Shown: piece after piece, positions 1 to 64,000 of the stretch
How positions within the stretch are numbered: the first letter of the stretch is position 1
Layout of the letters: every line of letters begins with the position of its first letter
Made by a program: the position numbers and the translations under genes
Assembly: GCF_000719955.1 (NCBI RefSeq)
Contig: NZ_JOII01000028.1
Coordinates: 22,039-86,038 of the forward strand
Reading direction: 5' to 3'
Origin: Streptomyces albidoflavus
GTDB lineage: Bacteria; Actinomycetota; Actinomycetes; Streptomycetales; Streptomycetaceae
DNA length: 64,000 nt
The notes under the pieces: model-generated
What the model was told of the DNA's origin: nothing
What the model saw: only the letters and a program-made list of their open reading frames with translations
Database searches by the model: none

Positions 1-1
1 C

Positions 2-1996
2 GCCCTCTCCAACTACTTCCGCCCCGGCAACCTCACCGCCCTGCGCGAGCTGGCCCTGCTCTGGACCGCCGACCGCGCCGACGAGTACCTCCAGAAGTAC
101 CGGGGCGAGCACAACATCCGCTCCACCTGGCAGGCCCGCGAACGCATCGTGGTCGGCCTCACCGGCGGGCCCGAGGGCCGCACCCTGATCCGGCGCGCCG
201 CGCGGATGGCCGCCAAGGGCTCCGGCAGCGAGATACTCGCCGTCTACATCGCCCGCCGCGACGGCGGCCTGACCACCGCCTCCCCCAAGGAGCTGGCCCT
301 CCAGCGCACCCTGGTCGAGGACCTCGGCGGCACCTTCCACCACGTCATCGGCGACGACATCCCCTCCGCCCTGCTGGAGTTCGCCCGCGGCGTCAACGCC
401 ACCCAGATCGTCCTCGGCTCCTCCCGCCGCAAGAGCTGGCAGTACGTCTTCGGGCCCGGCGTCGGCGCCACGGTGGCCCGCGAGTCCACCCCCGACCTCG
501 ACGTGCACATCGTCACCCACGAGGAGGTCGGGCAGGGCCGGGGCCTGCCGGTGGCCCGGGGCGCCCGGCTCGGCCGCTCGCGCATCCTGTGGGGCTGGTT
601 CATCGCGGTCTGCGGCCCCGCCCTGCTCGCCATCGTGCTCTCCTCCCTGGACCACGGCCCCGGGCTCGCCAACGACGTGCTGCTCTTCCTCTCGCTGACC
701 GTCGGCGCCGCCCTGGTCGGCGGGCTGCTCCCGGCGCTGGCCTCGGCCGCGCTCTGCTCGGCCCTGCTGAACTTCTACTTCACCCCGCCCACCCGCACCC
801 TGACCATCTCCGACCCGGAGAACATCGTCGCGATCGTGATCTCCTTCGCGGTCGCCGTCTCCGTCGCCTCGGTGGTCGACCTCGCAGCCCGCCGTACCCA
901 CCAGGCGGCCCGGCTGCGCGCCGAGTCGGAGATCCTCTCCTTCCTCGCCGGCAGCGTGTTGCGCGGCGCCACCACCCTCGACGCCCTGCTGGAGCGGGTA
1001 CGGGAGACCTTCGCCATGGAGTCCGTCGCCCTGCTGGAGCGCGAGGACGACCGCACCCCCTGGACCTGCGCCGGCAGCGTCGGCCCGCGTCCGCTGGAGC
1101 GGCCCGAGGACGCCGACGTGGACATGCCGGTCGGCGACCACATGGCGCTCGCCCTCTGCGGCCGGGTGCTGCCCGCCGAGGACCGCCGCGTGCTGGCCGC
1201 CTTCGCCGCCCAGGCCGCCGTCGTCCTGGACCGCCAGCGGCTCCAGGACGAGGCCGACCAGGCCCGCCGCCTCGCCGAGGGCAACCGCATCCGCACCGCC
1301 CTGCTCGCCGCCGTCAGCCACGACCTGCGCACCCCGCTCGCCGCGATCAAGGCCTCGGTCACCTCGCTGCGCTCCGACGACGTGGCCTGGTCCGAGCAGG
1401 ACGAGGCCGAGCTGCTGGAGTCCATCGAGCACGGCGCCGACCGCCTCGACCACCTGGTCGGCAACCTCCTGGACATGTCCCGCCTCCAGACCGGCACCGT
1501 CACCCCGCTGATCCGCGAGATCGACCTCGACGAGGTGGTCCCGATGGCGCTCGGCGGCGTCCCCGAGGGCAGCGCCCAGCTCGACATCCCCGAGACGCTC
1601 CCGATGGTCGCCGTCGACCCCGGCCTGCTGGAACGCTCTGTCGCCAACGTCGTCGAGAACGCCGTCAAGTACGCGCCCGAGGGCGCCCCCGTGCTGGTCG
1701 CCGCCAGCGCCCTGGGTGACCGGGTGGAACTGCGCGTCATGGACCGCGGCCCCGGGGTCCCCGATGACGCCAAGGACCGCATCTTCGCCCCCTTCCAGCG
1801 GTACGGTGACGCTCCGCGCGGCGCGGGGGTGGGCCTCGGCCTCGCGGTCGCCCGGGGCTTCGCCGAGGCCATGGGCGGCACCCTCAACGCCGAGGACACC
1901 CCGGGCGGCGGCCTCACCATGGTCCTCACCCTGAGGGCGGTCACCGGCCCCCGCGCCGGGGCCCGTACCGTACTTCCCGCGCAGGTCACGTCATGA
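2..1996 (+). CDS. kdpD: KdpD sensor histidine kinase, 5' end outside window
   Basis: Membrane sensor kinase that responds to potassium limitation or turgor and phosphorylates KdpE to induce the Kdp potassium pump. The frame is already open at the window edge, so the N-terminal KdpD domain is mostly missing; 664 residues are visible. In order: the end of the KdpD domain (NLTALRELALLWTADR), a universal-stress-like domain (about 48-180), four hydrophobic segments (about 195-300), a GAF-like region, and the kinase core with H-box SHDLRTPLAAIK (phospho-acceptor about His440), N-box NVVENAVKYAP and glycine boxes DRGPGVPDD and GVGLGLAVARG. All catalytic motifs look intact. Its TGA overlaps an ATG belonging to the kdpE frame. 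The kdpABC pump genes would be expected upstream, outside the window. Annotation is secure; only the true start is unseen. Confidence 0.95.
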   Translation, partial: ALSNYFRPGNLTALRELALLWTADRADEYLQKYRGEHNIRSTWQARERIVVGLTGGPEGRTLIRRAARMAAKGSGSEILAVYIARRDGGLTTASPKELALQRTLVEDLGGTFHHVIGDDIPSALLEFARGVNATQIVLGSSRRKSWQYVFGPGVGATVARESTPDLDVHIVTHEEVGQGRGLPVARGARLGRSRILWGWFIAVCGPALLAIVLSSLDHGPGLANDVLLFLSLTVGAALVGGLLPALASAALCSALLNFYFTPPTRTLTISDPENIVAIVISFAVAVSVASVVDLAARRTHQAARLRAESEILSFLAGSVLRGATTLDALLERVRETFAMESVALLEREDDRTPWTCAGSVGPRPLERPEDADVDMPVGDHMALALCGRVLPAEDRRVLAAFAAQAAVVLDRQRLQDEADQARRLAEGNRIRTALLAAVSHDLRTPLAAIKASVTSLRSDDVAWSEQDEAELLESIEHGADRLDHLVGNLLDMSRLQTGTVTPLIREIDLDEVVPMALGGVPEGSAQLDIPETLPMVAVDPGLLERSVANVVENAVKYAPEGAPVLVAASALGDRVELRVMDRGPGVPDDAKDRIFAPFQRYGDAPRGAGVGLGLAVARGFAEAMGGTLNAEDTPGGGLTMVLTLRAVTGPRAGARTVLPAQVTS

Positions 1997-2025
1997 CCCG
2001 CGACCGGACAGAAAGGCACCCCGAG

Positions 2026-2721
2026 ATGACCCGGGTCCTCGTGGTCGACGACGAACCCCAGATCGTCCGTGCCCTGGAGCTGAACCTCCGGGCCCGCCAG
2101 TACGAGGTCGACTCCGCCGGCGACGGCACCACCGCGCTCCGGCTCGCCGCCGAGCGCCACCCCGACGTGATCGTCCTCGACCTCGGCCTGCCCGACATGG
2201 ACGGCGTGGACGTCCTGCGCGGGCTGCGCTCCTGGTCCCGCGTCCCGGTGCTGGTGCTCTCCGCCCGGCAGAGCTCCGACGAGAAGGTGCAGGCCCTCGA
2301 CGCCGGGGCCGACGACTACGTCACCAAGCCGTTCGGCATGGACGAGCTGCTGGCCCGGCTGCGCGCCGCCGTCCGCCGCACCGAGCCCGCCGCCCCCGAC
2401 GAGGAGGCCGAGGTGGTGGACGCCGCCGACTTCACCGTCGACCTCGCCGCCAAGCGCGTCCACCGCCAGGGCCGCGACGTCCGGCTCACCCCCACCGAGT
2501 GGCACCTCCTGGAGGTGCTGGTCCGCAACACCGGCCGCCTGGTCAGCCAGAAGCAGCTCCTCCAGGAGGTCTGGGGCCCCTCGTACGGCACCGAGTCCAA
2601 CTACCTGCGGGTCTACATGGCCCAGCTCCGCCGCAAGCTGGAGACCGACCCGGCCCACCCGCGCCACTTCATCACCGAGCCCGGAATGGGATACCGGTTC
2701 GAGCGCCGCCCGCAGGGGTGA
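2026..2721 (+). CDS. kdpE: KdpE response regulator, OmpR/PhoB family
   Basis: DNA-binding partner of KdpD; in known systems it activates the kdp promoter. The 231-residue protein has a receiver domain starting TRVLVVDDEP, with the phospho-acceptor Asp in VIVLDLGLPDMDG, the switch Ser in VLSARQ and the Lys in VTKPFG. A C-terminal winged helix follows (LTPTEWHLLEVL, then GTESNYLRVYMAQLRRKLE). I chose ATG 2026 because GAAAGG lies 9 bases before it; an in-frame ATG at 1993 overlaps the kdpD stop and would add 11 residues with no visible ribosome site. Length and order are normal for actinobacterial kdpDE. No promoter is visible between the two genes, so they are probably co-transcribed. Confidence 0.95.
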   Translation: MTRVLVVDDEPQIVRALELNLRARQYEVDSAGDGTTALRLAAERHPDVIVLDLGLPDMDGVDVLRGLRSWSRVPVLVLSARQSSDEKVQALDAGADDYVTKPFGMDELLARLRAAVRRTEPAAPDEEAEVVDAADFTVDLAAKRVHRQGRDVRLTPTEWHLLEVLVRNTGRLVSQKQLLQEVWGPSYGTESNYLRVYMAQLRRKLETDPAHPRHFITEPGMGYRFERRPQG

Positions 2722-2769
2722 CGACGGCGTGACCCGCGCCGGGCACCCGTGCTTGGGTAGGCTGCATCC

Positions 2770-3177
2770 ATGAGTGCAGCCCCGCGTCCCGAGAAGCCCG
2801 CCGGCCGGTTCCGGCGCATGCTGGACCGGCTGTCGGACATCTCCGCCCCGCAGGAGCGGCTGGAGTCCGACGAACTCCGTGAGGAGGCCGCGACCAGCGG
2901 CTGCGCCCGCATCGACACCTGCGGCGACCGGGAGATGGTCACCGTTACTGGTACCTTGCGGACGGTCACCCTCCGCCCCCGGGCGGGGGTGCCCGCGCTG
3001 GAGGCCGAGCTGTTCGACGGCTCCGGCTCGCTCGACGTGGTCTGGCTCGGCCGGCGCTCCATCACCGGCATCGAACCGGGCCGCAAACTGATCGCCTCGG
3101 GCCGGGTCGCCATGAGCCACGGCCGCCGCACGCTGTTCAACCCGAAGTACGAACTGAGACCGCTCGGACGGGAGTGA
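2770..3177 (+). CDS. OB-fold nucleic-acid-binding domain protein
   Basis: A 135-residue protein of the small actinobacterial OB-fold family found next to DUF3159 genes. After a charged helical N-terminus (RFRRMLDRLSDISAPQERLESDELRE), residues about 48-130 read as an OB barrel: VTVTGTLRTVTLRP, then LEAELFDGSGSLDVVWLGRR, then GRKLIASGRVAMSHGRRTLFNPKYEL. Such domains bind nucleic acids; no precise role is known to me. TAGGCT at 2758-2763 is a plausible -10 box, and the ATG follows six bases later, so the transcript is probably leaderless. The gene ends 3 bases before the next start and is likely co-transcribed with it. Confidence 0.8.
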   Translation: MSAAPRPEKPAGRFRRMLDRLSDISAPQERLESDELREEAATSGCARIDTCGDREMVTVTGTLRTVTLRPRAGVPALEAELFDGSGSLDVVWLGRRSITGIEPGRKLIASGRVAMSHGRRTLFNPKYELRPLGRE

Positions 3178-3180
3178 CCG

Positions 3181-3951
3181 GTGACGTCCATCGACAAGCC
3201 GACCGACCACCGGAGTGCGGCGCCCGACGCCGACGCCCCCCACAGCACCACCGACGCCGACGCCCGCGCCGTCACCGAGGCCGCCCTCTTCGAGGCGTTC
3301 GGCGGCGTGCGCGGCATGGTCGAGACGGTCCTGCCGGGCCTGCTCTTCGTGACCATCTACACGATCAACGCGGACCTGCACGTCTCCGCCATCGCGGCGC
3401 TCGCCGTCTCGCTGGTGCTGGGCGTCGCCCGGCTGGTGCGGCGGGACACCGTCAAGCACGCCTTCAGCGGCGTCTTCGGCGTCGCCTTCGGTGTCGTCTT
3501 CGCGATGATGACGGGCAACGCCAAGGACTTCTACCTGCCCGGCATGCTGTACACGCTGGGCCTCTCGCTCGCGTACATCCTCACCGCCGTCGCCGGCGTC
3601 CCCCTGATCGGCCTCATCCTCGGCCCGATCTTCAAGGAGAACCTCTCCTGGCGGACCCGCAACCCCGGCCGCAAGAAGGCGTACACCCGGGCCAGCTACG
3701 CCTGGGGCTTCATCCTGCTGGCCAAGTGCGCGATCCTCTTCCCGCTCTACTGGTGGGCCGACACCACGCAGCTCGGCTGGGTCCTGGTCTCGCTGAAGAT
3801 CCCGCCGTTCCTGCTCGCCGTCTGGCTGACCTGGGTCTTCCTCGCCAAGGCGCCCGCGCCGATCGACGTCTTCGCCGAGATGGAGGCCGCCGAGGAGGCA
3901 GAGAAGGCCGAGAAGGCGGCCAAGGCCGCCAAGGAGCAGGGGGAGAGCTGA
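3181..3951 (+). CDS. DUF3159 family membrane protein
   Basis: A 256-residue integral membrane protein of the DUF3159 family, function unknown. The N-terminal ~40 residues are polar. Then come FEAFGGVRGMVETVLPGLLFV and about five or six hydrophobic segments (about 50-215). The C-terminal tail is a charged, alanine-rich helix (EMEAAEEAEKAEKAAKAAKE). GTG 3181 follows GGGAG at 3170 with suitable spacing. The pairing with an upstream OB-fold gene is a common actinobacterial arrangement, so a shared role is likely, but nothing in the sequence shows what it is. The gene runs into a strong terminator. Confidence 0.8.
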   Translation: MTSIDKPTDHRSAAPDADAPHSTTDADARAVTEAALFEAFGGVRGMVETVLPGLLFVTIYTINADLHVSAIAALAVSLVLGVARLVRRDTVKHAFSGVFGVAFGVVFAMMTGNAKDFYLPGMLYTLGLSLAYILTAVAGVPLIGLILGPIFKENLSWRTRNPGRKKAYTRASYAWGFILLAKCAILFPLYWWADTTQLGWVLVSLKIPPFLLAVWLTWVFLAKAPAPIDVFAEMEAAEEAEKAEKAAKAAKEQGES

Positions 3952-3962
3952 CGTTCCCCGCC

Positions 3963-4020
3963 GTACGGCATGGCGAAGGGCCCGGAACCGCTCGGTTCCG
4001 GGCCCTTCGCCATGCCGTAC
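3963..4020. terminator. Perfect 28-bp hairpin, bidirectional terminator
   Basis: Two perfectly complementary 28-base arms (3963-3990 and 3993-4020) are separated by only CT. The hairpin lies between the convergent DUF3159 and TrkA genes, and its right arm ends 3 bases before the TrkA stop codon. It has no U-tract, which is usual for Streptomyces terminators. A role as a shared terminator is inferred from symmetry and position. Confidence 0.85.
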
Positions 4021-4023
4021 CCG

Positions 4024-4737
4024 TCAGGTGTTCCGGGGGCCGTCCTCGCGGCCGGCGGACGGGCGGTGCTCGGGGCCGTGGCGGGCGGAGAGGAGTTCCT
4101 CCAGCCGCTCCTCCTGGGCCTGGGCCGCGACGAAGAGGAGTTCGTCGCCGGGCTCCAGCGCCTCCTCCGGGGAGGGGGTGAGGACCCGGGAGCCCCGGAT
4201 GATGGTGACCAGCGAGGTGTCCTCGGGCCAGCGGACGTCGCCGACGCGGATGCCGGCCAGGGTCGACTCCGGCGGCAGCGTCAACTCGACCAGGTTGGCG
4301 TCACCCTGGCTGAACCGCAGCAGCCGGACCAGGTCGCCGACGCTGACGGCCTCCTCGACCAGGGCCGACATGAGGCGGGGCGTGGAGACGGCGACGTCGA
4401 CGCCCCAGGACTCGTTGAAGAGCCACTCGTTCTTCGGGTTGTTGACCCGGGAGACGACGCGCGGAACCCCGTACTCCGTCTTGGCGAGCAGCGACACCAC
4501 CAGGTTGACCTTGTCGTCCCCGGTCGCCGCGATCACCACGTGGCAGCGCTGGAGCGCGGCCTCGTCCAGCGAGGTGATCTCGCAGGCGTCGGCGAGCAGC
4601 CACTCGGCGCGCGGCACCCGCTCCACCGAGATCGCGCTCGGCGTCTTGTCGATCAGCAGGATCTCGTGGCCGTTCTCCAGCAGCTCACCGGCGATGGACC
4701 GGCCCACGGCCCCCGCCCCCGCAATGGCGACCCTCAT
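4024..4737 (-). CDS. trkA: TrkA-family potassium uptake RCK protein (second of pair)
   Basis: Cytoplasmic regulatory subunit that gates potassium channels or transporters by binding nucleotide. The 237-residue protein has an N-terminal Rossmann RCK_N domain with MRVAIAGAGAVGRSIA (GxGxxG) and the acidic end of strand 2 (ILLIDK), and a C-terminal TrkA_C domain (LVELTLPPESTLAGIRVGDV...EPGDELLFVAA). I start it at ATG 4737, which overlaps the stop of the upstream RCK gene by four bases (ATGA). Two tandem RCK genes of this kind (CeoB/CeoC in mycobacteria) often sit beside an APC-type permease, as here. The downstream end reaches the shared terminator. Confidence 0.92.
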   Translation of the reverse strand: MRVAIAGAGAVGRSIAGELLENGHEILLIDKTPSAISVERVPRAEWLLADACEITSLDEAALQRCHVVIAATGDDKVNLVVSLLAKTEYGVPRVVSRVNNPKNEWLFNESWGVDVAVSTPRLMSALVEEAVSVGDLVRLLRFSQGDANLVELTLPPESTLAGIRVGDVRWPEDTSLVTIIRGSRVLTPSPEEALEPGDELLFVAAQAQEERLEELLSARHGPEHRPSAGREDGPRNT

Positions 4738-5405
4738 CGCTGTCCGTCCTCCTCGGGCCCCTCGGCGAACGCCGCCTCGACCTCGGCGACGTCCTCGGGA
4801 CGCATCATCACGTGTACGAGGTCGCCCTCCTGGAGCACCGTCTGGGAGGTCGGCAGCATCGCCTCGCCCAGCCGGGTCAGGAACGCCACCCGCACCCCCG
4901 TCTCCTCCTGGAGCCGGCTGATCTTCTGGCCGATCCACACCGGGGAGGTGTACACCTCGGCGAGCTGCACGCCGCCCGTCGGGTCCCGCCACAGCGGCTC
5001 CGCGCCCGAGGGCAGCAGCCGGCGCAGCATCTGGTCGGCGGTCCAGCGGACGGTGGCGACGGTGGGGATGCCGAGCCGCTGGTAGACCTCGGCGCGGCGC
5101 GGGTCGTAGATGCGGGCGGCGACGTTCTCGATGCCGAAGGTCTCGCGGGCGACCCGGGCGGCGATGATGTTGGAGTTGTCGCCGCTGCTCACCGCGGCGA
5201 ACGCGCCCGCCTCCTCGATCCCGGCCTCACGCAGCGTGTCCTGGTCGAAGCCGACCCCGGTGACCCGGCGCCCGCCGAACCCCGCGCCGAGGCGCCGGAA
5301 CGCGGTGGGGTCCTGGTCCACCACGGCGACCGTGTGCCCCTGCTGCTCCAGGGTCTGCGCCAGCGTGGAACCCACCCGGCCGCAGCCCATGATGACGATG
5401 TGCAC
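4734..5405 (-). CDS. trkA: TrkA-family potassium uptake RCK protein (first of pair)
   Basis: First gene of the RCK pair, 223 residues. The N-terminus MHIVIMGCGRVGSTLAQTLEQQGH is a classical NAD(H)-binding Rossmann start, followed by VAVVDQDP with the ribose-binding acidic residue. The C-terminal half (VQLAEVYTSPVWIGQKISRLQEETGVRVAF...LQEGDLVHVMM) is a TrkA_C domain. The start is GTG at 5405. It is transcribed away from the APC permease gene, with a 476-base divergent intergenic region between them. Translational coupling to the second RCK gene (ATGA overlap) suggests the two form a hetero-oligomer. Confidence 0.92.
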   Translation of the reverse strand: MHIVIMGCGRVGSTLAQTLEQQGHTVAVVDQDPTAFRRLGAGFGGRRVTGVGFDQDTLREAGIEEAGAFAAVSSGDNSNIIAARVARETFGIENVAARIYDPRRAEVYQRLGIPTVATVRWTADQMLRRLLPSGAEPLWRDPTGGVQLAEVYTSPVWIGQKISRLQEETGVRVAFLTRLGEAMLPTSQTVLQEGDLVHVMMRPEDVAEVEAAFAEGPEEDGQR

Positions 5406-5608
5406 CGATCCTTACCCCGCACTCCTGGTCTTCGGGCTGATCTGCGACGACACCCTGCTCACTCTTCTCCTCGGCCGGTCCGGGCGAGCCGTGCGGCCGC
5501 ACCCGGATCGGGCCCCCGCCACGGCGGTGGGCCCGGCACGAGCTTAAGGGGGCGGGGGCGCCCGCCGGGCCAGCGGGCCCGTGCCTCGCGGCGCCCCGGC
5601 CGACGGCG

Positions 5609-5675
5609 CGTCAAGAGGCCGTCAGGGTCACCGTCAAGAACGTGTGAGCGGCTCGTCAAGAAGCCGTCAAGGCGC
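5609..5675. promoter_or_regulatory. Six tandem 11-bp repeats (CGTCAAGA type) upstream of permease
   Basis: Units begin at 5609, 5620, 5632, 5643, 5654 and 5665. Four are clear copies of CGTCAAGR, the second reads CGTCAGGG, and the fourth is degenerate (TGTGAGCG). Spacing is 11 bases, with one 12-base step. Direct repeats on one helical face with an 11-bp period are typical of binding sites for OmpR/PhoB-family regulators. The array lies in the divergent region between the RCK genes and the APC permease. KdpE, encoded nearby, is one candidate binder; this is inference. Confidence 0.6.
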
Positions 5676-5771
5676 GGCGTGGCGCCCCCCGGAGGGCTGT
5701 GGCACGCCTCACGGCCGCCTCCGGCCCCATTGCGGACAAAAAGCCTGGAGCGTCAGGAGGCGGGCGCGCCA

Positions 5772-5793
5772 AAAGGTGCGTAACGTCACCTTT
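5772..5793. promoter_or_regulatory. Inverted repeat AAAGGTG-N8-CACCTTT
   Basis: Perfect 7-base arms at 5772-5778 and 5787-5793 surround CGTAACGT. It lies about 90 bases before the permease start and 80 bases before its possible -10 element. It could be a second operator for the permease. I do not recognise the binder. It does not resemble the c-di-AMP (ydaO) riboswitch that precedes some KimA genes. Confidence 0.35.
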
Positions 5794-5881
5794 CCGGCGG
5801 CCTCCGGAAGGGCTCTCCGACCCGCCGGGCGGTGCTCCGGCTGCGCGGTGGCGGCCTCGGGGAGCGCTTACGATCCCCGAC

Positions 5882-7945
5882 GTGTCCAAACTGACCGACG
5901 TGCCCAAACGGCTCCTCATCGGGCGCGCACTGCCCAGCGACAAGCTGGGGGAGACCCTCCTCCCCAAGCGGATCGCCCTCCCCGTCTTCGCCTCCGACCC
6001 GCTCTCCTCGGTCGCCTACGCGCCCGGCGAGGTGCTGCTGATCCTTTCGCTGGCGGGCGCGTCGGCGTACCACTTCAGCCCCTGGATCGCGCTGGCGGTG
6101 GTGGTCCTGATGGCCACCGTGGTCACCTCCTACCGGCAGACCGTGCACGCCTACCCCAACGGCGGCGGCACCTACGAGGTGGCCAAGGCCAACCTGGGCC
6201 CGCGGGCGGGACGCACCGTCGCCAGCGCCCTCCTCGTCGACTACGTGCTGACCGTGGCCGTGTCGGTCTCCGCCGGCATCGAGAACCTCGGATCGGCCAT
6301 CCCCTTCGTCGTCGAGCACAAGACGCTCTGCGCGATCGTCGCCATCGCCCTGCTCTCGGTGATGAACCTGCGCGGCGTCCGGGAGTCGGGCAAGCTCTTC
6401 GCCATCCCCACCTACGTCTTCGTCGGCGGCGTCTTCCTCATGCTGATCTGGGGCGTCGTCCGGGGTCTGATCCTCGGCGAGTCCATGTCCGCGCCCACCG
6501 CGGAGTTCGAGATCAAGCCGGAGCACCCGGGCCTCGCCGGCTTCGCCCTCGTCTTCCTGCTGCTGCGCGCCTTCTCCTCCGGCTGCGCCGCGCTCACCGG
6601 TGTCGAGGCGATCAGCAACGGCGTCCCCGCCTTCCGCCGCCCCAAGAGCCGCAACGCCGCCACCACGCTGGCGCTGATGGGCCTGCTCGCCGCCACCATG
6701 TTCTGCGGCATCATCGCCCTGGCCCGCGAGACCGGCGTCCGCATGGCCGAGTACCCGGCCAAGGACCTGTACGACAACGGGGTGCCGGTCGGCCCCGACT
6801 ACGTCCAGCAGCCGGTGATCACCCAGGTCGCCGCCGCGGTCTTCGGCGACGGCACCTTCCTCTTCGTCCTGCTCGCCGTCGCCACCGCGCTGGTCCTCTT
6901 CCTGGCGGCCAACACTGCGTTCAACGGCTTCCCGCTGCTGGGCTCGATCCTCGCCCGCGACTCGTACCTGCCGCGCCAGCTCCACACCCGCGGCGACCGC
7001 CTCGCCTTCTCCAACGGCATCATCCTGCTGTCCGGCGCCGCCGCCCTGCTGGTCGTCGTCTACGGCGCCGACTCCACCCGGCTCATCCAGCTGTACATCG
7101 TCGGCGTCTTCGTCTCCTTCACCCTCAGCCAGATCGGCATGGTCCGGCACTGGAACAAGGAGCTGCCCACCGAGGAGGACCCGCGCAAGCGCCTCCACAT
7201 CCACCGGGTCCGCTCGATCAACGCCTTCGGCGCCGTCATCACCTGCCTGGTCCTGATCGTCGTCCTGGTGACCAAGTTCAGCCACGGCGCCTGGGTCGCC
7301 GTCCTCGGCATGGTCCTCTTCTACGCCGTCATGACCTCCATCCGCCGGCACTACGACAAGGTCGCCGAGGAGATCGCGGCCCCCGCCGACGACCGCGAGG
7401 ACGAGACCCTGCGCCCCTCGCGCATGCACTCGATCGTCCTCGTCTCCAAGCTCCACCGCCCCACCCTGCGGGCCCTCGCCTACGCCAAGCTGATGCGCGC
7501 CGACAGCCTGGAGGCGCTCACCATCAACGTCGACACCGAGGACACCCGCGCCCTGCGCGAGGAGTGGGAGCGCCGCGGCATCGAGGTCCCCCTGAAGATC
7601 ATCAACTCCCCGTACCGCGAGATCACCCGCCCGGTCATCGAGTACGTCAAGCGCCTGCGCAAGGAGCACCCGCGCGACGTGGTCAGCCTGATCATCCCGG
7701 AGTACGTGGTCGGCCACTGGTACGAGCACCTGCTGCACAACCAGTCCGCGCTGCGGCTCAAGGGGCGCCTGCACTTCACCCCCGGCGTCATGGTCACCTC
7801 CGTCCCCTACCAGCTGGAATCCTCCGAGGCGGCCAAGGTCCGCGCCCGCCGCCGCGCCAACTGGTCCGCCCCCGGCGACGTCCGCCGCGGCCCCGTGGAG
7901 AAGAAGGGCACCGGCGGCCGCCGGGAGGGCGACCGCCGCCCGTGA
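5882..7945 (+). CDS. APC-family permease, KimA-like potassium/amino-acid transporter
   Basis: A 687-residue inner-membrane transporter of the APC superfamily. The N-terminal two thirds hold about 12 hydrophobic helices, including VFASDPLSSVAYAPGEVLLIL, the glycine-rich YPNGGGTYEVAKANLGPRAG and AFSSGCAALTGVEAISNGVPAF. The last ~210 residues are a soluble, universal-stress-like domain (MHSIVLVSKLHRPTLRALAYAK...). This layout matches the KimA/YdaO potassium importer. The neighbouring RCK and kdp genes favour potassium as substrate, but an amino acid is possible. I chose GTG 5882: TACGAT at 5869-5874 is a good -10 box, placing transcription at or next to the GTG (leaderless). In-frame starts further upstream give a prolonged Arg/Gly/Pro-rich extension that is probably not coding. 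Confidence 0.85.
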   Translation: MSKLTDVPKRLLIGRALPSDKLGETLLPKRIALPVFASDPLSSVAYAPGEVLLILSLAGASAYHFSPWIALAVVVLMATVVTSYRQTVHAYPNGGGTYEVAKANLGPRAGRTVASALLVDYVLTVAVSVSAGIENLGSAIPFVVEHKTLCAIVAIALLSVMNLRGVRESGKLFAIPTYVFVGGVFLMLIWGVVRGLILGESMSAPTAEFEIKPEHPGLAGFALVFLLLRAFSSGCAALTGVEAISNGVPAFRRPKSRNAATTLALMGLLAATMFCGIIALARETGVRMAEYPAKDLYDNGVPVGPDYVQQPVITQVAAAVFGDGTFLFVLLAVATALVLFLAANTAFNGFPLLGSILARDSYLPRQLHTRGDRLAFSNGIILLSGAAALLVVVYGADSTRLIQLYIVGVFVSFTLSQIGMVRHWNKELPTEEDPRKRLHIHRVRSINAFGAVITCLVLIVVLVTKFSHGAWVAVLGMVLFYAVMTSIRRHYDKVAEEIAAPADDREDETLRPSRMHSIVLVSKLHRPTLRALAYAKLMRADSLEALTINVDTEDTRALREEWERRGIEVPLKIINSPYREITRPVIEYVKRLRKEHPRDVVSLIIPEYVVGHWYEHLLHNQSALRLKGRLHFTPGVMVTSVPYQLESSEAAKVRARRRANWSAPGDVRRGPVEKKGTGGRREGDRRP

Positions 7946-8006
7946 CGCCGGGCCGCCCGGCGCCCGTACACTGGGAGGTTGCGGCTGCGCCCGCCGCCGC
8001 AACCTC
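7943..8006 (+). promoter_or_regulatory. Promoter and 5'-leader hairpin of RNA methyltransferase gene
   Basis: TGACGC (7943-7948) and TACACT (7967-7972) are separated by 18 bases and resemble a housekeeping promoter. Predicted transcription would start near 7979, inside a perfect inverted repeat (7975-7984 GAGGTTGCGG with 7997-8006) that would form a 10-bp hairpin near the 5' end of the mRNA. The ribosome site GGAG at 8032-8035 lies beyond it. The hairpin could stabilise the mRNA or be a control element; both are inferred. Confidence 0.45.
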
Positions 8007-8045
8007 GTGCCCCTCGCTCTCCCCTTCCTTTGGAGTCACCCCCTC

Positions 8046-9383
8046 ATGCCGCAAGAACCGCAGACGTCACCGGGGTCGCTCGTGGGGGAGGAGTACGAGG
8101 TCGAGGTCGGGCCCGTCGCCCACGGCGGGCATTGCGTCGCCCGCACCGAGGCCGGACGCGTCCTCTTCGTCCGCCACACCCTGCCCGGCGAGCGCGTCGT
8201 CGCCCGGGTCACCCACGGCGACGAGACCTCCCGCTTCCTGCGCGCCGACGCCGTCGAGATCCTCGACGCCGCCAAGGACCGCGTCCCGGCCCCCTGCCCG
8301 TACGCCGGCCCCGGCCGCTGCGGCGGCTGCGACTGGCAGCACGCCAAGCCCGGCGCCCAGCGCCGCCTCAAGGGCGAGGTCATCGCCGAGCAGCTCCAGC
8401 ACCTGGCCGGGCTCACCCCCGAACAGGCCGGCTGGGACGGCACCGTCGCCCCCGCCCCCGGCGACAAGCTCCCTGCCGGCGAGGTCCCGGCCTGGCGCAC
8501 CCGCGTCCAGTACGCGATCGACGCCGACGGCCGCGCCGGACTGCGCCGCCACCGCTCGCACGAGGTCGAGCCCGTCGAGCACTGCATGATCGCCGCAGAG
8601 GGCGTCAGCGAACTCGGCATCGAGCAGCGCGACTGGAGCGGCATGGAGTCGGTCGAGGCCATCGCCGCCTCCGGCTCCGGCGACCGCCAGGTCGTCCTCA
8701 CCCCGCGCCCCGGCGCCCGCCTCCCCCTGGTCGAGCTGGACCGCCCGGTCTCGGTCCTCCGCGTCGACGAGCGCGACGGCGGCGTCCACCGCGTCCACGG
8801 CCGCGCCTTCGTCCGCGAACGCGCCGACGACCACACCTGGCGCGTCGGCAACGGCGGCTTCTGGCAGGTCCACCCCAAGGCCGCCGACACCCTCGTCGAG
8901 GCCGTCATGCAGGGCCTCCTCCCGCGCAAGGGCGACACCGCCCTCGACCTCTACTGCGGCGTCGGCCTCTTCGCCGGCGCCCTGGCCGACCGCGTCGGCG
9001 ACAAGGGCGCCGTCCTCGGCATCGAGGTCACCAAACGCGCCGTCGAGGACGCCCGCCACAACCTCAAGGGCTTCGACCGCGTCCGCATCGAACAGGGCAA
9101 GGTCGAACAGGTCCTCCCCCGCACCGGCATCACCGAGACCGACCTCATCGTCCTCGACCCCCCGAGGGCAGGCGCCGGCAAGCAGACCGTGGCCCGGCTG
9201 TGCTCGCTGGGAGCCCGGCGGATCGCGTACGTGGCCTGCGACCCGGCGGCACTGGCCCGGGACTTGGGGTACTTCCGCGAGGGCGGATACCGGGTGCGGG
9301 TGATGCGGGCGTTCGATCTGTTTCCGATGACGCATCATGTGGAGTGTGTCGCGATCCTTGAGCCCGCCTCAAAGGGCTCCTGA
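8046..9383 (+). CDS. TrmA/RlmD-family RNA (uracil-5-) methyltransferase
   Basis: SAM-dependent enzyme expected to methylate C5 of a uridine in tRNA or 23S rRNA. The 445-residue protein has an N-terminal TRAM-like region (YEVEVGPVAHGGHCVART), cysteines of a probable iron-sulfur centre (CPYAGPGRCGGC, with a later Cys in VEHCM), the SAM motif DLYCGVGLFAG, the DPPRAG motif and the catalytic-cysteine motif VACDPAALARDL. I start it at ATG 8046, 10 bases after GGAG. Codon use changes sharply near 9166: upstream Arg and Leu codons are mostly CGC and CTC, downstream CGG and CTG dominate. The last ~60 bp recur at 55205-55269, so this gene's 3' end is the insertion site of the island. The protein appears intact. 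Confidence 0.9.
   Translation: MPQEPQTSPGSLVGEEYEVEVGPVAHGGHCVARTEAGRVLFVRHTLPGERVVARVTHGDETSRFLRADAVEILDAAKDRVPAPCPYAGPGRCGGCDWQHAKPGAQRRLKGEVIAEQLQHLAGLTPEQAGWDGTVAPAPGDKLPAGEVPAWRTRVQYAIDADGRAGLRRHRSHEVEPVEHCMIAAEGVSELGIEQRDWSGMESVEAIAASGSGDRQVVLTPRPGARLPLVELDRPVSVLRVDERDGGVHRVHGRAFVRERADDHTWRVGNGGFWQVHPKAADTLVEAVMQGLLPRKGDTALDLYCGVGLFAGALADRVGDKGAVLGIEVTKRAVEDARHNLKGFDRVRIEQGKVEQVLPRTGITETDLIVLDPPRAGAGKQTVARLCSLGARRIAYVACDPAALARDLGYFREGGYRVRVMRAFDLFPMTHHVECVAILEPASKGS
9321..9383 (+). repeat. Left attachment-site-like repeat (attL)
   Basis: The end of the methyltransferase gene encodes FPMTHHVECVAILEPASKGS and stop. The same stretch recurs at 55208-55269 in the same orientation. ATGACGCATCATG and the next seven bases are identical; after that the copies differ mainly at third codon positions, so they come from related but distinct alleles. 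This is the pattern left when an element integrates into the 3' end of a gene and restores its reading frame. Confidence 0.75.
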
Positions 9384-9402
9384 CCTGCTGTTTCTCCGAG
9401 TG

Positions 9403-9478
9403 TGCGTTATGGGCGTTACGTGCGTTAGGTGCGATATCTTGACGCATATCTGACGCACGTGACGCACGTTTGACGCAC
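9403..9478. repeat. Iteron-like cluster: three TGCGTTA and four TGACGCA(C) units
   Basis: Just after the methyltransferase stop codon there are three near-copies of TGCGTTA (9403-9409, 9412-9418 as GGCGTTA, 9421-9427), then four TGACGCA units (9440, 9451, 9460, 9471), the last three ending in C. TGCGTTA is nearly the reverse complement of TGACGCA, so the cluster reads as two opposed repeat groups around 9428-9439. Spacing is 9 to 11 bases. At an island end this could be recombinase or excisionase arm sites, a replication-initiator iteron set or an operator cluster. Confidence 0.55.
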
Positions 9479-9665
9479 GGACGGCACGGTTTCTGATGGG
9501 TCGTCATGCAGGCTTGCCGACCATCGAGTGGAGCCCTCAGCTGTCTGCTCTCAGGCACGCTGAGGTGGCCGGGGCGCTGGCTGCTGAGCTGTTGGCCGCC
9601 CCTGCCCATCCCTTCTCGGTAGTGACGTTCTGTGACGCTAGATGAGGTGTCCGGTCCGTGTCGTG

Positions 9666-11071
9666 TCAGGGGCCGTATGGGCTCCAGTGCCCGAGAAAGG
9701 GCCTGAGATCGTCGGCTCGTGGTTCGGGGATGTCGGGCAGTCGGGGCGGTGTGTTCAGAGGGTCGAGGCGCTCCACGCGTGTTGCTGCCCAGTCGATCCA
9801 CGTTTCGGCTTCGGTCCTGGTCTGGCCTGGGGGCATGGCGTCGACTCGGGTGCGTACGGCGCTGACGTACTCCGCGAGTCCGGTGGCGTGACGCCATGCC
9901 GCTTCCTGCGCCTCGAAATGCCTGACCCGATACGCCTCTGCGTACTGGACGCGCGCTTCGTCCATGGCGGCTTCCCAGCGGATGCGCTTCTGGCGCGCTG
10001 CTTCGATCTCGTCGAGACGTCTGCGTTCAGCGGCTTCGCCGCGAAGCGTGACCTCCTGCACGATCTCGGCGAGCTGGTTCTCTAGGGAGCGCCCTGGGGT
10101 GTCGGACCATTCGCTCGCCCGGTGCGGCTGGCCGCCGCTGAGGACGAAGCGGAGGCGTTCGGACGGGGTGTAGTCATAGCGGGGATCCTGATCCAGGAGT
10201 TCTTCTTGGCCTCGGCGAGTTCCTTCTCGGTGGCGACGTGCTCAGTCCGGTCCTGCTCCTGAAGGACGAGGAACTCCACGGTCTGGCCCTGCGCGGTGAT
10301 GGTGAAGTGGGGAGACGCCCTGCGGCGGCGATGGGGCGGGGGAGCGGAGCCGGTCTGTCCGGCTGAACTGGAGTGCCCTTCGTTCTCGGTGGCGCTGATC
10401 AGTGCCTGGATGAGCCGGAGGGCACGTCCCTGGACGGGCTTGGTCAGGCCTAGCGGCTGGGACTCGTTCTGCATGGCCCGGACCACGGTGTGCGGCCGCA
10501 CGAGTCGCGAGGGCACAGGGACGGGTTCGAGGGGCGCGAGGCGCCAGGCTGGCATGTTGACGAGCTTGATCTCGTACCCGCCACGGCACCAACCTCCATA
10601 GAGCTCCTTCGTCTCCGGGATCCTTCCGGATCTGCGCGCCGCAGCTACACGCGACGGCCACTTCTCCAACTCCGGACCGCTGCCGCATTTGACGAGTCGG
10701 CCGCCCGCCCCCGCGAGCTCCTGTAACAACTGCTCCGTGAAGGTCACGCGAGGCCGTGGAGGAGGGCTGGGCTTTCGCCCAGCTGCCGGAATTTCCTGCG
10801 CTCGGGTGGGCGGCGGTTGCGGAGTGGCGGCCTGGGCCTTCCGTGGGCGAGGCCTGCGGGGAGGGTACGTGCCGTGTGCCAGGTAGTGCCGACCGGCGCT
10901 CGTCAGAGCGACGCTCCACTGCCCACCCTTGCGGGAGACCGTGACCAGGCCCCGGTTCTGCAGTGCCTGACAGGTGGTTTTGTAGGAGCTGGTCTCCCAT
11001 ACGCTGGCAGGACACCCGGCTTCCACCCACTCAAGAACCGCAAGCTGACGTTCATTGACCGGCCGTTCCAA
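9666..11071 (-). pseudogene. Frameshifted winged-helix protein of mobile-element type
   Basis: Two minus-strand frames appear to be halves of one gene. The first half (11071 down to about 10180) starts MERPVNERQLAVLEWVEAG and contains a winged-helix-like region (TTCQALQNRGLVTVSRKGGQW), a Pro/Arg-rich linker and a domain with WPSRVAAARRSGRIPETKEL. It continues as SWIRIPAMTTPRP and stops at 10082. Changing frame near 10165-10200 instead gives YDYTPSERLRFVLSGG, continuing through a helical, charged segment (RRLDEIEAARQKRIRWEAAMDE) to a stop at 9666. The join reads naturally, so I infer a one-base indel. I know of no defined function; similar proteins are common in Streptomyces plasmids and islands. 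A sequencing error is the main alternative. Confidence 0.6.
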
Positions 11072-11570
11072 TGGTCTGCCCTCGGATTATGGCTGCGTGA
11101 CGGGCGGATGCTGTCAGTGATCGTGGTGCAGGGTGGGTGCTGCGTGGAGGGTTCGCCTGAAGAGGTAGCCAGTGTCGCCTTTTCCGCCGGCGGGATTCGA
11201 AACCGCGCACATGACTCCGGAGGCCGTCGTTTTCCGATGTTTTACCAGGTCATCAGAGCATCTGATTCTATGTTAGTGGCCCAGCCTCACGCATGTTCCG
11301 CGAAAACAAAACGTTCTGCTTGGTTGCCATTGCATGCTTTCCGGCTTGTTTTGAAAGTCTGGTGCAACGTGGCGGATGCCGTGGGGCGTTGGTGGGTGTA
11401 GGGGTGCGTGCACCGGCCCTCGATTCGAACGAGTGGGTGGTCGCGTGCATGGATGGCCGAGTGTGCCTGACCGCAGGGAATGCGGCGGCTCCCGGTAACC
11501 GCAAGGTCGTATGCCGGTCGAGTGTCGAGTGCGCCTGAGGGCGTACGCGGTCTGTCCGTGGCAGGGGGCG
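11072..11570. other. Non-coding stretch with tRNA-Arg-like remnant
   Basis: No convincing gene in 499 bases. Read on the minus strand, about 11184-11262 resembles a damaged tRNA. CTCCGGA looks like an anticodon loop (CCG, Arg) inside a weak stem, TTCGAAT is a T-loop with a four-of-five paired stem, and GATG...CATC encloses a D-loop containing GG. The D and anticodon stems are seven bases too far apart, and nothing pairs with the 3' acceptor strand. It is therefore a remnant or a tRNA-derived attachment site, not a functional tRNA. From 11290 to 11570 the DNA is visibly less GC-rich and I recognise nothing in it. Confidence 0.4.
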
Positions 11571-12242
11571 TCACTTCCGACCGGGGGTCCATTTCATGCC
11601 GAGCCGGTAGGCGCGGGAGATCACGTCCTGGACACCGGGGCCGTCCTGCGGAGTGAACCAGCGCACCTCGCGGCCGATGACGAGTTCGCCCTTCTGCCGC
11701 TTGATGAGGGCGATGGCGCAGGCGTGTGCCTGCGGCGGGCACTCGTCCAGAACCACCCGGAAGCGGTCACCGCGGTCGGAGGTCAGCGTCACCACGGCGT
11801 CGAGGCCGCGGAAGTCGCCGGACCCTTCGTAGATGTAGACGAAGAGTAGGAGCTTCTGGAACTCGGCCTGGTGGTCCAAGTTGATGACGAGGTTCTCTCC
11901 CGTCTCACGGGCGCCGGTCCGGTCGTCCGCGTCGAGGGCGACGTACGGGAAGCGGTCCACCGTGCCGAACGCGTTGCCCAGTGCCTGCACCACGGTCTTG
12001 GAGCCGTCGGTGCAGCGGATCATGCAGCCGAGGTCGAGATCCATATGCCTGGCCGCGGCCGACCGCAGCGATGCCCGTATCCGGCCGAACAGGCCATGGG
12101 CCTCGCCGGCCGCCCGCTGGGCGGCGGCCTGCGGTGAGGTCCAGTTGAGGTTGACCTTGACCAGTCCCGAGGTCACGCCGTGCTTGTCCAGGGAGACCGT
12201 GGGCGAGGCCTTCGTCAGGTTCACAGTGGCGGGCTGGGTCAT
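11571..12242 (-). CDS. TerD-family protein
   Basis: A 223-residue cytoplasmic protein of the TerD/TerZ/CABP family, whose calcium-binding members belong to the tellurite and stress-response ter systems linked to phage inhibition. Recognisable pieces are VKVNLNW near the start, DLDLGCMIRCTDG, YVALDADDRTG and ENLVINLDH (the acidic metal-binding ladder), then FVYIYEGSGDFRGLDAVVTLTS. The start ATG at 12242 has GAAAGG seven bases upstream. It stands alone here, with no terB, terC or terE neighbours, and diverges from the SWIM-domain gene. A role in the defence island is plausible from location only. Confidence 0.8.
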   Translation of the reverse strand: MTQPATVNLTKASPTVSLDKHGVTSGLVKVNLNWTSPQAAAQRAAGEAHGLFGRIRASLRSAAARHMDLDLGCMIRCTDGSKTVVQALGNAFGTVDRFPYVALDADDRTGARETGENLVINLDHQAEFQKLLLFVYIYEGSGDFRGLDAVVTLTSDRGDRFRVVLDECPPQAHACAIALIKRQKGELVIGREVRWFTPQDGPGVQDVISRAYRLGMKWTPGRK

Positions 12243-12523
12243 GCGGCGCCTTTCGGGGAAGGCCCGGGGAGCCGGGGTGGTCGACGACCATACAGGCGGG
12301 GCGTGAGGCGCCGCAGGGAATCAGTCGTTGACGGTCTGGTGCGAGGAGGATCCGTCGGCCGGGCGGCGGAGCCGGCGGGACTTGGAGGGCGTGCGAGTTG
12401 CTGGAAGCAGCAGCGACGCGCGGAGGTGGCGCCGTACTGATCCCTGGGGTTGTTCGATCCGGCGGCCGTTAGTGTGAGCGCAGTTGGTGGGGGAGTCCGA
12501 GCCGGAGCGGAGCGCGGAGAGTT

Positions 12524-14197
12524 TTGGGCGGTCTTACGGAGGCGAAGCTGAGGGTGCTGGCCGGCGAGCGTTCGTTCGGGCGCGGGCTCGGTTACGTCGA
12601 CGAGGTGTCCGGTGTGGAGTTCGGTGACGGCTGGATCAGGGCGTCGGTGCACGGAACGGAACGGTACGAGACGGAGCTCGTCCTGGGTGGGCGCAAGGGG
12701 AAGGGGCCGGCGGGCACGTGTGACTGCCCGTACGGCCAGGAGGGCAACTTCTGCAAGCACCTGGTCGCTCTCGGCCTGACCGTGATCGCCCAGGAGGCGG
12801 ACCTCCCGCGTCTGCGGGAGTCGGCCCGGGACCGGGCGCGCGGCCTCGATACCTGGCTGTCCGCCCTGTCGCGGGAGGAACTGCTCACTCTCGTACGAGA
12901 CGAGATCGCCGAGGACCGGCAGCTTGGGCGCCGCCTGGAGCTGCGGGCGGCGAGTGCTCGCGGAGACCTGGCCGGGATCCGGTTCCGCATCCGTGAGCTG
13001 CTCGACATCGGCCCGTTCGCCCAGTACGGCTACGTCGAGTACGCCGACGCCCGCGCCTACGCCGACCAGGCCGGGCAGGCGGTGTCCGCGATCCGCTCGC
13101 TGACCGGCTCCGGCCGGGCCTCCGACGCGATAGCGCTGTCGCGGGAGGCGATCGGGCTGCTGGCCGGGGTGGCCGAGAGCGTCGACGACTCCGACGGCTG
13201 GCTCGGCCAGATCGGCGCCGGCCTCGCCGACGCCCACCGCGACGCCTGCTATGAAGCCACGCCCGAGCCCGAGGAACTCGCGCACTGGCTGGTGACCCAC
13301 GCGCTCGACGAAGCGGCCGACCTGACGGACATCGACCCGCTCGACTACGAAGACCTGCTCGGCGAGCAGGGACTGATCGCCCTGCGCCGGTACGCGACGG
13401 AAGCATGGACGGCCAACCGCACCGGCTGGGCCGAGAGGCACCTGCTGCAGCGCCTGGCGAAGTCGGGCCGGGACGTCGACACGGTGATCGCCGTGCACGC
13501 CGCCGACCTCGCGCCGAATGGTCACACCCACCTGCTCATCGCCCGCGAACTGGACACCGCCGGTCGCCCCGCCGAAGCCCTGGAGTGGGCCGAGCGCGGC
13601 ATCCGCGACGCTGAGGACCTCGCCACTGTCGACACCGCCCTGGTCGACCACCTCACCGACCGCTACACCCGAACCGGCCGGCTCGCCGACGCCGTCACCC
13701 TGCGCCGTGACCACTTCGCCGCCCGCCGCAGCCTGCTTGCCTACCAGCAGCTGCGCGCCGCAGCCAGGGCCGCCGCATGTTGGCCGCCCGAGCGCGAGAA
13801 GGCTCTGGCCTTGTTGCGCACCGACGCGGAACGGGCGAAAGGCTGCGGTGGGCGCGTCCTCGTCGACGTCTTCCTGGACGACGAGGACACGGATGCCGCC
13901 TGGTGCGCGGCCACGGAGCACGGCGCCCACGACGGCCAGTGGCTCACCCTCGCCGACCGATCTCGCACCACCCGCCCCGCCGGTGCCCTCGCCGTCTACC
14001 ACCGCCTGGCCGCCCCGCTCACCTGCCAGACCGGCAACCACGCCTACGAACAGCTCGTCAGCCTGCTCCTGGGCATCCGCGACTGCCACCGTCACCTCGG
14101 CACGCCGGACGACTTCACCACGTACGTCACCGACCTGCGCGCCACCCAGAAGCGCAAACGGAACCTGATGCGCCTGATGGACGAACACGACCTGTGA
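12524..14197 (+). CDS. SWIM zinc-finger protein with helical repeats
   Basis: A 557-residue protein with a SWIM zinc finger at residues 66-79 (CDCPYGQEGNFCKH, the CxCx8CxH pattern), preceded by LAGERSFGRGLGYVDEV, a typical N-terminal block of SWIM proteins. The rest is predicted helical, with Ala/Leu-rich paired helices resembling TPR/SEL1 repeats (LEWAERGIRDAEDLATVDTALVDHLTDRY). SWIM domains bind DNA or protein and often accompany SNF2 helicases. The best start is TTG 12524 with GGAG at 12516; no ATG or GTG fits. It ends 16 bases before the operator-like palindrome that precedes the kinase-helicase gene. It may be part of the defence locus, but the intervening palindrome suggests a separate transcript. 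Specific function unknown. Confidence 0.75.
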   Translation: MGGLTEAKLRVLAGERSFGRGLGYVDEVSGVEFGDGWIRASVHGTERYETELVLGGRKGKGPAGTCDCPYGQEGNFCKHLVALGLTVIAQEADLPRLRESARDRARGLDTWLSALSREELLTLVRDEIAEDRQLGRRLELRAASARGDLAGIRFRIRELLDIGPFAQYGYVEYADARAYADQAGQAVSAIRSLTGSGRASDAIALSREAIGLLAGVAESVDDSDGWLGQIGAGLADAHRDACYEATPEPEELAHWLVTHALDEAADLTDIDPLDYEDLLGEQGLIALRRYATEAWTANRTGWAERHLLQRLAKSGRDVDTVIAVHAADLAPNGHTHLLIARELDTAGRPAEALEWAERGIRDAEDLATVDTALVDHLTDRYTRTGRLADAVTLRRDHFAARRSLLAYQQLRAAARAAACWPPEREKALALLRTDAERAKGCGGRVLVDVFLDDEDTDAAWCAATEHGAHDGQWLTLADRSRTTRPAGALAVYHRLAAPLTCQTGNHAYEQLVSLLLGIRDCHRHLGTPDDFTTYVTDLRATQKRKRNLMRLMDEHDL

Positions 14198-14213
14198 CCT
14201 ACCAGTAAGGCGT

Positions 14214-14228
14214 GTTGACGCCGTCAAC
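14214..14228. promoter_or_regulatory. Operator-like palindrome copy 1 (GTTGACGCCGTCAAC)
   Basis: Perfect 7-base arms GTTGACG and CGTCAAC around one central base. Copies with a different central base occur at 42871-42885 and 54513-54527 and nowhere else in the window. Here it precedes the kinase-helicase gene by about 140 bases. TTGACG inside it could serve as a -35 box; a second candidate promoter is TTGAAG (14232-14237) with TATCGT (14256-14261). A further inverted repeat, ACGAT-N6-ATCGT, lies at 14246-14261. Binding by a shared regulator is inferred from recurrence and position. Confidence 0.75.
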
Positions 14229-14368
14229 GCATTGAAGTGTTGTTTACGATAGAAGTATCGTGTACGCTGCCTGTGGGGCTGGGAGTCTGTCCGTGTCGCA
14301 TTCCGCGGCATTCTCCCGTGGGGAGTCGTGTGCTCGCAGGGCCACGCGAAGATGCAAGGGAATGGGCT

Positions 14369-17300
14369 GTGGCGACGGAGATGATCGCAGGGCGGTTCCG
14401 GCTTCTGGGGGCTGTGGACTCGGGCAACATGGGTGAGGTCCACAGAGCCGAGGATCTTGATGCCGCCCCGGGCGACGCCGACCGCGTCGTGGCGGTCAAG
14501 CTGATCCTCCGGCGCCGGTCCGGCCTGCGGATCGACACGCACGGCGACACCAAGACCGTGGAACGGTTCGCCCGCGAGGTGCGGATCATGCAGACCTTCG
14601 GCCGGCACCCCAACCTCCCGCGCACGATCGCCGGGGGTGTGGACGAGACGAACGGCGGCCTGCCCTACCTCGCGATGGAGTTCCTCGACGGCCACCCCCT
14701 CGCAGACCTGGTCGCCGACGAGCCGCAGCTGCCGATCTCCTGGGCCGCCGCCATCGCCGCGCAGATGGCGGAGGGGCTCAAGGCCGCACACGTCGAGGGC
14801 GTCGTGCACCGCGACCTCAAGCCCCGCAACGTCATGCTCACCCGCGGTGGCCTCGTGAAGGTCCTCGACTTCGGCATGGGCCGGATCGTCGACGACCCGG
14901 ACGGCACCAAGCTCACCAGCACGGGCGTCACCGTCGGCACCGCCCGCTACATGGCACCCGAACAGTTCCAGGGCGGAGCCGTAACCCCGGCGGCGGACCT
15001 CTACGCCCTCGGCTGCGTCCTGTACGAGATGCTCCTCGGCGTACCGCCGTTCGTCGGCACCTCCGCGTACGAACTCGGCGAGAAGCACGTCCGTCAGGCA
15101 CCGAACCCGGTCCGGCTGGTCCGGCACGACATCCCCGAGGCGCTCGCCCGCCTCGTCGACCGCCTCCTCGCCAAGGACCCGGCGGACCGCCCCGAGAGCG
15201 CCGCCGCCGTACGGGACGCCCTGCTGCCGTTCGTCGCGCCCGCCGAACCGCTGCCCGCCTGGCGCGAGTTCGACCCGGTGGGCCGCCTCCTCCAGGACCG
15301 GTCCGCGCTCTCCACGCCCACGGCGCGGCAGGCTCCGGACGACCAGCCGCCCGCCCAGACCCGCCCACACACGTCCGGTATGGACGTCTTCGGCGTCCAC
15401 AGGGACCTGATCGACGAGTACCGCGCCTTCACCCAGGGCGGCACGATCATCCGTGACGAACGCGTCGCCGACTTCGTCCGGCGCGACCTCGACGCCAAGT
15501 CCCAGTGGCCCAACCCGTGGATCTCCCTCAACCCCTTCTTCGACTCCGCCGGCACCGTTGCCGAGCTCGCTTCGCAGGGCGTCCTCCACCCCGAGTGCGC
15601 GCGGATCTTCCAGGCGAAGAAGGCCAGGGGCGGCACCGTCTGCGACGGCCGCCCGCTCACCCTCCACCAGCACCAGCGCGAAGCCGTCGACGCCGCCCGG
15701 TCCGGGGCGTCCTACGTCCTCACCACCGGCACCGGCTCGGGCAAGTCCCTCTCCTACATCGTGCCCATCGTCGACAAGGTCCTCAGGGACCGGGAGACGG
15801 AGCCGAGAGGGACGGCCAAGAGAGTCCGCGCGATCATCGTCTACCCCATGAACGCCCTGGCCAACAGCCAGCTCAAGGAGCTGGAGAAGTACCTGAGGGA
15901 CGGCTACGGCGCAGGACGCGAGCCCGTCACCTTCGCCCGCTACACCGGCCAGGAGGACGACGCCGCCCGCAGGGAGATCCGTGACAACCCGCCGGACATC
16001 CTGCTCACCAACTACGTGATGCTGGAGCTGATGCTCACCCGCCCCGACGACCGCGACAGCCTCGTCCGGATGGCCAAGGGCCTCGAATTCCTCGTCTTCG
16101 ACGAACTCCACACCTACCGAGGCCGCCAGGGCGCCGACGTCGCCCTGCTCATCCGCCGTGTCCGCGAGGCGTGCCAGGCCGACCGTCTCCAGTGCGTCGG
16201 AACCTCCGCCACCATGTCCACCGAGGGCACGATCGACGAGCAGAAGAGCGTGGTCGCGGGCGTCGCCTCCAAGCTCTTCGGCACGAGGATCCGCACCGAG
16301 CACGTCATCGGCGAGACCCTGGTCCGCGCCACCGACCCGGCCCCCGACACCGTCCCTGCCGAGCGGCTGCGCACCACCGACGCGCCCCGTGCGTACGCGG
16401 ACCTGGTCCGCGACCCGCTCGCCCGCTGGATCGAGACCCGCTTCGGCCTGGCCACCGACACCCTCACCGACCGCCTCGTCCGCCAGAAGCCCGCCAAGAT
16501 CGAGGACGCGGCCGAGGACCTCGCCCGGGAGAGCGGCGTGTCCGTCGAGGACTGCGCCGCGGCTCTGCGCGCCACCCTGGAGGCCGGCTCGCAGGCCCGT
16601 CACCCCGTCACGGAACGCCCCCTCTTCGCCTTCCGCCTCCACCAGTTCCTCTCCAAGGGCGACACCGTCTACGTCACCCTGGAGGACCCGGAAAGCCGCC
16701 ACCTCACCCGTGACTACCAGCAGGTGCAGCCCGGCACCGACGGCAAGCTCCTCATCCCGCTCGCCTTCTGCCGGGAGTGCGGCCAGGAGTACCTGACGGT
16801 GTGGCGCACCGAGAGGGACGGAGAGGTCCGCTACGAGTCCCGCCGCGACACCTCCGCCACGGGCGGCAGGGCCGGCGACGGCTACCTCTACGTCGGCCGC
16901 CCGTGGCCCCGCTCGCTCGACGAGGCCGTCGCCGAGCGCAAGCTGCCGGAGTCGTGGCTGGAGCTCGACGACCGTGGTCAGGAAGTCGTCAGGAAGTCGT
17001 ACCGCGAGCGCGCGCCCCGCGCCGTGACCGTCGACCCCTATGGGTACGAGGGACGGGGCGACCTGGACGCCGCCTTCATCCCGGCCCCGTTCCGCTTCTG
17101 CATCCAGTGCTCGGTGTCCTACGAGCAGCCGCGTGGCAAGGACTTCGCGAAGCTCGCGACCCTCGACCAGGAAGGCCGGTCCTCCGCCACCTCCCTGGTG
17201 TCGGCGGCCGTCGTCCGCTCCCTCAAGGCCGTGCCCGAGGAAGCCCTCGACAAGGAGGCGCGCAAGCTCCTCACCTTCGTCGACAACCGCCAGGACGCCT

Positions 17301-20300
17301 CCCTCCAGGCCGGCCACTTCAACGACTTCGTCCAGATCACCCAGCTGCGCGGCGCGCTCTACCGGGCCGCCCTGGACGCCGGGGAAGAAGGCATCCACCA
17401 CGAGGAGCTGGCCACCCGCGTGGCGAACGCCCTCGCCCTGGACCCCGTCGAGTACACCGGCCAGTCGGACCTGCCGCCCGCCCTCGCCCGCAACGCGGCC
17501 AAGACCCTGCGTGACGTCATCGCCTTCCGTCTCTACCTCGACCTGGAGAGCGGCTGGCGCATCACCATGCCGAACCTGGAGCGGACAGGTCTGCTGACGA
17601 TCGACTACGCGGACCTCCAGTGGGTCGCCGAGCGTGACGAGCGCTGGCAGGACACGCATGCGGCGCTCCGCGGCGCCGACCCCGCCCTGCGCGCCGAGAT
17701 CACGCGGACGCTCCTGGACGACATGCGCCGCGAACTCGCCATCGACGTCCAGTACTTCCGCGACGACTTCGACGCCCTCCAGCGTGCCAGCGAGGAACGC
17801 CTCATCGACCCGTGGGTCCTCGGCAGGTCCGACGCGCCCAGGGTCAAGACCGCCTACCCGCAGCCCTCCAGCCCCGGCATGGACCGGTCCGGGCACTTCC
17901 TCTCGGCCCGCGGCAAGTTCGGCAAGTACCTGCGCCGCACCGCACCCACGGTCTTCGACGTGCGCGACGGCGTGAAGCTGGACAACACCGACCTCCAGAA
18001 GGTCATCGTGGACCTGCTGAAGGTGCTCGCGAAGGCCGGCCTGGTCACCGAGGTCAGTGCCGCCCCCCAGCGCGCCGGCCGCTTCCGCGCGCCGACCGGT
18101 CCCGCCGCCACCGGCTACCGGATCTCCGCCGCCTCCCTCATCTGGCGGGCCGGCCCCGGCGAGTCCGGCGCCCACGACCCCCTCACCCGCACCTACGCCA
18201 GCGGCGACGGGCCGCGCGTCAACACCTTCTTCCGTGACCTCTACCGCAACGCCGCCGCCGAACTGTCCGGCCTGTTCGCCCGTGAGCACACCGCCCAGGT
18301 CGACCCCGCCGAGCGTGAGCGCCGCGAAGAAGCCTTCAGCAAGGCCGAACTGAAGCTTCTCTACTGCTCCCCGACCATGGAGCTGGGCGTCGACATCTCG
18401 TCCCTCAACGCGGTCATGATGCGCAACGTGCCGCCCACCCCGGCCAACTACGCACAGCGCAGCGGACGCGCCGGCCGGAGCGGCCAGCCCGCCCTCGTCA
18501 CCACGTACTGCGCCACCGGCAACAGCCACGACCAGTACTACTTCCGTCGCTCCGAGCGCATGGTGGCGGGTGCCGTCGCCCCGCCGCGCCTCGACCTCGC
18601 CAACGAAGACCTCGTCCTCTCCCACCTCCAGGGCATCTGGCTCGCCGAGGCCGGGCTGAAGCTCGGCCGGGCCATTCCGCAGATCATCGACATCGCGTAC
18701 GACGAGAGCCTGGGCCGCCCGAACCCGGCGCTCCACCTCCACGACGACCTGTACGCGGCCTCCCGCGACGCCGACGCGCAGGCCCGCACGGTGGCGGCGG
18801 CCCACCGGGTCCTCGGCCCGTTGCTTGCCGACTTCGCCAGGACCGTCTGGTGGGACGAGCGCTGGATCGAGGACCGTGTCCGCACCGCCCCCGACCGCTT
18901 CGACCGCGCCTTCGACCGCTGGCGAGACCTCTTCCGGGCCGCCCTCGTCGACCAGTACGTCCAGAACAAGCGGGTCCTCGACCACACCCTCACGGAAGGC
19001 GACCGGCGGCGCGCCGTCGCCCGCCGCAAGGAGGCCGAGACCCAGCTCAACCTCCTGAAGAACGAGACCCCGGACAGCCGGTCCGTCCTCTCCGACTTCA
19101 ACCCCTACCGCTACCTCGCCTCCGAGGGCTTCCTGCCCGGCTACTCCTTCCCCCGCCTGCCGCTGGCCGCCTACATCCCGACCACCGGCCGTCGCCACGG
19201 CGACGGCGACTACCTCCAGCGCCCCCGTTTCCTCGCCATCCGCGAGTTCGGCCCCGGCGCGCTGATCTACCACGAGGGCGCTCGCTACCAGGTGACCCGC
19301 GTCCAGCTGCCCCCGGACTCCTCCGGTGACATCGCCACCACCGCGGCCACCCGCTGCAAGCACTGCGGCTACCACCACGATCCCGAGCAGCGCGCCGACG
19401 TCTGCGACATGTGCAAGGAGCCGCTCGGCGCCGCCGCCTACAACCTGCTGCACCTGCACACCGTCTACACCCAGCGCCGGGAGCGGATCTCCTCCGACGA
19501 GGAGGAGCGCCGCAGGGCCGGATTCCGGCTGGAGATCTCGTACCGCTTCCAGGACCACGGCATCCGCAAGGGCCGCCAGGACGCCCACGTCTCGGACCCG
19601 GCGGGCAGTCTCGCCACGATCTCGTACGGCGACTCGGCCACCGTCCGCATCACCAACAAGGGACGGCTGCGCGCCAAGGAGAACGAGCAGGACGGCTACT
19701 GGCTCGACCCCGCAAGCGGCCACTGGATGAACGAACGCGATGCCGCCGAGGCGTCCGGCGACTCCAGCGAGATGCCGGTCATCGACCCGGACGGCAACGA
19801 GAAGCGCCGCAGGAAGCGAGTCGTCCCCTTCGTCGAGGACCGCCGCAACATCCTCGTCGTCACCCTCGACGAGCCGCTGCCCGAACCCATCGCCCTCACT
19901 CTCATGTACGCCCTGGAGCGGGGCGTCGAGGCGGCGTTCGAGCTGGAGGACTCCGAGCTCACCAGCGAACTGCTCCCGCCCGACGACGGTCCCCGCAACC
20001 GCTTCCTGCTCACCGAGGCCGCGGAGGGCGGCGCCGGAGTCCTGCGCCGCCTCCAGGCCGAGCCCGGAGCGCTCGCCGTCGCCGCCCTCCGCGCCCTGGA
20101 GATCTGCCACTTCGACGAGCACGGAGTGGACCAGGCCAAGCAGCACTGCGCCCGCGGCTGCTACGACTGCCTGCTCACCTACGGCAACCAGCTCGACCAC
20201 GCGGCCATCGACCGCCACACCGTCGTCCACCTGCTGCGCCGCCTCGCCTCCGCCGTGTCCGAGCCCGAAGGGCGGGGCGAGTCCCCGACGGAGCAGCACC

Positions 20301-20680
20301 GGCGGCTCGTCGAGGAGCTGGGGCGAACGGCCCCGAAGCTCGCCGACACGCCGGCCGACGACGCCGACGACATGGCGCACACTCCCCTGGAGCAGACCCT
20401 CGTCAACTGGCTCAGGGACCATGGCCTGCGCCTGCCCGACGAGGGCCAGACCCTCGTCGGCACCGCCCTCCCCGACTTCGTCTACCACCTGCCCGGAGTC
20501 AACCTCGCCGTCTTCGTCGACGGGCCGGACAGGGAGGAGGACGCCACCCGGGACGAGGACGCCGAGGAGCGCCTCTACGACGCCGGCTGGGGCGTCGTCC
20601 GCTTCCCAGCCGACCCCGCCGACTGGGACGCCGTCGTCGCCCGCCACGCCCGCTACTTCGGCGGCCCCGCCGCCTCCTGA
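14369..20680 (+). CDS. Ser/Thr kinase fused to YprA/MrfA-type DEAD/H helicase with DUF1998
   Basis: A giant 2103-residue fusion. Residues about 8-290 are a Hanks-type kinase that looks active: VAVKL lysine, HRDLKPRN (147-154), DFG (167-169), GTARYMAPEQ. After a linker comes an SF2 helicase: Walker A TTGTGSGK (Lys459), DELH (578-581), GTSATMS (about 610), C-terminal domain ending QRSGRAGRSGQ (from 1363). Further on are a CxxC-CxxC zinc site (about 1660-1680), DUF1998 with CARGCYDCLLTYGNQ (from 1927) and an endonuclease-like tail. YprA/DUF1998 helicases are core parts of DISARM (DrmA/DrmB), Druantia (DruE) and Dpd. I chose GTG 14369 (AAGGGA 8 bases upstream); a start at 14237 would overlap the promoter. 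The gene is 44 bases from the SNF2 gene. The kinase fusion suggests phospho-control of helicase or partners; this is inferred. Confidence 0.9.
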   Translation: MATEMIAGRFRLLGAVDSGNMGEVHRAEDLDAAPGDADRVVAVKLILRRRSGLRIDTHGDTKTVERFAREVRIMQTFGRHPNLPRTIAGGVDETNGGLPYLAMEFLDGHPLADLVADEPQLPISWAAAIAAQMAEGLKAAHVEGVVHRDLKPRNVMLTRGGLVKVLDFGMGRIVDDPDGTKLTSTGVTVGTARYMAPEQFQGGAVTPAADLYALGCVLYEMLLGVPPFVGTSAYELGEKHVRQAPNPVRLVRHDIPEALARLVDRLLAKDPADRPESAAAVRDALLPFVAPAEPLPAWREFDPVGRLLQDRSALSTPTARQAPDDQPPAQTRPHTSGMDVFGVHRDLIDEYRAFTQGGTIIRDERVADFVRRDLDAKSQWPNPWISLNPFFDSAGTVAELASQGVLHPECARIFQAKKARGGTVCDGRPLTLHQHQREAVDAARSGASYVLTTGTGSGKSLSYIVPIVDKVLRDRETEPRGTAKRVRAIIVYPMNALANSQLKELEKYLRDGYGAGREPVTFARYTGQEDDAARREIRDNPPDILLTNYVMLELMLTRPDDRDSLVRMAKGLEFLVFDELHTYRGRQGADVALLIRRVREACQADRLQCVGTSATMSTEGTIDEQKSVVAGVASKLFGTRIRTEHVIGETLVRATDPAPDTVPAERLRTTDAPRAYADLVRDPLARWIETRFGLATDTLTDRLVRQKPAKIEDAAEDLARESGVSVEDCAAALRATLEAGSQARHPVTERPLFAFRLHQFLSKGDTVYVTLEDPESRHLTRDYQQVQPGTDGKLLIPLAFCRECGQEYLTVWRTERDGEVRYESRRDTSATGGRAGDGYLYVGRPWPRSLDEAVAERKLPESWLELDDRGQEVVRKSYRERAPRAVTVDPYGYEGRGDLDAAFIPAPFRFCIQCSVSYEQPRGKDFAKLATLDQEGRSSATSLVSAAVVRSLKAVPEEALDKEARKLLTFVDNRQDASLQAGHFNDFVQITQLRGALYRAALDAGEEGIHHEELATRVANALALDPVEYTGQSDLPPALARNAAKTLRDVIAFRLYLDLESGWRITMPNLERTGLLTIDYADLQWVAERDERWQDTHAALRGADPALRAEITRTLLDDMRRELAIDVQYFRDDFDALQRASEERLIDPWVLGRSDAPRVKTAYPQPSSPGMDRSGHFLSARGKFGKYLRRTAPTVFDVRDGVKLDNTDLQKVIVDLLKVLAKAGLVTEVSAAPQRAGRFRAPTGPAATGYRISAASLIWRAGPGESGAHDPLTRTYASGDGPRVNTFFRDLYRNAAAELSGLFAREHTAQVDPAERERREEAFSKAELKLLYCSPTMELGVDISSLNAVMMRNVPPTPANYAQRSGRAGRSGQPALVTTYCATGNSHDQYYFRRSERMVAGAVAPPRLDLANEDLVLSHLQGIWLAEAGLKLGRAIPQIIDIAYDESLGRPNPALHLHDDLYAASRDADAQARTVAAAHRVLGPLLADFARTVWWDERWIEDRVRTAPDRFDRAFDRWRDLFRAALVDQYVQNKRVLDHTLTEGDRRRAVARRKEAETQLNLLKNETPDSRSVLSDFNPYRYLASEGFLPGYSFPRLPLAAYIPTTGRRHGDGDYLQRPRFLAIREFGPGALIYHEGARYQVTRVQLPPDSSGDIATTAATRCKHCGYHHDPEQRADVCDMCKEPLGAAAYNLLHLHTVYTQRRERISSDEEERRRAGFRLEISYRFQDHGIRKGRQDAHVSDPAGSLATISYGDSATVRITNKGRLRAKENEQDGYWLDPASGHWMNERDAAEASGDSSEMPVIDPDGNEKRRRKRVVPFVEDRRNILVVTLDEPLPEPIALTLMYALERGVEAAFELEDSELTSELLPPDDGPRNRFLLTEAAEGGAGVLRRLQAEPGALAVAALRALEICHFDEHGVDQAKQHCARGCYDCLLTYGNQLDHAAIDRHTVVHLLRRLASAVSEPEGRGESPTEQHRRLVEELGRTAPKLADTPADDADDMAHTPLEQTLVNWLRDHGLRLPDEGQTLVGTALPDFVYHLPGVNLAVFVDGPDREEDATRDEDAEERLYDAGWGVVRFPADPADWDAVVARHARYFGGPAAS

Positions 20681-20724
20681 CCACGGAACCGACCGACCAC
20701 CCGAGGACCCCGAGGACTCACCCG

Positions 20725-23634
20725 ATGACGCTCACCTACTCCGCCGGTTCCCTGGTCACCGCCCGAGGCCGCGAATGGGTCGTGCTCCCCGAGAGCGCCC
20801 CCGACATGCTCGTCCTGCGCCCGCTCGGCGGTTCCGACGACGACATCGCCGCCGTCTTCCCCGCCTTCGAGGACGTCAGAGGCGCCGAGTTCGCCCCGCC
20901 GTCCGCCGCCGACCTCGGCGACCACCGCGCCGCCGGGCTGCTGCGCTCCGCCCTCCGCATCGGCTTCCGCTCCGGAGCCGGCCCCTTCCGTTCCCTCGCC
21001 GGCATCGCCGTCGAACCCCGCGCCTACCAGCTCGTCCCGCTCCTCATGGCGCTGCGGCAGAGCACCGTACGGCTCCTCATCTCCGACGACGTCGGTATCG
21101 GCAAGACCGTCGAGGCCGGCCTCATCGCGAGCGAACTCCTCGCCCAGGGCGAGGCACGCGGCCTTGCCGTCCTTTGCTCACCGGCCCTCGCCGAGCAGTG
21201 GCAGGAGGAGCTGCGCACCAAGTTCGGCCTCGATGCCGAACTCGTCCTCGCCTCCACCGTCTCCCGCCTGGAGCGCGGCCTGGACCTGGGGCAGTCGCTC
21301 TTCGACAAGTACCCCCACGTCATCGTCTCCACCGACTTCATCAAGTCCACCCGCCACCGCGACGACTTCGTCAAGCACTGCCCCGACCTGGTGATCGTCG
21401 ACGAGGCTCACACCTGCGTCGTCGCCGACGACACCACCTCCACGCAGAACCAGCTCCGCTACGAGCTGCTGCGCCGCGTAGCCGAGGACGCCGAGCGTCA
21501 CCTGCTCCTCGTGACCGCCACCCCGCACAGCGGCAAGGAGTCCGCCTTCCGCAACCTTCTCGGCCTGGTCAGGCCCGAACTGGCAGGCACGGACCTGGAC
21601 TCCGACCGGGGCCGACGACTCCTCGCCCAGCACTTCGTCCAGCGCAAGCGCGCCGACGTACGCCAGTACCTGACGACCGAGGACGGCCTCGGCGACGACA
21701 GCCTGGCCGAGCGGACCGCGTTCCCGTCCGACCGCTTCTTCAAGGACGAGACCTACAAGCTTTCACCGGCCTACCGCGCCCTCCTCGACGACGCCATCGC
21801 CTATGCGAGCGAGCGCGTCGAGGCCGCCGGCAGCCAGGGCAAGCGCGAGGCCCGTATCGCCTGGTGGTCCGCGATCGCCCTGCTCCGCTCCCTCGTCTCC
21901 TCCCCGCGCGCCGCCGCCCAGACCCTCCGTACGCGCTCCGCCGCCGCGGCCGCCGCCAGCGCCGAGGAAGCCGACCGCTTCGGCGCGCCCCTCACCCGTG
22001 ACGCGGCCGACAGCGACAGCCTGGAGGGCATGGACGTGGCCCCCGGCGCCGAGACCGACGACGCGGGCGCCCGCCTCGCCGAACTCGCCGACCGGGCCGC
22101 CGCCCTGGAGGGCCCGGAAGGCGACCTCAAGCTGAAGGCCCTGGTCAAGCACCTCAAGGCGCTGCTCGCCGACGGCTACCACCCGATCGTCTTCTGCCGC
22201 TACATCCCCACCGCCGAGTACGTCGCCGAGCACCTGGGCGGCAAGCTCGGCAAGAAGACCGTCTTCCGCGCCGTCACCGGCACCCTCTCGCCCCAGCAGC
22301 GCATCGAGCGGATCGAGGAGCTGGCGGAGGAGGCCGGGCAGGACCCCGCCGCCCGCCGCGTCCTCGTCGCCACCGACTGCCTCTCCGAGGGCGTCAACCT
22401 CCAGCACCACTTCGACGCCGTCGTCCACTACGACCTCGCCTGGAACCCCACCCGCCACGACCAGCGCGAGGGCCGCGTCGACCGCTACGGGCAGCAGCGC
22501 GACGAGGTCCGGGTCATCACCCTGTACGGCAGCGACAACGGCATCGACGGCAAGGTCCTCGACGTCCTCATCAAGAAGCACCGCCAGATCAAGAAGGACC
22601 TCGGCATCTCCGTCTCCGTCCCCGACGAGACCTCCTCCGGCGTCACCGACGCCATCGTGGAGTGGCTGCTGCTGCGCGGCCGGGAGGGCGAGCAGGGCAC
22701 CCTCTTCGAGGCAGACTCCTTCCAGCAGAGCTTCGCCGACCTGGAGGCCGACTGGAAGTCCGCCGCCGAACGCGAGACCCGCTCCCGCTCCCGGTTCGCC
22801 CAGCGCTCCATCCACCCGGAGGAGGTCGCCCGCGAGGTCCTCGCCATCCGCGACACCCTCGGCCGCGCCGACGAGGTGAACGACTTCGTACGGACCTCCC
22901 TCGCGGCCCTGGAAGCCCACCTGGTGGAGGCGGGCGACGGCTCCGGCGACTTCACCGCCGAGGTCAGCGGCACCTCCGCCGGCCTGCGCGACGCCCTCGC
23001 CCCCGTCGTCGGAGCCACCGCCGTCGAAGGCGCCCGCCCCATCCCGTTCCGTACGACCTCGGCCGTGGCCCGGGGCGAGGCCGCCCTCGTCCGCACCGAC
23101 CCCGTCGTCGGTGCCATCGCCGCCCACGTCCTGAACTCCGCCCTCGACAGCCAGGCCGACGGCCGCCGCCCGGCCCGCCGCTGTGGTGTCGTCGCCACCC
23201 GCGCCGTCGACACCCGCACGACCCTGCTCCTCGTCCGCTACCGCTTCCACCTCACGCTGCCCTCCCGGCAGGGGGAGAAGCAGCTCGTCGCCGAGGACGC
23301 CCGCCTCCTCGCCTTCCAGGGCTCCCCGAAGAACGCCGTGTGGCTGCCCGAGGACCAGGCCCATGCCCTCCTCACTGCCCAGGCCGCCGACAGCGTCGAC
23401 CCCGACCACGGCGAGGCCATGGTGACCCGCGTCCTCGGCCAGCTCCCCGCCGTCACCGACCACCTCGAGCAGTTCGGCGGCACCCTCGCCACCGAACTCC
23501 ACGAGTCCCACCGGCGCGTCCGCCGCGCCTCCGACGAGATCGTCCGGGGCCTGCGGGTCACCGCCCAGAAGCCGGCCGACGTCCTCGGCGTCTACGTCTA
23601 CCTGCCCGCCGCGTCCGGAGAGGCCGCCGTCTGA
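20725..23634 (+). CDS. SNF2-family helicase, DrmD-like
   Basis: A 969-residue SWI2/SNF2 ATPase expected to translocate on double-stranded DNA. The N-terminal block (AGSLVTARGREWVVLP) resembles DISARM DrmD. Motif I is DDVGIGKT (Lys127), motif II DEAH (226-229), motif III TATPHSG, and the C-terminal RecA domain has CLSEGVNLQHHFDAVVHYDLAWNPTRHDQREGRVDRYGQ. The last third is a long helical region of unknown role. ATG 20725 has GAGGA upstream. The stop TGA shares one base with the start of the methyltransferase gene (TGATG), so translation is coupled. An SNF2 helicase beside an adenine methyltransferase and a DUF1998 helicase is the class 1 DISARM set, here with the DrmA and DrmB functions merged into one kinase-bearing protein. 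Confidence 0.88.
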   Translation: MTLTYSAGSLVTARGREWVVLPESAPDMLVLRPLGGSDDDIAAVFPAFEDVRGAEFAPPSAADLGDHRAAGLLRSALRIGFRSGAGPFRSLAGIAVEPRAYQLVPLLMALRQSTVRLLISDDVGIGKTVEAGLIASELLAQGEARGLAVLCSPALAEQWQEELRTKFGLDAELVLASTVSRLERGLDLGQSLFDKYPHVIVSTDFIKSTRHRDDFVKHCPDLVIVDEAHTCVVADDTTSTQNQLRYELLRRVAEDAERHLLLVTATPHSGKESAFRNLLGLVRPELAGTDLDSDRGRRLLAQHFVQRKRADVRQYLTTEDGLGDDSLAERTAFPSDRFFKDETYKLSPAYRALLDDAIAYASERVEAAGSQGKREARIAWWSAIALLRSLVSSPRAAAQTLRTRSAAAAAASAEEADRFGAPLTRDAADSDSLEGMDVAPGAETDDAGARLAELADRAAALEGPEGDLKLKALVKHLKALLADGYHPIVFCRYIPTAEYVAEHLGGKLGKKTVFRAVTGTLSPQQRIERIEELAEEAGQDPAARRVLVATDCLSEGVNLQHHFDAVVHYDLAWNPTRHDQREGRVDRYGQQRDEVRVITLYGSDNGIDGKVLDVLIKKHRQIKKDLGISVSVPDETSSGVTDAIVEWLLLRGREGEQGTLFEADSFQQSFADLEADWKSAAERETRSRSRFAQRSIHPEEVAREVLAIRDTLGRADEVNDFVRTSLAALEAHLVEAGDGSGDFTAEVSGTSAGLRDALAPVVGATAVEGARPIPFRTTSAVARGEAALVRTDPVVGAIAAHVLNSALDSQADGRRPARRCGVVATRAVDTRTTLLLVRYRFHLTLPSRQGEKQLVAEDARLLAFQGSPKNAVWLPEDQAHALLTAQAADSVDPDHGEAMVTRVLGQLPAVTDHLEQFGGTLATELHESHRRVRRASDEIVRGLRVTAQKPADVLGVYVYLPAASGEAAV

Positions 23635-26600
23635 TGTCCGCCACCACCCGCAACCAGGTCTTCTCCGCCGTCCACACCGTCGGCGGCCTGCTCCCCGCTG
23701 ACATGCTGCTCCGCATCGCCGACGGCAAGGACGTCAAGGGCTCCGCTCCCGCCGACTACCAGGTCATCGGCGCCCGCTCCGTACGCGACGAGGCCGAACG
23801 CCACTGGGACTACCTGAAGTCCGTCTGGCGCGAACTGCGCGAGAAACTGCCGGTCGCCCCGGACGCCGAGACCCCTGCCGACCCGACCGGCCTGGCCGTC
23901 TCCCAGTGGCTGGAACCGCTCTTCGCCGAGCTGGGCTTCGGCCGCCTGACCCCGATCGGTGCCACCGGCATCCCGGCGGACAGCGACCCCGACCGCGTCT
24001 TCCCCATCAGCCACCGCTGGAACCATGCCCTCCTCCACATGACGGCCTGGAACGCCGACCTGGACAAGCGCACCGGCGGCGCGGGCACGGTCCCGCCCCA
24101 GTCCCTCGTCCAGGAGTGCCTGAACCGCACCGAGGCCCACCTGTGGGGCGTCCTCACCAACGGCCGCCGGCTCCGGATCCTGCGCGACTCCAGCGCGCTC
24201 GCCACCGCTTCGTACGTCGAGTTCGACCTCGAAGCCATCTTCGACGGCGAACTCTTCAGCGACTTCGTGCTCCTGTACCGCCTGTTGCACGTCTCCCGCT
24301 TCGCGGTGGCGGAGGGCGCGGCGCCGTCCGCCTGCTGGCTGGAGAAGTGGCGTACGGAGGCGATCGCGTCGGGCACGCGGGCCCTGGACCAGCTCCGCAA
24401 GGGCGTCCAGGAGGCCATCACCACCCTGGGCACGGGCTTCCTGCGCCATCCGGCGAACACGGCCCTGCGCGAGGACACGGACGTCAAGGCCCTCCACGGC
24501 GCGCTGCTGCGGCTCGTTTATCGCCTGCTGTTCGTCTTCGTGGCGGAAGACCGCGATGTCCTGCACGGCAAGGAGGCGACGGAGCAGGCGCGGGAGCGTT
24601 ATGCGTCGTACTTCTCCTCGGCTCGCCTGCGCGCCCACGCCCGTCGCCGCCGGGGCACCGCCCACGGCGACCTCTACCAGGCCCTCCGGATCGTCCTGGA
24701 CGCCCTCGGCGACGAGAACGGCCGCCCGGAACTGGGCCTGCCGGGCCTCGGCGGCATCTTCGACGAGACGGAGACGGACGCCCCACTGAAGGGCCTGTCC
24801 CTCTCGAACGAGTACCTCCTCACGGCCGTACGCCACCTCTCCCAGGTCCGGGACGCGGGCTCGCGGCGGTGGCGCACGGTCGACTACCGCCACCTGGACG
24901 CCGAGGAACTGGGCTCGATCTACGAGTCCCTGCTCGAACTGGTCCCGCAGCACAGCGCGGCCGACCGCAACTTCGAACTGGTGGAGCTGGCCGGCAACAC
25001 GAGGAAGACGACGGGCTCGTACTACACCCCGTCCTCGCTCATCGAGTGCCTGTTGGACTCCGCCCTGGACCCGGTCCTGGACGACGCGGTCAAGCGCGGC
25101 GAGCAGACGGCGAGCGCGGCGGGTGACCCGGACCCGTCGGACGCGATCGTCCGCGAACTCCTTTCCCTCACGGTCTGCGACCCGGCCTGCGGCTCGGGCC
25201 ACTTCCTGGTGGCGGCGTCGCGGCGGATCGCGAAGCGGGTGGCGGCGGTACGGGAACGTAACCCGGAGCCCACGCTTGAGGCCGTCCGCCACGCGCTGCA
25301 CGAGGTCGTGGCGCGATGTGTCTACGGCGTCGACCTCAACCCGATGGCCGTCGAATTGGCCAAGGTGTCGCTGTGGCTGGAGGCCCTGGAACCGGGCAAG
25401 CCGCTGGGCTTCCTGGACGCCCACGTGAAGCACGGCAACGCGCTGATCGGAGCGACGCCGAAGCTGCTGCGTGGCGGGATTCCGGACGAGGCGTTCATCG
25501 CGACGGAGGGCGACGACAAGAAGCAGGCCAAGTCGCTGGAGAAGATGAACGCCGAGGAGCGGAAGGGCCAGTTCACCCTCTTTGACATGGAGGACGAGGG
25601 CGTGAAGGTCGCGAACACGACCCTCGCGGCCGGCATGCGCCGGATCACCCATGCCCCCTCAGGCAACCTGCGTGAGGTCCGGGGCCAGGCAGCGGCCTAC
25701 GAACAGTGGGAGAAGTCCTCCGACTACCTCAACGCCCTCCACCTCGCCGACGCCTGGTGCGCGGCCTTCATGTGGCTGAAGACCCCGGAGGCTCCCAGGG
25801 CGGTCACCCACGGTGTCTTCCGCTCCCTGGAGGACCCGGACGCGTCCAGCGCCTCGAAGGCCACCCACGACGAGATCGTGCGCCTGCGGGAGCAGTACCA
25901 CTTCTTCCACTGGCACCTGGAGTTCCCGGAGGTGTTCTCCGTTCCGGACGGGGTTGTCACGGGGACGGTGGACGAGGCGACGGGCTGGGCGGGCGGCTTC
26001 GACTGCGTGCTCGGGAATCCGCCGTGGGACAGCGTGGAGCTGAAGGAACAGGAGTTCTTCGCGCAGCGCGCCCCGGAGATCGCCGCCATCTCGAACGCGA
26101 GCGCCCGCAAGAAGCAGATCACCAAGCTCCAGGACGACCCGGACACGCTGGAGCTGTACGGCGAGTACGCGGCGGCGAAGCGGGCCGTCTACGCGGAGAG
26201 CCACTTCCTGCGCCGGTCGAAGCGGGTGCCGCTGACGGGCCAGGGCAACCTGAACCTGTACGCGGTGTTCGCGGAGACGGACCGGATACTGATGGGGGAG
26301 CGGGGCCGCGTCGGCGTCATCGTGCCGACGGGCATCGCGACGGACGCGCGGACGCAGTACTTCTTCAAGAACCTGGTGCAGAAGGGCTCGATTGCGGCGC
26401 TGTACGACTTCGAGAACAGGGCCGGCCTGTTCCCGGACGTGGACTCCCGTATGAAGTTCAGCATCCTGTCCCTGACGGGCCGGGCACTGCGCGAGCCTGC
26501 CGCTCGGTTCGCCTTCTTCCTCCACGACCCGGCGGAGTTGGACGAGGCGGACAAGGCGTTCACGCTCACACCGGAGGAGATCACCCTTCTCAACCCGAAC

Positions 26601-27707
26601 ACGGGCACGTGCCCGGTGTTCCGCTCCCGCCGCGACGCCGAGATCACCTTGGGTATCTACCGCCGTGTCCCGATCCTGATCAAGGGAGACGACCCGAAGG
26701 GTAACCCGTGGGGCGTGTCGTTCCTGAGGATGTTCGACATGTCCCACGACTCGCACCTCTTCCACACCCGCGAGGACCTGGAGTCTGAGGAGTGGCACCT
26801 CAGCGGCAACGTCTTCGCCAAGAGGGAAGCCAGGATGCTGCCCCTGTACGAAGCCAAGATGGTTGACTTCTACAACCATCGCGCGGCAGACGTCGTGAGA
26901 AGCGAAACGGCTGCCCAGCGCCAGAACCAGCCGGAGTACTTGAACGAGGAAGCGTGGAAGGATCGCATGCGCTCCGTCATTCCCAACAACTGGGTTGCCG
27001 AGCCTGAGGTTCGAGACAAGCTAGACAACAGGGGATGGCGCCAGAAGTGGCATCTGGGGTGGAGAGACGTGACGAGCTCCACTAACGAGCGCACTGTCAT
27101 TGTGAGCGTTATCCCTGATTCGGCCGCTGCCAATAGCCTTCCCGTGTCCATCGTCAGTGAGGGGCTGACGAGTCGAGTGGCGGAACTTCTCGCCTGCCTC
27201 AGTTCGTATGTTCTGGACTACGCGGCTCGACTCAAGGTCGGCGGTGTCCACCTGAACTTCTTCATCTGTAACCAGTTCCCCGTCCTTGCTCCAGGGGATC
27301 TGGTTGAGCACGCGGCGTTCATCAGGCAGCGAGTGGCTGAGCTCACCTGCACCGCCGACGACCTGACTCCTTTCGCCCGCGACCTCGGCGACATCGGCGC
27401 CCCCTTCATCTGGAACGAAGACCGCCGCACCGTCATCCGAGCCGAGCTCGACGCCCTCTTCTTCCACCTCTACGGGATCAACCGGGACGACGTCGACTAC
27501 ATCCTCGACACCTTCCCCATCGTCAAGCGGAAGGACGAGGCCAAGTACGGCACCTACCGCACCAAGGACCTCATCCTCGCCGAGTACGACCGTATGGCGG
27601 CGGCCGGCGTCAGCCTGACCACGCCCCTCGTGGACGGCGAGAACTACACCTCCACCCTCACCCCGCCCCCGGGCCATGGCCCCCGCCACGAAGGAACCGG
27701 AGAGTGA
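23634..27707 (+). CDS. Eco57I/DrmMI-like N6-adenine DNA methyltransferase
   Basis: A 1357-residue protein that probably methylates adenine in host DNA to mark it as self. Residues 1-500 are a helical N-terminal region typical of class 1 DISARM and BREX PglX-like enzymes. The SAM-binding motif I is DPACGSGHFLVA (from 516), and the catalytic motif IV is NPPW (795-798, in VLGNPPWDSVELKEQEF). The remaining ~500 residues should contain the target-recognition region. Codon bias weakens markedly at about 26840-27350 (residues ~1070-1240), with more A/T at third positions, suggesting exchange of the recognition domain. I see no PD-(D/E)xK nuclease motif, so restriction is likely carried out by partners. 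The start overlaps the SNF2 stop and the end overlaps the next gene by 4 bases. Confidence 0.9.
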   Translation: MSATTRNQVFSAVHTVGGLLPADMLLRIADGKDVKGSAPADYQVIGARSVRDEAERHWDYLKSVWRELREKLPVAPDAETPADPTGLAVSQWLEPLFAELGFGRLTPIGATGIPADSDPDRVFPISHRWNHALLHMTAWNADLDKRTGGAGTVPPQSLVQECLNRTEAHLWGVLTNGRRLRILRDSSALATASYVEFDLEAIFDGELFSDFVLLYRLLHVSRFAVAEGAAPSACWLEKWRTEAIASGTRALDQLRKGVQEAITTLGTGFLRHPANTALREDTDVKALHGALLRLVYRLLFVFVAEDRDVLHGKEATEQARERYASYFSSARLRAHARRRRGTAHGDLYQALRIVLDALGDENGRPELGLPGLGGIFDETETDAPLKGLSLSNEYLLTAVRHLSQVRDAGSRRWRTVDYRHLDAEELGSIYESLLELVPQHSAADRNFELVELAGNTRKTTGSYYTPSSLIECLLDSALDPVLDDAVKRGEQTASAAGDPDPSDAIVRELLSLTVCDPACGSGHFLVAASRRIAKRVAAVRERNPEPTLEAVRHALHEVVARCVYGVDLNPMAVELAKVSLWLEALEPGKPLGFLDAHVKHGNALIGATPKLLRGGIPDEAFIATEGDDKKQAKSLEKMNAEERKGQFTLFDMEDEGVKVANTTLAAGMRRITHAPSGNLREVRGQAAAYEQWEKSSDYLNALHLADAWCAAFMWLKTPEAPRAVTHGVFRSLEDPDASSASKATHDEIVRLREQYHFFHWHLEFPEVFSVPDGVVTGTVDEATGWAGGFDCVLGNPPWDSVELKEQEFFAQRAPEIAAISNASARKKQITKLQDDPDTLELYGEYAAAKRAVYAESHFLRRSKRVPLTGQGNLNLYAVFAETDRILMGERGRVGVIVPTGIATDARTQYFFKNLVQKGSIAALYDFENRAGLFPDVDSRMKFSILSLTGRALREPAARFAFFLHDPAELDEADKAFTLTPEEITLLNPNTGTCPVFRSRRDAEITLGIYRRVPILIKGDDPKGNPWGVSFLRMFDMSHDSHLFHTREDLESEEWHLSGNVFAKREARMLPLYEAKMVDFYNHRAADVVRSETAAQRQNQPEYLNEEAWKDRMRSVIPNNWVAEPEVRDKLDNRGWRQKWHLGWRDVTSSTNERTVIVSVIPDSAAANSLPVSIVSEGLTSRVAELLACLSSYVLDYAARLKVGGVHLNFFICNQFPVLAPGDLVEHAAFIRQRVAELTCTADDLTPFARDLGDIGAPFIWNEDRRTVIRAELDALFFHLYGINRDDVDYILDTFPIVKRKDEAKYGTYRTKDLILAEYDRMAAAGVSLTTPLVDGENYTSTLTPPPGHGPRHEGTGE

Positions 27708-29362
27708 CGAGTCCGCCGCCGGCCGGCGGCGCAGGGCAGTCGGTGCCCAGGTCGCGGACCGCGGCGGTCGCACGGGAGCGGGAGCGGCTGAGGGCGCTCA
27801 GGGAGCGCAGAGATGCCCAGAGCGCGGACTCGGGGATCGACGGGTTCACCGTACGCAGATGGCGGAAGGTGGGGGTGCTCGGAGCCCAGGCGGTGACGCG
27901 AGCCCACACCATGCTCCGGCAACTCGCCGACCTCGCCCACGAAGCCGCGCACGACGCACTCGCCGACGCGCTGCGCGACGAGCCGGACGACCGGCTGCTG
28001 CCCGCTGTCCGGGCCGTCCTTGAACGGGCCGACCCGGCCGCGGTCGCCGCGACGCTCACGGAGGTTCACGCGGGCGGCTTCCTCTGGCTGTCCGAAGTCG
28101 GGGAGCAACGGCTCACCGCGCTGACGGCTGGCGATGACAGGCTCACTGTCCCCGGGAGCGAGGACCCCTCCGGGGCGTTCGCTCTCCTCGCCGCGTTCGC
28201 GGCGGAGAGTACGGCCGCCTTCCCGTCCCGGATGCTGCCGCGGGTGCTCCCCTGGATACCGCTGAGCGTCCTCGACGACCTGATCGACGCCGGAGTGGTC
28301 GGCCCCGAGCACCAGCCCTGGCAGTACCGGGCCGAGGAGACGGATCACGCGTACCTCAAGGCCCGGCTGGTCCCCGACCAGGTGACCGCCGAGCAGGCGA
28401 CCGCGCTGGAATGGACGGCCCGGGAGCGGCGGAACGCCTTCCTCGCCGGGGGTGAGCCGCTGCCCTCGGCCGGTGACGTCTACGACCTCCTGGAGCGGGT
28501 CGCCGACGGCGACGCCTCGGTCGTGAAGGAGCTGGAACGGGAGCTGCCACGTGACCTGGTGCTCCGACTGCGCCGGCTCCTGGACGGGGTCGCGGTCGGC
28601 AACTGGGACCGGGACATATGGGAGGACCAGGGGTTGTGGCGGCTCATTTTCGCTCTGTGGGAGCCCAAGGCGGCCGTCAACCCGTCGCGCTCGCCGCTGC
28701 ACGCACTCATGGCCCTGCGTCAGGCCTACGACCTGCTGTGCATGAACGACCTCGCACGTGCCTCCGCTCAGATCGACAAGCTGGTGACGTACGAGGCCGC
28801 CGACCCGGCCTGCCGGGCCGAGGCCCTCAACTTCCACGCGTACACGCTGCTGCTCCAAGAGGAACTCGATGCGGCGGCCCTGGTCCTGGAGGGCATCCGC
28901 GACGCGCACGAGCGGGCCGAGTCCAACCTTCGTATGCTCCGCCGGCGTCAAGCGGTTCAGCGCAACGACAGACCGGCGGCCTCCAACCCCTATCTCGACC
29001 TCGGGCTGCCGCACGGCGCACCGAGCTGGACGACCCGGTACCGGGACCTCCGCCGGGAGCATGTGCGTGATGTGGACATGAGCGCGCAGCTCAACAGCGC
29101 GATGAAACGCATCAGGGACGCCGAGCGTGACGAGGACTGGTCTGGCTTCTTCGTGCTGCCGCTCGACCTGGACGTGTTCGAGCTTCCGGACGAGGTGCCG
29201 GTCACGTTGGTCCCGCCCCTGACCCCCCTGACCAGGCGAACGGCATCTCACTCTCCCGAAGGCCTGGGGCTCGTGCGGCAGCGGGCGGTGGCGGATCTGC
29301 TGCCCCACCTACTCAACGCGCCCCGGCGCCCCGATCGCAACGCAAGGACGCACACACCGTGA
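27704..29362 (+). CDS. Helical protein with degenerate J-domain-like segment
   Basis: A 552-residue protein of no family I recognise outright. The N-terminus is basic and coiled (ERERLRALRERRDAQ); the middle is helical. Residues about 446-495 look like a degenerate J-domain: YLDLGLPHGAP, then RYRDLRRE, then NSAMKRIRDAERDED, with the order and spacing of helices of DnaJ (LGxPxxAs...YRxLxxxxHPD...N.Ay..L.D) but no HPD tripeptide. The gene lies directly before a GrpE-like gene and an Hsp70-like gene, so I infer a co-chaperone that presents clients to that Hsp70. Without the HPD, ATPase stimulation in the usual way is doubtful. It starts at GTG 27704 (AAGGA 8 bases upstream), overlapping the methyltransferase stop, and itself overlaps the next start by 4 bases. 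Confidence 0.6.
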   Translation: MTSPPPAGGAGQSVPRSRTAAVARERERLRALRERRDAQSADSGIDGFTVRRWRKVGVLGAQAVTRAHTMLRQLADLAHEAAHDALADALRDEPDDRLLPAVRAVLERADPAAVAATLTEVHAGGFLWLSEVGEQRLTALTAGDDRLTVPGSEDPSGAFALLAAFAAESTAAFPSRMLPRVLPWIPLSVLDDLIDAGVVGPEHQPWQYRAEETDHAYLKARLVPDQVTAEQATALEWTARERRNAFLAGGEPLPSAGDVYDLLERVADGDASVVKELERELPRDLVLRLRRLLDGVAVGNWDRDIWEDQGLWRLIFALWEPKAAVNPSRSPLHALMALRQAYDLLCMNDLARASAQIDKLVTYEAADPACRAEALNFHAYTLLLQEELDAAALVLEGIRDAHERAESNLRMLRRRQAVQRNDRPAASNPYLDLGLPHGAPSWTTRYRDLRREHVRDVDMSAQLNSAMKRIRDAERDEDWSGFFVLPLDLDVFELPDEVPVTLVPPLTPLTRRTASHSPEGLGLVRQRAVADLLPHLLNAPRRPDRNARTHTP

Positions 29363-30006
29363 AGAAGGTGCCCCGCAGCCAGCGGAAGACCCTGGTGAGC
29401 CCCAAGCGGGTTCCTCCCAAGGGAAACAACGGCCTCAAGCATCGTAAAGAGAAGCGGCGAGCGGAGGCGGACGCCCCTGTCGCTTCTCCCCGGGCTTCCC
29501 AGCAACATTCCGCGGACTCCCCGCGCACCTACCGCCCCGAGGAACTGCTCAGCCCCCACATGCTGCTCGCACGTTTCACCGAGCGGGCGACCGAGCTCCT
29601 GGCCGCTGTCCCGGAAGAGGAGAGGCCGACGCAGACCGCTGTGGCGGCTGCCCTGCGCCAGGCTGTTCTGGAGGCGTTCCGCTCCCGGGAGGAGTACGTG
29701 GCCCGGATGGTCGAGGTCGATCTGCTCGCCGGCGCGCCCAAGCAGAACGCCAACTCGCTGCGGAGGGGCATCCGTGCCGCCCTGCTGGACCAGGGAGTGC
29801 GGTGCGTGGACGCGCCTGACGGCGAGCACGAGCTCTTCGTGGTGGTGGAAGGCGACGGTGAGGCGTTCGAGGTGCTGCGCCCGGCCTATGTGGACCAGGC
29901 CACCGGGAAACTGGTGCTCGCCGGGCAGCTGCGCCGCCTGCCCGGCCCGGACGGAGCAGGCTACTCAGCCGGGGGCGACGACGCCGCGAACGGGGAGGGC
30001 GTGTGA
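29359..30006 (+). CDS. GrpE-like nucleotide exchange factor (putative)
   Basis: A 215-residue protein with a basic, disordered N-terminus (PRSQRKTLVSPKRVPPKGNN), a helical centre and a small C-terminal beta region. The second half follows the GrpE pattern: a helix (REEYVARMVEVDLLAG), then LRRGIRAALLDQGVRCVDAPDGEHELFVVV, recalling GrpE's kqL...L.k.Gv..i....FdP..HeAv, and finally FEVLRPAYVDQATGKLVLAGQLRR, recalling GrpE's V...GY...g.lLRpA.V.V. The resemblance is by eye and weak, but the position immediately before an Hsp70 gene supports it. Start GTG 29359 and stop both overlap the neighbours by 4 bases (GTGA), so stoichiometric translation is likely. Alternative: an unrelated adaptor specific to this system. 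Confidence 0.5.
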   Translation: MKKVPRSQRKTLVSPKRVPPKGNNGLKHRKEKRRAEADAPVASPRASQQHSADSPRTYRPEELLSPHMLLARFTERATELLAAVPEEERPTQTAVAAALRQAVLEAFRSREEYVARMVEVDLLAGAPKQNANSLRRGIRAALLDQGVRCVDAPDGEHELFVVVEGDGEAFEVLRPAYVDQATGKLVLAGQLRRLPGPDGAGYSAGGDDAANGEGV

Positions 30007-32099
30007 CCGCGACCGGGATCGATTTCGGTACCACCAACTCCGTGGTGGCCCAATGGCTGGGCGATGACGTCGACGTGCTGTCACTGGACGCCCACCACAT
30101 CGACGCCGACTGGCGTCACCCCGGCTTCGAGTACCTCTTCCCGTCGGTGGTGGGCATGAGCTCACTGCGCCGGGGAGCGTTGTTCGGCTGGGAGGCCAAG
30201 CTCCGCTCCGAAGAGGCGGCCGAGGCCTGCAAACGACTGCTCAAGAGCGACGAGTACGTCACGATCCACGGCCGCAGGTTCGCGGCCACGACGGTGGCGG
30301 CCGGTGTCTTCCAGGCCATGCGCAAGGGAGCGGAGCACAACCTCACCGCCATCGACCAGGCCGTGATCACCGTGCCCGCCAACGCCACGGGCGCCGCCCG
30401 CTACCGCACGCGCGCCGCCGCGCGGTTCGCCGGCATCGAGGTCCTGGCGCTGCTCAACGAGCCGACGGCGGCAGCGATCTCGTACGTGCACGAGCTGCGA
30501 GAGGCTCGAACCATCCTGGTCTTCGACTGGGGTGGCGGCACCATCGACGTCACCGTGCTCGACTACCAGGACGGGTTCTTCGAGGAGCTCGCTTCACGGG
30601 GCGTGACCGAGCTGGGGGGCCTGGAGATCGATCGTCGCCTGCGTGACCTCGTCCTCGAACGGGCTCCGGCGCGATCGGCGTGGACGCCCGCGCAGGAGCG
30701 GCAGTTCGGGCTGGACGTGGAGCGCAGCAAGATCCGCCTGTCCTCCGAGGAGTCCGTCACCATCAGGACTCCGGACGGCGACACCGTCGAGGTGTGGCAG
30801 GGGGAGTTGGAGGACGCAATCACCGACCTCGTGGACCGCGCTCTCGCGCCGGTTCAGCAGTGTCTCACCGACCTCCACATGGCTCCTCTGGACGTGGACG
30901 CGGTGCTGATGATCGGTGGCACGAGCCAGATCCCGAGTGTGCGGGCCGCGGTCGCCGAGGTCATGCAGCAGCAGCCCGTCGAGGTCGATCTGTGCGATCC
31001 CATGACTGCGGTCGCCCGCGGCGCCTCCATCGCGGCAGCCGTGCTGTCGGGGGAGGCTGATGGCGTGATCCAGGTGGCGACGAGTCACGCCCTGGGCACG
31101 GTCGTCACGGACGACACCGGACAGCGGGCGTTCAGCCAGATCATCCCGCGCAACTCACCCCTGCCGTGGAAGGAGCGCAAGAGCTACACGCCTCGCCGGG
31201 ACAACGCACGCAGCCTTGCCGTGGAGATCTGGGAAGGAGACCCCGACCGTCCCCTCGACCACGCTGACAACGTGCAGCTGACGGACCTCCGCCTCACCTA
31301 CCAGAATCCCCGGGCCCGCGAGGACTCCCGCTTCCTGCTGGAGTACACGTACGACACCAACGGGCTCCTGCACGTCAAGGCGACCCTTGAGCGCACCGGC
31401 GAGGAAGTGCTGAACGAGGAGATCAAGAGCTTCAGCTCCGGTGGTCCGACGCCGGCCGTGCGCAAGGAACTCGATGATCTGCTCGCGGGCAACACGGTCA
31501 CCACGCTCCTGCCGACGCAGACGCGGAGGCGATCCGCGGGCTCGGCTTCCAAGGCGCTCGTGGTCGACGGCTCCAACCTGGCGTGGATCGGCAGGTCGCC
31601 CCGACGACCCGGTGTATACGGCAGGGACGACCGGCCGTCCTACGCCCAACTGCTGTCCGCGCGCGACGCCCTGGCATCGCGGTATCCCGATGCCGTGCTC
31701 CACGTGGTCGTCGACGCCACCTTCCGGCACAAGGTCGCGGAGGAGGAACGCGCCGCGGTGGACTCGGCGCTCGCCACAGGGAACCTCATCCAGCCCCCGG
31801 CCGGAACCGAGGGCAAGGGCGACGCGCTGGTCACGGCGATCGCGCAGGACACGGACGGAATCGTCGTCACCAACGACAACTACACCGAACTGCAAGGCAG
31901 GTACCCCTGGTTGCGGGACAAGGAGCGGGTGCTCGGGGCCACCCTGACCCAGGTCATGTGGGTGTTCACGCCGCGCACCTGCGTACCACCCCGTCATCGG
32001 ATCGTACGAGCGGAGACGTTCCAGCAGTCGCGGGCCCTGATTCCTCCGAGCCCACATCCACTGCCCGAGTTCAGGTACCACCGCCCTCACGAGGAGTAG
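30003..32099 (+). CDS. Hsp70-family protein fused to NYN/PIN-like ribonuclease domain
   Basis: A 698-residue fusion. Residues 1-350 form an Hsp70 ATPase domain with GIDFGTTNSVVA, VPANATGAARYRTRAAARFAG, LLNEPTAAAISY, VFDWGGGTIDVTVLDY and MIGGTSQIPSVR. Residues about 360-490 form a shortened substrate-binding beta region (LLEYTYDTNGLLHVKATLER). Residues about 518-665 form a NYN domain like that of the RNase Zc3h12a/MCPIP: LVVDGSNLAW (Asp522), VVVDATFR, GKGDALVTAIA and VVTNDNYTEL, giving four conserved acidic positions. The protein should couple ATP-driven binding of misfolded or viral protein to RNA cleavage; that link is inferred. Start GTG 30003 overlaps the preceding stop. With the two genes before it, it forms what looks like a dedicated chaperone cycle inside a defence operon. 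Confidence 0.85.
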   Translation: MTATGIDFGTTNSVVAQWLGDDVDVLSLDAHHIDADWRHPGFEYLFPSVVGMSSLRRGALFGWEAKLRSEEAAEACKRLLKSDEYVTIHGRRFAATTVAAGVFQAMRKGAEHNLTAIDQAVITVPANATGAARYRTRAAARFAGIEVLALLNEPTAAAISYVHELREARTILVFDWGGGTIDVTVLDYQDGFFEELASRGVTELGGLEIDRRLRDLVLERAPARSAWTPAQERQFGLDVERSKIRLSSEESVTIRTPDGDTVEVWQGELEDAITDLVDRALAPVQQCLTDLHMAPLDVDAVLMIGGTSQIPSVRAAVAEVMQQQPVEVDLCDPMTAVARGASIAAAVLSGEADGVIQVATSHALGTVVTDDTGQRAFSQIIPRNSPLPWKERKSYTPRRDNARSLAVEIWEGDPDRPLDHADNVQLTDLRLTYQNPRAREDSRFLLEYTYDTNGLLHVKATLERTGEEVLNEEIKSFSSGGPTPAVRKELDDLLAGNTVTTLLPTQTRRRSAGSASKALVVDGSNLAWIGRSPRRPGVYGRDDRPSYAQLLSARDALASRYPDAVLHVVVDATFRHKVAEEERAAVDSALATGNLIQPPAGTEGKGDALVTAIAQDTDGIVVTNDNYTELQGRYPWLRDKERVLGATLTQVMWVFTPRTCVPPRHRIVRAETFQQSRALIPPSPHPLPEFRYHRPHEE

Positions 32100-32101
32100 T
32101 G

Positions 32102-35068
32102 ATGACTGGCGGGGCGGTGAACGACAGGACGAGCCTCAGAGCCGAGATGCTGGCGCTGCTGCTCGAGCCGTTGGGGGTGGATGCCATGGTCGGACCGGCC
32201 GCACTCCAGCGATTCGCCAAGGAGGTGGACGCGGTCGCCCAGGCGCGCGGGTGTGCCGGCCTGCCGCCGTCCGGGAGCACGCTTCCGTGGGTGTCCGACG
32301 CGGTGGCGGCGTGCGTCGAGGAGCACGAGCTGGCCCGCCTGACAATGGCTGGGGGCCGGGCTCCGGCGCCGGACGGGGGCAGATCTCTCCGGGAACTGAA
32401 GCGGCTGGAAGGGTTGCGGACTCATCTCCAGGCGCTGGAGGGCGTGCCGGTGGAAGCGCTTCGGGCGGACGCCGCGGCGGTGGCGGCCGCGGAACGGCTG
32501 CTGCCCGAAGTCCTGGAGCCGTGCCGTCGTGCGGACCGGGAATGGCCGGAGGAGATCTGGCGCTCGATCCGTGAGATCGACATCGAACCCGCGCTGGCCG
32601 ACCTGAGCCGTCGACGAGGAGGCCGGAAGGCGGCGGAGGCGCGCGAGCTCGTGCTCAGGCACAGTGCCGCGGCGGCCCGGGATCTACGGAACGGGGATCT
32701 GGTGCCGCTGCTGGAGAAGGCGCGGGACTTCGTCGCAGCGGAGGAGTCGTACGAGGCGGTCCTGTCCGAGCGGCCGCAGTGGTGGCGCTGGCTCGCACCG
32801 GACGCGCGGTTCGGGTTCAGATCGGAGCGGCGCGCCGCCCTGCTCTGGGCGATCGAGGCCCGTGACACCGGTGCCGTGTCCGGAAGTACGGTGGACATGC
32901 TCGCGGACGACAGCGTGCGGGCGGTGATCGAGCACGGGCTCGCGACGGCGCCCGTGAACACGGCCGTGTCTCCGGCCGCGCCCGCCGCGAGCTCGGCCGC
33001 ACGGCTCACGGCGGGGCTGCTGGCGGTCGCCTCCCGGACCGACGTCAACGAACTGCGGGCGTTCGAGTCCTGGTACACGAAGAACGTCGAGTCGTTCGAC
33101 CGCGTGGCGGCGGCCATGGACCTGTGGCGAACCGAACCGAATCTCCGCGAGGCCCTCGGGGCCCTGGTCGGCGAACTCGCGTCCGGGGCGGTGGACACGA
33201 GCCGGTCGGCCTACCGCGACATCCAGACCGCTCTCCGGGAGGAGGCCGAGGCCCGTCCTTCGCGAGCGCCGTACTCCGCGCACGCGATCGAGAGCGAGGA
33301 CCTCGTCGGGGTCATCCGCCGCATCGGAGCGCTCGAACGCGAACTGCGCGATGCCGTACGGGTCATGCCCACGGCGAGAGGCAGGCTGCGCGTGGCCATC
33401 GCCGGAAGGACCAAGTCCGGGAAGACCACGCTGCGCAAAGCGCTGACCCGTGAGGCGGACCGGACCGGGATCGGGCGAGGGGCGCACCGCACCACGCGGG
33501 AGACCTCCGCGTTCCACGTCGGCTCTGTGACGTACCTTGACACGCCCGGCGTCGCCGCGAAGGACGACGACCTCGACGCCACGCGTGCTCGGGCCGCGTG
33601 CGACAGCGCCGACGCGGTGATATGGAACTACGCCGACACGCTACGTGAGGAGGAGTCCGCCGAGCTCCAGCGACTCCTCCTCACGGGCAAACCTCTGCTC
33701 GCTGTCGTCAATGTGAAGGGAAAGGTCGACGAACCGCACCGTCTTGAACGCTTCGCCAAGGATCCGGAGAGAGAGTTCGCGTCGGCGACGGGTCACACGG
33801 TTCGGATCGAGCAGGTCTCCGCAGCGGTCGGCGTCACGTCGCCCGTCGTCCTCCCGGTCCACTCCGGTGCCGCGCACGAAGCGTTGTCCACAGCGGACCG
33901 CGAGCTGGGGGACAGGGCCCTTCGGGCGAGCAGGTTGCCCGAGCTGGAGCAGTCCCTCACCCGGCTCCTGGCCGAGCGTGCGATTCCGCTTCGTGCGGTT
34001 CGCCTGGCCGAGGACGTGCGGGCGCCGCTCGCGGCGTTCCACGACCGGCTGATCGAGGAACTCCCCGGGATCGATCTCGCGCTTGCCGAACTCGCATGCT
34101 CGACGCCGCGTGACCGGGCAGAGTCGCTGGAAGCCTTCCGGACAGCGGGCCGGGACACGCGTGACCTACTCGAAGCCGAGCGCCACCGCGCCAAGGAGCG
34201 GGTGTCGGAGGTGGTTCGGGACCTGGGCGGCGTGGCTGACGCGCAGCGGTGGAGCGACTTCGTCACCGGTTTGGACCTGGAGGGTCTTCTCTCCGGTCTC
34301 GGGGACACGTTCGAGCAGGAGGCGCGGAAACGGGGGATGCTTCTGCGCGTGCGGGCGAGCGCCACGGACCATCAGGACGACGCGCAGCCGCGTGTACGAC
34401 CGCGTCCTGATCTGAAGGAGCAGGCCGCGAGCCTGGGCGCGGCGGCCGTCAAGGGGGCGGCGACGGCCCTTCTGAGCTCCGTCGCCGCCAAGGGGATCCC
34501 TAAGAAGCTCGCGGTCCCTCCTCCCGCGGCGACGTTGGTCTACGCGGTGGAGGGCCTGGCCGGAGCGGCGAAAGCGGTGAGCGGTGAGGTTGCCCGCGCG
34601 CGGCGGGCGAAGGACGGGTGGACCAGCACGACCACGACCGAGGCTGAGGCCTGCCTCGATGACCTGTTCGACGGACTTGTGGCATGGTCGGCTCGTATCA
34701 CCGATGACGCGACGGCTCAGATCGATGCCCGGTTCGAGGCGCGGTCCGCAGACATCAGGGTCACGCGGGAGCGGTTCGAGCGACTCTGCGGGCTGCGGAC
34801 GGCCGTGCGGTCCGCCCTCGACGCGATCGACCTCGTCCTGGCGCGCCGGCTCCTGGCTCTCGCGGGAGGGGACCCGGCGGCGATCCGTCGGGCACGTCGG
34901 ACACCGGGAGTCGAACTTCGTGTCTGGGCCGACGCGTCCCGCGTCGCGGGCGTGCGGTCGTGTCTGCGGGACCAGTTCGTGGACGTCCTCACCGAACGGA
35001 TCGAGATCCGCGCGGATCTCGGATGGCTCGGCACCCTCGAAGGAACCGAAGGGAACACAGATGGCTGA
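32102..35068 (+). CDS. Large dynamin-like GTPase 1
   Basis: A 988-residue protein with a central GTPase domain: G1 AIAGRTKSGKTT (Lys441), G3 YLDTPGV, and G4 probably VVNVKGK in place of the usual NKxD. The N-terminal 420 residues and C-terminal ~350 residues are helical. The latter contains an Ala/Gly-rich, moderately hydrophobic stretch (LGAAAVKGAATALLSSVAAKGIPKK) that could touch membrane. Bacterial dynamin-like proteins act in pairs in tandem genes; some protect cells against phage by remodelling membrane. ATG 32102 has GAGGAG six bases upstream. It starts 2 bases after the Hsp70-NYN stop and overlaps GTPase 2 by 8 bases. Confidence 0.75.
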   Translation: MTGGAVNDRTSLRAEMLALLLEPLGVDAMVGPAALQRFAKEVDAVAQARGCAGLPPSGSTLPWVSDAVAACVEEHELARLTMAGGRAPAPDGGRSLRELKRLEGLRTHLQALEGVPVEALRADAAAVAAAERLLPEVLEPCRRADREWPEEIWRSIREIDIEPALADLSRRRGGRKAAEARELVLRHSAAAARDLRNGDLVPLLEKARDFVAAEESYEAVLSERPQWWRWLAPDARFGFRSERRAALLWAIEARDTGAVSGSTVDMLADDSVRAVIEHGLATAPVNTAVSPAAPAASSAARLTAGLLAVASRTDVNELRAFESWYTKNVESFDRVAAAMDLWRTEPNLREALGALVGELASGAVDTSRSAYRDIQTALREEAEARPSRAPYSAHAIESEDLVGVIRRIGALERELRDAVRVMPTARGRLRVAIAGRTKSGKTTLRKALTREADRTGIGRGAHRTTRETSAFHVGSVTYLDTPGVAAKDDDLDATRARAACDSADAVIWNYADTLREEESAELQRLLLTGKPLLAVVNVKGKVDEPHRLERFAKDPEREFASATGHTVRIEQVSAAVGVTSPVVLPVHSGAAHEALSTADRELGDRALRASRLPELEQSLTRLLAERAIPLRAVRLAEDVRAPLAAFHDRLIEELPGIDLALAELACSTPRDRAESLEAFRTAGRDTRDLLEAERHRAKERVSEVVRDLGGVADAQRWSDFVTGLDLEGLLSGLGDTFEQEARKRGMLLRVRASATDHQDDAQPRVRPRPDLKEQAASLGAAAVKGAATALLSSVAAKGIPKKLAVPPPAATLVYAVEGLAGAAKAVSGEVARARRAKDGWTSTTTTEAEACLDDLFDGLVAWSARITDDATAQIDARFEARSADIRVTRERFERLCGLRTAVRSALDAIDLVLARRLLALAGGDPAAIRRARRTPGVELRVWADASRVAGVRSCLRDQFVDVLTERIEIRADLGWLGTLEGTEGNTDG

Positions 35069-36803
35069 CGGTGGTCCGGTCGACGCGCCCACGATCGACG
35101 GGCGCCGAAGCGCTCTCGTACTCGCGCTGGCCGCACGTGCCGAAGAGGTCCTGGGCGCTCACCCTCGCACTCGCGCCCTGACCACGAGCCTGCCTCGTGC
35201 GGACACGAGCCCGCTGCGGATCGCACTGCTGGGCCCGTACAGCGCGGGGAAGTCCACGCTCGTCGCGGCACTGCTCCGGCTCCCGTCGGCCGACATCGTC
35301 GATCTCGTCGACGCGGCGCCCAAGACGCACGAGGCGACGTCGTACGAGTGGAACGGAGCGACGCTGGTCGACCTGCCCGGGACGCTGTCGGGTGTCGACG
35401 GGCACGCCGATGCGGCGCGGGGCGGCGTTCGTGGTGCGGACGCGCTGATGATCGTGACAACGAGCGAACTGCCGGGCGAAGCAGAGACCAGGACGATTCT
35501 GCGGGCTCTCGACGCTGACGGGTTCGCTGACCGGAGTGTGGTCGTCGTCAACAAGATGAACGCCGAGAACAGCGATCGCGATGTCGTCCTCGACGAGATC
35601 CGCGGGCGCCTCGGGCCTTTCGCCGACCGCGTCCCGATCGTCCCCACCGACGCACGCGACTACATCGACGCGCTCCATGACCCCACTCTCCCGCCCGATC
35701 AGCGACAGTGGCTTGTCGCGGAGAGCGGTATCGACGCTCTGGCGGCCGAGTTGCGGAGAATGACCGCGCCAGGTGTCAGCGGTGTCCGGCCCGAGGCTCA
35801 GGCCTTCGAACTCCTTCGAGTGCTGGCGGACGCCGAGCGGCAGTGGGTGCTGGACGGCGAGGAACTCGATGCCGCGGAGAGCGCGAAGAAGGTCGAGGAG
35901 TCGATCTACCGGACGAAGGAGCGTGCGCTGAGCGCCCTGTTGAGAGGTAGTGAAGTCGTCGCTTCCAGAATCACGACGGCCGGAGACCGGGCCGCTGCCG
36001 GCGTCTCGGAGAAGGACGGGGTCGTCCCCGACCGCGTCACTCGTGCCGTCCAGGAGCAACTGGAGCGTGCGAGCAATGAGTTCGACGCGAGCTTCTCTTC
36101 GTCGGTGAGGACGGCGTTCGACGCGCTGGTCGCCGAGTACGGAACCGGTGTGCCCGAGCCTGAATCCTGGGGGAACGACCTCGAAGCACGCGAGACGACG
36201 TTCGACGGGTCCCCGGATGGCACGCCACCGTTGACACAGGGGGTCAAGGAAGCGGCGAAGAAGGCCGCGAAGGTGGGTACCGAGAAGGCGGGCGAGTGGA
36301 TCGGGAAGATCGCGGACGGCGGTATCGGGCCGGGAAGCGCGGCCTCCGCCGTCGTGGAAAAGCTCAGCAAGAACCGGGTGGGCCGGAAGATTCTCGACGC
36401 CGGAGGGAAAGTCACCAACGGCGCGGAGAAGTTCAAACCGTGGGGCAAGACCAAGGCGGCCGGCAAGGTAGCCGGTACGGCCCGCAAGGTGCAGTGGGTG
36501 CTGGCAGTCACGGGGCCGTTGATGGACCTGACGAGCGTCGCGCAGGACCAGAGCAAGTGGATGGCGCTCAACAAACGGCGGAAGCAGATCAAGGATCACT
36601 TCGACGAGAAAGCGCGCGAACAGCGGACCGCTCTCACCGATGCCGGTGAGCGGTACCTGAGCGAGTGGATCACCGAGGTGGAACGGTCGCTCAGCGGTCT
36701 CACGAAGCGGGGCTCGGACATCAAAGCCGAGCGTGAAGCGGCCCTGACGGCGATCAAGGGCCTCCGCGACGAGGCCGAGAAGCTGGTCGGGCCGACCCGC
36801 TGA
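35061..36803 (+). CDS. Dynamin-like GTPase 2
   Basis: A 580-residue GTPase. G1 is ALLGPYSAGKST (Lys64), G2 probably the Thr of KTHEATSYEW, G3 LVDLPGT and G4 VVVNKMN. The layout (N-terminal GTPase, long helices, basic/hydrophobic C-terminal stretch near 440-500 with WVLAVTGPLMDL, then a coiled tail) is that of bacterial dynamin-like proteins. It overlaps GTPase 1 by 8 bases, with AAGGGA 6 bases before its ATG, so the two are co-translated and probably heteromeric. It is the last gene of the long defence operon and is followed by a hairpin. A membrane role is inferred from family; nothing here shows it directly. Confidence 0.8.
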   Translation: MADGGPVDAPTIDGRRSALVLALAARAEEVLGAHPRTRALTTSLPRADTSPLRIALLGPYSAGKSTLVAALLRLPSADIVDLVDAAPKTHEATSYEWNGATLVDLPGTLSGVDGHADAARGGVRGADALMIVTTSELPGEAETRTILRALDADGFADRSVVVVNKMNAENSDRDVVLDEIRGRLGPFADRVPIVPTDARDYIDALHDPTLPPDQRQWLVAESGIDALAAELRRMTAPGVSGVRPEAQAFELLRVLADAERQWVLDGEELDAAESAKKVEESIYRTKERALSALLRGSEVVASRITTAGDRAAAGVSEKDGVVPDRVTRAVQEQLERASNEFDASFSSSVRTAFDALVAEYGTGVPEPESWGNDLEARETTFDGSPDGTPPLTQGVKEAAKKAAKVGTEKAGEWIGKIADGGIGPGSAASAVVEKLSKNRVGRKILDAGGKVTNGAEKFKPWGKTKAAGKVAGTARKVQWVLAVTGPLMDLTSVAQDQSKWMALNKRRKQIKDHFDEKAREQRTALTDAGERYLSEWITEVERSLSGLTKRGSDIKAEREAALTAIKGLRDEAEKLVGPTR

Positions 36804-36812
36804 CCTGACGGA

Positions 36813-36859
36813 CCGTGGTCCCGGCGGTGAACGCGCCCCGTGACCACGGCCGCCGGGAC
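36813..36859 (+). terminator. Hairpin terminator after defence operon 1
   Basis: GTCCCGGCGG (36818-36827) pairs perfectly with 36850-36859, and CCGTGGTC (36813-36820) pairs with 36842-36849. The two pairings compete, giving alternative stem-loops just past the GTPase stop. No U-tract. Position and symmetry support termination. Confidence 0.6.
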
Positions 36860-36958
36860 AGGCGCTCAGGTTCCGATGCGAACCCCGCTGACCGCGACCA
36901 GGTGTCCCGGCCGGGGCGCTCGGACCCGTCGGCGTGTTGGCGCCGTTAGCCTGTCGGT

Positions 36959-38301
36959 ATGACGGAGCGTGTCGTGCCCGGCCGTACGGACAGCCTGATC
37001 ACCCTGGACGCCGCCGACGCGCTGTGGGTCGGGCTGACGGCCGGCGGTGCCGTGCCGACGGCTTCCGGGGCGTTCACCCGCTCGCCCGCCCGTGCCCGGA
37101 CGGGGTACGTCCTGCTCGGGAGCCGCGTGGTCGCGACGGTCAGGGTGGGCGGCGGTCGGTGGGGCGTCGCGGAGCGCGAGGTGCGCCGGGCGGCCGCGGA
37201 ACTGAACGCGGTGGTCATGGATCGGCGGGACCTGGTCCGCGTCGGCCCGTTCCGCGGAGCGCCGGAGCCGGAGCGCGACGAGGAGACGCCGTTGCGCTGG
37301 CGGTGGCGCGTCGCGGGGGAACTGGGGGAGCCGGGCGGCTCCGGGCGCGGGACACGGCACGAGGACGGCCGGCCGTGTCATCTGGCGGGGATCGACTGGC
37401 GACGGCTACTCGTGGAGCACGCTCCCGACGGGACCCGGCGGACGTGTGGCTGCCGCGCGGGGTGGTGAGGCTGCTCGACGCGGCCGAGCACGCCGAGACG
37501 CGGTGGCTGCGAGCCGCGCGGACCCGTGAGACGGGTACGGCCGTGGCCGAGCCGCCCTCCCGCCCTCGGCGGGCCGGGGACGCAGACGGGCGGCGCGCGA
37601 CGAGCCCTGAGGGCCCCGCCGCCTCACCGCGCCCGTACGGTAAGGAATTCGAAGGCCAGTTGTACTCGGTGCTCAGCAGGAAGCCTGGCATCGCCAGGAA
37701 GGTGGCCGAGTGGGTGTGCGCCGTCTGCGGCGGCGCGCCCGCCGCAGTGCTCGACCACTGCCACGAGCACGGCTACGTCCGCGCCCCCGTCTGCCAGTCC
37801 TGCAACACGCGGGAACGCCCCGATCATCTGTACGCCAACGACGTCCGCGTCGCGAACCGCTACACCCGCCTCTTCCACACCGACGCCGACGACTGGCTTC
37901 GCCACTGGCACCGCTGCACCGGCTGCCGCGCGCGTACCACCCTGCCGCTGCCGCACCTCGCCGCGTGGACCGCTTTCATAGCCTGCCGGCCGCTGCGCCC
38001 GACCCACCGGGCCCCGCGCGGGCGCGAGCCCTGCGGCACCCTGCGCGTGTCCTGGGCGGGTAGTCAGAATGCGCCCCGGTCCTGCCTGTTCACGGTCACG
38101 GTCGATTTCTGCCCCGCCGGCGAGCACCGTGTCCTGGCGCGGGTCCCCTACCGTGAGGCCGCCGAGCGGTTCCGTGGCTGGCTCGCCGAGACGGCCCCCG
38201 CCGTGGCCGCCGCGTCCGGCCCCGACCGCCTGGACGGCCTCCCCGCCCAGCCCCGGCCGGTCGTCGTGGACCCCGGCGGCGAGGGCCTGGGACTGTTCTG
38301 A
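36959..38301 (+). pseudogene. Frameshifted endonuclease VII (HNH-like) protein gene
   Basis: The plus-strand frame from ATG 36959 (MTERVVPGRTDSLITLDAADALW) encodes about 160 residues and meets a stop at 37468. The second frame carries on from about 37440 (WLPRGVVRLLDAAEHAETRWL) to 38301. It contains a recombination-endonuclease-VII motif, CAVCGGAPAAVLDHCHEHG then VCQSCN: two zinc CxxC pairs around the DHCH catalytic core. Splicing the frames near 37430-37445 gives one continuous, sensible protein of about 445 residues, so a one-base indel is likely. Alternatively, the nuclease half may be translated alone from GTG 37442 and remain active. TAGCCT six bases before ATG 36959 suggests a leaderless promoter. 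Phage T4 endonuclease VII resolves branched DNA; the role here is unknown. Confidence 0.6.
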
Positions 38302-38307
38302 GCCGAA

Positions 38308-38340
38308 GAGCCGCCCGCCGCGTACGGCGACGGGCGGCTC
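38308..38340. terminator. Hairpin between convergent genes
   Basis: GAGCCGCCCG (38308-38317) and its exact complement (38331-38340) enclose a 13-base loop. It lies between the endonuclease-like gene on the plus strand and DUF397 on the minus strand, so it can serve both. Confidence 0.75.
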
Positions 38341-38367
38341 CCGCGTGACACCGGGCGGGCGTGCCGC

Positions 38368-38553
38368 TCAGTCCTCCGCCGCGTACCGCACGAACCGCGT
38401 CCAGCCCTCACGGCCGACCGCGAACGGCCGGCGCTCCACGTCCTTGGAGTCCCGGATATGGACGGCCCGCGGGGTGACGGCGACCTCGACGCAGTCGTCG
38501 CCCTGGCTGCCGCTGTAGCTGGACTTGAACCAGGCGAGTCCGGTCGTACTCAT
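38368..38553 (-). CDS. DUF397 domain protein
   Basis: A 61-residue protein covered entirely by a DUF397 domain: WFKSSYSGSQGDDCVEVA, then VHIRDSKD and W..F. DUF397 proteins are very common in Streptomyces, almost always directly downstream of an XRE regulator with a DUF5753 domain, and in BldB-like pairs are thought to bind that regulator. The start overlaps the XRE stop by 4 bases (ATGA). The pair may behave like a toxin-antitoxin-type or developmental switch. Such pairs occur many times per genome, so its presence here need not relate to defence. Confidence 0.92.
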   Translation of the reverse strand: MSTTGLAWFKSSYSGSQGDDCVEVAVTPRAVHIRDSKDVERRPFAVGREGWTRFVRYAAED

Positions 38554-39419
38554 AGCTCTCCTCGCAGACGCTCCAACAGGCCCCGCGACTCCTTGGGGTT
38601 GAGGGCCTGTGAGCGCAGTGTGTCATAGCGCTGGTGGAGCAGACTCACCTCTTTCGGGTCGGAGATCAGCCGCCCGTTCTGCTGCCCCTCGGAGTACCCG
38701 AGCCGCCGCCCATCCGGGGTCTCGAGAAGCCGCACAGGCCCGTCCAGGCACGCGTGCAAACCCGCGTCCAGGGGGATGACCTGCAACGTCACGTTGCGCG
38801 GCGCGCTCGCCTCCAACACGTGATCCAGAAGCTCCCGCATCTCCTCCGTGTCGCCGAACCGGCGCCGGAAGACGTGCTCTTCCACGATGAAACTGAACGG
38901 CACAGTCGGCCGCTCCCGCAACATCCTCTGGCGTTTCTGCCGCGCGGCGAGCTGTACGTCCAGCTTTCGATCGGTCAGCAACGGGATGGTGCCCTCGAAC
39001 ACCGCCCGCGCGTACGCCTCCGACTGCAGCAGCCCCGGCACGAGCCGACACTCGTACGTGTACAGGCTGACCGCCACCTTCTCAAGGCGTGCCCATCGCC
39101 GGAACCACACCGCGAGACCCGCCTCGGCGCGAGTGAGGAACGGGGCGGACCTCCGCAGCGCCCCCGTGTTCCCCAGGGCCCCTTCCCCTCGCTCGACGAA
39201 CGCCTCGTCCGGCATCCGCCGCCCCAACTCCACCGATTCCACCGTGTGCTTGGAGAACCGGACGATCTCCGCGAACTCGGCCCTGCTGAGCCCCGAGTGC
39301 TCCCGCAGGGCCTGGACGACGGCCCCGAAGGTCCGCAGGCTGTCCGACGGATCGGGCTCCCGGCCCTGCTCGTCCGTCTCGTCCGCCCCGTCCGTCACGA
39401 TCTCGACGTCCTCAGCCAC
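38550..39419 (-). CDS. XRE-family HTH regulator with DUF5753
   Basis: A 289-residue DNA-binding regulator. A helix-turn-helix occupies about residues 30-85 (FGAVVQALREHSGLSRAEFAEIVRFSKHTVESVELGRRMPD). The remaining 200 residues are the Scr1/DUF5753 domain (SLYTYECRLVPGLLQSEAYARAVFEG...VIPLDAGLHACLDGPVRLLETPDG). It is co-transcribed with the overlapping DUF397 gene and diverges from the RsbW-like ATPase gene, a standard Streptomyces trio. It is one of only two obvious DNA-binding regulators in the island, so it is a candidate, though not a strong one, for binding the shared palindrome. Confidence 0.92.
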   Translation of the reverse strand: MAEDVEIVTDGADETDEQGREPDPSDSLRTFGAVVQALREHSGLSRAEFAEIVRFSKHTVESVELGRRMPDEAFVERGEGALGNTGALRRSAPFLTRAEAGLAVWFRRWARLEKVAVSLYTYECRLVPGLLQSEAYARAVFEGTIPLLTDRKLDVQLAARQKRQRMLRERPTVPFSFIVEEHVFRRRFGDTEEMRELLDHVLEASAPRNVTLQVIPLDAGLHACLDGPVRLLETPDGRRLGYSEGQQNGRLISDPKEVSLLHQRYDTLRSQALNPKESRGLLERLRGEL

Positions 39420-39518
39420 CCGCGGCCACCTCCCGACGCACCTGTACCTCGACCGCCGACCCGGCGATCGACAGCACTCAGCGTGACGCGTACGCCCCCG
39501 TACCGTCTACCGCATGTG

Positions 39519-39543
39519 CCCGTACGCTGACGCAGCGTACGGG
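39519..39543. promoter_or_regulatory. Perfect 11-bp inverted repeat (CCCGTACGCTG-ACG-CAGCGTACGGG)
   Basis: It sits in the 169-base divergent region between the XRE regulator and the RsbW-like ATPase gene. It is a plausible operator for autoregulation by the XRE protein. It could also act as a hairpin in the leader of the ATPase mRNA. No terminator role is expected between divergent genes. Confidence 0.5.
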
Positions 39544-39588
39544 TCTCGCTCCTGGCGCGTGCTCCCGCGCCCCCGCCACGCTGGCCTC

Positions 39589-40068
39589 ATGTACGCGATC
39601 ACGCCCCACCAGCACTCCACCGTACGGACGTTCGCCCAGCAGCTGTCCTCGACCCGTCGCGGTGCCCGCCTCGCCCGCCTGCTCGTCGCCGAGCGGCTGA
39701 CGGCCTGGGAGGTGTCACCCAGCGTGGCCGAACGGGCGGTACAGATCACCGCCGAACTCGCGGCCAACGCCGTCCTGCACGGCCGTGTCCAGGGCCGTGA
39801 CTTCCGGGTCGCCCTCACCTGCGCGGCGGCGTCCGGCGGTGTCCGCATCGAGGTCACCGACCCGCGCGGCGAACGGCTTCCCACCCCATCGCCAGGCGCC
39901 GGAGGCATCCCCTCCGACACCGCGTCGGGCCGAGGGCTCCTCCTGGTCGCCGCCCTGGCCGACCGTTGGGGCGTGGAGCCGTACCCGCCGAGCGGCAAGA
40001 CGGCGTGGGCCGAGATCGGGCCGGGCGGTGCCGCCCGAAGTCACGAACCCGGACCCCCAACCCGTTGA
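39589..40068 (+). CDS. RsbW-like ATP-binding protein (anti-sigma-factor type)
   Basis: A 159-residue protein with a GHKL ATP-binding fold like RsbW/SpoIIAB: AVQITAELAANAVLHGRVQGRDF (N-box), VEVTDPRGE-like IEVTDPRGE (G1) and ASGRGLLLVAALADRWGV (G2), all with the Bergerat residues present. Such proteins phosphorylate anti-anti-sigma factors or simply hold sigma factors. They are extremely common beside XRE/DUF397 pairs in Streptomyces. I start it at ATG 39589 (MYAITPHQHSTVRTF), because upstream in-frame starts lie within the inverted repeat. Partner sigma factor not in the window. Confidence 0.85.
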   Translation: MYAITPHQHSTVRTFAQQLSSTRRGARLARLLVAERLTAWEVSPSVAERAVQITAELAANAVLHGRVQGRDFRVALTCAAASGGVRIEVTDPRGERLPTPSPGAGGIPSDTASGRGLLLVAALADRWGVEPYPPSGKTAWAEIGPGGAARSHEPGPPTR

Positions 40069-40209
40069 TCGCCTCGACCGTGGCCGTCCGGTGTACTCCG
40101 ACAGCCGACCACCGACGAGCAGCCCGGGGGAGGGTGCGCACAGAGCCGCGCGGGCAGGCTCGGTGTGGAAGGATTCGAGTATCCGAGGACGGCCGGGAGG
40201 AGGGCAGCC

Positions 40210-40866
40210 ATGATCGACAGGTTCACGGACGGGCTTCTCACACCCGCCGAGACGTCGTCCTACCTCCAGATTCCCTCCTCCACCCTGCACAGCTGGCTCC
40301 AGGGGAGGGCGGCCGGAGCGCCGCTCGTCCACAGTGTCGAGCCCGTGCGTCGAGGACAGCCCTCGGTGCCGTTCGTGGCGGTGGCCGAGGCGTACGTCCT
40401 GCGGTCGCTGCGGGACCTCGGGCTCAGGATGAGCGAGATCAGGGAGGCTGCCGGGGCGGTGCGGGCGGCCTTCGACACGCCGTATGGCCTTGTCTCCCGG
40501 CGCATCGCCACGGACGGCGTGGACATCTTCATCGAGCACGCCCCCGACGACCTGCGCAGGGCCCGTGACGGGCAGGCGCCGATCCGGGAGGTCGTCGCGG
40601 ACTACCTGCGCTACCTGTCCTGGGACGCGGGGGACGATTTCCCGTCCAGTCTCCGGCTGCGGCAGTACCCGGCCTCCGTGCCGGTCGTGATCGACCCCCG
40701 GTTCGGGCACGGCCTGCCGGTGATCGAGGCCAACCGGGTGCCGGTGAAGGCGCTGACCGACCTGTGGGAAGCCGGCGAGTCCGTCGAGGACATCGCGTAC
40801 GAGTACGACATGGAGCCGGAGCAGGTGGACGCGGTCCGCCAGGCTGTGGTGCGCCTTGCCGCCTGA
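40210..40866 (+). CDS. DUF433-family antitoxin
   Basis: A 218-residue protein with an N-terminal MerR-like helix-turn-helix (LLTPAETSSYLQIPSSTLHSWLQG) and a C-terminal DUF433 domain (DPRFGHGLPVIEANRVPVKALTDLWEAGESVEDIAYEYDMEPEQVDAVRQAV). Such proteins are antitoxins of VapBC45-like pairs and repress their own promoters. ATG 40210 is preceded by GGAGGAGGG. Its stop overlaps the toxin gene start by 11 bases. The pair lies between the two defence operons and may stabilise the island or act as an abortive-infection unit. Confidence 0.85.
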   Translation: MIDRFTDGLLTPAETSSYLQIPSSTLHSWLQGRAAGAPLVHSVEPVRRGQPSVPFVAVAEAYVLRSLRDLGLRMSEIREAAGAVRAAFDTPYGLVSRRIATDGVDIFIEHAPDDLRRARDGQAPIREVVADYLRYLSWDAGDDFPSSLRLRQYPASVPVVIDPRFGHGLPVIEANRVPVKALTDLWEAGESVEDIAYEYDMEPEQVDAVRQAVVRLAA

Positions 40867-41242
40867 GTTCTTCCTCGACCGCAACCTCGGACGGCGCGTC
40901 GCCGAGGAACTGCGTGCCCGTGGATGGACCGTGCACAGGATCGGCGAGGTCTTCGTGGGCGACGCCCAGGACGTACCGGACGAGGAGTGGATCCTCCACG
41001 GGCTCGCCCAGGGGTGGGTGCCTCTGTCGAAAGACGGGCGGATCAAGACACGCGACCGCGAGATTCGGCCGGTCCACGAGCACGCGGCCGTACTCTTCTA
41101 TCTGGACAACCAACAGCTCCGCAGCCTGGAGATGGTCGAGCGTCTCCACATCTGCCGCGAGGCGATCCACCGGGCGGTCGAAAGGGGCGGCCCCGCCGCC
41201 TATGCCGTCCGAGCGGACCGTATCGAGCGCACCTGGCCTTGA
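40856..41242 (+). CDS. PIN-like toxin (VapC45/DUF5615 type)
   Basis: A 128-residue protein starting PPEFFLDRNLGRRVAEELRARGWTVHRIGEVF, with acidic residues in FLDRNL, VPDEEWI and SKDGRIKTRDREI that match the compact PIN-like ribonuclease fold of the DUF5615 / VapC45 group. It is expected to cleave RNA and to be neutralised by the DUF433 protein encoded just upstream. The start is TTG 40856 inside the antitoxin gene; no ATG or GTG fits as well, and a weak start is usual for such toxins. The toxin reading frame appears intact. Confidence 0.8.
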   Translation: MPPEFFLDRNLGRRVAEELRARGWTVHRIGEVFVGDAQDVPDEEWILHGLAQGWVPLSKDGRIKTRDREIRPVHEHAAVLFYLDNQQLRSLEMVERLHICREAIHRAVERGGPAAYAVRADRIERTWP

Positions 41243-41247
41243 CTCTC

Positions 41248-41298
41248 GCACCGCCCCCGCCACCCCCTCCGGGTGGCCGCCCCCACGCCGGGCGGTGC
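41248..41298. terminator. Inverted repeat between convergent toxin and UDG-like genes
   Basis: GCACCGCCC (41248-41256) and its complement (41290-41298) enclose a 33-base C-rich loop, six bases after the toxin stop codon. The rest of the 165-base gap holds nothing recognisable. Termination is likely but the long loop makes it less certain. Confidence 0.4.
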
Positions 41299-41407
41299 GC
41301 CGCGCGTCCATGCCGACTCACAGCCGATGGCGTCGTCCCCGTCGTGGTTCCAGCCGGTGCGGGCCGTGAGCCGACCGAGGCGGACGGGAGACCGTCTTTC
41401 GGCGCTG

Positions 41408-42037
41408 TCAGGCCCGGAGTATGTCGGCCACCTGGTGGAGCGCGTCCTCGCGGTGCTGTTCGCGCGCCGCGCGGACCTCGGGGTCGGGCGACCACAGTGC
41501 CTGCCGGCCCGGGTGGTACGTACGCACCACCCGGAAGCGCTCCTGGGCGGCGAGGGTCGGGTACGCCTTCTCCAGCCGCCGCCAGGTGGCCTGCGCGTCG
41601 CCGCCCTGGAGCAGGACGACGCGGAGGTCCGGCATCAGTCCGAGGAGGCGCACGAGGGCCTCGGCGCCGGCCTTCTGTTCGGAGGCGTCGGGCTTTCGGT
41701 TGATGTACCAGGGGTAGGCGTTCCAGGGCGTGACGTCGCGGGCGTCGATGCCGGCCTGCTCGAAGGCCCGGCACTGACGCTCGGCGGTCGGGTCGTCGTT
41801 CTCCGTGCACAGGAAGCCCGAGCCGGTGCCGTCCTGGGTCTTGGGCCCCGGATCGCGCAGCACGGACAGCACGCGCGCCTCGGTTCCGCCGTGCCAAGGA
41901 GCGACGTACGGCATCCAGCCCCTGCCGTCCTGGTCCCGCAGGCCGTCGACCAGCTCGTTGATCGCGCGGACGTGCGCCGCGTACCGGTTCCGCTCCTGGT
42001 CGGTACGGAACGTCTCGTCCGCCATCCGTCGCGCCAT
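41408..42037 (-). CDS. Uracil-DNA glycosylase superfamily-like protein
   Basis: A 209-residue protein with a UDG-like layout: VLSVLRDPGPKTQDGTGSGFLCTEN in place of the GQDPY-type motif A, WNAYPWYINRKPDASEQKAGAEAL, then VVLLQGGDAQATWRR and a late HPGRQ in place of the HPS motif B. The family spans base-excision enzymes and uncharacterised relatives; the altered motifs leave activity uncertain. Uracil or modified-base recognition would suit a defence island, since some phages carry modified DNA. I chose ATG 42037, with GGAGGA five bases upstream, over an ATG at 42121. It stands alone on the minus strand. Confidence 0.65.
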   Translation of the reverse strand: MARRMADETFRTDQERNRYAAHVRAINELVDGLRDQDGRGWMPYVAPWHGGTEARVLSVLRDPGPKTQDGTGSGFLCTENDDPTAERQCRAFEQAGIDARDVTPWNAYPWYINRKPDASEQKAGAEALVRLLGLMPDLRVVLLQGGDAQATWRRLEKAYPTLAAQERFRVVRTYHPGRQALWSPDPEVRAAREQHREDALHQVADILRA

Positions 42038-42142
42038 GTCGTCCTCCCCTGCCGTCTCCACCCGAGTGCACGTCGACAGGGGTGGTGCTCGGACTCCTAC
42101 GCTAGAGGGTGGCACTGACATGTGGGGGCGAGGCCCGAGACG

Positions 42143-42757
42143 TCAGAAGGCGGGCGACGGCGGCAGCCAGTCCACCGCGCGGAGCGTCGGCATGACCCGG
42201 GTGATGGCGTACGCCATGACCGGCGTCTCGTCGTCGTCCACGGGGAAGTACAGCGCGTGCTGGAGGGGCTTCACATCCTGAGGGTGCTCCAGATCGACCA
42301 GGGGGAGGTCCTCCCGGTCGAAGGCGGGTTCCAGCGTGACGCCGGGACGGCTCGTCAGCGTCCGCAGGAGCGACAGCCCGCACTGCGTGGCGAGTTGCGC
42401 GGTGGTGAGGGACTTCTTGAAGCCGGCCCGGTCCGAGCCGGTCCTCGGTATGACGGTCCAGGCCATGAGGCGCAGGCGACCCCTTCCGGCGGGCACGGCC
42501 TCGATGCCTGCGCGGCGGCGGCCGTGCAGATTGGCCAGGAGGGCGGGCATCTCGGGAACCACCGACGGCTGGTGGAGGACCAGGTCCCGCTCACCGTTGT
42601 CCCAGCGGGTGTCGTGCAGGGTGAGTTGAGGGCGACCGGGCAGGACGAGACGCCATTCCACGGCGGTCCCGTTCTCCGTGGATCCGGAGCAGGTGGCTCC
42701 GTGGCGCGTTGCGCGGGTGCCTGACCGCCGCAGGGTCAGCTGGTCCGTAAGTCTCAT
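42143..42757 (-). CDS. Hypothetical protein
   Basis: A 204-residue protein that I do not recognise. It begins MRLTDQLTLRRSGTRATRHGA, is soluble with mixed alpha/beta content and no membrane segment, and ends TLRAVDWLPPSPAF. Segments such as LVLPGRPQLTLHDTRWDNGERDLVLHQPSVVPEMPALLANLHGRRRAGIEAVPAG suggest a beta-rich middle. An ATG at 42814 would add 19 residues; 42757 has GAGGAGA about 12 bases upstream. It diverges from the hook-ATPase operon; the shared palindrome lies 114 bases upstream of it and could act on this gene too. Confidence 0.6.
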   Translation of the reverse strand: MRLTDQLTLRRSGTRATRHGATCSGSTENGTAVEWRLVLPGRPQLTLHDTRWDNGERDLVLHQPSVVPEMPALLANLHGRRRAGIEAVPAGRGRLRLMAWTVIPRTGSDRAGFKKSLTTAQLATQCGLSLLRTLTSRPGVTLEPAFDREDLPLVDLEHPQDVKPLQHALYFPVDDDETPVMAYAITRVMPTLRAVDWLPPSPAF

Positions 42758-42870
42758 GACGGTTGAGCTTCTCCTCAAGAGGTGGGGCCGTGCGGCCGTC
42801 TGACTGTCACTCATGCCGCCCGGATCCGCAATCGTACACAGATTCGCATGAAGTCTGGCGGGAAATATCC

Positions 42871-42885
42871 GTTGACGACGTCAAC
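42871..42885. promoter_or_regulatory. Operator-like palindrome copy 2 (GTTGACGACGTCAAC)
   Basis: Same 7-base arms as at 14214-14228 and 54513-54527. It lies 78 bases before the hook-ATPase start. TTGACG at 42872-42877 is a good -35 candidate, with CACTCT (42896-42901) 18 bases further as a poor -10, so a bound protein would cover the -35 region. Confidence 0.75.
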
Positions 42886-42962
42886 GTATCTGCGCCACTC
42901 TGGGGCTCCCGGGTTCGGACTTCGCCGTCACACCCGCCGCCTCCCGTGCATGGAGCCACACC

Positions 42963-45347
42963 GTGAGCGACCAGCCCCACCCCTCCCTCCGTGACCTCGT
43001 CCTCCAGCGCCTGGCCGCCGCCGGCCTGGAGCCGGAGACGGCGGATCTGCTGCGCGACCTCTTCCCCGGGACTCGGGCCGGAAGCGCCTCCCGAACCGGT
43101 CCTCTCTTCCTCCGCTCCATCACGGCCGCCGGGTGGCGAGGCATCGGCCCGGAGACCATGCTCGGCCTCACCCCCGCACCGGGTCTCACCGTGGTCGCCG
43201 GACGCAACGGCTCCGGTAAGTCCAGCTTCGCCGAGGCCGCCGAGATGGCACTGACGGGCGACAACTTCCGCTGGCAGGACCGTACTCAGATCTGGCGGCA
43301 GGGGTGGCGGAATCTGCACGATCCGGCGGCTCCCCGCGTGGAGGTGGAGTGCCGCCGTGACGGTGCCGACACGCCCGTCACCGTCCGCAGGAGCTGGCAC
43401 GGCGACGGGCTGGGCGACGCACGGGTGGCGGTCCACCGGCCAGGCCTGCCCGGCGGAGAGTTGGGCGAGGTCGTCGGCGCGGAGGAGCTCGCGCTGTACC
43501 GGCCGTTCCTCTCGTACAGCGAACTCGGCGCCGTGATCAACGGCCCCATGACCGCCCTCCATGACGGACTCGCCCAGATCCTCGGCCTGGAGCAGCTCTC
43601 CGAGGCCTACAAGGAGGCGGGAGCCCGCCTCAAGGCGATCAAGGACGGCGAGAAGAAGGCCACCGATCTGGCAGCCGCGGTCCTCACCGAACTGCGGGGC
43701 TCCGGCGACCCGAGGGCCGTCGCGGCCGTGGAGGTTCTCTCCGCACGCCGCCCGGACCGCGAACGCGTTCGCACCCTCCTTGCCGCACGGCCCGAGGGCG
43801 ACACCGCCGAACTCGAAAGGCTGCGCGGGCTCTCCACCCTCGAAGGGCCTGATCTGAGCGACATCAGCGGTGCCGTGACGCGGCTGCGGGAAGCCGCGGC
43901 CCGGGCCGATGACGCGCGGTCCGGCTCCGCCGAGGACGCCCGTCGTCTCTCCGACCTCCTGGAGCGGGCGCTCGACCACCGGCGGCGGGCGCGGACCGCC
44001 GACTGCCCCGTCTGCGACACGCCCGGACTGCTCGACGACGACTGGGCGGTGCGCGCCCGGGAGCAGGTCGAACGGCTCCAGCACGAAGCCGCGGAAGCGC
44101 AGTCCGCGCGCGACGACCTGCGCGGCGCCATCCGCGCCGTCCACGATCTCGTCCAGCCCGTCCCCGTATGGCTCCGGCCGGAGGACTCGCCGCTCGCCGC
44201 CCTCTGGCGGGAATGGTCCCTGTGCCGGAGCGCGACCGACCCCCGCCCGCTGGCGGATCAGGTCGAGCGCCTTTCGGCCGCCCTCGCCGACGCCTGCCGG
44301 CAGGAGAGCGAGAAGGCGGCCCGCCTGCTCGCCGAGCAGGACGCCGGCTGGCGGCCGCTCGGGGTGCGCCTCGCCGAATGGCTGGCCGTCGCCGACCGGG
44401 CCGCCGAGGCCGCATCGCTCGGCAAGCGACTCAAGGACGCGCAGACCTGGCTCAAGAAGGTCACCGACGAACTCCGCGAGGAGCGGCTGCGCCCGTTCGC
44501 CGACCAGTCGCAGACCATCTGGAAGCTGCTCTGCGAGCGCAGCAGCGTCACGCTCGGCTCGATCGGCCTCACGGGGACGGCCAACCAGCGCAAGGTGAAG
44601 CTCGACGTGTCCGTGGACGCCATGGACGCGCCCGCCTTCGGCGTGATGAGCCAGGGTGAACTGCACTCGCTCGCCCTCTCGCTGTTCCTCCCCCGCGCCA
44701 CCCACCCCGACAGCCCCTTCGGGTTCCTGGTGATCGACGACCCGGTGCAGTCCATGGACCCGGAGAAGGTCGAGGGGCTCGCGCGGGTCCTCCACGCCTG
44801 TGCCCAGCGCCGCCAGGTGATCGTCTTCACTCACGACACCCGCCTCCAGCAGGCCATCCGCCACCTGCGCATCCCCGCGACGATCATGCAGGTCTCCCGG
44901 CAGACCGACTCCGTCGTCAAGGTCACCCGCACCGACGACCCGGTCTCCCTCGCGCTGAGCGAGGCCCGGGCCGTCGCCAAGGACCCGAACGTGCCGCAGG
45001 ACGTCGCCGACCGGGTCCTGCCCCAGATGTGCCGTGGCGCCCTGGAGGCCGCCTGCCTGGAACCCGCACGGCGCCGCCTGCGGGCCGAAGGCCACGGCCA
45101 CGCCGACATCGAGGCCAGGATCGGCAAGGCGCACAAGCTCACCGAACTCGCCGCGCTCGCCTTCTACGACAGCACCATGGAACCCGCCCAGGTCCTCGCC
45201 GCCGTCGCCCAGGACCACGGCCCCTGGGCCCGCGCGCTCATCGAACGGTGCAACGCCGGCGCCCACCAGCTCCTCACCCCGATCGGCGACCGCATGGACC
45301 TGGTCCGGGACACCGAGCGCCTTGCGAAGGCGGTGCGCGGCCGATGA
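42963..45347 (+). CDS. Rad50/RloC-like ATPase with zinc hook and HEPN-like C-terminus
   Basis: A 794-residue SMC/Rad50-type ABC ATPase. Walker A is AGRNGSGKSS (Lys86). Long coiled coils flank a CxxC hook (CPVC, 348-351). The signature is MSQGELHSLALSLF, Walker B FLVIDDPVQSMDP (Asp592) and the H-loop FTHD. The last ~130 residues are helical and contain ERCNAGAH (Arg762-x5-His768), which fits the Rx4-6H motif of HEPN ribonucleases. A hook ATPase joined to a ribonuclease is the arrangement of RloC, an anticodon nuclease that senses DNA damage or restriction alleviation. Start GTG 42963 has GGAG 7 bases upstream. It overlaps the next gene by 4 bases and leads an operon with McrBC genes. The HEPN call is by eye. 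Confidence 0.8.
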   Translation: MSDQPHPSLRDLVLQRLAAAGLEPETADLLRDLFPGTRAGSASRTGPLFLRSITAAGWRGIGPETMLGLTPAPGLTVVAGRNGSGKSSFAEAAEMALTGDNFRWQDRTQIWRQGWRNLHDPAAPRVEVECRRDGADTPVTVRRSWHGDGLGDARVAVHRPGLPGGELGEVVGAEELALYRPFLSYSELGAVINGPMTALHDGLAQILGLEQLSEAYKEAGARLKAIKDGEKKATDLAAAVLTELRGSGDPRAVAAVEVLSARRPDRERVRTLLAARPEGDTAELERLRGLSTLEGPDLSDISGAVTRLREAAARADDARSGSAEDARRLSDLLERALDHRRRARTADCPVCDTPGLLDDDWAVRAREQVERLQHEAAEAQSARDDLRGAIRAVHDLVQPVPVWLRPEDSPLAALWREWSLCRSATDPRPLADQVERLSAALADACRQESEKAARLLAEQDAGWRPLGVRLAEWLAVADRAAEAASLGKRLKDAQTWLKKVTDELREERLRPFADQSQTIWKLLCERSSVTLGSIGLTGTANQRKVKLDVSVDAMDAPAFGVMSQGELHSLALSLFLPRATHPDSPFGFLVIDDPVQSMDPEKVEGLARVLHACAQRRQVIVFTHDTRLQQAIRHLRIPATIMQVSRQTDSVVKVTRTDDPVSLALSEARAVAKDPNVPQDVADRVLPQMCRGALEAACLEPARRRLRAEGHGHADIEARIGKAHKLTELAALAFYDSTMEPAQVLAAVAQDHGPWARALIERCNAGAHQLLTPIGDRMDLVRDTERLAKAVRGR

Positions 45348-45736
45348 CCCTTACCCCCGACGACCTGGCCGCGGCCGCCCGTCATCTGCTCCTCCCTCCC
45401 CCCGGTGTTCCCCACACCCTCGCGCCGGGACTCCGCGCCCGAGCCGCCGCCGCCCTGCTCCGGCTGGCCCTGGACGAGGCCATGGACGGCTTCTGGCGGC
45501 GGGTCAGTCCCGCCATGGCGCACAGCCGTGGCCGTACCAAGGCGCTCTGTCTGGAGTGGTACGCCCCGTGCTCCGTGGCCCGCCAGTGGTACGCCGTGTG
45601 GTCCGCGCTCAGCGCGGCCTGCCACCACCACACGTACGAACTCCCGCCCACCCCGGGCGAGGTCAGGGCCTGGCACGACGACGTCGTCGAACTGCTCGCC
45701 GCCCTCCGCCAAGGACCCGAGCGGACCGAAGCCTGA
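45344..45736 (+). CDS. Small helical protein, partner of hook ATPase
   Basis: A 130-residue all-helical protein of unknown function. It shows LRARAAAALLRLALDEAMDGFWRR and WYAVWSALSAACHHHTYELPPTPGEVRAWHDDVVELLAALR. The helix lengths and the SxxCHHHxYEL stretch recall HEPN-type or SAV_6107-type helical bundles, but no Rx4-6H motif is clear. The start ATG overlaps the ATPase stop (ATGA), so the proteins are probably made together and interact. It could be an inhibitor, adaptor or second HEPN subunit. Confidence 0.6.
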   Translation: MTLTPDDLAAAARHLLLPPPGVPHTLAPGLRARAAAALLRLALDEAMDGFWRRVSPAMAHSRGRTKALCLEWYAPCSVARQWYAVWSALSAACHHHTYELPPTPGEVRAWHDDVVELLAALRQGPERTEA

Positions 45737-45760
45737 CCGGTGCACCGAAAGGACCACGGC

Positions 45761-47410
45761 ATGGACACACGCCGCTACCGCATGGTCGTCACCAGCGGCC
45801 TCGACTACGTCAGCACCGGTGCGCAGGTCGACGCCCGGCTCCGGGACTGGCTGCGTGAACCGCCCAAGAACTACGACATCCAGGCGTTCGCGGAGGGACG
45901 CAACGAGATAGCCCGGGGAGTCACGCTCGACCACGACTCGGCGACCGGCACCGGCGGGGCGTACGGGCGTTGGCGCCTCCGGGAGACCGCCCCGGACGGC
46001 ACCTGGCAGACGACCCTGGTGATCAGGCAGACGGAGAGCCGGCCGACCCGCGTACAGCTGGACGTGGAGCACCTTCCCGACGATCCGGACACGTTGCCGA
46101 CGCCCGCAAAGACCCCCCGCCTCGCGGCAAGCCTGCTGGACGTCCTCCAGGCCCGCGACGGGCTCGCGGACGTGACCCGGATGCCACAGGTCGTCGAGGC
46201 GGCCGACATCGACTCCGTCATCGACGAGTTGTGCGACGCGGAGCGCCGTCTGCCGATCGTCATGGCCACCGCCCCGAACGGGGCCGACTTCGATGTCTGG
46301 CTGGAGCGGACCCTGGACCCGCTGGTCCGTCCCCTGGCCGGCCTCGCCATCCTCTACGCCCTCGCGCCCGGGGCGGACAACCGCTTCAACCGGCTCATGG
46401 AGTACCACCGGGTGTACGGCGGCGGCATCCGGACCTTCCTTCCCGGTGTGGACCCGGCCTGGGCGGCCGACGGCCAGCGCCACCGCGTCATGTCGCACCG
46501 GGTCGTCGCCGAGAACCCGGCCCGGGCCCGCCGCCTGCTCGCCCAGCTTCCCCAGGGCCTCGCCACCCGGGCGCCACTGCCGCCCGAGCTGGACGCGGTA
46601 CCCGTGTTGCGCGCGCGTACCAAGGAGAGCTCGGGCAGCTCCGAGCTGGAGCGGCTGAGGGACGAGAACCACGCCCTCTTCGAGATCCTCGAGGAAGCCG
46701 GGCGCGAGCAGCGGGTACGGGCCGACGAGATCAGGGACCTGAAGAACGAACTCCAGCGCGCCAGGAGCGACGAGATCACGCTGATCGCCGAGTACGACGA
46801 GCAGTACCGGGAACTGCATGAGACCCGGGTCCAGCTCGTCACCGTGCAGAAGCGCCTGCTCGCCCTCGGCGCCGCCGAAGCCGCGTACGCCCCGGACGAC
46901 GGCGGTCCCGCTGTCCCCGAGTCCTTCGCGGAGATCCTGGAACGGATCGAGGAGATGCCTCGCGTGCACTTCACCGGAGCCAGGAAGATCACCCTGGAAC
47001 TGGACGACCAGGCGTACGGTTCCTCCTGGGTCCGTATGGCCTGGGACGCACTGCTGGCGCTTCGGGACTACGCCGACGTCTCGGTCGACGCCCCCGCCGA
47101 CGGCGCGGCCTTCCGTGACTTCAAGCAGTGGTGCGAGGACGCTCCGGGCGGCAGGCACGCGATATCGCCCCGTAAGGTCGTGCGCGACGAGTCCAGGACG
47201 GTGAAGACGAACACCGTCTGGCGCAAGGAACGGACCTTCCCCGTCCCGGAATACGTGGATCCCGCCTGCCGGCTGTTCATGGGCGCGCACGTGAGGATCG
47301 GCGGCGGCAACACCGTCGCTCCACGCCTGCACTACCACGACGCCGCCCGCGCCGAGCACGGGATCTTCATCGGATACATCGGGCCGCACCTCACCAACAC
47401 CCTCACCTGA
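45761..47410 (+). CDS. Coiled-coil protein of unknown function in McrBC-type operon
   Basis: A 549-residue protein that I do not recognise. Residues 1-285 are mixed alpha/beta (YRMVVTSGLDYVSTGAQVDARLRDWLREPP; VMATAPNGADFDVWLERTLDPLVRPLAGLAILYAL). Residues about 295-375 are a strong coiled coil (SSELERLRDENHALFEILEEAGREQRVRADEIRDLKNELQ). The C-terminal part is beta-rich (HFTGARKITLELDDQAYGSSWVRM, VRIGGGNTVAPRLHYHD). ATG 45761 has AAAGGA 7 bases before it. It sits between the RloC-like ATPase unit and McrB, in the same orientation, with 108 bases before mcrB, so it may belong to either. The layout suggests an oligomeric scaffold or sensor. Confidence 0.65.
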   Translation: MDTRRYRMVVTSGLDYVSTGAQVDARLRDWLREPPKNYDIQAFAEGRNEIARGVTLDHDSATGTGGAYGRWRLRETAPDGTWQTTLVIRQTESRPTRVQLDVEHLPDDPDTLPTPAKTPRLAASLLDVLQARDGLADVTRMPQVVEAADIDSVIDELCDAERRLPIVMATAPNGADFDVWLERTLDPLVRPLAGLAILYALAPGADNRFNRLMEYHRVYGGGIRTFLPGVDPAWAADGQRHRVMSHRVVAENPARARRLLAQLPQGLATRAPLPPELDAVPVLRARTKESSGSSELERLRDENHALFEILEEAGREQRVRADEIRDLKNELQRARSDEITLIAEYDEQYRELHETRVQLVTVQKRLLALGAAEAAYAPDDGGPAVPESFAEILERIEEMPRVHFTGARKITLELDDQAYGSSWVRMAWDALLALRDYADVSVDAPADGAAFRDFKQWCEDAPGGRHAISPRKVVRDESRTVKTNTVWRKERTFPVPEYVDPACRLFMGAHVRIGGGNTVAPRLHYHDAARAEHGIFIGYIGPHLTNTLT

Positions 47411-47518
47411 GGTACGGAGCGGGGCTAAGGTCCTTCTCGGCACCGGCCTTCGGGCATATGCCCTGCCCGTGTCCAAGGACTCACGGGAACGAGGAACGTA
47501 CGTGAACCAGGAGTGTGC

Positions 47519-49381
47519 GTGAACGAGGACAGCGGCAACCCCGCCGAGTACCCGGAGTTCCGGCTGCGGCTGCCCGGCGGGGACGGCATCGGGCGGGCGG
47601 TCGGCGTCCTCCTCGACGCCGTCGGCACCAACGGGAGCCGCAAGTTCCTGGTCCGGACCGGTTCGCCGGCCCGGGAGCACGTCATGCCGTCGTTCCCCAA
47701 GCACTTCAGCGGCACGTTCAAGCGGCGCGAGGAGCTGAGAGCCGCCGGAGTCCTCGCGCCGTCCGACCGCTGGCCCGGATGGCTGGAGCTGACCGCTGAC
47801 GTCGAGTGCGGATCGCCGTCCGCCGCCGCCGAGATACTCGTCGGCGCCCCGCGCAACGGCTGGGAGGAGTGGCGCACCGAGGCGGGCACACCGCTGTCCG
47901 ACTTCATGGAGGGCATGCGTTCCGGGCCCAACCGGGCCTGGCTCGTGCGCGGCTCGAACGTGGCGGGCAGTGACCTCGTCCACCGGCTCTGGCTTCCCGA
48001 GGGCAGGGTCACGCTGTCGGCCTCGCGGCTGCGCCAGGGAGTGGCGCAGGGGGCGAGCAAGGAGCGGCTGAGAGCGTTCGTCGAGGAGGACTACGGGACG
48101 ACGGCGACCTACAACCAGAAGCTGGAGCTCGTCGACGAGCTGTACGCGTTCCTCTCCTGGATGAAGCCGGGCGACACGGTGTGCGGCATCTCCGGGGGCC
48201 GCCTGTACGTGGGTGAGATCACCGGAACGGTCGAGCAGACCGCCTCCGAAGGCGGCCGCTCCAACCTGCGCCGCCCCGTCGACTGGCAGAGCAGCGGGTA
48301 CGCCTACGACGAGCTTCCCGAGGAACTCCAGCAGAAGCTCTCGGCGCAGCACGACGTCGTCGACCTCACCTCCGTGCAGGCCCTCATCGACGGACTCGGC
48401 CGTACCGACGAGGAGCTCGCCGACGAGGCCGTGTCCCGGGAACGCGACCCGAGCGAGACCGTCCCGGCCCTCGCGGCCCGGCGTGAGCTGGAGCTTCCCG
48501 AGCCGGGCCAGGCCCTCGCCGACGAACTGCTCGTCCACGACGTGGAGTGGCTGCGCGAGGTGAAGGACCTCCTCTGGGACGAACGGCAGCTGGTGCTGTA
48601 CGGACCGCCGGGCACGGGCAAGACCCACCTGGCCCTCAAACTCGCCGAGTTCCTCGGAGGCGGGCCCGAACGGGTCAAGCTGGTGCAGTTCCATCCGTCG
48701 TACGCGTACGAGGACTTCTTCGAAGGCTTCCGGCCGAAGGAGGACCCCGACACCCGGGAGGTCGCCTTCCGGCTGACGGCGGGCCCGCTGCGGGAGCTCG
48801 CCGACCTCGCCTCCCGCGAAGGAAACCGCCACATCCCGCACTTCCTGATCATCGACGAGATCAATCGTGCGAATCTGGCCAAGGTCTTCGGAGAGCTCTA
48901 CTTCCTCCTGGAGTACCGGAACAAGTCGGTCCGCCTGACTTACTCGGGCGACGACTTCGCCCTCCCGTCCAATCTCTTCGTCATCGGCACGATGAACACC
49001 GCCGACCGCTCCATCGCCCTTGTCGACGCGGCCATGCGACGGCGCTTCGCCTTCGTGGAGCTCTCGCCGCGTACCGAGCCCACCCAGGGGCTGCTGCGCC
49101 GCTGGCTCGCCGCCCAGGACCGCGGCCCCGAGCCGGCGGACCTGCTGGACGCGCTCAACTCCCGCATCGACGACCCCGATTTCCGTATCGGCCCCTCGTA
49201 CCTGATGAAGAAGGCGGTCTACCGGGAAGGCGGCCTCGACCGCACCTGGCGCACCAAGATCCTTCCGCTCCTGGAGGAGCATCACTACGGAGAGGGAATC
49301 GACATTGCCAAGACCTACGGTCTCGAAGCCCTTCGCGCGAACATTGCACCGGCTGCCGGCCCGGGTGAGACCGACGCGTGA
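47519..49381 (+). CDS. mcrB: McrB-like AAA+ NTPase
   Basis: Motor subunit of a type IV (modified-DNA) restriction system; GTP hydrolysis drives translocation. The 620-residue protein has an N-terminal DNA-recognition region with an EVE/PUA-like patch (FLSWMKPGDTVCGISGGRLYVGEITGTVEQT, about 205-235) expected to flip or sense modified bases. The AAA+ module shows Walker A GPPGTGKTH (Lys368), FHPSYAYEDFFEGFRP, Walker B FLIIDEINRANLAKVFGE, the McrB signature GTMNTADRS (from 490) and arginine finger RRRF. The best start is GTG 47519, with CAGGAG 5-6 bases upstream. It overlaps mcrC by 4 bases (GTGA). Confidence 0.92.
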   Translation: MNEDSGNPAEYPEFRLRLPGGDGIGRAVGVLLDAVGTNGSRKFLVRTGSPAREHVMPSFPKHFSGTFKRREELRAAGVLAPSDRWPGWLELTADVECGSPSAAAEILVGAPRNGWEEWRTEAGTPLSDFMEGMRSGPNRAWLVRGSNVAGSDLVHRLWLPEGRVTLSASRLRQGVAQGASKERLRAFVEEDYGTTATYNQKLELVDELYAFLSWMKPGDTVCGISGGRLYVGEITGTVEQTASEGGRSNLRRPVDWQSSGYAYDELPEELQQKLSAQHDVVDLTSVQALIDGLGRTDEELADEAVSRERDPSETVPALAARRELELPEPGQALADELLVHDVEWLREVKDLLWDERQLVLYGPPGTGKTHLALKLAEFLGGGPERVKLVQFHPSYAYEDFFEGFRPKEDPDTREVAFRLTAGPLRELADLASREGNRHIPHFLIIDEINRANLAKVFGELYFLLEYRNKSVRLTYSGDDFALPSNLFVIGTMNTADRSIALVDAAMRRRFAFVELSPRTEPTQGLLRRWLAAQDRGPEPADLLDALNSRIDDPDFRIGPSYLMKKAVYREGGLDRTWRTKILPLLEEHHYGEGIDIAKTYGLEALRANIAPAAGPGETDA

Positions 49382-50592
49382 CTGGCATCCAGCTCGTCGA
49401 ACACGCCCCGCACACCACCCATGACCTGCCGGCGGCCATCGGCCGGGCACTCGCCGCCTCCCGGATCGTGGACGCGGCGCCCGACCCGTACCGGACCGGG
49501 GGATGGCGGCTGCGCGCGGGGAGCAAGGTCGGAGCCTTCGTGGTCAGGGCCCCGGGGGAGGACCCCGTCACCCTGAGGATCACCCCGAAGGTGCCGATCG
49601 CCCATCTGTTCTTCCTCCTGGGGTACGCCCTGAACCCGCGGATCCACCAAGAGGGCACGGTGGAGGTGTCGGCGCACACGGAACTGGTTCCCTTCTTCGC
49701 CCAGACCTACGAGAGGGCGCAGGAGCGAGCCCTGAGGCAAGGAGTGCTGCAGGGGTACCGGCACACGGAAGAGGCGTCCCCTGTCCTTCGCGGTCGGCTC
49801 AGGGAGACCGACCAGGTGCGCCGTCACCACGGACGGCTCTTTCCCCTGGAAGTGGCCTATGACGAGTACACCACCGACATACCCGAGAACCGGCTGCTGC
49901 GGGCGGCGACCGAGCGGCTGCTGAGCCTGCCCCGCGTCCCGGCCGGAGTACGGCGGTCCCTCCAGCACCAACGGGCCCGGCTCATCGACGCCGAGCCCCT
50001 GCTGCGCGGCGCCGCTCCGCCCCGGTGGCGGCCGAGTCGACTGAACCTCCGCTACCAGCCCGCGCTGCGGCTGGCGGAGACCGTCCTGCGCCGCGAGTCG
50101 CCCGAGCACCTGCCGGGTGACGTCACCGTCGACGGATTCCTGCTCGACATGAACAAACTCTTCGAGGACTTCGTCTGCGTGGCCCTGCGTGAGGCCCTCA
50201 CAGCGCATGGCGGACACTGCGCGCTCCAGGCCAAGGGAGTGCATCTCGACGCGGACGGGACCATCCGCATGAGGCCGGATCTCCTCCGGTACGGGGACGA
50301 CGGCCGCCCGTTGAACGTGGCCGACGCCAAGTACAAGGCGCAGAAGCCCGACGGTCTTCCCGACGCCGACCTCTACCAGATGCTCGCCTACTGCACGGCG
50401 CTGGGTCTTCCCGAGGGGCATCTGATCTACGCCAGGGGCGGCGCGCTTCACGCTTCCCACCGTGTCCGGAACGCGGGGATCGTCATCCACCAGCACGTCC
50501 TGGACCTGGAAGGGACGCCGGCGGAACTGCTCGGGACGGTCCGGGACCTTGCCCACCTGATGGCCGAGGGCGCGGGCCTCGCATCCCCCTAA
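49378..50592 (+). CDS. mcrC: McrC-like endonuclease subunit
   Basis: Nuclease partner of McrB. The 404-residue protein has an N-terminal beta-rich region (LRAGSKVGAFVVRAPGEDPVTLRITPKVPI), FLLGYALNPRI and MNKLFEDFVCVAL, all McrC landmarks. The PD-(D/E)xK core is RPDLL (Asp301) and VADAKYK (Asp316, Lys318), complete and probably active. Start GTG 49378 overlaps the mcrB stop. The downstream RelE-UvrD gene starts 44 bases later in the same direction. McrBC cuts DNA carrying methylated or otherwise modified bases, so it complements the methylation-based first operon by targeting modified phage DNA. Confidence 0.92.
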   Translation: MTGIQLVEHAPHTTHDLPAAIGRALAASRIVDAAPDPYRTGGWRLRAGSKVGAFVVRAPGEDPVTLRITPKVPIAHLFFLLGYALNPRIHQEGTVEVSAHTELVPFFAQTYERAQERALRQGVLQGYRHTEEASPVLRGRLRETDQVRRHHGRLFPLEVAYDEYTTDIPENRLLRAATERLLSLPRVPAGVRRSLQHQRARLIDAEPLLRGAAPPRWRPSRLNLRYQPALRLAETVLRRESPEHLPGDVTVDGFLLDMNKLFEDFVCVALREALTAHGGHCALQAKGVHLDADGTIRMRPDLLRYGDDGRPLNVADAKYKAQKPDGLPDADLYQMLAYCTALGLPEGHLIYARGGALHASHRVRNAGIVIHQHVLDLEGTPAELLGTVRDLAHLMAEGAGLASP

Positions 50593-50636
50593 GATCGTTT
50601 CGGCCGCGCCGCACGCCACGAGGTAAGGAGCCCACC

Positions 50637-52793
50637 GTGCCCCAGCTCGCCTTCGCGAACAGCTTCTGGGAGAGCTACGACGTGCTGGAGAAGCCCGTCA
50701 AAGCCGGAGTGCGCAAGGCGATGACCAAGTTCCAACAGCTCACCGTCGCGGAACTGCACGCCGACAAGGGGCTTCACCTGGAGTCGGTGGACAAGGCGCG
50801 CGATCCACGGATGAGGACCATCCGGATCAACGACTTCTGGCGCGGAGTGGTCCTCGCCCCGAACGACGGCAGCGATGTCTTCCTCCTCGTCAACGTCGTG
50901 CCGCACGACGACGCCTACAGCTGGGCGGCCAAGCGGCTCTACACGGTCAACACCGCCACCCGCGGCCTGGAGGTCCGCAACGTCGTCGCCATCGAGCAAC
51001 TGACGCCGGCCCTGGAGAAGGCGGCGGCAGTGGCCCCCACTCTGCTCTTCGCCTCCCATTCGGACACCGTGCTGCGGGAACTCGGCATCGACGCGCAGGT
51101 GTTGCGGGCGGTGCGTACCATCACGGACCAGGCCCAGCTGGACGCGTTCGGCACCCTGCTTCCCGAGGACCAGTTCGAAGTCCTCCAGTACCTCGCGGAG
51201 GGCTTCAGCCCCGAAGAGGTCTACCGCGACGTCGTCACCGCACGGCGGCCCGCCGACGCTCCTGGGGACCCCGCGGACGACCTCGCGTCGGCGATCCTCC
51301 ACACCACAAGCCGCATCACACTCGTGACCGGGCCGGACGAGCTGGCCGAGATCCTGGAGAAGCCCTTCGCGGCCTGGCGGGTCTTCCTCCACCCCTCCCA
51401 GCGTCGCGTCGCCTACCGCGTGTCCTACGGCGGACCGGCGCAGGTGACCGGAGGCCCGGGCACGGGCAAGACTGTCGTCGCCCTGCATCGCGTCAAGCAC
51501 CTGTTGTCCCGCTCCGAGGACAGCCGGGTCCTGCTCACCACGTACACCAACGCTCTCGCGGCGAGCCTGCGCGAGAACCTCGCCCTGCTGCTCGACGGCG
51601 ATGAGGCGCAGCTTCGCAGGGTCGACGTGACGACAGTGAACGCCTACGCGCACCGAGCCCTTCAGACAGCCGGCGGCCGGACGCCGTCCCTTGTCGGAGA
51701 CCGTGAGGAGCGGCAGATCTGGCAGCGGGTCGGCAAACGCCTCGGCCTTCCGTGGCCGGAGCAGTTCCTCGCCCAGGAATATCGCCACGTCGTACTCGCC
51801 CAGGGCATCGGCACGCTCGACGCCTACCGGGGCGCGGTGCGCAGAGGGCGCGGCTCGGCGCTGCCCGTAGCCCAGCGAGAGCGCGTCTGGGAGGCGGTCG
51901 AGCTCTTCCGGGCCGAACTTGCTGCCCGAGGCGGCCGCACCCACCTCGATGTCTGCGCCCAGGCGGCACGGCTGCTGGAAGGGAAGGTCGCTTCGGACGG
52001 CCACGACTACGACCACGTGGTCGTCGATGAGGCGCAGGACCTGCATCCAGCCCAATGGCGGGTGCTGCGGGCAGCTGTGGGCCGTGGACCCGACGACCTC
52101 TTCATCACCGGTGACCCCCATCAGCGGATCTACGATTCCAGGGTCTCCCTGGCCTCACTGGGCATCACGGTGACCGGCCGGAGCGGTCGGCTGCGGATCA
52201 ACTACCGCAGTACGGAGGAGATCCTCGGCTGGTCCACCGGCATTCTGAAGGAGATGGACGTCGAGGATCTCGGGGGCGACGGTGCGGACAGCCTCCTCGG
52301 TTACCGCTCACTGCTCCACGGAGGACGCCCTCACGCCAGAGGTCATGCTTCCGAGCAGGTCGAAGTGGACGCGATCGTCGAGCGGATCGAGGAGTGGATC
52401 GGCCAAGGCATGCGCCCCGAGGAGATCGGGGTGTGCGCCCGCTTCCACCTGCTCCTGGACAAGGTGTACGACAGGCTCGCGGCTCGGGGCATTCCCGTGG
52501 TCCGGGTCAAGGAGGGACCGGGGGCGGGAACGGCAGGGGTGCGCCTCGCGACGATGCACGCGATGAAGGGGCTGGAGTTTCGTGGCGTCGGTGTACTCGG
52601 GGTTTCGGACGGCGCACTCCCGTTCGCCCGTGAGGTCACCGCGGCCGCGACGGACAGGCTGCAGAACGAGGCCGATCTGCTGCGTGAGCGGTGCCTGCTC
52701 TTCGTCGCCTGCACACGGGCCAGGGAAGCATTGCACGTGTCCTGGAGCGGAAAGCCCAGCCCGTTCGTGCCCCTGCCTTCCGAACTCCCCTGA
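50637..52793 (+). CDS. UvrD-type helicase with N-terminal RelE-like domain
   Basis: A 718-residue fusion. Residues 1-~105 resemble a RelE/ParE toxin fold: FANSFWESYDVLEKPVKAGVRKAMTKF, LHLESVDKARDPRMRTIRIN, FWRGVVLA and PHDDAYSWAAKR. Residues about 240-718 are an SF1A helicase: TGGPGTGKT (Lys278), VVVDEAQDLHPAQW, ITGDPHQRIYD, LRINYRS, TMHAMKGLEF and LLFVACTRAREAL. Such fusions are common in actinobacteria near defence genes; the toxin-like part may bind ribosome or DNA rather than cleave mRNA. Start GTG 50637 has AAGGAG 8 bases upstream. It ends 12 bases from the stop of the convergent methylase gene. Helicase function is clear; the RelE call rests on the sequence pattern. Confidence 0.85.
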   Translation: MPQLAFANSFWESYDVLEKPVKAGVRKAMTKFQQLTVAELHADKGLHLESVDKARDPRMRTIRINDFWRGVVLAPNDGSDVFLLVNVVPHDDAYSWAAKRLYTVNTATRGLEVRNVVAIEQLTPALEKAAAVAPTLLFASHSDTVLRELGIDAQVLRAVRTITDQAQLDAFGTLLPEDQFEVLQYLAEGFSPEEVYRDVVTARRPADAPGDPADDLASAILHTTSRITLVTGPDELAEILEKPFAAWRVFLHPSQRRVAYRVSYGGPAQVTGGPGTGKTVVALHRVKHLLSRSEDSRVLLTTYTNALAASLRENLALLLDGDEAQLRRVDVTTVNAYAHRALQTAGGRTPSLVGDREERQIWQRVGKRLGLPWPEQFLAQEYRHVVLAQGIGTLDAYRGAVRRGRGSALPVAQRERVWEAVELFRAELAARGGRTHLDVCAQAARLLEGKVASDGHDYDHVVVDEAQDLHPAQWRVLRAAVGRGPDDLFITGDPHQRIYDSRVSLASLGITVTGRSGRLRINYRSTEEILGWSTGILKEMDVEDLGGDGADSLLGYRSLLHGGRPHARGHASEQVEVDAIVERIEEWIGQGMRPEEIGVCARFHLLLDKVYDRLAARGIPVVRVKEGPGAGTAGVRLATMHAMKGLEFRGVGVLGVSDGALPFAREVTAAATDRLQNEADLLRERCLLFVACTRAREALHVSWSGKPSPFVPLPSELP

Positions 52794-52805
52794 CCGGCCG
52801 ACGGG

Positions 52806-54467
52806 TCACTCGCCGGAATCGTCCGCAGGAGGTGCAAGGGCTCCGTTGGTCAGCCCCTCCCGGGCCAGAGCGGCTGCCTCCTTCCCCAGTTCGGCCAGAC
52901 TCGCGACGCGTTCCTCGAACTCTTGGAGAGAACGGAAGACGGCTCCGTAGCGACGCTGGTCGGCGACCGCCATCTGCGGGATGCGGGCCGCCCGCGCGTC
53001 CACACGGTGCGTTCCGCTGGTACTGGTCGAGCGGCGGACGTTGGACGCGCTCTGAAGAAAGCCGCGCAGGTAGTCCGTATCGAGTTGAGGACTCAGGGAT
53101 TGGGGGCCGCCGGCGCCCGCCTCGATCAGTCCCGCTCGGGACAGATCCGCGAGGCTGACCGTGGCTGTGTCCAGAGAGTCTTCTCCCGCCGTTTCCCGCA
53201 AGGCCGGCAGGAGTGCGCCCAGCGCTTGGAGCTGCTGCTCGATCTCTTCGCGCAGGGACCAGTACTCCGCCCGGAAGTCCTGGGTGGAACGGTGGATGTG
53301 AAGGTTCGGCGTGAGGTCCACGGTCTCGTCGAGGAGGTCGATGAGGGGGATGTCGGCGACCTGGTCGCTGGTGGGTTCCAGTGGTCCGTCCGGATCGTTG
53401 CCCGTCAGGTCGACCATGCGGACGTGTGACGGAGCCGTGTCGTCCGGTTTCGGGCGGCGGAGGATCCAGAGCAGTACGGGGACGGAGTGCGAGGAGGCGA
53501 CTCCACCCGGTAGCGCGATGACGTGGGCGAGGATTCCCCGCCGTACGAGTTCCGCCCGGATCCGGCGTCCAGCCTTGCGGTAGGCCACGGATGACGGCAT
53601 GACGATCACCGTGCGGCCGCCAGGGGCGGTGTGGGCGTAACAGTGCTGGAGCCAGGCGAGCTCCCCCTCCGCCTTGGAGGGGGTGCCAAGCTCCCATCGT
53701 GCGTCGAGGAGCAGTTCCTCGCGCCCCCAGTCCGGGCCGACGGCGGGAGGCTCGCACACGACGAGGTCGGCGCGGAGCGAGGGCCAGGCATCCGCCCGCA
53801 GCGAGTCACCCGCTTGGATCACCGCATCGGCTCGGCCGCTCAACTTGGCTCGGAGTTCCGCGAACCGTGCTGCTGCGGGGTCGATCTCCTGCCCGCGAAT
53901 GACCGTACTGCCGTCGTCCCCCGCAACCATGAGAAGGACCCCGATCCCGCAGGCGGGATCGAAGACGGTGGTGCCCTTGGGTAAAGGGCCCACAAAGTGA
54001 GCGACCGCCCGGGCGATCCTCGCCGAGGTCACCTGATCCGAGCCGCTGCGACGCGCCGAATCCTGAAAGCGTTCGACGAGTCCGTCGGCCACGTCGGTTG
54101 GTGTGGCGCTCTGTGCTGACGAGGCGACGATCGCAGCCGCTGCGGAGTCGAGACCAGACGGATTTCCCGTCGAAAGGAAAGCTGCGACCGAAGACAGGCC
54201 GCTGATCATGTCATCGCCGAACGACGCGCGGAGCGCCTGCCAGAGCCGGACTTCGTCGGACACGTCATGGCTCTTCCGCTGGTTCGCGAGCCATGCCCGT
54301 ACATCGGTAAGGGAAAACAGAGGTGTGCCTGAACTGCCTCCCGCCGGGGCGGGGAAGTCCTTGTGGCGGCGTCTCCAGTTCGACACAGCGGCTCGTGTCA
54401 CGCCCGCGATGCGAGCGATCTCGGCCCCGGTGATCAAAGGGTCTACTGCATCCGCGTCATCCCTCAT
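52806..54467 (-). CDS. N6-DNA-methylase-like protein with N-terminal HTH, altered catalytic motif
   Basis: A 553-residue HsdM-like protein. Residues 10-60 are an HTH with an adjacent wing (ITGAEIARIAGVTRAAVSNWRRRHKDFPAPAGG), unusual for an ordinary methylase. SAM motif I is FDPACGIGVLL (Asp170). Where NPPF/Y is expected stands VCEPPAVG (Glu239-Ala242), so catalysis is doubtful. Later segments (LAWLQHCYAHTAPGGRTVIVMPSSVAYRKAG; GVASSHSVPVLLWIL) follow the family well. The C-terminus may hold a specificity region. I chose ATG 54467: TACGGT sits 6 bases upstream, suggesting leaderless transcription. An ATG at 54551 would place the palindrome at 54513-54527 inside the gene. The HTH makes it a candidate regulator of the palindrome-bearing operons. 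Confidence 0.8.
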   Translation of the reverse strand: MRDDADAVDPLITGAEIARIAGVTRAAVSNWRRRHKDFPAPAGGSSGTPLFSLTDVRAWLANQRKSHDVSDEVRLWQALRASFGDDMISGLSSVAAFLSTGNPSGLDSAAAAIVASSAQSATPTDVADGLVERFQDSARRSGSDQVTSARIARAVAHFVGPLPKGTTVFDPACGIGVLLMVAGDDGSTVIRGQEIDPAAARFAELRAKLSGRADAVIQAGDSLRADAWPSLRADLVVCEPPAVGPDWGREELLLDARWELGTPSKAEGELAWLQHCYAHTAPGGRTVIVMPSSVAYRKAGRRIRAELVRRGILAHVIALPGGVASSHSVPVLLWILRRPKPDDTAPSHVRMVDLTGNDPDGPLEPTSDQVADIPLIDLLDETVDLTPNLHIHRSTQDFRAEYWSLREEIEQQLQALGALLPALRETAGEDSLDTATVSLADLSRAGLIEAGAGGPQSLSPQLDTDYLRGFLQSASNVRRSTSTSGTHRVDARAARIPQMAVADQRRYGAVFRSLQEFEERVASLAELGKEAAALAREGLTNGALAPPADDSGE

Positions 54468-54512
54468 ACGGAAACCGTACACGCCATTGCAGACACGCGG
54501 TAAGTGTTGGGC

Positions 54513-54527
54513 GTTGACGTCGTCAAC
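54513..54527. promoter_or_regulatory. Operator-like palindrome copy 3 (GTTGACGTCGTCAAC)
   Basis: Third perfect copy of the 15-bp palindrome. Its centre is 53 bases upstream of the HTH-methylase start on the minus strand. Two promoter readings fit: TTACCG with TACGGT 18 bases apart, placing the palindrome just upstream of the -35 as an activator site, or TTGACG within the palindrome as -35 with TTACCG as -10, making it a repressor site. Confidence 0.75.
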
Positions 54528-54584
54528 GTGTTCATCTGGGACGGAAGTCATCCGCTTGTGCAGGAACGTGAGCGGCGGTGGGAT

Positions 54585-55010
54585 TCAGACCTTCATGACG
54601 GTGGCGTGCCCGCGGCACAGCGCTGTGAGGTCCTCAGGATCGGAAGCAAGGATCGTGGCCGGCCCTGGTGAGGCCAGTGCGGTGGCGGCGAGTATGGCGT
54701 CGATGGCGTACTTGTGGCCGTGCGGGCCGGCGCGAGCAGGATGGCGGCGTGGCGGGCGATCGGCTCGGTGATCGGTTCCACGACCAGGCGGGAGAGTGTC
54801 CACTCCGGGGCCGGGCGGTTGATGCGGGGGCGGGCCACTTCGACCAAGGCGGCTGCCGAGGTGATCACACGGAGGTCGTCGGTGCGGGCCAGGGCGAGCC
54901 GGGCGTGACCGTTTGGCGGGCAGGCGGCCGAGGCGATCACTTGAAGGCCGGCGTCACAAGCGGCTTGCGGACCTCGTGGTCGCGTTGTGCAGTCTCGGCG
55001 AGCCTTCGCC
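54585..55010 (-). pseudogene. Decayed VapC-type PIN toxin gene
   Basis: Minus-strand fragments of a PIN-domain protein in three frames. One holds DHEVRKPLVTPA (about 54950-55005), the next VIASAACPPNGHARLALARTDDLRVITSAAALVEVARPR (start near 54940), and the third HGHKYAIDAILAATALASPGPATILASDPEDLTALC to the stop at 54585. Together they give the usual PIN order ending in the conserved YAIDA-x-LAATAL and ILASDPEDL blocks. Frame changes are needed near 54740 and 54945. No intact antitoxin is visible upstream. Decay at the island's right edge suggests older, now useless, stabilisation genes. Confidence 0.65.
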
Positions 55011-55204
55011 GTCCGGCGAAAAGATCACGCTCGCGAGCTCGCCCCGCTTGGTGGCGGCATCCGGGCCGTCGAGGGGCAGTACGCGTGCGTCGAAAGGCCG
55101 CGCGTAGCGCCCATGGCGCACGTAGTGCACATGGATCTTGAGTCCGTTTTGCGCACCACGTGTCTCTGACCTGCGGTTTTCATTAACCTGCTTTTGGCTC
55201 TACA

Positions 55205-55269
55205 TGTTTTCCATGACGCATCATGTGGAGTGCGTGGCGATTCTGGAGCCTGCGGCCAAGAACTCCTGA
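55205..55269 (+). repeat. Right attachment-site-like repeat (attR): displaced 3' end of RNA methyltransferase gene
   Basis: This stretch would encode MTHHVECVAILEPAAKNS and a stop, the same ending as the methyltransferase gene at 9321-9383. There is no open frame upstream to join it, so it is a gene remnant. The 20 bases 55213-55232 match 9327-9346 exactly; the remainder differs mainly at silent positions. It marks the right boundary of the island. The preceding DNA contains CTGACCTGCGGTTTT (55167-55181), similar to the sequence just after the methyltransferase stop (TGACCTGCTGTTT), which hints at a second, older junction. Confidence 0.75.
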
Positions 55270-55369
55270 CCGAAGGGTCCTCGAGGTGGTCGGATCACTC
55301 CGGGAACGTGGAGCCGGGGCGTGAACTCCGTCTGGAACACCTTCCGTGTCACCGCCCTCCCCCCTCCGT

Positions 55370-56701
55370 TCACTCAGGTGTGGCCAGCAACCCCGCCCCC
55401 GTGACCCGGTGCAGGTGCATCACCACGTCGTGGGAGTGGGCCGGGGCGACCTTCTGGGGCGGTTCGGGGTAGGCGGTGCCGATGTTGCGGGTGGGGCGGG
55501 GGGTGGAGAGCCAGGTGCGGGTGGGGGTGGGGGCGGTGCGGAGGTCGAGGTAGTAGTCGGTGGGGGTGACGCTGTTCAGGAAGTGTTCGGTGGTGTTCCG
55601 GGCGGGGGCCTTCAGGGTGTGGAGGGTGGTGGCGCCGTCGCGGCCCGTGGCGTTGAAGGAGCCGGTGCCGAAGGTCATGGCGGCGCTGAGGTAGGCGGTG
55701 CCGAGCCGGTCGCGGAGGAAGGCGCCCTGCATCTTGGGGTAGCGGGGGTCGGCGGAGCGGTAGGCGAGATGGCTGTTGTGGGCGGAGAGGAGGATCTTGT
55801 CGCCGGTCTGCTCGTGCCACCAGGCGACGTTGTCCGCCATGAGCTGGTCGCGGTAGCCCATCGAGGCGCGCAGGTCCTCGGGGTCCTCGAAGTCGAAGGC
55901 GTAGCCGCGGGCGGTCTGGTCGATGGCGCGGGCGTGCTGGAGGGCCCAGGCGCGCGCCTCGGCGGCCGGGCCGGAGGACGGCGCGTTGCGGGTGAGGAGG
56001 GCGAGGGCCGCGGTGGTGCGGGTGGCGAGGGCCCGGCGTTCCGGGAGGGGGCGGGTCAGGTACTCCTTCATGTAGGTGCCCGACGAGGTGGTGGGGCGCA
56101 GGCCGCGGTACAGCTCGGCGAGACGGGGCAGCAGGCGGGGCTGGTGGAGGGCGGCGTAGCGCAGGACGCGGTCGTACAGCTCGGGGCCGGCGTAGGCGAA
56201 GTCGTCGCCGAGGAAACGGACCTGGTCCTTCGGATGGTCGGTGTTCCACTCCCGGATCCACTCGACGAGGGCGAGGTACTCCTTCGTGTTCCACCAGGCG
56301 TACGTGTCCTGGAACTCCTCGCGCATGATGCGGCGCGGGTCGCCCTCGCCGGTGCGTACGTACGCGTCCAGCCGCAGGCCGGTGCTCCAGGCCGTCTCCA
56401 GGGCGAAGGCGCGGAAGCCCTTCTCCTCGACCAGGTAGCGCAGCACCCGGTGCTTCATGGTGAAGAACTCGTGCGAGCTGTGCGTGGCCTCGCCGAGACC
56501 CACCACCTTCGCGTCGCCCACCATCCGCCCGAGGGGACGCAGGTCGGCCAGGTCGCCGGCCGGGTCGGTGGTGCGCAGCGCGTGGGCGTGGCGGGCCGCC
56601 CCCTGCCGGGCCTGTTCCTCGGGTGGCGGGAGCGTGGCCGCGACGAGGCCGAGGGTGCACAGGAGCAGGGTCAGGATGAGGACGCATCGGTTCCGGGCCA
56701 T
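55370..56701 (-). CDS. Erythromycin esterase family protein (Ere/DUF, secreted)
   Basis: A 443-residue protein of the EreA/EreB-like superfamily. The N-terminus (RNRCVLILTLLLCTLGLVAA) is a signal peptide, so it acts outside the membrane. Family motifs are VVGLGEATHSSHEFFTMKHRVLRYLVEEKGFRAFALE, which carries the conserved Glu and His residues of the metal-free hydrolase core, then FLGDDFAY and ILLSAHNSHLAY. Known members hydrolyse the macrolide lactone, but most actinobacterial ones have unknown substrates, and secreted forms may act on other esters. It begins 86 bases downstream of the thioesterase gene in the same orientation and may be separate from the NRPS cluster. The preceding 100 bases at its 3' side carry nothing I recognise. 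Confidence 0.85.
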   Translation of the reverse strand: MARNRCVLILTLLLCTLGLVAATLPPPEEQARQGAARHAHALRTTDPAGDLADLRPLGRMVGDAKVVGLGEATHSSHEFFTMKHRVLRYLVEEKGFRAFALETAWSTGLRLDAYVRTGEGDPRRIMREEFQDTYAWWNTKEYLALVEWIREWNTDHPKDQVRFLGDDFAYAGPELYDRVLRYAALHQPRLLPRLAELYRGLRPTTSSGTYMKEYLTRPLPERRALATRTTAALALLTRNAPSSGPAAEARAWALQHARAIDQTARGYAFDFEDPEDLRASMGYRDQLMADNVAWWHEQTGDKILLSAHNSHLAYRSADPRYPKMQGAFLRDRLGTAYLSAAMTFGTGSFNATGRDGATTLHTLKAPARNTTEHFLNSVTPTDYYLDLRTAPTPTRTWLSTPRPTRNIGTAYPEPPQKVAPAHSHDVVMHLHRVTGAGLLATPE

Positions 56702-56787
56702 GGGACAAGGTTCCGGTTCCGGTGCTCATCAGGACATCCGGCACCCCTCCGAATGGCCCGGAGCTTCTCCCGACCATCCCCGTTCCG

Positions 56788-57525
56788 CTAAACCGGTACG
56801 TGCAGTTCCGGGTCCAGGGCGGCGCGGGCGACCCGCTCGGCCTCCGGGACCAGGTAGAAGTGGTCGCCGTCCAGGACGGTGAGGGCGAAGCGGCCCGAGG
56901 TCACGGCGCGCCACTGTCCGGCCTCCTCCGGGGTGACCTGAGGGTCGTCGGCGCCGGTCAGAGCGTGAATGGCCGCGCGCAGCTGGGGTGTTCCGGCGGC
57001 CGGGCGGTAGGCGTCGATGAGGCGGTAGTCGTTGGCGATGATGGGCAGGAGCAGTTCGCGCAGCTCCGGGTCCTCGAAGACCGTCGCGTGGGTGCCGCCC
57101 AGCGCCAGGACGGCCGCCACGACCTCCTCGTCCGTCCGTGCGGAGGTGCGTGGGGAGCGCCGCGGGGCCCGCCCGGAAACACACAGACGAGTGACGTGGG
57201 TGGCACCCGAACGCTCGACGCGCAGCAGCGTCTCGTGTGCGACGGCGGCGCCCATGCTGTGGCCGAAGAAGACGGTGGGCAGCGGCGGGAGGGCCAGCAA
57301 CTCCTCGGCGAGCGCCGTCGCCAGCTCCTCCATCGTCGCGACCAGCGGCTCGCGCACGCGGTTCTCGCGGCCCGGGTACTGCACGGCGATCAGCTCCACC
57401 TCCGGCGGGGCGCACCGGCGCCAGTCACGGTAGAAACTGGCCGCGCCGCCCGCGTGGGGGAAGCAGACCAGGCGGCGGGTGGGGGCGAGGGGCTTGGTGT
57501 ACCGGGTGAGGGCGGATGTGGGCAT
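56788..57525 (-). CDS. Type II thioesterase
   Basis: A 245-residue alpha/beta hydrolase that removes wrong or stalled acyl groups from NRPS or PKS carrier proteins. It shows LVCFPHAGGAASFYRDW (oxyanion region), VQYPGRENR, the nucleophile elbow FFGHSMGAAVA (Ser), the catalytic Asp in TGADDPQV and the His in VLDGDHFYL. The length is normal for the family (RifR, TycF). It starts 18 bases after the regulator gene's stop and is almost certainly co-transcribed with it. It supports the view that the minus-strand genes to its right form a nonribosomal peptide cluster. Confidence 0.93.
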   Translation of the reverse strand: MPTSALTRYTKPLAPTRRLVCFPHAGGAASFYRDWRRCAPPEVELIAVQYPGRENRVREPLVATMEELATALAEELLALPPLPTVFFGHSMGAAVAHETLLRVERSGATHVTRLCVSGRAPRRSPRTSARTDEEVVAAVLALGGTHATVFEDPELRELLLPIIANDYRLIDAYRPAAGTPQLRAAIHALTGADDPQVTPEEAGQWRAVTSGRFALTVLDGDHFYLVPEAERVARAALDPELHVPV

Positions 57526-57543
57526 GCCGGAGCTTCCGTTTCT

Positions 57544-58356
57544 TCAGCCGAGGATGGCCTCGCCCAGCGGGGTGAGGCTGTGGACCGCGAGGTTCTGGCG
57601 GCGCTCCGTGGACACGAAGCCGGCGCGGCGCAGGATCGTGAGGTGTTTGCTGGCGGAGGGGCTGGAGATGTGGACCCGGTCGGCGACCTGGCCCGTGGAG
57701 CGGGTCTCGCGCAGGGCCTCCAGGACGTCCGCCCTGGTCCGGCCGAGCAGGGCGGGAAGGGCCGACTCGCCCTCCTGGCTCTGCCACAGCGCGGCGGCCG
57801 GCTCCGTGTCGGGGGCGATGTTGTAGACCAGGATCGGCAGTCCGTGCCAGCCCACGCTGTCGTCGAGCAGGAACGGGTGCGGAGCGAAGAGGGAGGGGAC
57901 GAGCGTCAGGCCCTGGCCGGTCAGGGAGGTGCGCCGGGGCGGCCGTCCGTTGGCGACGCGGAGCACGGGGGCCTCCCACCGGATGGCGCTGTGGCGATTG
58001 TTGAGGACGTGCTCGACACCTCCGGCCAGCATCTCCCGGCCGCAGGAATCTCGTTCAGCTTTCAATAACCGCTGAATTCTGTCCCAGAACGGCTCGACCG
58101 CCATCTTGTGGAACACGTCCCCCTCGTGCGGAAGGGGCGAGGTCAGCGTTTCCACCAGAGAGGCGGAACGCGCCTTCGCCATGGTGGCGCCCGCTCTTCG
58201 CAATCGGATCCGCGCGGTGCGGCGCCACTCGGAAAGGGCGTCCCGCTGCTGTTTTCCCAACTGCCCCCAGGCCAGATGAGTCTCGAAGGCGGTACCCAGA
58301 GTTCCGATGATGCGAATACGCGCCAGATCCTCGACGCCCAGGCATATCTCCAGCAT
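57544..58356 (-). CDS. ArsR-type HTH transcriptional regulator with DUF5937
   Basis: A 270-residue regulator. The N-terminal ~170 residues are a DUF5937-like ligand or dimerisation domain (MLEICLGVEDLARIRI). The C-terminal 90 residues carry an ArsR winged helix (LLGRTRADVLEALRETRSTGQVADRVHISSPSASKHLTILRRAGFVSTERRQNLAVHSLTPLGEAIL). There are no metal-binding cysteine pairs, so a small molecule or no ligand is likelier than metal. ATG 58356 has GGGGAG 8 bases upstream. It lies between the P450 and thioesterase genes, so it is a likely cluster-situated regulator. Confidence 0.85.
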   Translation of the reverse strand: MLEICLGVEDLARIRIIGTLGTAFETHLAWGQLGKQQRDALSEWRRTARIRLRRAGATMAKARSASLVETLTSPLPHEGDVFHKMAVEPFWDRIQRLLKAERDSCGREMLAGGVEHVLNNRHSAIRWEAPVLRVANGRPPRRTSLTGQGLTLVPSLFAPHPFLLDDSVGWHGLPILVYNIAPDTEPAAALWQSQEGESALPALLGRTRADVLEALRETRSTGQVADRVHISSPSASKHLTILRRAGFVSTERRQNLAVHSLTPLGEAILG

Positions 58357-58409
58357 GACGAAGCACTCCCCCCAGTGATCGGTCCGAGACTATATCGACG
58401 CGCGTAGTG

Positions 58410-59588
58410 TCAGCGCCACCGCATGGAGACCTCCAGACCGCTGTATCCCTGCACCAGGTTCGAACGCATCCAGCGCACCTCTTCGCGCGGTTCGACGGCC
58501 TTCGCCTCGGCGGCGAGCTGGGTCAGCAGTTCCTTCAGTTCGAGCCGGGCCAGCGCCGCGCCCAGGCAGTGGTGCGGGCCGGTGCCGAACCCCAGATGGC
58601 GGTTGGGGGCGCGGTCCACCACGAAGCGGTGCGGGTGGGCGAAGAGCCGCTCGTCGCGGTTGGCCGCCGCCAGCCAGGCCACCACCGCCTGCCCCTCGCG
58701 GATCTGCTGGCCGCCGATCTCGCAGTCCTCGGTGGCCACCCGCAGCACGTGCGCGGCGGGGGAGGTCCAGCGGACCACCTCCTCGACCGCGCGGTCGGCC
58801 AGTTCCGGGTCGGCGCGCAGCGTGTCGAGGGCGCCCGGGAACGCCTGGAAGGCGTGGAAGGCACCGGTGATCGAGTGCCGGGTGGTCTCGTTGCCGCCGA
58901 TCAGCACGTTGTCGCAGTTGATCAGCACGTCCTCGGTGCTGAGCCGCCCGTCCGCGAGCAGCGCGCTGACCAGGTCGGTGCCGGGCTCCTTCTGGCGGCG
59001 CTCGATCAGTTCGTGGAAGTAGAAGAGGATCTCCGTGTGCGCCTCGGCGGGCGTCATCTTGTCGAAGCTGCTCTCCTCGCCGCCGAAGGCGTGGTTGGTG
59101 AGCTGGATCAGGTGCTCGCGCTCGCTGAGCGGGACACCGATCACCTCGCAGACGATGGCGGCGGGCAGCCGGGGTCCCACCGTCAGCGCGATGTCGGTGG
59201 TCTCCTGCGAGCGGAGCCGCTCGACGATCTCGCGCACCTCCTCGTGGAGCACGGAGCGCAGCTCGGGGGCGCGCAGCCGGGAGAGGAACGGGCCGATGAG
59301 CCTCTTCAGGACGGAGTGCCAGTTGCCCTCGCTCACCACCAGCATGCGCCCGCCGGAATGATCGGCGTGCTCGGCGTCGAATCCGATCATCATGCCGTAC
59401 TCGGAGGTGAAAGGCGCCTTCGGGGAGAGGACGGCGGAGACGTCGCGGTGGGAGAAGACGGACCAAAAACCGGACGGGGAAATTCCGGGATCGCTCCAGA
59501 CTTTCGCGTCCGAGCGGATGTACTCCTCCCACATCTCGAAACGGGCGTCCGTCGTGTAGAGGTCGGGATTGGCCAGATCAATGGTCAT
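58410..59588 (-). CDS. Cytochrome P450, carrier-bound amino-acid hydroxylase type
   Basis: A 392-residue soluble bacterial P450. It has I-helix IGGNETTRHS, K-helix ExxR in VEEVVRW, and the heme loop FGTGPHHCLG with axial Cys341. The GGNETTRHS helix, together with WHSVLKRLIGPFLSR, resembles NikQ/NovI-like enzymes that beta-hydroxylate amino acids while tethered to an NRPS carrier; this functional match is by memory and not certain. It sits between the MFS gene and the regulator on the minus strand. A ferredoxin partner is not encoded in the visible part. Start ATG 59588, with a weak AGGTAAAG upstream. Confidence 0.9.
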   Translation of the reverse strand: MTIDLANPDLYTTDARFEMWEEYIRSDAKVWSDPGISPSGFWSVFSHRDVSAVLSPKAPFTSEYGMMIGFDAEHADHSGGRMLVVSEGNWHSVLKRLIGPFLSRLRAPELRSVLHEEVREIVERLRSQETTDIALTVGPRLPAAIVCEVIGVPLSEREHLIQLTNHAFGGEESSFDKMTPAEAHTEILFYFHELIERRQKEPGTDLVSALLADGRLSTEDVLINCDNVLIGGNETTRHSITGAFHAFQAFPGALDTLRADPELADRAVEEVVRWTSPAAHVLRVATEDCEIGGQQIREGQAVVAWLAAANRDERLFAHPHRFVVDRAPNRHLGFGTGPHHCLGAALARLELKELLTQLAAEAKAVEPREEVRWMRSNLVQGYSGLEVSMRWR

Positions 59589-59649
59589 GGTGAGCTGTCT
59601 TTACCTGTTCGTCCGGGGGAGGGGAGGGAGGAACCGGCGGACCGCGAGG

Positions 59650-61104
59650 TCACACCTTGTCGGGTGCCGGTTCCGGTGATGTTTCCTGCCGCTGTTCTGA
59701 GCCCCGTCCCGTTCCGGGGACAGGGCTTACTTCACGCGCTGATCGGGCACCGCATTCCGGCGCGGATTCCGTTTCCGTCCCCGAATCGGCGTACGCATCC
59801 GATTCCGGCTCGTTCCCGGGGCCGCGGCCCGGACCCGGGCCAGGTTCCACTTGGGAGTCCGGCCGGGGGTTCGAGGGAGGATCGACGGCCACCGGGTCCG
59901 GTACGTCGCGCAGGGCCGGGCTGAGCGTGGTCACCAGGGCGATGACCGCCATCACGGCCGCGCAGCCCAGCAGCCCGGCCGAGCGGCCGGCCAGGTCCAG
60001 CACGATGCCGCCCGCCAGCGGGGCGATCGCGCCGCCGCCCCCGCTCGCGACGGCGGCGGCGCTGACCACGCGGCCCCGGTGGCTGTCCGGGGTGAGCGCC
60101 AACTGCTGCGTGGTGAAGAACGCGTTGGCGGTGGGCGCGGCGAAGGCCACGGCCCCGAGCAGCACTCCCGGCGTCCAGCTGCCGGGCAGCACCGCGATCC
60201 CCACGGTGAGCACGGCGAACGCCCACAGCACCACGTAGACCGGGCGGGCGCCGCTCAGCAGGCGCTGGAGCAGCGGGGCCGCCAGGGCGCCCAGCAGGCC
60301 GCCTACGCCCAGCAGCCCCGCCATGAGGCCGATGAGGCCGGTGTTCATCCCGCTGGTCTGCGCCGACGCGATCACGATGAAGTAGATGACGCCGAAGAAG
60401 AAGTTGGTCGCCGTGGCACAGGCCAGTCCCACCCGCAGGAACGGATGGCGCATGATCCAGCGGACCCCTTCGAGCAGTCCCCGCCCGTCCGTCTGGTCCC
60501 GGTCGCCGTCCGGGCGGGCCGGCGGCTGCCGCTTCAGGAACAGCAGCAGCACCAGACCGGCGAGGTGCGCCAGGCACCCCACGACGAAGGGGAAGGCGTT
60601 CTTCAGCGCCAGCAGGAACCCGCCCGCCGAGGTACCGGCGAGCTGACCCGCGTACGTCCGGGCCGCGTTCATCGCGACGGCGTCGGAGAGCCGTTCGGGG
60701 GCCACCAGGCTCGGGATCATGGCGTCGCCCGCCGCCATCGTCAGGGCGGTGGCCGCGCCGTTGACCAGGGCGAGGCCGATCAGTGCCGGCAGCGAGACGG
60801 CGTCCGCCCACAGCAGCAGGGCCAGGGAGCCGAAGACCGCGACGAGCGCGGCCTGGCACCACAGCATCACGGTCCTGCGGTCGAACCGGTCGGCGACGGC
60901 CCCGGCGGGCAGCCCCGCCAGGAGCATCGCCGCCGCGTCCACGAAACCGATGATCCCGGCCTGCGAGGGCGAGCCGGTGAGCGCCAGGACGATCAGCGGC
61001 AGCACGATCAGGGAGGTGCTGTAGGCGAACTCGGCGAACGCCGAACTCACCCACAGCAGGGTGAAGCCGCCCTTGCGGCTCCCCTCCGCGGTCCCGCCCG
61101 GCAT
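59650..61104 (-). CDS. MFS efflux transporter
   Basis: A 484-residue major facilitator with about 12 hydrophobic helices (FTLLWVSSAFAEFAYSTSLIVLPLIVLAL; motif A GAVADRFDRRTVM at about residues 70-82). It resembles the MFS_3/enterobactin-exporter (EntS) type. The C-terminal ~65 residues are a hydrophilic tail rich in Pro, Glu and Ser (PGPGRGPGNEPESDAYADSG...), unusual for the family and probably disordered. It shares one base with the hydroxylase stop, so the two are co-translated. It most likely exports the cluster's peptide and gives self-protection. Confidence 0.9.
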   Translation of the reverse strand: MPGGTAEGSRKGGFTLLWVSSAFAEFAYSTSLIVLPLIVLALTGSPSQAGIIGFVDAAAMLLAGLPAGAVADRFDRRTVMLWCQAALVAVFGSLALLLWADAVSLPALIGLALVNGAATALTMAAGDAMIPSLVAPERLSDAVAMNAARTYAGQLAGTSAGGFLLALKNAFPFVVGCLAHLAGLVLLLFLKRQPPARPDGDRDQTDGRGLLEGVRWIMRHPFLRVGLACATATNFFFGVIYFIVIASAQTSGMNTGLIGLMAGLLGVGGLLGALAAPLLQRLLSGARPVYVVLWAFAVLTVGIAVLPGSWTPGVLLGAVAFAAPTANAFFTTQQLALTPDSHRGRVVSAAAVASGGGGAIAPLAGGIVLDLAGRSAGLLGCAAVMAVIALVTTLSPALRDVPDPVAVDPPSNPRPDSQVEPGPGPGRGPGNEPESDAYADSGTETESAPECGARSAREVSPVPGTGRGSEQRQETSPEPAPDKV

Positions 61105-62084
61105 CAGCCGAGCAGCCGGGAGCGCGACTTCGACCGCACGTAGGTGCGCCGGATGTCCCGCACCAGGCTGGTGCGCTTGAGCCAGCGGTCCGTGCCGTCG
61201 TACCGGGGGGTGAACGTGTCCCGGCCGTGGATCACCTTGTAGTTGTCGACGAAGACGGCCTCCCCGGGAGCGAGCACCACCCGCTCGGCGGCGTCGGCGA
61301 GCAGTTCGGCGGCCTGCACCATGACCTGCTCGGCCTCACGGTCGCCGGGGACCGGGCTGGTGAAGTCGGCGTCGATCCGCAGGTAGGGCGCGTCCTCGGG
61401 GCCGAAGAGGACGGAGGCGACCTCGTGCGGGCGCTCCTCCAGCGCCGAGGGGGCCTCGGCGGTGTGCAGCGGCACCACCTGGTGGGAGTCGTCGGGGAAG
61501 AACCGGAACCGGTTCTGGTGCAGCACCTCGCGCAGCGGCTCCTCGAACTCCACCGACTCGACCAGTGCCACCGTGGTGCCCACCGCGTCGGGGTTGCGCA
61601 GGCACATCAGGGCCACGTAGTCGCCCCGGCAGGAGTGGAACACGTCCTCCGTGTGCAGCGTCAGTTGCTGCTGACTGCTCGCGCTGGTCAGGGAGTTCTC
61701 CTGGCCCTTGGACGGGCAGACGTCGTGCACCAGCCGGCCGTTCTGCTGGTTGTTCCAGCCGAACGCGTCGCCCAGTACGGAACCGACCAGCAGCAGCACC
61801 AGTTCCTCGCGGACCGCCGCTCCCTCCTTCTCCGCGACCTGCCAGCTCGACGGGGTCGGGACCAGGTCCTCGTCGACCGGCAGGTTGGAGACCACGACGA
61901 TGGCGTCCTCGGCGGTACGGGCGCCCGCCAGGAACCGGCGCACGCCGACCGGCAGCCGTTCGGCCTCGACACGGATGTCGTCCACGTACTCCAGGGGGGC
62001 CCAGACGGGGTGCGCGGCGAGGAACTCGTCCGCTATCCGTGCCAGTTCGTTCTTCTCGGCGTCAGTCAAGACGTAGCGAGCCAC
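61104..62084 (-). CDS. Fe(II)/2-oxoglutarate amino-acid beta-hydroxylase, VioC/AsnO-like
   Basis: A 326-residue clavaminate-synthase-like dioxygenase. The iron ligands are HTE (His144, Glu146, in QLTLHTEDVFH) and the distal His in VIHGRDTFTPRYDG; the 2-oxoglutarate Arg is in DRWLKR. The sequence matches free-amino-acid hydroxylases such as VioC (Arg), OrfP (Arg) and AsnO (Asn). The substrate cannot be read from sequence here. GTG 62084 has GGAAGG 9 bases upstream. It lies 24 bases after the NRPS stop and shares a base with the MFS start. It presumably supplies a hydroxylated building block to the NRPS. Confidence 0.9.
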   Translation of the reverse strand: MARYVLTDAEKNELARIADEFLAAHPVWAPLEYVDDIRVEAERLPVGVRRFLAGARTAEDAIVVVSNLPVDEDLVPTPSSWQVAEKEGAAVREELVLLLVGSVLGDAFGWNNQQNGRLVHDVCPSKGQENSLTSASSQQQLTLHTEDVFHSCRGDYVALMCLRNPDAVGTTVALVESVEFEEPLREVLHQNRFRFFPDDSHQVVPLHTAEAPSALEERPHEVASVLFGPEDAPYLRIDADFTSPVPGDREAEQVMVQAAELLADAAERVVLAPGEAVFVDNYKVIHGRDTFTPRYDGTDRWLKRTSLVRDIRRTYVRSKSRSRLLG

Positions 62085-62108
62085 AACAGCAGCCTTCCGG
62101 TAGGTCGG

Positions 62109-64000
62109 TCAGTTTCCGGCCGCTGCGGCGATCTGCCGCAGGGCGGTGGCGAAGTCGTCCGCGAGGCGGCGGACGGTGGAGGGGGCGTGGGCCGAGGGGG
62201 CGTGCATCCACTCGATCCGCAGCTGGCCGTCGCTGACGGCGGCGACCACGTCGATCAGATGGGGGCGGCTCTCCCCGGGCGCCTGGTCGGCGCCGAGGGC
62301 GTCGAGGCGGTCCCGGACGAGTCCGCCGCCACCGTCGGCGCTGTCCCACTGGCCCAGGTAGTTGAAGCTGATCCGCGGAGGCGGGGCCGCCGCGAGCGCG
62401 ACGCGGTCCGGGTGGTCCGGCTCCCGCAGGTACCGCAGGGCGCCGTAGCCGATGCCACGCACGGGCACCTTGCGCAGGGTCTTCCTGACCGCCTTCAGCG
62501 CCGTGCCCCAGGGGCCGTCCGGTACGACGAGGGTGACGGGATAGATGGTGGTGAACCAGCCGACCGTGCGGGAGAGGTCGACGTCGTCGAAGAGCTCCTC
62601 CCGGCCGTGGCCCTCCAGCGCGACCGTGACCGGCCCGCCCGCCCAGGTGTTCAGGACCCGCCCCAGCGCGCCCAGCAGCACATCGTTGATCTGGGTACGG
62701 AACGCGGCCGGCGCCCGGTGCAGCAGGGCCTCGGTCGTCTCCCGGTCCAGCACGACGGACTCGGCCGCGACCTCCCCGTACGTGCTTGACGCGGGCCCGT
62801 CGCAGGGCAGGTCCACGGCGCCGGCCGACGCCTTGCGCCAGTAGCCGGTCTCGTGGTCGAGCGCGCCGGAGCGCACGTGATCGGTGAGCCGCCGCGCCCA
62901 GTGCTGGTAGCTGCTGGTCCGGGCGCCCAGATCGGCGGGGCGCCCCTCGGCGAGCTGGGCGTAGGCGGTGGCGAGGTCCTCCAGGAGGATGCGCCAGGAG
63001 ACCCCGTCCATCACCAGGTGGTGGACGGCCAGGAACAGCCCGGGCGGCCTGTCCGCCCCAGCCGTGCGCAGGAAGACGCCCTTCACCAGGGCCCCGCCGC
63101 GCAGGTCCAGGGCGCGCTGGGCCTCGTCGGCCGCGTCGTGCAGGGCGGCTTCCGCGCCGTCGGCCGGGATGTCCCGCACGGTGAGCAGGCCGTCAGGGCG
63201 CTCGCCGTACTCCTGCGCCCAGCCGCCCTCGCCGTCGGGCGAATACCGCATGCGCAGGGCGTCGTGGTGGTCGACGATCGCCTCCAGCGCGCGTGCCAGC
63301 ACCCCCGGGTCGGTGTCCGGCGCCAGGGCGACGTGCACGGACATCGCGTACCGGTCGGGGTCCGTGGTGTGTCCGTCGAAGAACCACCGCTGGACCGGGG
63401 TGAGTTCGACGCTCCCGGCCACCGCCTCCGCCACGTCGCCGCCGCTCGTCTCCGGCTCGGCATGCCGTACCACCGAGGCCAGTTCGGCGATCGTCTGGTG
63501 GGTGAACATCAGCTTCGACGTGAGCTGGAGACCCGCCCGCCGGGCGTGTGAGATGACCTGGATGGAGAGGATGGAGTCGCCGCCGAGGTCGAAGAAGTTG
63601 TCGTGGATGCCGATTTCTTCGGTTCCGAGGACTGTGGCCCAGGTGGTGGCGAGGAGGTGTTCGGTGGGGGTGCGGGGTGGTGTGTGTTCTGTGGTGTTGG
63701 TGGGTTCGGTTTGGGTGTCCGGTTGGGGGAGGGCTCGTCGGTCGACTTTGCCGCTGGGGGTGAGGGGGAGGTGGTCGAGGGGGATGTAGAGGGCGGGGAT
63801 CATGTGGTCGGGGAGGGTGGTGGTGAGGTGGGTGCGGAGTTGGGAGGGGGTGAGGGGGGTGTCGGTGACGAGGTAGGCGAGGAGGCGGCGGTGGCCGTCG
63901 TGGTCCTGGTGGGTGGTGACGAGGGTTTCGTGGATGTGGGGGTGGGTGGTGAGGGCGGTTTCGATTTCGCCGAGTTCGATGCGGTAGCCGCGGATTTTGA
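62109..64000 (-). CDS. Nonribosomal peptide synthetase, C-terminal part (A-PCP-E), 5' end outside window
   Basis: The visible ~630 residues begin at the end of an adenylation domain (motif A8, KIRGYRIELGEIE, then the A10 region SGKVDRRALP). A carrier protein follows with NFFDLGGDSILSIQVI (phosphopantetheine Ser), then an epimerisation domain: VELTPVQRWFF, HHLVMDGVSWRILLEDL and RISFNYLGQWDSA. The module therefore ends with an L-to-D epimerised residue, and with no thioesterase the peptide must pass to another NRPS in trans. Substrate specificity residues lie outside the window. From about 63640 to the window end, codon use becomes extremely uniform (CAC, ACC, CTC), unlike the E domain, suggesting recent domain exchange or gene conversion. 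Confidence 0.95.
   Translation of the reverse strand, partial: KIRGYRIELGEIETALTTHPHIHETLVTTHQDHDGHRRLLAYLVTDTPLTPSQLRTHLTTTLPDHMIPALYIPLDHLPLTPSGKVDRRALPQPDTQTEPTNTTEHTPPRTPTEHLLATTWATVLGTEEIGIHDNFFDLGGDSILSIQVISHARRAGLQLTSKLMFTHQTIAELASVVRHAEPETSGGDVAEAVAGSVELTPVQRWFFDGHTTDPDRYAMSVHVALAPDTDPGVLARALEAIVDHHDALRMRYSPDGEGGWAQEYGERPDGLLTVRDIPADGAEAALHDAADEAQRALDLRGGALVKGVFLRTAGADRPPGLFLAVHHLVMDGVSWRILLEDLATAYAQLAEGRPADLGARTSSYQHWARRLTDHVRSGALDHETGYWRKASAGAVDLPCDGPASSTYGEVAAESVVLDRETTEALLHRAPAAFRTQINDVLLGALGRVLNTWAGGPVTVALEGHGREELFDDVDLSRTVGWFTTIYPVTLVVPDGPWGTALKAVRKTLRKVPVRGIGYGALRYLREPDHPDRVALAAAPPPRISFNYLGQWDSADGGGGLVRDRLDALGADQAPGESRPHLIDVVAAVSDGQLRIEWMHAPSAHAPSTVRRLADDFATALRQIAAAAGN

Follow-up and report, generated by a model that had tools for sequence, protein, structure and literature searches.

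The eight ORFs g1 to g8, at positions 14369 to 36803 on the plus strand of the window (the whole stretch of 64,000 nucleotides that was analyzed, from Streptomyces albidoflavus contig NZ_JOII01000028.1), probably make up a composite anti-phage locus, in which a DNA restriction core derived from ARMADA is accompanied by an Hsp70-RNase module and a pair of dynamin-like GTPases. The operon is made of three modules (g1-g3, g4-g6 and g7-g8; Table 1) rather than being one system. Its new feature is a Ser/Thr kinase fused to the ARMADA Type I helicase throughout one clade, and g4-g6, hereafter the trio, is a portable accessory module.

An eight-gene run and its kinase-fused core

All eight ORFs have a coding-type GC3. 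The largest gap, 44 nt, separates g1 from g2, and most neighbors overlap by 1 to 8 nt; the g6-g7 junction is a 1-nt overlap if g7 starts at GTG 32099 or a 2-nt gap if it starts at ATG 32102. The same content and order are repeated in five further loci (L001 to L004 and G226; G143 lies on the same contig as L001, and G164 on that of L007), showing that the coupled run described in the initial annotation is no chance neighborhood. In L002 to L004 the kinase was found in ORFs of 2119 to 2130 residues at matching contig positions, outside the stretches first taken. By pattern, motifs look intact in the kinase, helicases, methyltransferase, Hsp70, NYN domain and GTPases, the exception being the Vsr-like motif of g1. 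The upstream neighbor g0 also precedes the core in L039, L089 and L091, as it does a core remnant in L184. A second, McrC-bearing cluster begins 6 kb downstream of the run, which points to a defense island.

Table 1. Genes of the run and the neighbor upstream of it (window positions).
Gene	Coordinates	Strand	Assignment
g0	12524..14197	+	SWIM zinc-finger protein, PADLOC candidate PDC-S62; directly upstream neighbor, membership uncertain
g1	14369 (GTG) or 14381 (ATG)..20680	+	Ser/Thr kinase, aa ~1-300, fused to YprA/DruE-like helicase-MZB/DUF1998 with degenerate Vsr-like C terminus (ArmC-like), 2103 aa
g2	20725..23634	+	SNF2/RapA/BrxHII/DrmD-like helicase (ArmA-like)
g3	23634..27707	+	PglX/DrmMI-like N6-adenine DNA methyltransferase (ArmB-like)
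g4	27704..29362	+	All-helical TPR-like protein; J-domain-like, HPD-less C-terminal segment, aa ~426-480
g5	29359..30006	+	GrpE-fold, nucleotide-exchange-factor-like
g6	30003..32099	+	Hsp70 NBD and SBD-beta, aa 1-470; NYN/Zc3h12a-like RNase, aa ~518-649, replacing the alpha-helical lid
g7	32099 (GTG) or 32102 (ATG)..35068	+	LeoBC-like GTPase
g8	35061..36803	+	LeoA-like dynamin-related GTPase

The proposal of a restriction-like core of the YprA family with a fused kinase was borne out by domain matches within the single g1 protein, namely Pkinase, DEAD/Helicase_C and MZB (MrfA Zn-binding; Pfam, PADLOC and NCBIfam). The MZB domain, at residues 1845 to 1935, is DUF1998 in the terms of PMC12458937. 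A fusion of the DISARM functions DrmA and DrmB, as had been suggested, does not describe g1, whose best PADLOC helicase models are DruE instead (342.9 bits). Several CxxC pairs occur in g1. PADLOC and NCBIfam supported the DrmD-like and DrmMI-like assignments of g2 and g3, with BrxH and RapA matches for the former and PglX matches for the latter as well. PADLOC matched g2 to DrmD (282 bits) and, over its full length, to PDLC02853, labelled "DpdE" (1831 bits); its NCBIfam matches, DrmD (313.7 bits) and RapA (117.1 bits), are all below curated cut-offs. The g3 protein is an Eco57I/N6-methyltransferase with motif I DPACGSG and motif IV NPPW.

In the available text of Bell et al. (2025, preprint, PMC12458937), ARMADA Type I comprises a YprA helicase with fused DUF1998 and a C-terminal Vsr-type nuclease domain predicted to be active, a RapA/BrxHII-like helicase and a PglX-like methyltransferase; a BrxA-like insert, a beta-barrel ZBM, and MarR-like and coiled-coil HTH domains are also described. 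Judged by gene order and predicted domains, g1-g3 match the ARMADA Type I core: the YprA gene comes first, followed by the RapA/BrxHII-like helicase and PglX-like methyltransferase genes, DUF1998 is fused, and the C terminus has a Vsr-like stretch, although a degenerate one. The locus differs by its N-terminal Ser/Thr kinase, the loss of the Vsr histidine motif and five extra downstream genes, and the main text of the preprint has no match for the words kinase, Hsp70, NYN, dynamin or chaperone. The initial annotation had suspected that a survey of YprA helicases might already include the locus, and this is the case for ARMADA Type I. Of the new defense type that it put forward, the core is therefore already known; a kinase-bearing variant and a portable accessory module stand as new. 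Deinococcus radiodurans MP1 and Nocardioides pNOCA01 carry the same core.

The fused-clade core occurs in 52 of the 392 genomes of the genus, at 53 loci, and in other Actinomycetes. Kinase and helicase share one ORF in 48 of the 50 fetched fused-clade loci (L089 to L138); of the other two, L114 runs into a contig edge, and in L109 the ORF is split. The fusion is also found in the S. albidoflavus locus, in G143, G226 and L002 to L004, and in all seven loci fetched from outside the genus, which were chosen for long ORFs. The loci of the genus without the fusion group in a single clade (support 1.0). In 10 of these 16, a separate kinase lies upstream in divergent orientation; 14 unfused loci have no kinase nearby. 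The divergent kinases share 37 to 42% identity with the fused one; since many other kinases of Streptomyces are as close to it (up to 46%), a common origin of the two arrangements is not supported. PglW, MAD6 and PD-T4-6 are Ser/Thr kinases with links to phage defense, methylation-based or of other kinds. Fusion to a kinase suggests gating of ARMADA by phosphorylation, a mode of control that may also apply to Pgl/BREX2 and MADS.

We take the C terminus of g1 to be Vsr-like from a motif known from Vsr, alongside the domain assignment of ARMADA Type I. The PDFV...FVDGP...RD stretch is present, and the HH of canonical homologues is absent. Profile A3 matched no Vsr chain in the PDB. The histidine motif is kept in none of the 50 fused rows of the genus, in six of seven fused rows from outside it, and in 18 of 27 unfused rows; its loss from the other 9 of 27 shows that decay is not tied to the kinase. 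Decay of the nuclease motif in the fused clade of the genus probably makes the core depend on an effector partner. A co-directional gene begins less than 200 bp after g3 in 32/49 fused versus 4/14 unfused loci (Fisher p=0.03, a value that ignores shared ancestry and defense-gene clustering). The position behind the methylase may be a variable slot that holds partner effectors, and together with the motif decay it gives a concrete idea of effector swapping.

The chaperone-RNase trio and the GTPase pair

The chaperone, ribonuclease and dynamin-like GTPases that the initial annotation placed downstream were all recovered (Pfam, PADLOC and NCBIfam). The Hsp70 (PF00012, 226 bits) and RNase_Zc3h12a (NYN) matches both fall in g6. 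Sampled phosphate-motif positions of the Hsp70 are invariant in 37 of 37 rows (T11 being T or S). The NYN RNase is present in 30 of these rows, with its acids mostly conserved (D522 in 30/30, D571 and D607 each in 25/30, and D625 in 27/30). One sub-threshold family match (E 0.035) was obtained for g5, which has the GrpE fold of the exchange factor of the DnaK-DnaJ-GrpE machine. No family in Pfam, PADLOC or NCBIfam matched g4. Its C-terminal segment is weakly suggestive of a J-domain: the helical register is J-like, and the segment ranked best, not significantly, of seven compared with a single DnaJ; the HPD motif is missing from all 25 rows of the g4 alignment, in which two rows repeat a locus. 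No PADLOC-DB 2.0.0 model covers the trio.

The trio occurs in 31 of the 392 genomes, and it changes partners: its neighbors are ARMADA, Druantia IV, Type I RM (some of these loci with a DndB-like protein, others not), PglW loci and kinase-DrmD-methylase loci. It adjoins an intact core in three arrangements, as a downstream operon, divergently or upstream, and the trios beside ARMADA belong to three well-supported Hsp70 lineages. In all six Druantia IV loci, the DruF-DruL-DruE run continues into J-like, GrpE-like and Hsp70 genes, a six-gene run in which the Hsp70 stands alone, without NYN. Among the literature matches listed, with most subscription journals and supplements outside their scope, no description was found of this association, of an Hsp70-NYN fusion or of a kinase-YprA helicase fusion.

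Within about 3 kb on each side of the core, the trio is adjacent to 5 of the 53 fused-clade cores in the 392 genomes, with four stretches cut by contig ends (L109, L111, L114 and L132). Since the other 48 cores, these four included, have no adjacent trio, the core does not require it. Five genomes (G111, G142, G181, G196 and G240) carry both apart. Of the 31 trio genomes, 10 carry the fused-clade core, against 52 among all 392 (hypergeometric p=0.0035, again ignoring shared ancestry and defense-gene clustering). Contrary to a strong reading of the initial annotation, the five downstream genes are not obligate parts of one system: their conservation with the first three holds as an operon in six genomes and fails at most other cores, and the modules also occur apart.

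PADLOC scored g7 as LeoBC (123 bits) and g8 as LeoA (158 bits). Both match MMR_HSR1; g7 has G1/G3 motifs, and g8 also matches Dynamin_N above and DLP_helical below the cut-off. GTPases without a g4 match were found in G307, G016, G136 and G147, and the trio with GTPases but without the core in L005 to L007. In relatives the core was lost by deletion, leaving remnants, while the trio and/or GTPases are still there, and this persistence argues for independent functions. In L006 and L007 the helicase was deleted and the trio is whole; g4 and g6 are broken in the L005 record, and g4 is split in G299.

Proposed mechanism and competing explanations

In the composite locus, N6-adenine methylation by the PglX-like enzyme would label DNA as self. 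The RapA-like and YprA-like helicases would move along DNA that lacks this label, and their engagement may be gated or signaled by the fused kinase. The trio could form a self-contained Hsp70 machine, with g4 as TPR/J-like client binder, g5 as GrpE-like exchange factor and g6 as an Hsp70 whose lid is the NYN domain. Most likely, it would act as a switch that, on sensing a client or an infection, releases the RNase or directs it against RNA of the phage or host, and thereby place an RNA-targeting arm beside the DNA-targeting core. The g7-g8 pair is predicted to act on membranes. More tentatively, and with slightly less than even confidence, we propose that the trio is a new shared immune sub-module, a relay of chaperone and RNase that plugs into several unrelated systems targeting DNA, senses protein-folding or virion-assembly cues and cleaves RNA; in kinase-ARMADA it would be one of several exchangeable effectors that offset the decay of the core nuclease.

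The trio and GTPases might instead be separate genes for defense or stress, sharing a promoter or island with the core without working with it. Each module does occur apart, as the loci lacking the core, the GTPases without a g4 match and the 48 cores without a neighboring trio attest, and the McrC-bearing cluster marks an island. However, stop-start overlaps or near-zero gaps run through g2-g8, the eight-gene order is kept in six genomes, the trio stands beside ARMADA in three arrangements and three lineages, and the Druantia IV run is found in six of six loci, so that we hold such hitch-hiking to be doubtful, if a serious possibility. The opposite extreme, the single obligate eight-gene system of the initial annotation, is quite improbable: it could appeal to the shared order in six genomes and to 43 clusters of g4 proteins (P0004 to P0046, at least 75% identity, counted mostly regardless of gene context), but the modules separate freely, and loci with one module alone largely refute it.

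It is also conceivable, though unlikely, that the trio is neither sensor nor effector and folds or loads giant helicases such as the 2103-aa g1 or the 1872-aa DruE, very large YprA-family proteins that it repeatedly accompanies; the Druantia IV versions lacking NYN would fit such an assembly chaperone. Most homologous giant helicases in the genus nevertheless have no trio, the majority of the Hsp70 rows carry the RNase, the trio outlived helicase deletion in two loci, and it also stands beside Type I RM genes. Least credible, and very improbable, is a stress-response or DNA-maintenance operon with no part in defense. Hsp70/GrpE and dynamin genes have housekeeping relatives, yet the core and trio are patchily spread across the 392 genomes and frequently decayed, they keep company with RM, Druantia, PglW and McrC genes, and the available text of PMC12458937 (section 6) reports measured anti-phage activity for an E. 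coli ARMADA Type II cluster.

The presence of the trio beside several unrelated defense systems hints at a shared add-on to bacterial immunity. Should the trio prove a true plug-in, restriction-type immunity would be tied, testably, to protein homeostasis (Hsp70/GrpE), and defense-finding tools would gain a module without counterpart in PADLOC-DB 2.0.0.

Comparison with known systems

The locus falls outside DISARM, Druantia, Dpd, BREX type 2 and Pgl, and the initial annotation rightly noted genes in it that are foreign to such systems. Helicase and MZB share one ORF rather than forming separate DrmA and DrmB genes, and the Pfam matches of g1-g8 include no PLD nuclease. No Druantia partner of the DruA-D, DruF/G/M, DruH or DruL kinds occurs among the PADLOC matches of g4-g8 or the best 25 for g2 and g3. 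Beyond the "DpdE" model of g2, the only Dpd signals among the matches listed are weak DpdJ/DpdF helicase cross-matches of g1. PglW scored 46.9 bits against a cut-off of 990, and neither PglZ nor PglY is among the matches listed. The kinase of g1 resembles PglW, MAD6 and PD-T4-6 in being a Ser/Thr kinase with matches to their HMMs, but scores far under the curated cut-offs for PglW and MAD6. Likewise, g7 and g8 score as Leo proteins in PADLOC, whereas g8 is far under the NCBIfam LeoA cut-off (46.6 bits versus 325) and the pair sits downstream of restriction and chaperone genes.

ARMADA Type II has the same three enzymes, its methylase also with NPPW, and an RNase-bearing fourth protein, a RelE-like domain on a GajB-like helicase. 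Its gene order is different, the RNase of our locus is an NYN domain on Hsp70, and no GajB-like helicase with an N-terminal RelE-like RNase was matched among g4-g8 (PADLOC, Pfam). Druantia type IV consists only of DruE, DruF and DruL in the main text of its publication (PADLOC 2021, PMC8565338), where neither Hsp70 nor chaperone is mentioned; the six loci of the genus extend it with J-like, GrpE-like and Hsp70 genes. The trio resembles the DnaK-DnaJ-GrpE machine by an Hsp70 with intact nucleotide motifs and a GrpE-type partner, and departs from it by the HPD-less g4 and by an RNase where the lid would be. A parallel in kind is CoCoNuT Type III (Bell et al. 2024, PMC11090510), which has an Hsp70-like protein, CnuD, with a HEPN RNase beside DNA restriction systems. 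In the available text of that paper, where "DnaJ", "GrpE" and "NYN" have no match, the Walker A-like motifs of CnuD are degenerate and its partners are McrB/McrC. In contrast, g6 has conserved Hsp70 motifs, carries its RNase as a fused domain and comes with a GrpE-like partner.

Composition of the eight-gene operon

The initial annotation had described eight plus-strand genes in one run; all eight were found where it placed them, and all are coding. The window itself is G000:C28:22039-86038, in a 7.08-Mb genome. The first two genes, g1 and g2, are separated by 44 nt, and the other neighboring pairs overlap by 1 to 8 nt, with possibly a 2-nt gap instead between g6 and g7. Domain searches identified kinase, DEAD/Helicase_C and MZB domains in g1, an SNF2/DrmD-like helicase in g2 and an Eco57I/N6-MTase in g3, which together form the core. 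They assigned no family to g4 and g5, the J-like and GrpE-like members of a trio completed by g6 (HSP70 and NYN), and identified g7 and g8 as LeoBC-like and LeoA-like GTPases. The identical gene order is also present in L001 to L004 and in G226. G143 and G164, from the same genus as the window, share their contigs with the Streptomyces records L001 and L007, respectively, on which basis the genus is called Streptomyces here.

In Bell et al. 2025 (PMC12458937), ARMADA denotes YprA helicases from a Druantia-related branch that are accompanied by a PglX-like methylase and a second, BrxHII/RapA-like helicase. The top-scoring PADLOC models for the g1 helicase are DruE, and automatic annotation may label ARMADA helicases as DpdE.

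Features of the window and of two related loci
Feature	Position	Strand	Description
g0	window 12524-14197		SWIM zinc-finger gene (PDC-S62); also precedes some kinase-ARMADA cores and the remnant in G307
g1-g8	window 14369-36803	+	eight-gene run
g2	window 20725-23634	+	full-length match to PADLOC model PDLC02853, labelled 'DpdE' (1831 bits)
Second defence cluster	window 42963-52793	+	SMC/LmuB-like ATPase; 556-aa protein with HEC-07 match; AAA_5/DUF4357 protein; McrC; GajB-like UvrD helicase
L228, Nocardioides pNOCA01	1-20252		ARMADA-I core a few genes downstream of DISARM drmA/drmB; plasmid typed conjugative
L230, Deinococcus radiodurans MP1	8231-19727		kinase-less ARMADA-I core; methylase annotated as two ORFs; flanked by IS elements; host is a laboratory model organism

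Kinase and predicted nuclease of the helicase

A segment of the g1 helicase served as query against 392 genomes of the genus. It yielded 53 fused-type loci in 52 genomes (69 to 100% identity, ORFs mostly >2100 aa), named for the kinase that most of them carry in the helicase ORF, and 16 unfused-type loci in 16 genomes (49 to 57% identity, ORFs of ~1770 aa); 64 genomes harbor either or both. We fetched 66 of the 69 loci, the remaining three (G000, G143 and G226) being already in the set. The kinase lies within the helicase ORF in 48 of the 50 fetched fused-clade loci; the exceptions are a contig edge (L114) and a split ORF whose first piece contains the kinase (L109). The unfused loci form a single clade in the tree (support 1.0), six seeming exceptions being truncated loci (L001 to L004, L109 and L114). 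A separate, divergent kinase gene is located just upstream in 10 of the 16 unfused loci, and none was found near the 6 others. As its identity to the fused kinase (37 to 42%) does not exceed the 37 to 46% shown by unrelated kinases from other places in three genomes of Streptomyces, we claim a shared neighborhood, not a shared origin.

At the class level, the helicase was detected in 29 of 374 genomes, at 30 places (E ≤ 1e-60), 15 of which were fetched. The kinase is present in all seven fetched long-ORF loci (>2080 aa) from outside the genus; none was found near the eight loci with shorter ORFs, among which L201 is from the genus itself. Thus, across both sets, the kinase is not universal: it marks one branch and is frequent in the other.

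Fourteen kinase-ARMADA loci (L095, L097, L099-L102, L104, L106, L108, L109, L111, L112, L115 and L116) share a divergent upstream gene; that of L102, the one scanned, encodes 1130 aa with sigma-70 regions 2 to 4 and an MzaA match. A pPIWI_RE-type Argonaute-like gene, scanned in L142, adjoins unfused ARMADA-I with divergent kinase in L139, L140, L142 and L143.

We compared the helicase C termini in 84 rows, leaving out L109. The FVDGP-His motif, which we take to be the Vsr catalytic motif, alongside the published Vsr assignment, has its His in 18 of 27 unfused rows (16 as HH, those of D. radiodurans MP1 and Nocardioides pNOCA01 among them) and in 6 of 7 fused rows outside the genus (VH). None of the genus's own 50 fused rows, of which L132 is truncated, has this His. 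With a looser criterion (any His within 8 residues), the proportions were 18/57 for fused and 20/27 for unfused rows. A profile of seven sequences matched no Vsr chain in the PDB. The sequences suggest that the predicted nuclease of the genus's fused clade has decayed.

A co-directional gene follows g3 within 200 bp in 32 of 49 fused loci versus 4 of 14 unfused loci (p=0.03, custom gene caller). The genes downstream of g3 fall into several clusters, including a PASTA-domain protein (L128) and a 423-aa protein without a Pfam match. We infer that this position is a variable partner slot.

Partners of the chaperone-RNase trio and loss of the core

Homologues of g4 are present in 31 of the 392 genomes. 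Trio contexts were scored over stretches of up to 20 kb with a panel of neighbor proteins built from these same neighborhoods, so that the tally is descriptive and constitutes no test.

Partners assigned to the trio
Partner	Loci	Genomes	Details
Intact kinase-ARMADA	5	G000, G143, G226, G144, G299	first three downstream, one operon; G144 divergent; G299 upstream, same strand, g4 divided between two frames
ARMADA remnant	1	G164
Type I-like HsdM genes	6	G246, G381, G333, G196, G131, G017	HsdR in first five; HsdS seen in G131; DndB-like gene in G246, G381, G333, G017; G017 ends past one HsdM
UvrD-like helicase	2	G339, G352	HsdM pair in G339; G352 ends short of that point
Kinase + DrmD + IIG methylase + N6 methylase	2	G055, G234
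Druantia IV	6	G181, G172, G240, G043, G179, G308	kinase and DrmD homologues also adjoin in G240
PglW	1	G108

A partner was assigned at 23 of the 31 loci. The eight without a clear one are G020 (PADLOC candidate PDC-M07A nearby), G216 (GajB-like helicase), G334 (DndB-like fragment), G376 (IIG-like methylase ~9.5 kb off), G111, G142, G221 and G355. A fused-clade core occurs in 10 of the 31 trio genomes versus 52 of 392 overall (p=0.0035, uncorrected for ancestry). The literature searched yielded no description of the trio, and no PADLOC model matched it at E ≤ 0.001, with one chance-level match at E ≤ 0.1.

The order DruF-DruL-DruE-J-like-GrpE-like-Hsp70 is kept in all six Druantia IV loci, called by PADLOC scoring for L209 and by similarity to L209 for the others, and their Hsp70 is devoid of NYN. 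These runs are L209, L210, L212, L213, L214 and L216, with tight spacing in L209, L210 and L213. In the Hsp70 tree, ARMADA-adjacent trios lie in three separate lineages (window clade, support 0.999; L056 with L049/L051/L052, 1.0; L055 with L207, 0.996), and RM-adjacent and kinase-DrmD-adjacent trios each fall into two.

The core has been lost from L005, L006 and L007, where a short frame fuses the first 50 to 62 kinase codons in frame to the methylase end at differing junctions (98, 60 and, by eye, about 14 methylase residues, respectively). The trio and GTPases remain behind these remnants, g4 and g6 being broken in the L005 record. At the G307 locus, L184, an in-frame junction connects the kinase start with the g6 end, and g0 and the GTPases are retained; at L188, in G136, a kinase start and a methylase tail persist out of frame. 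A methylase-tail search gave matches in 74 of 392 genomes. Eleven further fetched places outside known cores comprise seven with only a 30- to 96-residue tail and four with a longer methylase stretch, and neither g1 nor a close g2 was found at them. The core remnants left by deletions, as kinase-start fragments or methylase tails, are L005, L006, L007, L184, L188 and L217-L223. The g8 GTPase is present in 10 of 392 genomes (E ≤ 1e-15), without any g4 match in G307, G147, G016 and G136, and ~40 kb (G131) or ~80 kb (G334, a fragment) from the trio. The remnants and the g8 copies apart from the trio argue that the modules are gained and lost separately.

Proposed mechanism and relation to ARMADA

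We propose that the core would act as in ARMADA, with methylation marking self and the helicases engaging foreign DNA, and that the kinase probably gates its activity. For the trio, the most plausible role is that of a chaperone switch driving an RNase, and the GTPase pair would work at membranes. Precedents for the trio are the CoCoNuT Hsp70/HEPN systems (PMC11090510) and bNACHT25, which requires host DnaJ to detect phage coat protein (PMC12169576).

The main text of PMC12458937 contains no match to kinase, Hsp70, NYN, dynamin, chaperone or Streptomyces. Its section 6 reports that ARMADA Type II protects without cell killing. In Type I, the YprA gene generally comes first and the helicase C terminus is a predicted active Vsr nuclease (PMC12458937). 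Genes g1 to g3 correspond in order and domains, apart from the His missing from the Vsr-like C terminus, and by sequence the core is ARMADA Type I-like. The window operon is a kinase-fused form of ARMADA Type I that bears a portable chaperone-RNase module.
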